Assembly (NCBI GenBank): GCA_958299035.1
Contig: CATQJL010000112.1
Coordinates: 65,689,117 to 65,753,116 of the forward strand
Source: Cylicocyclus nassatus
Lineage: Eukaryota > Nematoda > Chromadorea > Rhabditida > Strongylidae
Direction of reading: 5' to 3'
DNA: 64,000 nucleotides
Below, piece after piece: positions 1 to 64,000 of the stretch. The notes under the pieces were generated by a model. The model was not told the DNA's origin. It worked only from the letters and a program-made list of their open reading frames with translations, and searched no databases. Position numbers and translations under genes: made by a program. The first letter of the stretch is position 1. Each line of letters opens with the position of its first letter.

Positions 1-19610
<19,610 letters not shown>

Positions 19611-19626
19611 TCCTCACCGACGTCCT
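19611..19626 (-). promoter_or_regulatory. Likely spliced-leader trans-splice acceptor of dhc-1
   Basis: Reading the minus strand, a TATTTTCAG acceptor ends at 19625, followed by a 14 nt leader and the start ATG at 19610. TTTTCAG just before a start codon is the classic nematode trans-splice acceptor. A cis-spliced 5'UTR intron is the alternative. No upstream exon is visible in the 640 bp up to HYPK. Confidence 0.6.
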
Positions 19627-20259
19627 GAAAATACAATTTTGACCTTCTTGAGACTTTCTTATTGAACGACGTAAACGCATTTTAAACGGAAGCTGGATGA
19701 GTCAGCAACGACGGGTGCGATTTGCATCAAGCATATCTCTGCATGGTTTTTCAGTGAAGAAAAATGGAGCGGAGCCGCAACCGAACAATCCACAACCAGC
19801 CCGATCGATGAAGCAAATGAGAGATGACAAAATTAGAAAGCGCAAATAGAAAGGGCACTTATAGCCGCCATCGAGAAAAATTCGAAATCCATAATGGTAA
19901 ACAGCTCCGCCGCCATAATTTTGTGAGCAAAGCCAGGAATAATTTCCTACTAGATAACATGTAAGTTTCACAGAGACTTGTAAGCAAAACATACAAAACC
20001 CGGACTGAAATACTCCGGCAACTGGTTTTCATCGAACTATCGGCTTACGAACGGTGAATTGCGGGTCGACCCCGCACTTTTACAGAAAAGTGCCAATCAT
20101 AAGTCAATTGACGCAAAACGCATGCCTTGACGTCAAGTTCGTGTTTGGAAGGCCTTGACTACTCTTTGAAAATCCTTTTCAAAATAATCGTCTTCTTGTT
20201 TGTTTGTGCTCGTTTATAGAAGTTTAAAGCTTATGTTTGTAGATTTTGAAACTCTGCAG
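19627..20259. promoter_or_regulatory. Head-to-head intergenic region between dhc-1 and HYPK
   Basis: About 630 bp separates the two divergent start regions, so a shared or bidirectional promoter is likely. A GC-rich palindromic core (CGGGTCGACCCCG, near 20066) stands out of AT-rich sequence. A minus frame at 19702-19992 shows no recognisable domain. No clear TATA element is assigned. Confidence 0.5.
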
Positions 20260-20261
20260 AA

Positions 20262-21580
20262 ATGGCTGACAAGGACGAACATGATGCGCCAGAGGAGGAA
20301 ACGAAACAAAACGACAAACATAATTGGGGTGCTGCGGATCTTGAAAAGGTAATTCCTTTTTGTTTAATATTAGTCTTCTGGATTCAAAAATGATATCAAG
20401 GTCAAAGAAGTCGTTGAAGACAAAGACGATTTGGATATGTCATCAGCCGCTCTAGGAAAAATTATGTCACATCCACAACCAGTGAGTTTTTTCGTCAGTT
20501 TGAATGTATTGTAAATTCTTTTCTTTTTCCTTCTAAAGCTGAGCTTCTCTACTTCCTTCCTCTTATTCAAAAGAAGCGGATGCCACGCAGCCGTTGCTCT
20601 AGAGCACGTTAAGATACGAGACATACACACAGAACAGATTTCGCAGTCGTTGCACCGTTTGCCACAGTACCCCCTAGCGCGCCTAACAGGGTGTTCGTGG
20701 CGGGACCAGCGTACCTGCGAACTTCAAAATGAACCTAATGCAGAAGCAGTTCTTGTCCGAGGTTTTGGGCGTACAAGAACTACTCAGGCAACGGATAGGA
20801 CCCCTCCGCCGGAGAAATGGCAGGGTCGCGGCGTTTCCCCAGCGGTGGATCTCCCATTTGTCCGCCGGATACCTCCCATTTTCTGCTCCGGATACCTCCC
20901 ATTTTCTGCTCCGGATACCTCCCATTTTCTGCTCCGGAGGCCTCTCATTTCTGCTCCGGACCCCTCCGATTTTCTCGAGCGCGGCTCTTCCAAATCTGGC
21001 GGACTCGCGCCGAGCAAATTTCTCCGGCGCGAGTCCGCCAAATCTGGCAGAGTCGCGCCGGAGAAATGGCATACCTTTGCAGCAGGGCCGGAGAAGCCTC
21101 CCACCCTGCCAGTGATGTCACCGCGACGGACCGCCCATTTGCCCCTCTCTCATTGGTCAACTGGGTCCGGCGCGACTCTGGCAGATTCGGACTGTCCGGC
21201 GGAGGGGTCCGGTCGATTGTCTGAGTACAAGGACATCAAAAGATGAGCGGTTTTTTTCGCACCTAACACAGGTGATGTATCATACGCAGATTCTGAGTCT
21301 ATTGCTTTCAGAACCGTTGTCTAAATTGGCATATTCGTAGTTGCTTTGTTTTTTTCTCTTACTTTCAGCCCTGGATCATCGTTCTTTCTCTCTTTCAAGG
21401 TTTTTCTACTAGGATAACGAGCGTATCAACGTTTCAATGAAGGTTCCCCAAGACTTATATTCCGGTCACCCCATTCTTCTAGTCTGAGTTTTCGCCATCT
21501 ACATGGCGAATGCTGTTTTTTTTGTTTCAGTCCCCTCAGCTGTAATGAGACGTAAATATGATCTTATATATAAAGCTGAA

Positions 21581-21611
<31 letters not shown>

Positions 21612-24600
21612 ATGTCTGTCTGTCTGTATGTCTGTACGTATGTTCCGAATAGAAAATTCCATTTCTGAACCGATCCGGACCAAACTTGGCACACATACAC
21701 TATGGGCCCCGGCGGGTGTCATAGGCTACTTTTCGTCATCGATCGATATCGATTTTATCGATTTTTATCGATTTTTTTGCTGAGTTCACCTACGGGGCTG
21801 GGAGTTGGCACAGGGGGGTAATCGAGCATGGGGATTCCGAATACAATATTGGTTTTCAGGATTATCGATTACTTTTATCGATTTTATCGATTTTTTTGCA
21901 AAGTTTGAGCTACGGGGCTGGGAGTTGGCACAGGGGGGTAATCGAGCATGGGGATTCCGAATACAATATTGGTTTTCAGGATTATCGATTACTTTTATCG
22001 ATTTTATCGATTTTTTTGCAAAGTTTGAGCTACGGGGCTGGGAGTTCGCATAGGGGGGTAATCGAGCATGGGGATTCCGAATACAATAATGGTTTTCGAG
22101 ATTATCGATTATTTTTATCGATTTTATCGATTTTTTTGCAAAGTTTGAGCTAGGGGGCTGGGAGTTGGCACAGGGGGGTAATCGAGCATGCTGATCATCC
22201 CCAAGGGGGGTGATCAGCATGCTATTACACCCCTGTGCCAAATTCCAGCCCCCTAGCTCGAATTTTCAAAAAATCGATAAAATCGATAAAAGTAATGGAT
22301 GATCTTGAAAACTAATATTGTATTCGTAATCTGCATGCTCGATTACCCCCCTGTGCAAACTCCCAGCCCCGCAGGTCAAACTTTACAAAAAAATCGATAA
22401 AACCGATAAAAGTAATGGACGATCCTGAAAACTAATATTGTGTTCGTAATCAGCATGCTCGATTACCCCCTGTGCAAAATCCCAGCCTCGCATGTCAAAA
22501 TTTACAAAAAATCGATAAGATCAATAAAAGTAATCGATAATTCTGGAAACTAATATTGTATTCGGAATCCCCATGCTCACTTCCCCCCTGTGCCAAATCC
22601 TAGCCCTGTAGGTGAATTCTGCAAAAAAATCGATAAAAATCGGTAAAATCGACATCGATCGATAACGAAAAGTGGACTGTGACACCCGCCGGGGGCCGAA
22701 GTGTATGTGTGCCAAGTTTGGTCCGGATACGGCGGAGCCGGGTAAGCCAGCTAGTTATTGATATTTCTCACCTTCATTCACTTCAGTTCCTCAGAGAAAT
22801 CCTATCATAAGCTCTAACACTGACGATGCTAGCTAGTCAGTGTACTACCTACCGGCTACTAGTCATGAGTGTAACTTGAGTCGATGTGTTATCTACGATC
22901 CAGATGATCAGCAACACATCATATCAATTCCAAGACCACTTTATGCAATTAGTAAGATTAAAGAAAGTAAGAAGGAACACATTTTGTGGTTGCATTACGT
23001 TTACTGTAAGTTAAGTCAGCGCCGCAATCCGAACGAATTATAGTTTCCCTTCGGATGCAGCCTTACGTACAAATAGTGACAAAATGCGAAGAGAAAAGGC
23101 TGCAGAATGACAGTGATCATGGGCGCAGATAGCATCGCAGGTTCTTTTTGAAGTTCGCGAGTGCGCGATGGTCCTGCCAGCAAATAGCGGCTTTCGCTTT
23201 GCTACGAACGCATACAGTTCCTAAAGCTGTTGCGTTAGAGTGTACGTTGGCATGAGCTCAGTCAATGAATGGAAAGACCTCAGCAATAGTTGAATTGTCA
23301 CACTATCTTGAGTTCTCAAAGTTATACACGGTGTAAGATCCAAACTCATGTCGTCACTCTTCCTTGAACAAGACAATAGGTAAGCTATACTAGGTTGTAT
23401 GGTAAGGTGTAGCTTTCAACACCTATCCAGGTGATGTTATACAGCTCAACAACTCATCAAGAAGGGCAAAACTCCGAACATCCTTAGTGCGACATTCATT
23501 CTTGGCTTTTACCAGCACCAGTTTCTGGAAGATGCTTCAAATAGAAAATAAACAGAATAACAGCTATTTTTTTCGATATCCAGAAGTATCACCCATCTAA
23601 ATAGGTCTGTTCAGTTTCTATGTATGATACGTTGAAACCCTGGACTGATCTAATCCACACTTGATGGGAAAAGACACTAATTTTCAGTAGTCAGTTGAGC
23701 TAAGGGCAATTACGGTGAAATGCAAAGTGGGGTCGAAATGCGTATTTTCCCTAAGTATTGATCCTAGTGCTTTGTTGAGTAAACCACTGGGTCAAACTCC
23801 TAGCAATAACTACGCAAATGCAATTTCAACCAGGGACGATGTGATTAACTCGGCTGCGAAACCAGTGACTTGAACGCGGTGCCACGAACAACCTGTTGGG
23901 CGCTGTAGGGGGTGCTGTAGCAAACGGTGCAACGACTGCGAAATCTGTTCTGTGACATACACTGGCGGCTTTCAGCGGGCTGCACCGTAGTCGCCTACGT
24001 TGATGACATCTCACGGTTATTATCTAAGGACGTCGTTGGCTGACCTATTCCCTTGGTTGTATATTGAGCTGCACGCAGTTTAGCGTGCCATATCGGGTGC
24101 GGACCCCAACTGGCATAAAGGATATTCGTCGACGACTGCCCCGACTCGTGCAATTACACCATCGTGGGCGCGCCTTTTGGGAGCCTTTCCAGCTTGACAG
24201 TAGGCTGCAGCGCGCGGGGACCTGAGAGCTCGCAGCATCCTTGTCCTTTAACCTCTTTCGTCTGTTAGACATTTCACATCGTTTTTTTCTTATTTTTCGT
24301 TCCAGGCATTTACACACTTTAATGACTATGTGAGACCATCGCCGCGGGCAAATGTAGAAGAAAAATGAGCTTTCTTCCTAGTTGCAGTGGTGGTTATCAT
24401 GGCATGATTAGAAATGCATATTTTCTTCGATGTTTTACAATGACTTGACATGTTTCTTAGGACAGACCATTGAAATGGTGCTTCAGCACTCTTATAGCAG
24501 GGACACGATGTGGGAAATAAACATTCGATGGATCTCATGTAAGGAGATGCATGATAAACACTATTACTCATGAACAAAGCACATGTTTCCACCTAACTTT

Positions 24601-27104
24601 GCCCGGTGCGATGATTCACAACTTTGAAAATAGATATTTCGTACGTAAAACGGAGGAATAATTCAGGAAATGTGCCCAAGGTAGTTTTTCCCTTTCTTTT
24701 CAGCCAACGAAGTAGAACATAGGATATTTGATCATAAAGAGGAACTAAAAGAAAGGGAAAACGAATTACTGCCTAAATATAAAAAGTAAGAAGAAAAAAC
24801 GATATGAAATGCTCAAATAAAGAAAAAGAGGTTAAAGGACAGTGTTGCTGCGAGCTACTGAGTCCCAGCGCGCTGCAGGTACTGTCCAGCTGGGAAAGGC
24901 TCCAAGAAGGCGCGCCCACGGTGGTGTAATTGCACGAGTCGGGGCAGTCGTCGACGAATATCCTTTACTCACAAGGGAGTATCGCGAAGTCGAAGTGGCC
25001 GATCACTACAAGATGCATATCATCATGAAGAGCTTGAAGCGCTGATTTTGAATCTACCTTCCATATTTCCAGAACTTCCGGGAAAGTAATCATAGTGTTT
25101 TATTTGTGGAAAATCTGCAGGCCTGATATAGCTAGTGTCAAGATCTAAGCAGCAAATGTCAAAAGTTAACCTGACCATTCCAAACAAGCTATATATCATC
25201 TGAATCGCCTTGAAACGCTGAGCTCAAGTATAAAGGGCCGGGCATATTTGACGCGATTTCAGTCGCGACGCGATTTGGCAGTATTCCAACTGTCCATAAC
25301 TCATTGTAAGTACATTTTAATACAGAAGATAGGGCATTTTATTAATCCACTTAAGTTATACACACTATGCATGTGCAGTTTGCTAGTGTTAGATCTGAAG
25401 ACTTCCGGCGATTTGCCAAATCGCGTGAAGTATGCCTGGCCCTTAAGTTTACCATCTGCCAAGCGACTGTCTGGAAGGGACCGGCCATACTATTCTAGGA
25501 GGTGATTCCTGCGATTCCTGTAATTCGTGCAGTTCCTGTAATTCCTCGACTTCCGATGCGGCGCACTACGTAGCGCTTTGCGAATTTCAAAATACCTTGT
25601 TTTTTCGCAGTGTATATTGTTACGGGACCCGCAGGAATCAAAGGAATTGCAGGGATCGCAGCCTGCAGGTGCTTCTTCCTTGAATGGAGAATACTCCACA
25701 GTGATTATTTATGGACTTTCAGGCTGCTTTGCAACGATTATATCCGTTTGAACTCGATAATTTCACAATAAAGGCCCAAAATTCGTTTCAGTTAGTCGTT
25801 CAGCACATATAAACGTATCATTCATTCTAACATTAAGACTAGGAGATGCGAGACCGCATTGCACACATTGTCTAAACAAACCTAATCGTGTACTTAGCAG
25901 GTTTATACTTGTCATTTATCTCGTTTAGGTTTATTCACTCTTTGGAAACAAGGAAGAACAAGCTCAAACTTGTTAAGACAATGTCCGCAATGCAGTCGCG
26001 CGTCTCCTGTGGCCGTATTCATCAACGAACTCAATGGGTTCCGTACGAAAAGTTCCACTGGGTTGGATCGATATTCCCAAAAAGCGCAGCTGGGTTCGCG
26101 AACTCACTAGCTTTGTGAATACCGATCTCGTGGGCTAAGCCTACCCAGTGGGTTGCGGAACCCATTGGGTTCGTTGATGAATACTGCCACTGGTCATAGA
26201 ATTGATGATTTATCTGAAGTCAGTATTGAGGCAAATCTGATAATATATAGCTTGTTCGGAATGGGTGGGTTAAGCTCCGACCATTCGCTGATAAGCATTT
26301 TGGGCTAAAAGCTACTTCAGTTTGAAATTTTCCTCTTAAATCTCTAGATTGTTACAAAGATTTGGTATTGCTGAAAGATTGCCCGCATATCATACACCGC
26401 GCAGATCCGGATCAAATTTGCTACTCTAATTTGCTAGTTTGCAACTTGTCCATTAATCCAACAACCCAATTTAGAGCTACTAGTCTTCAAGAATATCAGG
26501 CAAACTTTTTAGCTCACTAGCTCTGTGAAGTTACCACTTATTAACTTTGAGGGCTTTTGGTGGAAAATTAATCGAAAAAAAAACCTTAGTCGCTTTTCAC
26601 GGGTTTACTTCTAAATTTTTAATATCTGTTCGACATAATAAGAGGATAAACAGCCTACGCAATGGTCTTCTCTTCTAGAGCCTTACAAGACATTAGAAAT
26701 GCCCTGTTTGATATCCATCTAGCAATAAAAATCTCGCCTCTTGATATAGATTCGCTCAGATTCATCCCTCCCTTTTCCTCTCAATTTCTGACTTAAACCA
26801 CCAGGTGGCTTTCGAAATATATAAGTTGTAGGTGAATGACATTGCCATGCTAATTGTGTGTTCCTTGTATAGGCAGGATGATAAGGTTCGCTTTTTTCAG
26901 GTGCGACAAAAAATCATCAACATCAAAAAGGACGACTTAGAAATGATAATGAATGAACTGGAATTACCGAAGGTAGCTCTACTTCCCTATTCGTGATATG
27001 GCAGCACAAAAGTTTGCTTACAGAGCGTTGTGGAAAGAAAGCTTGTAGAAGTAAACGGTGATCCGATTGCAGCCATGAAAAGTTTTATGGGTTTTGATCC
27101 ATAG
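20262..27104 (+). CDS. HYPK: HYPK homologue (huntingtin-interacting protein K), four exons
   Basis: Exons 20262-20348, 20374-20481, 26901-26972 and 27024-27104 join in phase 0 to 115 codons. The conserved NWGAADLEK motif is in exon 1. The C-terminal UBA-like domain (INIKKDDLEMIMNELELPK, then VVERKLVEVNGDPIAAMKSF) is split over exons 3 and 4 and ends FMGFDP. HYPK is a small ribosome-associated chaperone-like partner of the NatA N-terminal acetyltransferase in characterised species. Length fits the family (about 115-130 residues). A CTCTGCAG acceptor two bases before the ATG suggests trans-splicing. Intron 2 (20482-26900) is 6.4 kb of transposon-rich DNA. A dead second copy lies at 38364-41713. 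Confidence 0.9.
20780..21235. repeat. GC-rich inverted/tandem repeat block
   Basis: The outer ends share GGACCCCTCCGCCGG in inverted orientation (about 20798 and 21207). Inside, three or more copies of a 24 bp unit, CTCCGGATACCTCCCATTTT, lie at 20862-20945, followed by repeats of a GGCGCGAGTC / GACTCGCGCC type. Several long frames on both strands come from this composition and are not genes. Base composition differs sharply from the AT-rich flanks. Confidence 0.6.
21562..22754 (+). mobile_element. Palindromic non-autonomous Helitron with 120-bp tandem arms
   Basis: The 5' end TC (21562, TCTTATATATAAAGCTG) is followed by a GTCT microsatellite. The 3' end is hairpin CGGCGGAGCCG then GGTAAGCCAGCTAG (ends 22754). 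It sits between A (21561) and T (22755), as Helitrons do. The interior has three direct copies of a ~120 bp unit (21788-22150; GAGCTACGGGGCTGGGAGTT, TATCGATTTTATCGATT). A GGGGTGATCAGCATG centre near 22200 follows, then about three inverted copies to 22620. No coding capacity. Confidence 0.8.
22755..23954. other. Right part of the 3.3-kb element; no gene seen
   Basis: It holds the right terminal repeat (about 23880-23954) but no recognisable protein or RNA gene. Confidence 0.5.
24117..24968. repeat. Inverted repeat with ~145-bp arms around a 560-bp loop
   Basis: Arms 24117-24258 and 24824-24968 are inverted copies (shared core GGATATTCGTCGACGACTGC and GAGGTTAAAGGAC). Left of the arm, the minus strand reads GVRTRYGTLN, which resembles the start of the endonuclease region of RTE-like retroelements. 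That similarity is weak and based on memory of the motif only. Confidence 0.5.
25234..25443. mobile_element. PIF/Harbinger-like MITE (GGGCCGGGCAT family)
   Basis: Ends AGGGCCGGGCATATTTGACG and (inverted) AGGGCCAGGCATACTTCACG are flanked by TAA duplications (25231-25233, 25444-25446). The 210 bp element has GCGATTT-rich subterminal repeats. Three-base TWA duplications are typical of PIF/Harbinger. Relatives lie at 28145-28375, 29436-29689 and 45991-46424. Confidence 0.65.
25841..26008. mobile_element. MITE with GACCGCATTG ends (copy 1)
   Basis: The left end AGGAGATGCGAGACCGCATTG-like and the right end, inverted, AGGAGACGCGCGACTGCATTG, share an inner ACATTGTCTTAACAAG region. A second copy is at 52381-52552. 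No coding capacity. Confidence 0.5.
26008..26193. mobile_element. MITE with GGCCGTATTCATCA ends (copy 1)
   Basis: Inverted ends TGGCCGTATTCATCAACGAA (left) and GTGGCAGTATTCATCAACGA (right, reverse complement), then AATGGGTTCCG. It directly abuts the preceding MITE. The element at 51594-51790 shares the terminal motif but not the interior. Confidence 0.5.
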
Positions 27105-29435
27105 CGTAGGTATCATAGATTTATACAGTTGCTTGTTGAATCGTGTTCATTGATTGTTACGGCTATACTGTACAGAAACCAGATAAATATTGCTATATCT
27201 CAAAAGGTCTGGATGGAAGGTTATGCATCTTGTTAGATTCATTTTTCAGTCGGGGTGTTTTAGGTGTTGCTGGATCATGTTACTCGTATGGGTATCTGCC
27301 AACGCGTAGAGTCATACGTCCCAAGCTGCTCAATCGAACAGATCATTCCACACTTCTCAAAATTGCCTCGAACTCTAAAAAGCTATCATCTCATGGAAAA
27401 GAAGCGGTAGAGAAAAAGAATTGGTAAGATGTGTTAGCGATGTTTGCGCTTGATAAGACTGTTCTCCAGGGAATGGGTTGCGAAATTTTTGGAAGTTAGT
27501 TGCATGTAAAATCATGCACATAACATATTTATATTTGTAAAGAACTGAAATTTCCTGGAATTTCGAGAATTTACATTGATCTTGCAAGCCCTTTTCATTT
27601 TTAGTTTATGGGCCGGAAAAATCTCGGAAAGCGTTTGCCTACTTATGTAGCCTTCAGCGGCGGTACAAGAAATTGTCCTTGGGGAGGAGGGGGAAGCAAG
27701 GGGTGACGGTTCTGTTTCAGAAGCCCGCCCTCCTTGATTTTCAGGTAGTTCCAGCTTTTGCAAGCTTTCGAACAGAAATCCTTGAAGAAGGAGGAGTAGC
27801 GGCAATGCTAGGTTTTTTTTCAAAAAGTAAATTCCGCTGCGAGTAGAAAGTGCACTCTGGAGAAAGAAAAGGCTTCTCCCAGGGAGATCGGGCCACTCCT
27901 TGCTCTTATTGGTCCGCCAATGGCATAAAGTCTGTTCTAGACGACGGTAAATTTAGTATACACTGCTGCACTGTAGTGCAGAAGGCTAAAAAAACTTTAG
28001 TTTTACTTCCAAAAATTTGTAGTTTAAACCTATGTGAGAGTAGCCCAGGATGGCGTTTATTAGAGCATGCCAGCTTTATTTCTCAGCTTTAAGCGAGAAA
28101 ACATTGCAGAAACTGTACTTATGAATATCGCATGTGGACAGTAAGACCTCGGGCAGAGTTCACGCGATTTTATCTCCTCGCGATTCTCTAACAAGACAAC
28201 TATTATGATCATTGCATGCTGATCTTCCTGTATTTTGTTGTGATAGTTTTTCGACATGACTAATCGTGACTAACATCATTACCGCAATGCAAGAGGATTG
28301 GCACGCAATGAACTAGTAACAGTTGTCTTTCTGGAGAATCGCGAGGCGATGAAATTGCGTGGACTCTGCCTGAGGCTTGAAGGCATACCTTCGATAGTCT
28401 AGAGACAGGGGGTAAAAAGTGAAGGTTGTTTGAACATCTGACGTCATAAATAGTGAAGGTTGTTTAAAGAAGATCAGAGAAGAGAATGTGACGTAAAACA
28501 TACATAAAAAGCGAAAGAAACTGCTGGAAACCGGATAAAAATGCTGCAATAAGGTTTGAAATCTTTCATTTGGCGGCTTTTCAGAGTGCAATTTTTCGCT
28601 CCAGGACCAGCAATTCGCAACACGGGGACTTTTTACCCCTGGAATGACGTTCCTATTTCCTGGGACGTTGTCTGGATTGTTGCGCTTATTGTTCTGAGCA
28701 ATAATCGCCCAAGCTGGAAAAAAACCGATGCGAAAGCACTGAAACTGAACAAGGTGAAGAAAAACGCACTTTTTACGATTTTTCGCAAAAAATTCCACCA
28801 TAATCGAAGAGGTAAGGGCTGGGTGGTTGTCTGCATTATGAACAGAAGCAAGATCTATAGAATGCACGAAAAAACCGCGTGAAAATAGTTAAACTAGGGG
28901 AAAAACAAGAGATTTTCGAAAACAAGGTTTTTGCCGGATTTCTCAATCAAATCAAAAAACGTTGTTCTGGGACGTTGTCAGCGTGAAAATAGAGATTGAG
29001 AGCTTCAAAATGATGTATAGCTTGCTAAAATTGGGTTCGAAACAGCGAAGAAAAGGATAGGATATAGGATTTTTTATTTAACTCCAATAGCTTTCCTAAA
29101 CTTCTGAAACTCGATTTTGTTCAAATGGGAGGAAAACAGAAATTTTGTCTTGTATTCTGGCGAAAATCCCACAGAAACCTTCTTTTTAAGGTAAAAAAAG
29201 GCTATGAAAACGCAAATTCTCGGTTTCGCTGAGATAAGCTAAAGATATTAATCCCTATATTTGCTTCATCAACATTCGTTCCGATATAGTATAGTCAGGG
29301 TAATAACATCCGGGGCAAAGCCCCGGATGACTTCTGTTTTTTTTCCAGGTGAATGTTGTGCCCCCCCCCCCTCCCATAGCCCTTAAAGTGAAGGTTACCA
29401 GAGTACGTGGCTCTTTGTATCGAGGGTATGCTTAA
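27105..29435. other. HYPK 3' flank; duplicated segment, no further gene
   Basis: The 27105-27400 part is paralogous to 41714-42000. A degenerate Harbinger-like MITE lies at 28145-28375. Overlapping frames on both strands near 28313-28882 lack recognisable domains and are not called. Confidence 0.5.
28145..28375. mobile_element. Degenerate Harbinger-like MITE
   Basis: GACCTCGGGCAGAGTTCACG at the left is matched by inverted CAATTTCATCGCCTCGCGATTC / GACTCTGCCTGAGGC at the right. It is the same family as 25234-25443. TAA precedes the left end; the right duplication is lost. Confidence 0.4.
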
Positions 29436-29689
29436 AGGGCCGGGCATACCTCACGCGATTTCAGTCGCTACGCGATTTGGTACAGGAACAGCCGTGTTTT
29501 GTTTATAACTGGTCTAAAATGCGCTTTGCTTGAGCAGGACTTGTTCTGGTCACAACAACTTACAAAGGGTAATTGCCTATGCTTTTGAAAAGAGTGCACA
29601 ATAATTCCGTACAAATCTGGCAAATCGCCAAGTCGCGTGGAGGTGGCGATTTGACCAACTCGCGTGAAGTATGCCTTAGGCATGAGGCC
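29436..29689. mobile_element. Harbinger-like MITE
   Basis: Left end AGGGCCGGGCATACCTCACG; right end, inverted, GGCCTCATGCCTAAGGCATAC (about 29670-29689). TAA lies on both sides (29433-29435, 29690-29692). Confidence 0.5.
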
Positions 29690-29986
29690 TAATGCATGAT
29701 CAAATTGGAGGCTTGTAGAACTACATGGAACGGAGGTCTTGCATTTTGGTCACCCAAATATAATTTTATTTAGATTACAACTTCGCTTGAATTAAACTAC
29801 TTGCGGTTTGCAAGTATTATCTTGTAGAGCTTGTTTTCTTCCTAATGGTTGTTTACCATATTTTTATTGTCTTGCCGCGCTAGGTGAAGAACTTGCCTCA
29901 ACCACAGGAATGGACTGTTAATCACTACAGGGAACGAAAAATATATTGGTTCATACATCTCGATGATTATTTGGTTCGCGAAATTT

Positions 29987-30477
29987 CTATTTTCCTCTCT
30001 TCATGAGTTCCTCAAGTGGAAAAGTACCGCCGTTCGCACATCTTGAGCAAACGCATGTCTTGCGTCCGCTTCTATTCTCGGCAGCATCCAGTTCCGCAAT
30101 TCTGCAATCAGCCACGATTATGCTTTGGTGGTAGCTTATCTAATTAAGAAAAGTTAAAATTACTCTATCAGATAAGTAGTAATCATTTTAATGAAAAAAA
30201 TCGCAGTTTTAAGCCAAAAAAGTCAGTTTTTTTTTTGATTGAAACCTTTTCACTCTCTTCAATTTTTGTCCTGTTTCGTGCATATTTATCTCGGAATCTT
30301 TCCTATGATCTTTTCCTTTAATTAACTTACCTGTAAACGGCATGATGTTATACAAGCTGCTCGAGAAACTTTGCCGAGAATTGACATATCCATTCTTGCA
30401 CATGTGGTGAAGTAGATTCGAGTGCCGGCCAAACCGAGAAGTGCAAATAGCACAGTGCACAGAAGCAGATTGTTCAC
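29987..30477 (-). pseudogene. Broken ASABF/abf-like antimicrobial peptide gene (copy A)
   Basis: Paralogous to the intact copies at 36 and 43-44 kb. The exons would be 30331-30477 and 29987-30101. Two lesions are visible. The start codon is GTG (30475-30477) where the others have ATG. In exon 2 an extra base near 30080 shifts the frame and creates a stop at 30072-30074, removing four of the eight conserved cysteines. The TATA-like element of the other copies is also changed (ACAAATG for ATAAATG). It is therefore a pseudogene unless the lesions are assembly errors. Confidence 0.8.
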
Positions 30478-30905
30478 TTTTTTGCTAAATTGTCAGTTAT
30501 TGTAAATGACTATCTATTGAGATTTCAAGATTGGCTAGAAGGAAAAAATGCATAATCTTTTGGATTGCAATGCTGAAAGGATCAACTGCTCTCTGATAAG
30601 GCTGGTAAACTTTGACCTGTACTCGCGACATTTGTAAGCTGACGCCCCCAAGAAAACTTGTGATTAGGTTGTGTAAATAATCTACCGTAACTGAAAGGCG
30701 ATTTCTACGTCCACATGCGGCATACTCGGAGCGTTGGTTTTTGAAAACATTGCGATGTTGGGCTTATTTCTCTCGCTTTTAGAAGAGGAGTTATGAGAAT
30801 TTTCTTAGGCAAAAACTTCAAGCTTTTGGCTAAGATAAAAACAAGTGCTGAGGTCTTTCCGGCGTCTTAACCGAGTAATGAGTAACATGAGTTAATAAGC
30901 TAATA

Positions 30906-33799
30906 CAGTGCTGGACAAAATTATAGGTCCACTCTAAAAAGTGCCATAACTTACTCTGTTGTCAATAAAATGTTCCAAAATTCGGTACAGCTGTGTGTTT
31001 ACCAGCCTACTATCAGTCATCAAAATGGGTCTCGTTTTCATCTGGTTATTCAAGAAAAAATTGAAAATTTTGAAAAAAGTAGGCTTGAAGGATGGACAAA
31101 ATTATAGGTCCACCTGGAGTTTTTACTGATTAAAGCACTTCTTAGCTCCCGAATTTCTTTAGTTAGGTGCACATCCAAAAACGTTAAACAGCTGCTTTAG
31201 GCCGGTATGCACGTACACCCCCGCGGGGAGGGGATGTGCGCTTAACCATTGAAATGATCCCCGCTGGGGATCCCCTCCCCTCCCCGCGCGAACCCCCGTA
31301 TGCACAAAGACAATATCGGACAAGGGATCTCCTGTGGGGAGGGGAAGTGAACCCCCTTATGCACAAGAGGGGATCAAGCGGGGAAATCACCTTGCTTTCA
31401 AATTTTCTATGAAAAACTCTTTTTCATTTGATATTTTGACTGCAACTCATCTTCATCTCCTCACTTACATAATTTAGGGTTGCGGAATGCGCGTATGCAG
31501 TGACTGCGCTCGGGGCACTAAAAATGATTTTTTCTACTCCCATTATGTTCCTGCTTTCTTGGATGCTGCCCACTTTCGCTCATGCCCCATTTCAGCGTAA
31601 AAATGTTGAACTATAAAAGTTGATGTGTCTCTGCAAGGGAATGGGTAGAAGACGTTATGCTGCCGAAAAGGGGGGGGGGGGGGTGCCGCGCGGACGCTCA
31701 AAGCAGTATTCTAACACATAATAGAAGCTGCGAATTGTGCCAGCTCTCCATAAACGCTGTAGCTATCAGCTGCATATCGTGCTTTATCCCAGGGGATTGA
31801 TCCCCAGCAGCCATCCCTGCTATGCACAAGGGGAACGCTGGGGAGGGGATCGCTCCCCAGGGGATTTCTACTCAGAAATAGGCAAATATGCTACTTTCTA
31901 GATTTTTTCAAGGCAGCTCATGTTAAAATAACAAGATAATGGCAACATGTCATGAAATATGAAAGTTACAATGTGTTTACTCAGCCTATATAGTTGAAAC
32001 TATTATGTTATATGAAAAATGCGCAAATTTTCTGAATGATCAAGAACTCCTACAAATAATCGAAATTGGCAGCTATCATTGCTCGGATTTTTTCTCAAGA
32101 GGCGAATATAAAAAGAAAGACAAATTGCAAGCCACAGGTCGCTGAGAGAAGAACCCGGCTTTCAAAGAAAATCCTCCATCAAAATGAACGAAATGCTTGG
32201 TAATGACTGAGCAAAACCAGAATATCCGCGTCTCTGGCATGATCTACACCATCGAACCCCTACTTCGTTGCAGGGGATGTCGATCCCCTCCCCCGCGTTA
32301 ATGAGTTGAATTCGCGCATACGGGGTTCGAGTGGGGGAAGGGAAGGGATCCCCTCCCCCCATTCGAACCCCGTATGCACTGGGGTTCGCTCGATCAATAC
32401 CTCTGAAGCCATTCACACCATCCCCGCCTAGGTGCATTGAAGGGGATCGCTCCCCTACCCTCTGTCATGGCGGGGTTCGGCGGAGGGGATCGTTCCCCTG
32501 GGGATCCAGCTCCCCTCCCCTCCCCAGCGGGGACGTACTTACATACGGGCCTTAATCAAGCTGTGTCATACCTTCAAAAAGAAATGATTATCTGCTTTTT
32601 TGCCTTGAAAATGCTTTCACATGTATTTCGCTCCACAAATCTGCATTGAATAAGAAATTCTGCAGTTTCTCAGCTGGATCGGAAGGGACGGGGTTTTATC
32701 TACCTTCTGGATGCTTTTTGACTTGAACATTGGGGAAAAATCCGACTTTTTGCTGCTGAAGCAAATCCGACATTGACAATACTGCAATCCTGAGCTCAAA
32801 TTTCTGCCTTCAAACTTCTTTTACGATGTTCTCAGAAGCACAAAGTAAAGTAAAGGCATTGTTTCTACGAAGGGGAGTCCGTACTCCATGGTTACAACTT
32901 TCTAGAGATCCTAGCATTCGAGTATAATTACTGAAATCACCCTGAGTAACTGATTACGAAAAGCACCAAAGCTATTTGTGGCTCCGATCAAAATTTTCAG
33001 AAGAATCATGTGCTAACATACACTACAAGCTGTATCCACTATCTAGTGAATAATCACTGTCAAAAATCTAAGTGAGGTAGCACTTGGCAAGTTATTTGGA
33101 TCTGCGTAGCACTATCACTACGTTGCACACACAACTCATGTTTCCAAAAAGAAGCAGGCAGCTTTGTGGACACTTGCGAGTATGGCGAACAGCTTTATTC
33201 ATGTGTAAAGAATGCTTCTACAATATCTTGAGGTTATAATGACAACGCATAAAGGGTTTCAGGGCAAAAACTGAGGCTTACTCTCCCGATTGAGTCGATG
33301 TCGGATTTGCATCAGCAGCAAAAAGTCGGATTTTTCCCCAATGTTCACGTCAAAAAGCATCCGGAAGATAGATAAAACCCCGTCCCTTCCGATCCAGCTG
33401 AGAAACTGCAGAATTTCTTACTTAACGCAGGTTTGTGGAGCGAATTACATGTGAAAGCATTTTCAGAGCAAAAAAGCAGATAATCATTTCTTTTTGGAGG
33501 TATGACACAGCTTGACTAAGCAGCTGTTTAACATTTTTGGATATGTAACCTTTGATTCAATTGACTTGGCACCATTAGGGCGGGGTTTTGTGATCTAATT
33601 GAGGCCGCTCGCGCCGCGACGCACCTGCGTCTCCCTCGCGCGAGTGCTCTCTGATCATTACCTAGCCTTAATTAGGTCACCGCCTTTGCCGATGCCAAGA
33701 CAGTTGAACCAAATGGTACCTAACTAAATAAATCCGGGAGCTAAGAAGTGTTTTAATCAGTAAAAACTCCAGGTGGACCTATAATTTTGTCCAGCACTG
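30906..33799. mobile_element. Tc1-like element with long inverted arms, interrupted by a nested MITE
   Basis: Ends CAGTGCTGGACAAAATTATA (30906) and its reverse complement ending 33799 are flanked by TA (30904-30905, 33800-33801), as for Tc1/mariner; CAGTGCTGG is the Tc1 tip. Without the nested insertion it is about 1.54 kb: two arms of roughly 0.5 kb (left 31088-31199 plus 32555-32795; right about 33290-33799) around a ~490 bp loop. The left tip is duplicated (30906 and 31092). No transposase frame is visible. Confidence 0.75.
31200..32551. mobile_element. Nested PIF/Harbinger-like GC-rich MITE
   Basis: Ends GGCCGGTATGCACGTACACC (31200) and, inverted, GGCCCGTATGTAAGTACGTC (ending 32551) are flanked by TTA (31197-31199, 32552-32554). 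The opposite arm of the host Tc1-like element shows the uninterrupted site (CAGCTGCTTAGTCAAGC), proving the insertion and its 3 bp duplication. The interior carries many GGGGAGGGGAT / ATCCCCTCCCC blocks in both orientations, a likely hairpin former. Confidence 0.75.
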
Positions 33800-34734
33800 T
33801 AGTAATAATTGCATGGAGCGCCCTGACAGGAGTCATGGTCCCGTTTAAGTTTACAGTCTATAATTCTGGGCATTAGTGCAGCTGCGCGTTGAAATTTCTG
33901 CTCCAAAAATCCCCATAACTCCCTTCCCAGAAAAACTTTGCAGATAGCGAGAGCAGAATCGGAATCAGCGCTCCATGTTTTGAAAGTCAGCTTACCTTTT
34001 GTGTGGAAACGCCATTTCGACCAAGTATCCTCCCCTTGTCAGAATCGCCTCGAACACTAAAACTGTTATCTGATAGAGAAGCGTTTGAGGGGAAAACCCG
34101 ATGATGTTTTGTTGGCAATCCTGCAACTGATAATCCGTCACAGCTCAAAAGCGTATATCAAATGCGTACTCGAGATTTCCGTTTCTCCCCCCCCCCCCCC
34201 CCCGAAAATATCTTGACTACCGCTGAAGGCTACGTACCTCAGCAATGAAGAATCTGAGGATCTTCGTAAATCACTACAGGCTAGCGTTTGCAATTCTTTT
34301 TTTGTATAGCTTGCAATAATAGTCACTTTTCAAAAAAAAGGAGCGAAAAATATCCAACAAAAATTACAGAATTGCCTGCCATTTCTGCTGGCAACAGTTT
34401 GGTTGGACTTTGGAACTCAGAATTCGTACCTCCGGGCCAGAAGATTCCGCGTACTTGGTCACTTCCCGCATCAGACAATCAGTACACTTGCTATTATATG
34501 TATCTACATTCATTTATGGCTGAAGATTGAAAAGGGAAAAATATGAATATGTTGCGTTTTTTGGGTTTCCTACCAAGTTTGATATTTCTCGGATATTAGG
34601 TTAGACCGGAAGTTATGTCGCTTCCAATCTGAAAAATTTGCAGCTGCTTGCTGGAACGTATACGCTTACAAGGGAAGCTTGTTTAGTCGAAATGGCCTTT
34701 CTAAATGAGATGTATACCTTGTTGAAGGACATAA

Positions 34735-35171
34735 AGGCAGTGTCCCGGCAGATTCGGGTTCTGGGGGATATACGTGTGGTGGGGTTCCTGGTCACCCCAT
34801 CGACCTCCAGGCGCACTCCGGCTGGGTGATGTTCCCCCTGGGCCGAGAAAATGGCCCTTGAACCGGCGCGCGCAACCTCAACTGGCGCGCGCTTGGACGG
34901 CCTTCCCCGCCTGTTCAGCGCGGGACCCCACGAGCGCTCTCCCCCATGATGCATGCTACCAAAGCAAGAATTACAGACGGCAGGATCTTCATCTGAGGAC
35001 CTCCCCCAACTTTCCTTTAAAAATCTCGTCCAAGCTGCTTTTCTGGAATTAGGAAAACGCCCCAAAATCGGCCTTTTCAGCGCGTTTAAAGCTCAAATTC
35101 GGATTCTACGTGGCGAAAAGGCCTAAAACATGCAAAAAGGTGGAGGTGCAAAATCTGCCGGGACACTGCCT
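34735..35171. mobile_element. GC-rich MITE inside duplicated block
   Basis: Ends AGGCAGTGTCCCGGCAGATT and, inverted, AGGCAGTGTCCCGGCAGATT (perfect 20 bp) enclose 437 bp with CCGGCGCGCGC motifs. ATAA lies at both borders. A nearby inverted sister segment (35470-35590) reads GGGCATAAATTGCTG across the site without the insert, supporting the borders. The 150-codon minus frame across it is compositional. Confidence 0.65.
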
Positions 35172-36103
35172 ATAAAACGCTGACTCCAAATCTGCCTTCC
35201 TTATCTGCAGACCCTTATGCACGAGAAGTTATGAGGGTTTTTTAGAGCCAAAAATTGGACATACATTTTTTGTAAAATGAGTTGCTAAAATTCTACTAGC
35301 CCTAATTATTGCAACCACTTGTGGTATATTTTTCATTTAAAAGCATTTTTCAAATAAAGTGCTCTGATGATTATCATTGCTCCATTGAAGAGCTAGAAAA
35401 AGTATTACGGCTATTTTTGTCCTACTTGCACATTCAATTTTTTGCTTCAATAACCGCCCATAGCTCCTCGTCCATTAACGCTCAGCAGATAAGAAAGGCA
35501 GATTTGGAATCAGCAATTTATGCCCTTTAATATGATATACGTCCCATCTAAAAAAGCCCACTTCGACTAAACATGCATTCCTTGTAAGAATAAATTTTAC
35601 CCGAAAGAAATAACCGTACTTGCTAATAACATGTTCGCTCCTTGACGACAAGGGACAACAAAGGTTAGAACTCAAATAGGGGGACCCCGACCTGTTCTGA
35701 AGAGAGCCGTTAGAAATCTGAATTGCCGTAGAAAGTCTGAAAACATGTTTCAAACAAAAAACGTAAGCTGCTCTTTTTTAACATGCAAAGTTCATGTTGG
35801 TCGAGTTTTTCCTGCATTTCCGAGAAAATGCAAAAAACACCAAAAATTATGTGCTTGCATTTTTTTTTGTTAGAAAGAGCAATTTGCGTAGATTGTAACA
35901 AACATATTTCTAAACTTTTCTGCGGTGTTTCAAATTTTTGACAATTTATTCTATACTAGCAACAGCTTAAGTGCCCATATTTGCTCTGCCGCTCTAGCGT
36001 AAAAAAACGTGCGTGCATCAACTACAGGAGTGAGCTGTTTCATTGCAAGCACAAAAAATGAAATGATTCGTATATATCCCTGAATATTTGTTTCACAGAA
36101 TTC

Positions 36104-36841
36104 TTATTTTCCTTTCTTGATGAGAGACTCGATTGGAACATTGCCGCCCTTCGCACATCTTGAGCAAACGCACGTCTTACGTCCTTTTCTGTTCTTGCAG
36201 TATCCAGTTCCACAATTCTGCAATTAGCCATGTTTATGAAATGCTGGTTTCAAGTTATTGAGAAATTATGATCTACCAGATCAATGTTAGTCACCTTAGT
36301 GAAAAAATCCTTGTTAGGCGAAAAAAGTCAGTTTGGAATGCAGCCTTTTTTCAATCTCGCCAATTTTTTTTTGTCGGATGGAAACACAAATTTCTACTTT
36401 TTGACTTCGAGTTATGAGCCTGCAGTTCAATATAAGTAGAAATCACCATTTTCTCTGCTAAGTCGTCAAGGCAAAAACTAGTTGTTGTCAATTTTTCAGA
36501 AAATCACAGTGAAGCAGTTGAGGACCGAAGGGAAGAACTTTTTGTTACCACGCATCAAGTGCTCAGATTAATGATATTGAATTTGAGTATCTCAAACTTT
36601 ATCTAGCTTGCTTCCTTTTAAAACTAGGGCTAATGCACAAAGTGTTAGACGCCCGTCTCACTTGCTATTTGTTTTCTTCCCTTGATTAGGTTACCTGAAC
36701 ACTGCATGATGTTATACAAGCTGCTCGAGCAGCTTTGGCGAGAATTGGCGTATCCATCCTTGCACATGTGGTGAGGTGGACTAGAGTGCTGGCCGAACCG
36801 AGAAGGGCAAATAGCACAGTGCACAGAAGAAGATTGTTCAT
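36104..36841 (-). CDS. abf: ASABF-type (CS-alpha-beta) antimicrobial peptide, copy B
   Basis: Two exons, 36695-36841 and 36104-36217, give 86 residues. An N-terminal signal peptide (MNNLLLCTVLFALLGSAS, about residues 1-20) is followed by a mature region with eight cysteines in the ASABF pattern: TCARMD, AACITSC, NCGTGYC and TCVCSRC. It ends in a Lys-rich KKGK tail. Founding members are Ascaris ASABF and C. elegans ABF-1/-2, secreted peptides active against bacteria. The intron falls just before NCGTG. An AATTTAG acceptor 5 nt before the ATG suggests trans-splicing. All residues expected for the fold are present, so I call it functional. Confidence 0.88.
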
Positions 36842-36992
36842 TTTTAGCTAAATTGTCGATAATTGTAAATGACTATCAGATGGGATTTTATGACCGTGAG
36901 AAGAAAAGGGCATAATTTCCAACTGAAATGCAAATGTGAAAGGATAAACTGCTGTCTGGTAGAGCTGGTTATGCTTGACCTGTACTCGCGAC

Positions 36993-36999
36993 ATTTATA
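36993..36999 (-). promoter_or_regulatory. TATA-like element upstream of abf copy B
   Basis: CTATAAATG on the minus strand, about 152 nt before the start codon. The same spacing and sequence recur at copy C (44186-44192) and are altered at dead copy A. An AGGATAAAC GATA-type site lies between it and the gene. Function is inferred only. Confidence 0.3.
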
Positions 37000-38689
37000 G
37001 GCTGATTTACGCCCTCAAAAACTTGTGAGTAGGCTGTGTAAATAATCTACCGTGACTGGAACGCGATTTCTACGTCCACTTGCGGCATACTCGCAGCGTT
37101 GGCCTTTGAAAACATTGGGACGATTGGACTTATCTTATATTTTGGTCGCATAATGTGGGTTATCAAGTTTCGTACTGTATGTATTGCTCTATTTCCACAG
37201 AGGACCACCGTGCCCGAATCCCCGGGCATAGTTCACAAGATTTGGCAACGTGCCAAATGTTTTCGAAATCTAAAAACGGCAGACTGCAAGTGTATACATG
37301 CACGTATAATTTTCGCAGATTAATAGGATGCCCTATCTACTGTACACTCGGATTGCGCTTAAGATGCATTATGAATATTGGGACAACGCATCGCGTCGAC
37401 TGAAATACCGTGCAAATCCAATCTGACAGTAACAGCTGTTGAATGCGCATTTTTCGACAATCATATTTGCCCGAACAAAAGATGAGCGACTGTAGATTAC
37501 CCTTATTCTGGGTTCATTACCGATTCTCATGTTCCGAAACTGTTCCGACAGTTTCCGCACTGTGCTGGAACTGTTCCGAAACTGTGCTGCATGCGCTGCA
37601 ACCGCCCCACACGCGTTTTGAACGGCGGGAGTTGGGGAATTTTGACCGTTTTCAACGTTTTTCCTTCCAGATTTCTCTCATTTTGGCCTTATTCCTCTAC
37701 TCCGCTTCCCTTTTTGATCAGTAGAGATTCAAACCCGAAGGGGGTTCAAAAATTAGCGTTTTTCTGTTCTGTCCGACAAAATGTCTGTTCTTGCGCTCGT
37801 CCATTCTCGCTTCGTTTTCTTTTAGCACAAGCCTATTCCATTTGTCCCAGGAAGCCGCTGCAGAAGTTTCCGCAGGCTCTGCTCGAATTAGGACATGCGA
37901 ACATTCTGAAAATGCGGAAATGGAAATTTTGCTTTTGATTTTTGATGAGTTCCGTTTTTGGACATTCTCAGCCCCTTTCCTTTTTCCATAGCGTTGCTTC
38001 TCCGTTCTCTCTTCTACCCCGCTTCTCCCAGTGAAGAGGAAAACTGCGAACTTGAAGCGGGGCTCGAACAACTTTGTTTTCCATGTATCCTGCAGATGGT
38101 CTTCGTGCGCTCGTCCATATTCTCTTCCATTTTTGCTGTTTTTACTTCATGTGGTCTAGAGACTTTTTATTTCCTTTTCAATACAGATGCGAAAATACGC
38201 AGTACCTTCCTGGAACACATGAAGTAGGTTTGAACAAAAGTAGCGAAGAGAGAATAAACGAGCGCACGAAGACCCATCTTCCCGGATGCATAGAGCAGAG
38301 CGTTAAATTCTCAACCCCGCTTCAAGTTCACAACTTTTCTCATCTTCCCAGTCAGTATCAATCCTCTGGAACTAAAATCTGATGTCAAGGTCAAAGAAGT
38401 CTTTGATGACGAAGATGTTTTGGATATCATCAGCCGCTCTGGCAAAAATCGTTTTGCATCCACAACCAGTGAGCTTTTTCTCGTCAGTTTTGGTATATCA
38501 AAAGTTTCTCCTTTTTTTAAAGTAACCTGTACTCTGTTTCCTTCCTGAAAAAGAGGCGGATGCTAGCCGTTGGACCAGAGCACGTTTAGAATAATGACGA
38601 GACAGTGACGACGTGCTTCAGCGGGCTGAGCCATAATCGCCGACATTGTGATTTTTTGGTGTTTGTTCGTTAGCTCTCCTTGAAGAAGT

Positions 38690-39720
38690 CTTTTGCTAAT
38701 CTTCAAGTACCTTAGAGCTGGTTTCAACTAAGTTCACACTATGGAGCGAATCAGAAACCGCTCTCACGGTAGGTTTACGGTAGAAGCTGCGAGGAGACTT
38801 TCAAGTAAATAAGGGCCTATTTTACATTTAAAAGAAAACCAGAGAAGCTAAAAACTTCCACACTAGTTAAGTCCGAGTTACTAATTTTAATTATGAAACT
38901 CGCACTTGGCCGTGATGCTTTTTTTCTCCGTTATGCAAGATATACTGCGAAAGTCGATTTTTCGATTACACTACACAAAATTTACAGAAATTACAGAAAT
39001 TACTTAAAGGAATCTGATTACGCTTTTTGAAAGCTCTGAAAATTCCGGACTGTTGTGTAATGAAATCAGCTTGCATGAAACCTTAAAGGTAGCGATACGG
39101 CAGAATGATAATTTGGGATATTCATCGCTCTCGGTTCCCCTAGACGAGCTACGTCCAAGATTGTGCTTTGCAGCTTCAAAAGATGTCGGTAATTCGCCTT
39201 TCCCGACGTGAAAATGCTATTTGGGCGGACCGCGTATCCTGCTTTCTAGAGCGCTATTGGCTTATGAGTGGAGACACCGTACCTACCGTACCCACGAGCC
39301 AATCGCGCTCGAGGAGAGGAATACGTCGTCCGCTCAAATAGCACTTTTCACTTTTGGAAAAGCGGGTTATTGATATCTCTTGAAGCTGCAAAGCACAGTC
39401 TTGGACTTAGCTCATCCAGGGGAACCGAGAGCGATGAAGATCCAAAATTTGTCATTCTGCGAGCCGCTGCCTTTGATAGACGATTTCTTTACATTATTTT
39501 GAAAATTTTCTGCTCAAACGGCCTATCCCACAGTGGCGCCACTTGCTGCGAGTTTCTACCGTAACCACAGTGTAATAAAGAGCGAACAGTGCTTCTCTTC
39601 ATACTTCAAATCTAAGTTGAAGGCAGTTCTACAAAACGGTACCTAAGGTAGGCAAAAAACTTCTTAGGAGGAGAGATATTTGATTAAACAGTGTGTACAT
39701 ACTTTTAAAACACTCTGTAT
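38690..39720. repeat. Inverted-repeat region of a dispersed ACAGTGT...CAAAAA family
   Basis: Segments such as GAGCTGGTTTCAACTAAG (38714) and TTGAAGGCAGTTCTACAAAA (39616) are inverted relatives. The same core appears near 44495-44900 and 59500-60095, where the outer tip reads GTGTCCCAAAAAATTTGC or, inverted, TGTCTCAAAAAATGTGC. This is probably a mariner-type palindromic family; ends are not securely placed. Confidence 0.4.
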
Positions 39721-40117
39721 AACAATTCGCGTTTGCAGTCTAGGTGAGGTTGGCTGACTACTCAATTTCCTAGATGTACGCTGAATTGCATGTATTTAGC
39801 GTCCCACATCGGATCGCGATCCCAGGTGGCACCCACAAACTATGGGCTAGTAGATCTGTCGCTTATATGATGTCCACTAATTGTGGTGAACTTGAAGAAT
39901 TTCCTTTTATTTGGTTCTTTTAAAAGATATTTTCCCTGATTTTTTCCGACACCGAAACCCACTTTTCTAATTCATACCGCAAAGCAGCGTAAAGACATGT
40001 CCCGTATATCGTAGGTCGCTTTGGATGAGCTCTGTCTCAGATTACCCCCCCCCTTCCCCACATTCTAAGTTAAAGGCTACGTCCAAGCAACTTGAGAGTG
40101 GCAAGATTTCAATTCTA

Positions 40118-41063
40118 TTAGGTTGTTACATAAGTCTTGTTACACTTTACTTCTTACGGCGATAAGTCAAGCACCTCACATTCTTTACAGGGCTCCAGGG
40201 CACCAATCGATAGAGCAAAGCAAGCTCTACAAGATAGTGTGCAAAAGTGCGCACGAACTTCGACCCACTATAAGTTTGCATCCAAAATCTGAGTCGTACT
40301 GAAGGCTCAAAAATCACGAAAAAGTCATATCTTTGCTCAAAAAAATTCTAGAAATTTCTAACTTGCTCATAAAAATTGCACACTATATCAGACACTCATA
40401 TGTACCGTTGCTGTATCTCTTCCTCATCTAGAAATCGAGAAAACGAAAATTTTCTTGTTCTTACAAAAAGCAAGCTATGCTGCTTCTATTTATGTAGTTG
40501 TATACTAAAAGCCCTTAGAAGTATAAACGTAAATTTTCAACTTTCCAGAAGCCCTAATTTTCAAATACCGAACTTTGCTTTTTTCGCTTGGGTGTTCAAT
40601 GCTAAATTGGGTGATTTTCGAAAACTAGGGATTCTAAAAAGCAGAAAATTTACGGTTATACTTTTAAGGGCTTGTAGTATACAGCTACATAAATAGAAAC
40701 AGCATAGCTTCGTTTTTGTAAAAACATGAAAATTTTCGTTTTTTCGATTTCTAGATGAGGAAGAAATACAGCAATGGTACATATGAGTGTCTGATACAGT
40801 GTGCAATTTTTATGTGCAAATTGGAAATTTGTAGAATTTTTTGGGCTCAGATATGAATTTTTCGTGAATTTTGAGCCTTTAGTACGACTCAGATTTTGGA
40901 TGCAAACTCATAGCGGGTCGAAGTTGGTGCGCACTTTTGCACACTGTCTTGTAGAGTTTGCTTTGGTTTATCGAATGCTACCCTGTAGCCCTGTAAAGAA
41001 TGTGAGGTGCTTAACTTATCGCCGTAAGAAGTAAAGTGTAACAAGACTTATGTAACAACCTAA
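40118..41063. mobile_element. 946-bp mariner-type palindromic MITE
   Basis: Ends TTAGGTTGTTACATAAGTCT (40118) and its reverse complement ending 41063 are flanked by TA. The two halves are near-complete inverted copies meeting near 40595, so the element is almost wholly palindromic. The TTAGGTTGTxxCATAAGT tip is mariner-like. A related tip with TA starts at 58461. No coding capacity. Confidence 0.75.
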
Positions 41064-43044
41064 TATATAGTAGCGAAGCCTCGAACGAAGTTCCCAAGTC
41101 CCGCTGTAAAAGATGGATTCCAAAGCGGGAAAATAGCTCCAGAAATTAGACGCGGCCAAGATTGCTCCGCCCATCAACATGGGCGGAGCCATCTTAGCCG
41201 CTTAGCCTCTGAAAATAAAGAGCTGGAAAGTGATATCGGGTGGATAAAAATAATGAAAATCTTGTAAATATAATGAATGGCGAATTACTGACAATTTAAA
41301 TTACAGAGTCTAATTTTGGACTTGTTATCTTAGACCACTCACGCTGATGGGCGGAGCCACCTTGACCACCTTTATCTTCTGGAGCGATTTCCTTGCTTTG
41401 AAATCCATCTTTTGCAGGGGGAGTTGTGCGATCATTTAGTTAGGGGCTCCGCTATCATACACCATTGAAGCCGAACACCCACAATTTGACTGGACAGTGC
41501 TTTAACAACATGTGCCGGTCACCCTATACCGTCTTCGAAACCACCACATAGTTCTTTAATAAATGACGGGGCCATGCTAATTGTATTTTCCCTGCGTAGC
41601 AGGATTTGCTTGTAGAGCGTGGTGGAACGAAGGCTGGTAGAATTAAACGGTGATTGACTTACTTCTGCGAACCGATTGCAGCTATAAATTGCTCTGTGAG
41701 TTTTGATTCATAGCGTAGGCACATAAATTTATACTGCTGCTTTTTGAGTTGTGTTCATTGATTGTTACGGCTATCTACAAATCAGATAAATATTGCTATT
41801 TCTCAATATTGTCTGGGTAGAAGGTCATTTCGATTAAAATCATTTACGTTTTCGGGAGCAAGTGCTTTAGGGTTTTGCTAGATCATGTACTTGTATCGGC
41901 TGGGCCAGCGCGCAGATTCATCAAACGGCAGTCCCAAACCGCTCAGCGACAATTCATTCTATACTTATTATTGTTAGAATCGCCTCGAACCCTAAAAACT
42001 ATCATCTGTTAGACAAGCACTTGGAGCAAAAAACCCGGTGATTTTTTTTGGCAATGCCCGCAACCGATAGTCCGTCAGATAAAAGCGTATATCAGAGGCG
42101 TACCTGAGATTTCCGTTTTCCTTCCCCCCCCCCCCTTGAAAATATCTTGACTGCCGTTGAAGGCTACATACCTAAGCAATGAAAAAACTGAGGATTTTCG
42201 TAAATCACTACAGGCTAGCGTTTGCAAATATTCTTTTTTGTATAGCTTGCAATAATAGTCACCAAAAAAAAAGAACGACAAATATATGCAATTAAAATTA
42301 CAGATTTGCCTGCCATTTTCATTGGCGACAGTTCGGCTGAACTTCGGAACTAAACAAAAATTGGACCTCCATCCAAAAAGATTCTGCGTACTTGGTCACT
42401 CCCCGCATCAGACAATCATATGCACTGTACATTTATTTATGGCTGAATATTGAAAAGGGTCAAAAATAAAAATATATTGCGTTTTCTGGGTTTTTTATGC
42501 TAAATATGATATTAGTCGGATATTAGGTTGACCGGAAGTTATGTTGCTTCCAATTTAAAAAATTCGCAGCTGCTCGCTGTAGACGCTAAAAGGTAAAATC
42601 AAATAGGGAAATACTATCCGACCTCTTGATATTCTGGAATGATTCGTCAAAAATCTGGAACGCTGCCGAAAAATCTGCTTTTTTTTAGCATGCGTTAACA
42701 TACCAACTTTGACCTTTATTGACATGTTTGAAAGAGCTTTTCCTGCATTTTCGAAAAATTGCACAAAACAGCAAAAATCATTTTTTAGCATTTTTCTTCT
42801 GTTAAAAAGAGCCGTTTGCGTAGATTGTAACAATGCCATTTTCAGATTTTTCTGCAGCGTATCAATTTTCGAGAATTTATTCCAGAGTATCAACAGCTTA
42901 AGTGCTATTTGCCCTGCCGCGCTAGCGCAGAGTGCATCAAGAGGAGGAACTGTTTATGAACAGGAGTGAACTGTTTATTATGATTGCAAGCACAGAACAT
43001 GAAATGGAGCATACATTTCCCTGAATATTTGGTTCACAAAATTT

Positions 43045-44032
43045 TTATTTTCCTTTCTTGATGAGATCCTCGAGTGGAACATTGCCGCCGTTCGCACATC
43101 GCGAGCAAACGCACGTCTTGCGTCCCTTTCTGTTCTCGCAGTATCCAGTTCCACAATTCTGCAATTAACCATGTTTATGTTTTAATGCTGGTTTCATGTT
43201 ATTAGGAAACTATAGCTACTATCAGATATCACTCTAGTGAGAAAATCTCTGTTTTGAGTGTAAAACAAAGTCAGTTTTTTGGAATGAAACCTTTTCAATC
43301 TCGCCAAGACTTTTTCTCGGAGGAAACACAAACTAATTATTATTTTGTGATTTCGCTGCAATCATGAACCCGCGAAATCTTGTAATAACTAGGAAACTCC
43401 ATTTTCTCTGTCAAGTTGTCAAAGCAAAAACTCTTTGGTACGAATTATTTTTGAAAAGCATAGCCAAACTTAAGCAATGATTTGAGAAAACTTTATACCC
43501 CCCCCCCCGAGAAAGGGTCGCGATATTTTTGAAACTTACTTACATGGGTTGTAAAATGTGCCGGGGGCGTGGCTGGCGCCTTTCTCTAGATTTCAGAAGT
43601 TATGGAAGCGTAAAAACTTGAGATACACATCAAAATTTTTTTCGTGTTGCGCGGATAACGCCATGCACTTTTATTTGAAAATTTTTTTGCAGCTCCCCCC
43701 CCCCTCCGGCCGAAATCGTGCGACCGCCAATGCAAAAACCGCTAGCTTGCTTCCTTCTGAGGATAGGTCCAATACCAGTGATGATTTTTTCTTACCAGAA
43801 AAATGAGAGATGCCCGTCTCACTCACCTATCTTGTGCACATTTATTTTCGGAATTTTATCTGATTTCCTCCTTTGATTAGGTTACCTGTACACTGCAGGA
43901 TGTTATACAAGCTGCTCGAGCAGCTTTGTCGAGAATTGGCACATCCATTCTGGCACAGGTAGTGAGATAGATCTGAGTGCTGGCCAAACCAAGAAGGGCG
44001 AATAGCACGGTACATAGGAGGAGATTGTTCAT
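43045..44032 (-). CDS. abf: ASABF-type (CS-alpha-beta) antimicrobial peptide, copy C
   Basis: Exons 43886-44032 and 43045-43158 encode 86 residues. The signal peptide is MNNLLLCTVLFALLGLAS; the eight-cysteine core again has TCARMD, AACITSC, NCGTGYC and TCVCSRC, ending in KKGK. It differs from copy B at a small number of sites, such as acidic residues after LPIL-type and NVPLED positions, so the peptides are close but not identical. The intron is larger (727 nt) and holds a C tract and a purine-poor stretch. AATTTAG lies just before the start codon. Probably functional and secreted. Confidence 0.88.
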
Positions 44033-44133
44033 TTTTTGCTAAATTGTCAGTTATTGTAAATGACTATTAAATGGGATTTTTAGACAGATGAGAAGAAAAG
44101 GGCATAATTCCTAAGTGGAATGCAAATGTTGAA

Positions 44134-44192
44134 AGGATAAACTGCTGTGTGATAAAGCTAGCTATCCTTGACCTGCACTCGCGAAATTTATA
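44134..44192 (-). promoter_or_regulatory. TATA-like and GATA-type sites upstream of abf copy C
   Basis: CTATAAAT-type element at 44186-44192 and two GATAA motifs (near 44136 and 44150) lie 100-160 nt before the ATG. GATA factors such as ELT-2 drive intestinal defence genes in C. elegans; use here is inference. Confidence 0.25.
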
Positions 44193-45990
44193 GGCTGATT
44201 TACGCCCCCTAAAAAACTTGTGAGTAGGCTGTGCAAATAATCTACCGTGACTGAATAAACGAGATTTCCACGTCCACAAGCGGCGTAATCGTGGTGATGG
44301 CCTTTGAAAACATTGCGATCATTGAGTTTATCTCTCATGCTGACGAATGCACTGCATGGTGTCATGTTTTGTGACTCACTGAAGTTTTAGGCAGAGATCG
44401 TAGACGAGTTTGACTCAGCAATGAAGGTTTCTTTATCCACTGGTCACTTAGTATGGGTCATCGAGTTTCGTACACATTTCTATGTACTGAAATATACAGT
44501 GTCCCAAAAAATTTGCACACTGTCTGAGTCAATAATCCTCTTGCTTCAATGCCTTTTGTCAATTCTTAGGTACCATTCTGTAAAGCTGGCTTCAACATAG
44601 GTTTATAGTAGAGAGCGAACATCCAATCTCTCTTCTTAACGTAAAATTACGGGATGAACTTTGATATTCCAGGGAAACAGTAAAAGCTGCTCTTTCAATG
44701 TTCGCTATGTAATTAGATCGAAGGTCAAAAAAACTTGAAAGTATTGAAACGTATTCAGCACGCTTGAAAACCATGCTACACAATCTTCTAGTTTTTTGGA
44801 GGGCAATTTCTTATCAAACGGCCTATTTCGAAATGGCGCTGTATGCTGAACGTTTATACCGTAATCCTACAGTAGTGAAGAATGATCGGGCATTCGTTTC
44901 ATAATATCAGGCTGCTGCATAAGTTTTGTCCGATTTGAACTTTTTGAGCTCAAAATGTCACAACTTCTTTCATTGTCAACTTTTTTCCAAGATCGTAATT
45001 TTCATGCGTTGAGCTGCTCCTTGTTATCAGACACGTGTAGAACCTGCGAAATTCATTGCTAAGGAGAAAAAGAATAAGCAAGGACTCAAAAACTTTGCAG
45101 CGTTTTTCTTCAAAACTGTCTTTTTTGACATGGCAATGCTCCCTTATGGGAATTGATAGGGACCTTATCTAATAAATAGATCAATTTTCGTAGATTATTT
45201 TGCAACATAAAAGAGCCCATAGGGTCTGCGTTGCCGAAAGATTTTTTTGACCGAGCAGAAAAGAAGCCATTTTTTCACTTCGCTTCAGCGCACGTATGTG
45301 CGCCTAATTACGAATTACGAATTATGCAATTTTTAGAATCGGCGTGAGCGCCAAAGGAATTGGTGGATAGATCCTTCTGGCTCTTGCTTTACCCTAGCAT
45401 CTCCAACTCTGATCTCATCGATTACTTCTATAACATCTACACAAAAAATTGTTCGACAATAAATTTCACCAGCAAGACGCTTTCTTCATGGAACTGAGCT
45501 ACTGCATATACTAGCCTTCTACACCCTTATTCCGCAACCAGTGAAAGAACTTGACCTGAAGGGTGCATTGTGGAGATTTTCTCGTAGGAACATATTTCTA
45601 GGGTGAGGACGTACCTCGGCCACTTGTAGATTTCAGGCCTGAAATCTCCCTACACTAAGAAACTTATTGAAATTTGATATGCGTTAAAAAGAGCAAGAGA
45701 AGCACTTTTCAATGATACTAACAATACTGCATTAGAGATGATTTTCTTAATACAGCTGCTTCAAACGTAAGGCAAAACAAAATTGGACAGACCTCAGCAG
45801 CCTAATACAAATCTACATACTTTACAGAATGGTACTTAAGATTGAAAAGACACCGAAGAAAGCAAGTTATTAACGATACTGCGCACATTTTTTGGGACAT
45901 GATGTATTTTGAGAGGATTCACCGTGCTGCTGTAATTTTGTGCAGGACGACGACTGTAGCGCGTGATAACTCGGCGCGGCTTTTGTCCAA

Positions 45991-46424
45991 GGTGCCGGGC
46001 AGTGTTCATGCGATTTCATCTGCAACGCGATCTAATAGTATTTTAGATGTTTCAGATTCAATACTGGCAAACTGCAAATCTAACGAGTGCATGTACAAAA
46101 AAAATTGATAGAATTCCTTTTTTGTACATTTGTATCGCATTTACGACGACTAACAATCGAGTAGATTTTCTGCTCAATGTATTCTGCTTGCGATGCCGAG
46201 AAAATGCGGTAGAGTTCGCGCATGAACGAACAAATAGCCTTGCCAGAATGCCGGCATTTTGCGCGCAGGGCGGCATCACAGGCGTAGCTTTTTGTTCACG
46301 CGCAGATTTTATCACATTTCTCCGGCAACGCAAACACATTGTATTCAGCAAAAAATTAATAGCACTGAATGTTGAAGTGTTATATCATTCGCGACTAAAA
46401 TCGCGTAAAGTTCCCTAAGGCACA
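45991..46424. mobile_element. Harbinger-like MITE, diverged
   Basis: Left TGCCGGGCAGTGTTCATGCG and, inverted from the right, TGCCTTAGGGAACTTTACGCG share the family's GCCxGGCA and GCGATTT pattern. No clear duplication. Confidence 0.35.
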
Positions 46425-46639
46425 GGGTGACACGGTCGAGAGACGCGTAATGAACAGTTGTCATTACAAAGAGAAGCGGAGAAGAAGTTCTGGGGTGGTG
46501 TGTCTCAATCTCCCGTTCGGTTGGATGTTCTTGCATAAATCGTTATCCACTGGACGCGGGACCCAAGGCCCATGTTGCCCGACGTGAGAGCCTGACCGTG
46601 CATTAGCTAGGAAAATCACCGGTCAGGCAGAATCGTGTA

Positions 46640-47090
46640 GGTCTGCAATGCCTGGACACCTACCCGGTCTTGTTCGTGTACAAATTGTGTAAAAAGCTCG
46701 TATCTTGATTAGTTGGCCGACATTAGATCGAACGAATCATTCCTAGTCATCAAGTAAGATTCAATAATTGTTATGTTGCAGAAGACTGGTTTGAGTTGAC
46801 ATTTGATCTGATTCGATTGTAAAATCTACAAGAGTTTCAGAGCTTGATCTCTCCAGTTTGGGCTCTGAAACTCTTGTAAATCTTAAGATTGACTCAAATA
46901 AAATATCAAGTCAGACAAATTTTTTGCAACGTAAATTTTGAATCTTGCTTGAATGACTGATGATTGAATCGTTCCATCTGCTAACTTTTCGGCCACCTTA
47001 TCAAAGAGTCATCAATCATCGCTTTTTTACACAATTTGTACACAAACGAGATCAGGTAGGTGTCCAGGCATTCCCACCTGCTGACTGACA
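46640..47090. repeat. Palindrome with strong central hairpin
   Basis: The outer arms share TGCCTGGACACCTACC and ACAATTTGTACA in inverted orientation (46649-46700 and 47020-47075). At the centre, ACAAGAGTTTCAGAGC and its complement (46830-46880) close a loop of about 20 nt. Probably a MITE. Confidence 0.55.
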
Positions 47091-47639
47091 GGGACTTACG
47101 TGGCTCAGTACGGTCAGGCGCCCAACTTCGCGCATCATCGGCCTTCATCGCCCTCGTCTGAGTGGATGACTTGTGCGGGAACACCCATTCGAAAGAGATA
47201 TTGATTGGTACACCTCTAAAATTCCAATTTTTTCGTTTGTGTGCCTCAACTACGTGATGCTTCCCCATCTTGTCTGGGATATAAGCCGTCCGAATTGCGC
47301 GGAATGCAAGTTGCGTCAGTTGAAAATAGACCGCGACTGAAGAGGAGCAGAGAACGCGCGCTGCGCAGACGGCCTACAGTAATAAAATTTCGTATTTTGA
47401 AGGCCTCACTCTGGGATTACGAATCCAGTCTGACACTGAAAACTGCTGAAACGCGCGTTCTTCGACATCCACCTTTGCCCAAGCTAAGGGGGGGGGGCAT
47501 CGCCTCATACACGGCAGGTTGAGACAAGTCACAAAGGCGGCTATTGGATACTTAATGCATAGAAGCCGTTTCCAGTTTCTTCGTAGTCTTGAAGTCGGCA
47601 GGCACAATATATTGCCTCAGCACTGCTAAAAGGAAGCCG

Positions 47640-48770
47640 AACTGCTCATTCAGTCTTCAAGCTTCCTCTAGATATTGCTCATTCAGAACGCCCTGTATGC
47701 GTCATAAGCAAGGGCACAGGGAAAGCGAAGGTGTTACAAGAAATCAAACTCATAGTTTGAGACGAGTGCACCATGACGCATAAGAAGTCCCTAAAGCCCT
47801 CGATTGCAAGCTGTAGGACATATGAGGGAGCAACAGGCTAATGAGTGGGGCCGTCGTGTTACTGGCAGGCGACTTTCATCAAATTCTGCCAATGATTCCG
47901 CGGTCGACTCCAGCAAATGAACTGGACGCTTGTCTCAAAGCTTCGCATTTCTGGAGACATATTTGATCGCTGAATCTCACGACAAAGCAGTCCAACTCCT
48001 TGACGATGAGGCTCCCAGAAGTTTGCGCAAAAATTGTTGCTTCTAGGCAAAGGCAGAATTCCGGTTGAACCAAGTTCTGGCTGGATTACCTTTCCTCAAG
48101 ACTTCTGCAATATGGTTCAATCGGTGGGAGAACTGATCGAAAAGGTCTTCGCAAGCATTGCCACCAACTTCAGCAATGGGGAGTGGACTTGCGAGCGAGC
48201 AATTCTGGGTCTCAAAAATGAGCAAGTGAATTGTATCAATGTCAGATTCTAAACAGCTACCTGGACCGGTGTCAACGTACACATCCATTGATACGATGGT
48301 TCAGCGTGAACAGGCTGTTTACCTCCTCAATGAGTGTTTGTAATGGGATACCACTACACAGACTTGATCTAAAGGTTGGTTTACCGATCATGATCTTTCG
48401 TAACATCAACCCACCGAAGATGTGCAATGTTACAAGGCTTTGCATTATTAATCTCATGCCAAACGTCATAGAAGCGACCATACTGGTGGGGAAGTTCAAA
48501 GGTGAAGTCGTTCATATTTTACGAATGCTTTTGGTCCCCTCCGATATGCCCTTTGACTACAAGCGAGTGCTGTTTCCGGTCATGCCTGCACTCGCTGTGA
48601 CGATCAACAAAGCGCGGAAAAGTCTCTGCAAACAGCAGGTAGACCTGGAAACTCCCTGTTTTTCGCAAAGTCAGCTGTACGTGGCGTGTTCGAGGGTCGG
48701 AGTTCGGCGAACCTGTACATATATGCGCCTGAAGGGAGCTAACGTGGTGTATCCTGAGGCGCTAACATAA
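47640..48770 (+). pseudogene. Helitron PIF1-like helicase relic
   Basis: Three-frame fragments align in order with the C-terminal half of Helitron helicases: DECTMTHKKSLKAL (near 47765, with stops), VVLLAGDFHQILPMIPRST (47856-47912), LPQDFCN-like FPQDFCNMV and CERAILGLKNEQVN (48090-48240), then FPVMPALAVTINKA, PCFSQSQLYVACSRVG and VVYPEAL (48570-48766). The GDFHQ block is the helicase motif III region. The P-loop and the Rep domain are not found, and stops and frameshifts separate the pieces, so the gene is dead. Confidence 0.85.
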
Positions 48771-48825
48771 TTGCATGTTGTAGTATAGCAGAGTATTTAT
48801 TTGTTGTATGCCATTCTATTGGAAA

Positions 48826-48905
48826 ATCCAAAAAATTGGAAAATATAAAATCCAAAAAATTGGAAAATACAAAATCCAAAAAACGGCAAAAAGAAAACCC
48901 AAAAA
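48826..48905 (+). repeat. Short tandem repeat
   Basis: Two to three copies of an AATCCAAAAAATTGGAAAAT-type unit lie just after the helicase relic. Confidence 0.5.
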
Positions 48906-49130
48906 AACTGGCGGCCAGGGGCGGTCGGGGAAGGTGGGTGGGACGAACAAGGAGCTGAACAGATCCAATCGAGTTTCCTTCCTACTGATGAGTTCCGAGG
49001 AAAGCCTAGGACCTGTTTAGCCAAACCGTCTAAAGGTAGGAACGAAACGGTACAACTGAAGAGCCGAAGTTGTTTGCATTCCTCTTCTTGGGGAATACGA
49101 CTTCGGCTATTTTTACCAAAGTGTACATGG

Positions 49131-49158
49131 TGCCGGGCGGACCCGGTATGCCAGCTAG
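49131..49158 (+). mobile_element. Helitron 3' terminus
   Basis: Hairpin CCGGGCGGACCCGG (49133-49146) is followed by TATGCCAGCTAG, ending at 49158 before T. The last 12 bases match the two non-autonomous Helitrons (TAAGCCAGCTAG) apart from one base. It lies 390 bp downstream of the helicase relic in the right orientation. Confidence 0.7.
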
Positions 49159-49159
49159 T

Positions 49160-50337
49160 AAGTAAATAAATAAATTATGTAAGCGAAGTTTGAGTTGCAG
49201 CCTGCTTGCTGTTAATCAAAACAAAAAATTTCAAAATGTAGTAAAGATCAAGTTGCCCCATTTTTTGCCGTTCATTCTGATAATACCACTAGATGACAGG
49301 TCACAGGTATAAACTTGTACAAACGATTAAGCTTGTTCGAACATTCTTTGCAAGGCATAGTCGAATTTCCCAGTCTCATGAATGATAACATCATTATTCA
49401 GTCCTGCATCGCGGCGGTTGGTAGCTATGAAACACGTCACCAAAATTTCCCTGTAAGTATCCAAGATTTCGCTTGCATAGAGCTTCATCTTCATGGCAAG
49501 CCTGCTCGCAAACTTTCATGTTGCGACGGAATTGTACATAATGACCTAAACTCAGCTGTTCTGCGGTTTTCGCTTCTGAATAGGGGATGACATAGGGCTT
49601 AGAACGTTTACCGCCTGCGACCGTGCAAAGAATGGCTGGGCAAACCGTCTTTCCTGGTGAGACGATCGCCGGCATGCTAGCCGGACTAGTCAGACTTTCG
49701 CACCGGCCGGCAGCGGCTGGGAAAGCATTCTAAGCCGTTCGGACAGTTCATGCGCACTCGCCGGCTGATCATGAAACGTTCGTCGGCCAAAAATGGCAAG
49801 ACCACCAGCTGGCGTGGTAGCTCGGAAATTTGCTTTTTGGCGCTGTAGGTCGATTTGAAGCACGTTCTAAGGGGGATCATGCAAAAATTTGGAAAACTCG
49901 ACTTGTACAACTTCTCGCTCCTGTCCAATATGTTTATGGTGAAGGACAAAAAAATCATTATGGATACGACAGCGTGAAATTAGATATCTGGATCTTCAAG
50001 ATATGAAGCTTTTTTATAAATTGCTTTCTCCTCCAAGAGTTATTTGATTGAGCTGGAGATTGTGAGCTGCCATGACTCAACCTCTGAGTCGCTTTCGCTA
50101 TACTGCTATACTATTATATGTGTATACCTGTGCGTCACCTCTGCTTCACAGAGATTCGCATTGGTTCTACAATCCGTATGCCTTCCTCGCGATCGCATAA
50201 TTATGACTTTATAACTTACCGCGCAATGCCAAACATCATGACTTATAATAACTAAAGGGCCTGTAGCAGCACTTTTTGAAAAGTCATGGTGCTTGATAAG
50301 TTAATGTGCAAGCCATGACATTAGCCCAAGAAAGTAA
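49160..50337. other. No gene recognised
   Basis: Short frames on both strands (for example 49394-49675 and 49686-49958, minus) have no recognisable domain. Confidence 0.5.
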
Positions 50338-50916
50338 GCAAAAGTTTGTAGACTTAAGGCTCCACTTTGCATCCCTTTTATATCAGATAAGGTTAGCGCG
50401 GCAATTAGACGATGCATTCACCGAGCTGAACTGCAGAATGATGTGATATTGGTTGAGGTACCGAAAGATAACATTAAGAAGCAGCTAGTTCGGAATAGAC
50501 TCTACGATTACGAATGCATAGTAGATGAATGCATCGTATGCCCGTACGGCAATGTTGGGGATTGTGCAAAGGCAGGTGTGATATACCAGCTGGAATGTTT
50601 GAGCTGCCAAGACTTCTACATAGGAGAGACGGGTAGAGCGTTGGGTGTAAGACTAAAGGAACACTTGGCTAGCAAAAGACGTGGGATATTAACAACACCG
50701 TTGGGAAGACACAAAGCTGAGGCACATGGTGGAAATGACTTTAAAGTCAAATGTACCATTCTGTCTTACGAGACTGAGATTTGCGCAAGAAAAATCCTTG
50801 AGGCAGCATGGATACTTACGAGGAATCCTAAAATGAATGCTAAGAATGAATGCGTGTCAATCAACAGTGATCTCTTGCCGTTCATACCGCTATGCAATCT
50901 GAACAACCGCACATAA
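50338..50916 (+). CDS. GIY-YIG endonuclease end of a Penelope-like retroelement (fragment)
   Basis: An open frame of about 190 codons with no start. It begins in sequence typical of the RT-endonuclease linker (PLCIPFISDKVSAAIRRC, LVRNRLYDYEC), then a cysteine cluster (CIVCPYG...GDC) and the GIY-YIG core (GVIYQLECLSCQDFYIGETG with RLKEHL). LGRHKAEAHGG and ARKILEAAWI follow. In Penelope-like elements this nuclease follows the reverse transcriptase. The RT is not found upstream, so this is a truncated 3' copy. The frame is undamaged, suggesting a fairly recent insertion. Confidence 0.85.
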   Translation, partial: AKVCRLKAPLCIPFISDKVSAAIRRCIHRAELQNDVILVEVPKDNIKKQLVRNRLYDYECIVDECIVCPYGNVGDCAKAGVIYQLECLSCQDFYIGETGRALGVRLKEHLASKRRGILTTPLGRHKAEAHGGNDFKVKCTILSYETEICARKILEAAWILTRNPKMNAKNECVSINSDLLPFIPLCNLNNRT

Positions 50917-51132
50917 ATACCCTTGACTCACTGGGTGACACTCAGTGACGTCCGCTATTGTCCCATTGTGCGGACTTACTGGTATGCGGTGGAGTTAAGG
51001 TTAGCTCGTTTCACAACTTTGATGGTTTCCCGCTGGCTGCTATCCTCCGATAAGGTCTAGACTAGCACTCGTGGAGGAGGCTCTTGGCGGCGTACTGGTC
51101 AAATCCAAAAACCTATAATCTACGTTCAGACC

Positions 51133-51175
51133 TCTTGAAAAAGACGAGCCCGTCGAAACGTCGGTCGAATAAACA
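51133..51175 (+). ncRNA. Hammerhead-like motif in the Penelope-like element tail
   Basis: GACGAGCCCGTC can pair as hammerhead stem II (GACG/CGTC with AGCC loop) and is followed directly by GAAACGTC, the other core strand. The CTGATGA box expected before stem II is degraded to CTTGAAAAA, so self-cleavage is doubtful. Penelope-like elements are known to carry hammerhead ribozymes in their terminal repeats, and the position 220 bp after the GIY-YIG frame fits. AATAAA follows at 51168. Confidence 0.45.
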
Positions 51176-51593
51176 TCCACCAAGAAACCTGGTTTCGGCA
51201 CAACAATCATTTACTGACACATAAGCAAAAGTTTATTACTCCACGAAAATGGCGCCAAAAAGGATTGGTTGCGTAACTGCTCAATTTACTTAGATTTTAC
51301 TTGACTTTGTAAAGATTTTTGCACAGAGATGTAGCCCACGTTGGTTGTTGTTCTCAAGGCACTACCAAGCCATGAAAAAATCAAAAACCAATTCAAATTT
51401 CCATTTGTTCTTCTGGAAAAAGTTCCATACACATGAAAATACCGATCTCAATAAAGCTTCATGAATGAGTAGTTGTTTACAGATTATTCGTGATAGTTTG
51501 CATAGCGCAGTGAGTTCCACCGGCATTATTGCGGGAGTGAATGAGGCATACGGACGGTATAGAAATGCCTGGCTCTCGGTATATTTTGTAGGA

Positions 51594-51790
51594 CCAGTGG
51601 CCGTATTCATCATTGAAACCTTGAGGTAAACTCCACCTCCACGTAGTTTTATCACTCATTATCAGCAAGTGACCGTATTCACAAAGTACCTTGAGGTAAA
51701 TTCTCAATGTAATTCTGCTGGTAATGAGTGATAAAACTACCTGGAGGTAGACTTTACCTCAAGGTAGCAATGATGGATACGGCCACAGTG
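51594..51790. mobile_element. Near-palindromic MITE with GGCCGTATTCATCA ends (copy 2)
   Basis: Left CAGTGGCCGTATTCATCATTG and right, inverted, CACTGTGGCCGTATCCATCA, then ACCTTGAGGTAAA and TAGTTTTATCACTCATTA on both arms. Nearly all 197 bp are self-complementary. Confidence 0.65.
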
Positions 51791-52380
51791 CGAGCCTCTG
51801 CGAAGCAGAAGTGACGCACTGGTCTACAATATGGTGTTATCGACTGCTCATTCTCACAGGATTCCATGTGAGATCGGTGATTTTGAGAAAAAAGATTTTC
51901 TGCAAACGAACAGATCCGAATGCGGATGAATTACTGAATTTATTTCAACATCATTGTTCTCATAAGGATAATAAACTGCATGGGCTACATCTTTGTGCAA
52001 AATCTTCTCAATCTATTAGATAAAACCTTGACAAATAGAGTGTTCAAGCAATCATTTTTTGGCCGTGTTTTAGCAGAAAAACAGACCTTCTGAGCTTTCT
52101 TGGTCTAAAATTTATGGCTCGCTCATTTATTTTTCAGACAAATACATGACGTTGAGAAAATCGATTCAGCGACCCATTTTTGCGTGCCAAAAGCCGAGTG
52201 GACTCGCTCTAGGTGAAAATTTTCGAAGAATCCGTGTATCGGACACATTCGTCATTGAGCAGGTTAAGCCTACATACTGTCAGCGTGCAGTGCAAAAACT
52301 TGGTTCGAGACGTACTCTGAGGCTCGCTTTACGATTTCTGTGCCATTTTGACAGACAGACATATCATTCATTCTATGACT

Positions 52381-52552
52381 AGGAGGGGAGACGCGGGACC
52401 GCATTGAGTACATTGTCTAAGCAAGCTCAATCGTGTACTTAGGCAAGTTTATACTTGTTAATATCTCGTACCGGTTTATTCACTCTTTAAAGAGAGGAAG
52501 AACAAACCCATACTTGTTAAGACAATGTCCGCAATGCGGTCTTACCTCTCTT
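52381..52552. mobile_element. MITE with GACCGCATTG ends (copy 2)
   Basis: AGGAGGGGAGACGCGGGACC at the left and AAGACCGCATTGCGGACATT (inverted right end). Same family as 25841-26008. Confidence 0.5.
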
Positions 52553-52907
52553 AGTTTTGGAATAGATGATACATACACGCAAAAAATGACAGACTTTTAG
52601 CACTTCAGTATAATATATGAATGTGTGCCCGACAGTTGCTCCAACTTATACAAGACGAATATACGACTGATGTGACCAATGGAACAGCTAGAGAGGAAGA
52701 TTCATTGCAGAATGACAAGGCAAATAAAACACAAAAATAAAGAACAAAGTGAAAATGAGTTGCTATAGAGGGAGGGAAACACAACCTTATTTGGTAAATG
52801 TTCTTGGTATATTTGATTATTTCCAATCTAGTAGGAGTGGACACCTTAATTGGAACTTCTCATCTCACACTGTCTTAGACTCCGATCTCATCGGCGTCTG
52901 TCCCCCT

Positions 52908-53190
52908 GGGTATATTTGGCCACACCTGGCGTATCCAGGATTTGTGTTCGGGGGAGGGGGGGGGAGAAGAGGGAACAAAAATTTTTTCTGATGAAGGTGC
53001 ATGGCGTTAGCATAGGTCGATAGGGGGAGCCGGGCTCTCCCCAGGTGAAGGGGGTCTCGGCTGTTCCCGACCTTCCAGGGTGAAGGGGGTATGTGAGTCT
53101 GGGGGGGGGGGGGGAGGGGAAGAGAGAAAAGGTAAAAGAGCGTGGTATGAAGAGCTCTAATTTGTACCTTAATTGAAAAAATTTGTACCA
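52908..53190. repeat. hAT-like repeat fragment (TGGCGTATCCAGGATTT)
   Basis: TGGCGTATCCAGGATTTGTG, AAAAATTTTTTCTGATG and CAGGTGAAGGGGGT blocks recur near 56488-56805 (ending CGCCACTG) and 59217-59400 (starting CAGTGGCATACCCAGG). These look like broken members of one family. The Cys/Pro-rich frames across the G tracts are not genes. Confidence 0.45.
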
Positions 53191-53319
53191 AATTGAAAAA
53201 TTCAAAAATTTTTAAAAGAATCTTAGAAAATTTTAAAAAATTGATTATGAAGATCTGTGCTCCTGTTTCACTGCATCAACAAAAAACGAAAGCAATAACG
53301 TTTATCCCAAAAGATGTAC

Positions 53320-54505
53320 AAGTTAGGAACAACTTCATTTCCTGCACATCATCATTAACAATATCACTATCGCTAACGTCAGAGACAACAAGTTCGCTGC
53401 CTGAAAAATCTTCTTCTTCCTCCGAAAAGTCATCGGAGTAAAAGTAGAATTGCGTGCTAAAGCGTTCTGAGTCGAAATTGGATTTGAAACTTTCTTCTTC
53501 TTCTAAGCGCTTTTGTGATTTTTTTCCTGGCCCTCTGGTAGCACCAGGAAGTCAGCAGGTAGGTGACCAATTTCTTCATAACATCTTTTAGGATAATTCA
53601 AAAGTCATACGGTAACAGCCTGCCTGGACCCTTATACCAATCCTTTGAATGAAGTTCTTAGATAACAATGTGTTTAGTAGAAGGTTGACAAAACTTAAGT
53701 ATTTGCTTAGATGCTCTATCGTTGTACGACTTCTGCGTTTGTTCTGATAACAGAGTAGATAGAAAATTTCGTTCTCCACCTCTGCCGTGCCCTTCCGGAA
53801 TGGAAACTAGCCTTGCTAGTAAGTCCATCAGATTTTTGCGGTAAGTAATGGGAAGAGAGCCAGATCGCATATGCTTTCGCAACATGGGAAGGAAATAGTG
53901 CATACTTTTTTGGGCCTTGTCAAACTCTGGCTTCACCTCCTCTGGCATACGTCCTGTTAGCTGATTAGAAAGCTGCTCAACTTCTTCTTTAACAGCATCT
54001 GCGGAATAGCCGAAAAAAAGAAGGTACTATGCTGCGCGTTGTTTTTTTTCTCAATATCATAGGTCATAATGTCACAAGGCGAATAACTTTCAAAAGCATA
54101 AAGCACAGAGTTGGGTTCGCACTTCAGCCGGGATCTAAGTGCAGTAACTATGCTTTGTAACTAACACCACCCTTTTGTTCATATCCATGTTTGTGAATTT
54201 AGCAGCCTTGAATTCTTCAGCAACCTGAAGATCAGCAATGGACTTCCTGGACATTTTCTCATTGGAACTAGACAATCTGCTTGGATTCCTTATGCAGGAA
54301 ATCAGAGAGCATCGCTCAATTGCCAACTCTGTATCAATGTCGACAACATTTTCGTCGGCGTAAGATTCTCCTTCTGCCTCGCTGTTGAACTGGAACACAT
54401 GCGAGTCATCTGCGATTTTGTGAAGTATTCTTTCTGCCGTTTCCTCTTCAAACTGCCAACCTTTCCAAAACATTGAGGGATATTTTAATAACATGTTATT
54501 CTTTT
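53320..54505 (-). CDS. Unrecognised minus-strand gene or relic (acidic C-terminal part)
   Basis: Three protein-like stretches lie in order on the minus strand. 54494-54165 has RILHKIADDSHVFQF and MSRKSIADLQVAEEF. 54000-53810 (after a TTCCGCAG acceptor) has VKEEVEQLSNQL, MPEEVKPEFDKAQK and LPMLRKHMRSGSLP. 53545-53320 is acidic, with RLEEEESFKSNFDSE and SDDFSEEEEDFSGSEL. Their amino acid bias is protein-like, but frames change between them without clean splice sites. The middle block resembles the helical C-terminal domain of splicing factor Prp18 in spacing (VK..., PLxRK..., LP), without its IGNAPWPIGVT signature, so that link is weak. Confidence 0.4.
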
Positions 54506-54880
54506 GAATGTCTTAGAGTTTTTGATTCATTGAAACCAACCATTCTCTACAAATTAGGTAAGGTAAGTCTAGAGCGTTTTCACGAAAGTGACCTTCTTCA
54601 GCACTAGGTTTACAGAGTATAGATTCCAGAAGTGGGCGGGTTTTTGTGTGAAGGTGTGGAAATTCGCCTATCTCCCATAGTTTTTTGAGTGTGTGTTAAT
54701 AATAATGGCATAACTGTCAATCAAAAGCGCATTTTTTACCAAAAAACATAAACATATAACAACGACAAGCGCGCTCAAATAGACGCGTTCGCTCACGTTC
54801 CCGTTAGTGCTGATAACGATGTCAATCCACAGCACATTTTTTACTATTAACTTGCTCCACCTCGCTCTTATTCGGTCGTC

Positions 54881-55585
54881 CAGAAAGTTTTTGCGCATGA
54901 ATTTCAAAATTCATAACTTCTGATTTTTCCAACCGATTTGACTGCTTTCACTTTTATGTGAAAGGGTAAGCCATGCTCTTTATAATGACTTCTCAGCTGC
55001 TTAGTAATGGTCAGTTGTCTGGTAACGGTCTGTTGTGCATAGATAGGAGCGATAGAAGAAAAATGGTAAAAATTTTAATTTTCTGTGTAGGGTCATAAAA
55101 AATCGGAGACTTGCAACAAAAATCGGAGCAGTCAGTACTGTAGGATTTTTCACCAGCTCTTTCTAACAGTGCAAAGCTTGCGCCGATTGAGCGTCTCCAT
55201 GAAAAGTTATGATTCCACTGAAAAATGCCAAAATAAATCAAATTCGCCTTTTTGTATTGCTTGCTCGGAAATCATAACTTTTCATGGAGACGCTCAATCG
55301 GAGCAAACTTTGCACTGTTAGAAGGAGCAGGTGATAGAACTTGTAGCACTGATTGCTCCGATTTTTGTTGCAAGGTTCTGACCCTCTTATGACCCTACAC
55401 AAAAATTCAAATTTTGAGTGATTTTGGTTTTGAGCTTCTATCTATGTAACAGATGACCGTTACTAAGCAGCTGAGATGTCATTATAAAGAGCATAACTTA
55501 CCCTTTCAAATTAAAAGGAAAGCAGTCAAACGGGTCGGAAAAATCAAAAGTTATGAATTTTGAAAATCGTGCGCAAAAACTTTCG
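54881..55585. mobile_element. Foldback element with ~330-bp arms
   Basis: Arms 54881-55215 and 55250-55585 are inverted copies (AGAAAGTTTTTGCGC, CATTATAAAGAGCAT, GAGACGCTCAATCGG all appear in both), meeting around 55235. No coding capacity. Termini and target duplication are not resolved. Confidence 0.6.
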
Positions 55586-55589
55586 AGAC

Positions 55590-56350
55590 GATCTATACAA
55601 TGTGTTGGCTTTTACGGGTCACCGGAGCAAATGATTTTTAGAGCCGGGAAGCAAAGAAGCCCTAACATGCTGTATACAATTCGAAAGCTGAGATCATGGA
55701 GAATCGACGTAGACCGTCGACTTTTTTCTAGGTCTTCTGTGCCGCGAGATATGAGGGATTTTATGTGCTTAAAAAATTAAGTAATTTTGTGCCCTCACTT
55801 TCTGCTCTCCAAATGAATGCTACGAGAAAGTCGACGGTCTACGTTTGTTAATGAAGACTTGCTCTTTAACACAGATAGATAATCAGCAGTGATCAGGTCT
55901 TCATTTGGCAGAAATCTGCTGTTGAAAATGACCATGTTTTCAGATAAAATGCGGTGTATCTCTCGGTAGAGGGGGGCTAGAGAGAAGTCGACGGTCTAGA
56001 TCGAATCCCCTTTTCCTGAGCTTTCGAATGGTATATAGGTTGCTTGGCGAAAAAGCAGACCAGTGTTCAAAAATGGGGTGGAGATATTTACTATTAGCTT
56101 GCTGCAATCCGGCTCCACCAATGTATTGGCTTTTATCGGCTACCGGAGCAAATGACTTTTAGAGCCGGGAAGCAAAGAAACCCTAACATGCTGTATACCA
56201 TTCGAAAGCTGAGATCATGGAGAATCGACGTAGACCGTCGAATTTTTTCTAGGTCTTCTGTGCCGCGAGATATGAGGGATTTTATGTGCTTCAAAAATCA
56301 ACTGATTTTTTGTCCTCACTTTCTGCTTTCCGAATGAATGCTACGAGGAT
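55590..56350 (+). repeat. Direct repeat, two ~230-bp units
   Basis: 55600-55830 and 56120-56345 are over 90% alike (GGAGCAAATGA, GCCGGGAAGCAAAGAA, CGACGTAGACCGTCGA, GCCGCGAGATATGAGGGA). CGACGTAGACCGTCGA is partly self-complementary, and GTCGACGGTCTA recurs near 55830 and 55985 in the other orientation. This gives two look-alike reading frames that are not genes. Confidence 0.6.
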
Positions 56351-57834
56351 AAATAAATAATATAAATAAACATGAATACCGTTTCTTTTGTAAATTTATG
56401 AGTGTACTTGTTGTTTGAGGTACCTAGCCTGCAAAACCTTTTAATAACGATTTTTATCATATTCTCAGAGTAAAATACCAATCTCAGCCCAGGTGAAGGG
56501 GGTCATCGGGAGTTTGGCCTCAAAGTGAAGGGGGTAAGATCCATCACTCCCCCTATCGCAACTATGGGCGTTAGCCACGCATTCCGAAATTTTTTTGGCT
56601 TGCTTTCTAAATTCCCGGCCCCTCATCCCAAAATTTCAGAAAAAGTGGGCGTGACGCCGGCCACGCTCTCCAAAAAAATTTTTCTGTGAGGCTAGATTGG
56701 ATTTTTGAAAAGTTTACAAAATTATTTTGATTCTTCACAAGTACAAATAAGTCCCTTTTTGTAACTCATGTAACTTTTAAAAATTTCGCGACCCTTCATT
56801 ACGCCACTGGGTCATACCCATCCCACTGGATCCAAATCTATCCCTAGAGAGCCTGGAGGCCACGCTGTCTCACCATCGGAATTTATGGACCTCTCACCGC
56901 GTGTGTTCGCGGGTCATGCCACCGCACTTCACCAAATTAGGATCGGTTACTGATTGCCAATAACTTACGATAGAAAGAAAACTGCCAAAGAACTAATACA
57001 CAACATCTGCCCAAACGACTTTGATGGTAGGCCGCAGGATGATTGACTGAACAAATTAGCTTGGGCTGCTGTCAATAGCTGTTAGCTTTGCGTAGTTGAA
57101 GTCGCTAATAAATGTGCTCTTCCAGCCTTTGAAGGGAATACCTTTCGGGTAGAAGAACGAATACTCCTATCAAACGAGCCTCGGACTGCTGACCTCAACA
57201 TGGTGTGCGGTACAGTATGTAGCAGCATGTGCGAAAGATCACTTGTCTGCGGAGGCGGCGCTTGATGAGAGGTCGTTTTTCTGCTCCTTCCATCTCCTCC
57301 TTTCACATAGTTTTACCAATTGCGTTACGAGAAAGTTGGCGGCATATTCACCTCTGATCGGTTTGTTAATATAAGACGATAGAGATTCTCATTTGTCCCA
57401 TTCTGCATGCCAGGTCTCTTCTTCGCTACCAAGAAAGTGAAATTAGTAAACAACGAATACCTGCAATCACCACTGTATTCCATTTTGGGCATCCAAGAGA
57501 TGCAAACATCCCACTTGACGGTCAAAATTCATGAACATTCATTACTTGATAATCGGCATGTCTTACAGCTGCATAACTCTCCTAACTTCCCTCAAGACAT
57601 ACAAAAAATCGATAAAACCTGTAAGGGGCACCATCTTTTCATGAAGGCTCCCCTAAGCCTCATATATCGCTAATTAAAGTAATGAACATCAACAAAAGGC
57701 GAAAGGGGTTTGACGTCTCGCAGTTCCTCTCTGCGAGGTGCATGCGTTCAGTCTGTTTCGGATCTCTGAAATTTTCCTTTTGCATCCTACCTAAAAAATA
57801 AACAAAGACCAATGATGTTAAGCAAGTTTTGTTT
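56350..57834. other. No gene recognised
   Basis: Contains the hAT-like fragment near 56488-56805. 57000-57310 has a minus-strand frame without recognisable domains. Confidence 0.5.
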
Positions 57835-60800
57835 ATGATTTTATATAGAATCAGCTTCCTCATCATCACCTTTCCGCCGTTTTGCCTTTGTCGGAAACCA
57901 TGCAGTGGATGGTTTCAGAACATTAGAAACGGACATTGCTATAGGGTGAGATTTGCTTACTTGTTCTCGATTGAAATTTTTCTTCTAAATCAGAATTTAG
58001 GCATTTTGTGATGCGCTGAATTTTACTAGTGCACAGAACGAATGCATAGCAGTTGGAGGACATCTAGCGCATATAAGAAACGAACAGGAAGACAAATTTG
58101 CTGCAAGTTGGTGGAATCCTCATACTTTCCTCACCAATTTCGATCTCTTCTGAAGGAGCCAAGGCAAAAAGTCCGACATTTGGCTTTTTCGCTTACCCGA
58201 ACTTATCTATTGTGCAGAAGTCAAAAATTTACCTCAACGCGAAAAGTCACCAATCACGTCCAGTTCGCAGACTTGCAAGAAAAGCCTATATCTTTCCTTA
58301 GTCAATGCGGCGAGCTTACATCGTTGAATAAGTTCTGTGATCAGCAGCCAAGGAACCTCTCAGCCCATGTGCCTTGTAAAATCCAATTGCCGCGCTGCGC
58401 TTTGAACAGCAAGGCGCAGAGCGACTGGAGACGTGGGTCCCGACGCATTATAGGCTACTATTAGGTTGTCCCATAAGTCTTTTCATTTTTGAGTTTACGC
58501 TGTGACAAGTCGTGCGTCGTGCACTTCTCATTCTGAGTAGGCACCAGGATACTATTCGATAGAGCAAAGTAACTCTACGAGATAACGTCTATGATTTTGC
58601 ACCAGCTTCGACCCACCTCAAGTTGAAAACCAAAATCTAAAAAGTTCCGGATGCCCAAAAAATTAAATTTTTTTTATTTTTTAGTTCAAAAAAGCCCTGC
58701 AAATCTCTCACTCGCTCACGCATATGCACTTCACATCAGACACAGTTTAAATTTTATCCGAATAGCTTTGTTGGAATGTCTTGTTAGATTTTCATGTAAA
58801 GAAATTTGGCTTCAAAAAGGTAATAGAAGTTATTTTTTGAAAAAAAGCAAAACAAAATTTAAGCTTGGATTTTTTTGCAAGGAACCATCACCCGATTGTT
58901 GCCCTCGATGAGCTCTACGATATAGTATGCTTACCTGTCCGGATAACTTCTGTTTTTGCTCCAAGAAAAGACCTAACAGAAAATTTTCGCGTTCGAAGAA
59001 TCATTCCGCGACATTGTGACGCGGCCATTTTCGGACCTTTTTAGAAAAAGATTATTAGAACTTTTATGATACATGTTTTCCAGAAAGCGCATTGTGTGGG
59101 TTGTAGCACTTGGTGAGCTCTATCACCATATGCAATCAAATCTTGTTTTCCATCTGGAAAATGAGCGATGAAACAAGGAAGGCGGCTTGTTCGCAACTTT
59201 TTGGCGTCACTGTATATCAGTGGCATACCCAGGATTTCGGCTCGGCGGAGGGGGGGCGACAAAAATTTTTTTTCATTGAAAGTGCGTGGCGTCAGCCACG
59301 CACTCCGAAATTTTTTTTGTTATGTTTCCCAAAATTTTTCCGAGCCCCTGATCTAAATTTCAGAAAAAGTGGGCGTGACGGCAGCACGCTCCCGAAAAAA
59401 ATCTTTTACAAGAGTAATTTGAATTTTTATAAATTTTTAGAAATTATTTAGATTATTCACAAAAATAAACAAGTCCCTGGGTACCGTTGTGTAGAGAGAG
59501 GTTAACCTTAGACTCATATGGAGCGAATCATCTATCGATCTTCATTACTGTAGGATTAGGTACAAACTTCAAAGAGGGTTTTGAGCCATAAAAGGCAACA
59601 TCTTGCCACAGAAAGGAAATGAAACAGCCTGAAAAGTTTCACACTCGGCTAATTAGAGTTGTCGGCTAATTAGAGTTGCTGATTCTGAATATGAAGTTCT
59701 CAAATTATAATAATGTTTCATGGAAAAGATGTGCGAGGTGATCAGCAACGGCCGTTTTTCCAATATTTTTTATAAGTGGGGTTACACCGTTTAGAAAGCT
59801 TCGCGACTTTGTACGTAGTTGAGTATCGAACTCAGCGTCAATAAAAATCCTACTACACAAGTTTCACATTTTTTTTTGAAAATTTTTGAAACGGTAGCTT
59901 TTTTCAAAGTGACATTATATGCTTGGAGTTCCTATCGTAATCCTGCAGTAATGAGCGACCGGTGATTTGCTCCATACTGTAAAAGTTGAAGCCAGCTCTA
60001 CAATAATACGGTACCTATAGCTTCTCAAAATGTTTCATTACAATAGAGTTATTAACAATCAAATAGTAAGCACATTTTTTGAGACACCCTGTATATTAGT
60101 GGATTTCCGGAGTTACAGAAGAGACGGAGTATTCAAGTCAGTTCTGCGTGATATAGACATGATATTGAATATAATGACATCTAATCAATATGTCTGCTGA
60201 CTTGCTTTTCCACCTGTAGAAACATATCCATTCTTCCACTTTTTCATAACTATACGACACTTTTGAGCAAGATAATTTTCCGAGGAAAAGAATATGCAAA
60301 ACGGGATTTTTATGACTAATCGGGCCACGGGCCATTTTCTACTTCATCAAATCCACTGAAAATGCTTCTGACAAACTCATGCATGTCTTCGGCTTGATGT
60401 TGTCGCACGTCCATAGCAAACTGCTTCAACTTTTTCAATGCCTTGTATTGCTTGTATCTGCTAAAAACACTGCGTAAGTAATCTCCAGAGATTTGAAGGA
60501 CTCAAGACAAGGCAGTTTGGTCAGGTCAGCTCAATAGATGCTGCCTGCGATGGTGGCGGAGAACGGCGGTAAGTGACCCGCGCGCGTGTTCAGTGCCCTG
60601 TGCTGCTAAAAGTATTGTGATCGGCGCTTGCCGAAGGAGAACCAGTCGCTGTCTTTCTAGTACTTCTGGCAATCCGCAAAAATTTTCTCATTGAAATTTA
60701 AGCTTTTGAACCATACAAAATGCTCTCAGAATAGAGGAGTCTCCGTTAAAGTATCTCTTGCTAAGATGATATGGACGTTGCTCAAGTAAAGCCAGTCGAT

Positions 60801-62209
60801 CTTCTAACCGTCGTAGTCGTCTGAGCTAAACTTTTTTGACTAGATTACACCACCAAATCATTGGCTCATCTTTTCCGTCATCTTCTAACAAAGCGCATAT
60901 AACAGCACTAGGTTTCGCAGCAGCACGACGAAAGTGAACGCGCAAGCGGGTCACTTACCGCTGTTTTCCGCCAGCATCGCAAGCAGCTTATGTAAACGTG
61001 ACCATACTCTCTTCTCCTGAATCCTTCAGCTCTCTGGAGATTGCTGGCAGAGCGTTTCTAAGCAGATACAAACATCACGAGGCATTGGAAAGTTGGAGCA
61101 GTTCGCTATGAACCGAAGACATGCGTGAATTTGTCAGAAGCATTTTCAGTAGATTTGATGAAGTGGTAAATGGCCCGGTGGCCCGATTCATAAAAACCCC
61201 GTTTTGCATTTTCTTTTCTTTGGGAAATTATCTTGCTCAAAGATGTCGTATAGTCATGAAAAATTGGAAGAATGGATATGTCTCTACAAGTAGAAAAGCC
61301 AGTGAGTATACATATTGATTGAGATGTCATTTTATTCAGTACCAGATGTAAATCACGCAGGACTAACTGGAGTACTCCCTCTCTTCTGTGAATCCGGAAA
61401 TCCAAATTTTCGAGAGGTGTCGTACAGTTATGAAACCCGCCATTTTTCGTAGCGATTCGCTGGAGTCTTTTATCGACTTATTGATTTTTAGTACCTCGCA
61501 TTGGAAATGAACTTATCAGCCGCTGTCATACCGATCGCACATCTTGGTATAAACGATGCAGTAAAGTTCATTTCCATTTCGCATTGAGGAAGATGCAACT
61601 TGCAACAATTACTGCTGAAATGCACTTATTTGTTTTGAAGTAAGCTCATGCAGGAGAAAAGGGGAGGGGCTTTCAGTGCATTTTAAGACTGCAGAAAAGG
61701 GGAAAAGATATGAAGTAAGAAGAAGGGAAAGAGGAAAGGCAAAGTGGGGTTTCGTCATCTACCTGAACGACGAGCCTGTGCTGGATAGGGAAAGCGAATT
61801 AGTTTTTAATAACGAACAGTTATGCAAACATTAGATAAAATGCCACTTAATACAAAAAACTCAAAACCTCCTTATTTCATTTAAGCGCTGAAACATGGAG
61901 TAGAGGATTATACGAACGATTTTTGGATTGGAATTAAACGGAAATCACATAAATCAAATGAATGGATCTATGTGGGTACGAATAAAAAAGCTGAGTATCT
62001 GAATTTCCATCCAAACCGTCCAGACAATTATGGCGGTCATGAAGATTGCGTTCATGTGAGTTTCGCGTAAAGATAGTAGTGTATACGAAGGGTGCTATTT
62101 TCAGTATGTTTATTCACAATACTGGAATCAGTGGAACGATTTGCAAGCTTGGCGAGAGAGAGCTTATATTTGTGAAAGGCATAACTGCATCAATTTAGAG
62201 TGGGATTAG
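57835..62209 (+). CDS. Secreted single-domain C-type lectin
   Basis: Four exons, 57835-57945, 58001-58106, 61886-62055 and 62105-62209, join in frame to about 162 residues. A hydrophobic N-terminus (MILYRISFLIITFPPF) suggests a signal peptide. The C-type lectin fold follows: CSGWF, NGHCYR, CDALNF, NECIAVGGHLAHIRNE, DFWIGI, RPDNYGGHEDC, WNQWND and YICE. RPDN sits where EPN/QPD calcium-sugar motifs lie, and WND is intact, so calcium binding is plausible but sugar preference unknown. Intron 3 is 3.8 kb and holds repeats; its donor (CAA|GTTGG) was chosen because it alone restores the phase. Expanded families of such lectins serve in nematode mucosal defence. Confidence 0.82.
58461..58640 (+). mobile_element. 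Mariner-like terminal fragment
   Basis: TA then TTAGGTTGTCCCATAAGTC, as at 40118, with the same following landmarks (GATAGAGCAAAG, CTTCGACCCAC). The matching right end was not found. Confidence 0.45.
59480..60095. repeat. Member of the 38690-39720 repeat family
   Basis: Left part TTCATTACTGTAGGATTAGG and right part AATCCTGCAGTAATGAGCGA are inverted relatives. It ends with TTTTTTGAGACACCCTGTAT, a mariner-like tip. Confidence 0.45.
60101..61404. mobile_element. 1.3-kb foldback element with ~500-bp arms in the lectin intron
   Basis: Arms about 60101-60612 and 60895-61404 are inverted copies. The outer tips are GGATTTCCGGAGTTACAGAA and, inverted, GGATTTCCGGATTCACAGAA; inner landmarks include GCGGTAAGTGACCCGC. 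The arms differ by scattered substitutions and small indels. Confidence 0.7.
60316..60460 (-). CDS. Possible terminal exon within the left foldback arm
   Basis: On the minus strand, a TTTTTAG acceptor at 60461-60462 opens a 48-codon frame with protein-like composition (RYKQYKALKKLKQFAM, AEDMHEFVRSIFSGFDEVE) ending PWPD-stop. The opposite arm (61060-61200) holds the same sequence with stops and shifts, so only one arm keeps it open. I do not recognise the family, and it may be chance or a captured gene end. Confidence 0.25.
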
Positions 62210-62960
62210 GGTGCTCATTCTATTTTCTCTTCTTTGATAAATGTTTTGTGCAGTTGTTTGTCTGCACTTTTGATTTCATTTAAAAATTCCACCCGATTGT
62301 TGTATAAGCAGTGCCCATATTAAAAAACTCAAAAAATGCATCGCCGATTTTTCTCTGATGACAAATGTCAGGAACCAATTAATACTATAATCTTCTATCA
62401 TTACCGTGAAAACATCGTCTGAAAACTCCCTTACTTTTCTTGCTCTTTCCCATTCATCAACAGTAACCAAAGTTGTATTTAAGCATAGGGTGGATGAGCT
62501 TGGCCTGCACTGAAATAATAAGAAGATTGTACCTGCTAAGCACTATTATGAAAAATTGATACGCGGCAGCACCCAAGTCATTTCCTGATCTTCGGATTAC
62601 CCCCCCCCCCCCTTATCAGAAAACGCAGAAACGATGGGAAAAGAACGTTGAAAATGTACGGGCTGGAGGATCTTTTACAATTGAAGATGCAGAATAGTTG
62701 TATGACCAAACGATAATGAGTGCTCGCATTTAGCGTCGAAGGCAAAATTGTGTAAGTGGCGACACTATTCAGCTAGAGCATAGGAGTGCATATTCCCAAA
62801 GCGATTCACTCACTTCCATCACCGAAAGGGGCTGTATGCACCAATCTACCATCCAGGCAAGTTTTTCCGTTTAGGTTGTGACCCTGATTAGATGTGGGCG
62901 CCCTATTACTACGGTGCTCGAACGTAAGCTAACAGTGCAAAAGCCTGCTTGGGCGACGGC
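62210..62960. other. Lectin downstream region
   Basis: A minus-strand stretch near 62490-62400 (VTVDEWERARKVREF, followed by a possible ACG|GTAATG donor) could be an isolated exon, but there is no acceptor or homology. Otherwise a C tract and no genes. Confidence 0.35.
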
Positions 62961-62965
62961 TTGTC

Positions 62966-63206
62966 AGCAACACACATAACACACACAACACACACAACAC
63001 ACACACAACACACACACAACACACACACAACACATACACACAACACACACAACACACACACAACACACACAACACACACAACACACACACAACACACACA
63101 CAACACACACACAACACACACACAAACACACAACACACACAACACACACAACACACGCAACACACACACAACACACACACAACACACACACAACAAACAC
63201 ACACAC
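62966..63206. repeat. (AC)n/(ACACACAAC)n microsatellite
   Basis: About 240 bp of ACACACAAC-type units. The long Cys/Val frames on the minus strand and Thr/His frames on the plus strand are artefacts of this repeat. Confidence 0.95.
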
Positions 63207-63235
63207 ATTTCGTACGTAAAGGTACTCGTCATCAG

Positions 63236-63512
63236 TCGCTTCATTTCATATGATCATGTGTGCCATTGCACACACAGTCCACTTTGGCGTTCTCATCCTG
63301 GATTTGCAATCGCAAGAACGCAAGAGACTTACCGATTGTTATCGATTACATCAATTTGAGGTGACTAGTAACTAAAAAGGAAAGAAAATGCTAAGAACAC
63401 CTTGGAAACACTTACCTGAAGACTTGTTTCTCCCACGAATCCAGGATGGGGACGCCAAAGCTGAACTGTGTGTGCAATGACACACATTATCATATGAAAT
63501 GAAGCGACTGTA
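63236..63512. repeat. Inverted repeat, ~75-bp arms
   Basis: GTCGCTTCATTTCATATGAT (63232) and its complement near 63493-63512, plus CATCCTGGATT inverted at 63438-63450, enclose a ~120 bp loop. Confidence 0.65.
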
Positions 63513-64000
63513 CTTTGCCGAGAAAAGCCCAAAAGCGTTCAAAAAAGTCCGAAAAAGTCCGAAAAAGTCCAAAAACGCAAGGAACGCTCCCTTCCTCGCG
63601 CACTTTTTTGCGCTAAGGTTTATTTGTTAGTTTCGCAACCGAGTCTTTCCGGTTCATTTTCTGTTGTCTGCACGTCAAAGTAATGTCAGAATTCTACCAA
63701 AAGTTCGTTTTTGCGTACCGCTTCTTGGTGTTTCGGGCTTTTCGGGCTTTTTTTTGCTTTTTTGGGCCTTCTTAGGCTTTTTTGTGGGTCAATGATAAAA
63801 GTTGCTTAAACTCAGGTTCGCTCCCGCTTGACAAAATAGATCGAATTCTTTGCCAACGATCGAAAATTAGTGTAAACTATACTCTTTTTCTTATTTGAAG
63901 TGAACGTTGCTCAAGCGCTTACTTGTGGCTAGAGAAAAGCGACCAGTAGTGTACATTCAAGAGAAATATTCATGTTGCTGAGTTTCCGATAAAATGCTAC
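63513..64000. other. No gene recognised
   Basis: AT-rich sequence with short direct repeats (AAAAAGTCC, 63541-63575; TTTCGGGCTTTT, 63730-63760). Confidence 0.5.

Follow-up and report, generated by a model that had tools for sequence, protein, structure and literature searches.

A 64,000-nucleotide stretch of the genome of Cylicocyclus nassatus, a small strongyle and parasite of horses (the window hereafter), carries HYPK and a convergent abf gene twice, and abf once more without HYPK. The abf copy beside the only intact HYPK is broken, HYPK is broken beside an intact abf, and the third abf retains an open frame. We consider it probable that a tandem duplication of HYPK together with abf gave rise to the two outer blocks (A and C), that a further event produced the abf-only block (B), and that chance subsequently removed redundant copies.

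Three collinear blocks

Self-BLAST of the window revealed three collinear blocks on the same strand:

20368..30772: block A, part matching block C
34036..37135: block B, abf-only copy
38356..44336: block C, part matching block A

They are defined by the following matches, all on the same strand:

20368-20614 and 38356-38590: A with C
27013-27391 and 41605-42007: A with C
29952-30257 and 43010-43302: A with C
30270-30772 and 43826-44336: A with C
34036-34653 and 41971-42579: B with C
35803-36509 and 42734-43463: B with C
36666-37135 and 43857-44333: B with C
29894-30267 and 36014-36368: A with B
30313-30767 and 36677-37133: A with B

HYPK is encoded by the plus strand and abf by the minus strand, in a tail-to-tail arrangement. 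The sequence-only reading had proposed that a block holding HYPK and a convergent abf is present twice, and the shared order and orientation of A and C, which are tandem copies about 18 kb apart, bear this out. The proposed third copy, holding abf only, was recovered as block B, homologous to both A and C. The right edges of the three blocks are concordant (30772, 37135 and 44336), with one short extra B-C match beyond them (37143-37175 and 44441-44473). The left edges are unequal: A extends through HYPK exon 1, C starts within HYPK intron 1, and B starts after HYPK exon 4. No HYPK trace was found in block B or in the gap before it, save a weak exon-3-like match located in the DNA separating A from B (32168-32228). 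This match was equalled by 1 of 100 shuffles in one of 36 tests, and by 2 of 100 with wider flanks, and was rejected as chance. Scans of the window for RNA families and tRNAs were negative under the settings applied.

The block junctions are likely filled by mobile elements. Two features lie there:

30905..33800: transposon-like element of 2.9 kb between A and B, whose 23-nt inverted ends are identical
38033..38344: imperfect inverted repeat (foldback) directly at the left margin of block C, in the former HYPK intron 1

The 23-nt ends of the former matched exactly twice in the window and never in 100 shuffles, and the element is presumably of the Tc1/mariner type. Intron 2 of each HYPK copy also contains foldbacks, among them those at 21673-22728 and 40116-41065.

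Divergence between A and C (K2P distance) was 0.260±0.036 at the HYPK 3' flank and 0.261±0.035 at the abf 5' flank. This equality on the two sides fits a single joint duplication of HYPK and abf, as first proposed, and so do gene order and convergent orientation. Less in keeping with this, a higher value than at either flank (0.456±0.085) was obtained in the short piece of HYPK intron 2 common to A and C.

The two HYPK copies

The HYPK features of the window are:

20262..27104, plus strand: HYPK of block A, intact, translation identical to protein P0001 of C. nassatus
20262-20348, 20401-20481, 26901-26972 and 27024-27104, plus strand: exons of HYPK A, from its spliced translation
38390..41713, plus strand: HYPK pseudogene of block C, from alignment to HYPK A
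about 38390-38468, plus strand: exon 2 remnant of HYPK C, with a 2-nt deletion
about 41616-41713, plus strand: exon 4 remnant of HYPK C, with a 17-nt insertion

HYPK is intact in block A alone. Its spliced product of 106 amino acids is 100% identical to P0001, the sole C. nassatus protein among 22 HYPK database matches. A start of exon 3 at 26877, which would give a 114-amino-acid protein, was dropped in favour of 26901 on the evidence of P0001 and of a better splice site. Intron 2 is 6.4 kb long and repeat-rich. With the longer model, which holds 8 residues too many, Pfam found the UBA_HYPK domain (53.4 bits, cut-off 27, E 1.7e-14) and human HYPK (6c95_D) was matched with an E value of 1.3e-10. 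HYPK proteins elsewhere are partners of the NatA acetyltransferase, which they bind and restrain (PMC5467210). HYPK A has in common with known HYPK the UBA_HYPK domain and the match to the human protein. In the intact gene no difference from known HYPK was seen; what differs in C. nassatus is the pseudogene 18 kb downstream.

HYPK C carries all the lesions first ascribed to it, each seen in the assembled sequence: the exon 2 deletion, the exon 4 insertion and the loss of exon 3. The missing part, about 133 nt corresponding to A 26880-27012 (±1 base), is absent at C 41605. Since the 45 bases upstream of exon 3 are kept in C and are joined directly to DNA upstream of exon 4, exon 3 was removed by a single deletion. 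HYPK C probably gives no product. Over 52 codons (stop included, two codons at the deletion dropped), HYPK A and C have 29 identical codons, 7 silent differences and 16 residue changes. With 10 of the remaining 21 HYPK proteins as the reference for polarity, 14 of the residue changes were derived in C and one in A, and one was unclear.

A search of 37136-38355, 38591-41604 and 30773-34035, both strands included, uncovered neither exon 1 nor the upstream DNA of HYPK A. The search relied on local alignment of six queries to these three stretches, both strands, with 100 shuffles per test (36 tests). For exon 1 alone, the best score was equalled by at least 31 of 100 shuffles in all six tests; for a query of 1.2 kb of upstream DNA, it was equalled by at least 9 of 100. 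What was recovered of HYPK C is exon 2, exon 4 and sequence flanking the lost exon 3. Because exon 1 and its upstream DNA were not found and A-C homology begins only in intron 1, it cannot be demonstrated that HYPK C was once whole.

The three abf copies

The abf copies of the window are:

29987..30477, minus strand: abf pseudogene of block A, from three-way alignment and per-exon translation
30477-30331, minus strand: exon 1 of abf A, start codon lost
30101-29987, minus strand: exon 2 of abf A, one-base frameshift followed by a stop
36104..36841, minus strand: abf of block B, open frame of 86 amino acids (exon 1 36841-36695, exon 2 36217-36104)
43045..44032, minus strand: abf of block C, intact, 86 amino acids (exon 1 44032-43886, exon 2 43158-43045)

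That abf A is broken, with its start lost and its frame shifted, had been claimed from the outset, and three-way alignment, exon translations and the assembled sequence agree on both lesions. The abf C product is identical to P0023 of C. nassatus (86 amino acids). Among 56 abf matches, the only C. nassatus proteins were P0023 and P0059, the latter 63% identical to abf C and placed on another contig, of 93,436,948 bases. The Antimicrobial25 domain was found by Pfam in abf B (86.3 bits, E 1.4e-24) and abf C (93.3 bits, E 9.1e-27), the cut-off being 27. Eight cysteines follow residue 20 in abf C and none of them is altered in abf B. Both proteins have, by eye, a hydrophobic N-terminus, a putative signal peptide.

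Block B is closer to C across most flanks, but not everywhere, and the tree of copies is not clean. The B-C K2P distance was 0.152±0.025 on the abf 5' side and 0.179±0.020 and 0.244±0.033 in two pieces behind abf, reaching 0.342±0.043 in the abf intron. In a three-way alignment of this intron the B-C value (0.402) exceeded those of A-B (0.363) and A-C (0.320), so that the grouping of B with C is unsupported there. In a three-way comparison, abf exon 1 groups A with B. Sites at which C alone differs numbered 13 in this exon, against 8 for A alone; the neighbouring parts gave 24 against 70 (Fisher p 0.003 relative to exon 1), and all else 46 against 99 (p 0.013). These counts suggest an exchange of abf exon 1 between A and B.

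Ka/Ks over 84 abf codons was 0.17 for B-C, 0.83 for A-B and 0.22 for A-C. Changes confined to a single copy, silent to residue-changing, numbered 6 to 15 in A, 3 to 9 in B and 14 to 1 in C; in unconstrained sequence about 76% would be expected to change the residue. Of the 14 silent changes assigned to C, twelve lie in exon 1, which makes the division of silent changes between B and C uncertain. All ten residue differences between abf B and abf C are derived in B, as judged, independently of A, by comparison with 13 of the remaining 55 abf proteins. On these comparisons abf C is the most clearly constrained abf copy, and HYPK is constrained in A.

Origin and loss of the copies

In the account that we prefer, a tandem duplication in the lineage of this worm would have copied a segment holding HYPK and a tail-to-tail abf, and so produced A and C. 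The abf-only block B, nearer C over most of its flanks, would stem from another event. The redundant copies would then have been lost through chance mutation, by ordinary birth and death. HYPK C may have lacked exon 1 since its birth or soon after, and would then have acquired the frameshift, the exon deletion and the insertion. The homology of the blocks, their order, the lesions and the polarity of the residue changes are seen directly; we infer the number and order of the duplications, the lack of a HYPK C product, and the choice of the dead copy by chance rather than by selection. If random loss takes one copy from each of two duplicated genes, the survivors stand on different blocks in half of the cases, so that reciprocity requires no special cause. 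The proposal of reciprocal decay holds in that abf is broken in A and HYPK in C, but is weakened by the possibility that HYPK C never had its first exon. Likewise, an intact HYPK in A and an intact abf in C place the survivors on different blocks, but abf B is open too, and the abf story is thus no simple contrast between A and C.

One alternative holds that HYPK C was non-functional from the start, the breakpoint having fallen within HYPK intron 1 so that exon 1 and the promoter were never present. The locus would then combine a partial duplication with one pseudogene, and abf A would be the only true decay of a working gene. This sharpens our preferred account rather than opposing it, and we give it an even chance. 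The onset of A-C homology at C 38356, within intron 1, together with the failure to find exon 1 or upstream DNA in the three stretches searched, makes a promoterless birth possible; however, a foldback lies exactly at this edge, and an insertion or a later deletion could have taken exon 1. That the blocks are instead two haplotypes, or pieces misassembled one behind the other, appears highly improbable: although the blocks are read from the assembled sequence, the copies are 67 to 86% identical in non-coding DNA, which is low for alleles, the blocks stand in order, each with different repeats, and proteins from both ends of the region lie on one public contig of 89,099,805 bases.

The status of abf B admits two further readings. 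It may also be decaying, later than abf A, having lost constraint while its frame stayed open by luck. The ratio of silent to changing substitutions in B, near the unconstrained expectation, the derivation in B of all ten residue differences, and a database search that found no such protein (none of 51 matches was more than 88% identical to abf B) all point this way. We nevertheless think this reading somewhat doubtful. In 20,000 runs of a neutral simulation at the rate of non-coding B-C DNA (K 0.215, with 29 gaps over 1467 sites), an open frame, the start codon and all eight cysteines survived together in only 1.4, 0.6 and 0.3% of cases for three branch lengths; moreover, constraint on B is perhaps underestimated, as silent changes cannot safely be assigned to B or C. 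Since neutral evolution so rarely keeps these features, abf B has probably been maintained as a gene during part of its history, or has been renewed by conversion. The other reading, that abf B is a defensin changing its role, would account for a kept frame and eight cysteines alongside ten derived residues and a net charge rising from +6 in abf C to +11, a measure (K and R minus D and E from residue 20, the assumed signal cut) picked after the data were seen. In simulated proteins that had acquired 8-12 changes, the charge rose by at least 5 in 0.6% of 969, 1.4% of 209 and 0 of 25. From sequence comparison this change of role seems unlikely, if conceivable.

The terms divergent resolution and reciprocal gene loss both denote the loss of opposite duplicates. 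A comparable case is the relocation of the working DPY19L2 gene in low copy repeats, where, as here, one gene copy in a duplicated segment is silenced and the other active (PMC1475853). The present locus differs in the tandem arrangement of its copies, in the involvement of two neighbouring genes and in that one of these was perhaps never complete in the copy; at this spacing in tandem no reproductive barrier is expected. Expansions of antimicrobial peptide genes in particular nematode genera have been described (PMC10506718). With other nematode abf genes (mollusc/nematode defensin subgroup, CS-alpha-beta), those described here share the Antimicrobial25 domain, the eight cysteines of the mature part and the tandem copies; they differ in that copy A is a pseudogene and in the derived residues and higher net charge of copy B.

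HYPK and an abf protein are assigned to contigs of equal length, presumably a single chromosome, both in Necator americanus and in Nippostrongylus brasiliensis. The Necator locus tags are about 200 apart (HYPK RB195_007477; abf RB195_007686 and RB195_007689), so that no tight pairing of the two genes is seen in Necator. In Ancylostoma duodenale, the longest contigs listed differ (56,195,560 for HYPK and 52,648,243 for abf). Among the papers listed by literature searches, none dealt with this HYPK-abf locus.

The locus is a new example of duplicate loss, not a new kind; it leaves general ideas on gene duplication unchanged and represents a clear but ordinary pruning of duplicates. The lack of a close match to abf B suggests that public gene sets may miss open abf copies. 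Within a small region, the locus allows an immune gene to be compared in three copies at different stages, together with their lesions, their flanks and a constrained neighbour. If abf B were indeed re-tuned, one immune gene would have met three fates within 24 kb: death in A, conservation in C and re-tuning in B.

Coding pieces and probable mobile elements in the window

Other coding pieces and several further elements accompany the duplicated blocks:

920-11075, minus strand: dynein heavy chain gene pieces
30905-33800: 2.9-kb element between duplicate blocks A and B
48222-48767 and 50338-50913: Pif1 helicase 2B domain frame and GIY-YIG domain frame
21673-22728, 40116-41065 and 54876-55591: long foldback (palindromic) elements

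The dynein heavy chain domains AAA_7, DHC_N2 and DHC_N1 are spread over three frames of the minus strand. The Pif1 helicase 2B and GIY-YIG frames are possibly mobile-element remains, and the 2.9-kb element, whose 23-nt inverted ends are identical, is probably of the Tc1/mariner type.

HYPK introns and the Strongylus vulgaris model

The second intron of each HYPK copy houses a long foldback, accounting for two of the three listed above. The public HYPK model of Strongylus vulgaris (database protein P0013) is 79 aa long and lacks the exon 2 residues: either the gene model is wrong, or it represents a form in which this exon is skipped.

Defensin copy abf B and exon 1 of the three abf copies

36104-36841: abf B, open frame of 86 aa
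30331-30477: exon 1 of abf A
36695-36841: exon 1 of abf B
43886-44032: exon 1 of abf C

Among 51 hits, no database protein matching abf B at more than 88% was found, and the public gene set may therefore miss this copy. Comparison of the copies revealed states in exon 1 that are common to A and B, against C; in the adjoining DNA, B groups with C. Exon 1 thus looks mosaic among the three copies, and gene conversion is a possible source of this pattern.
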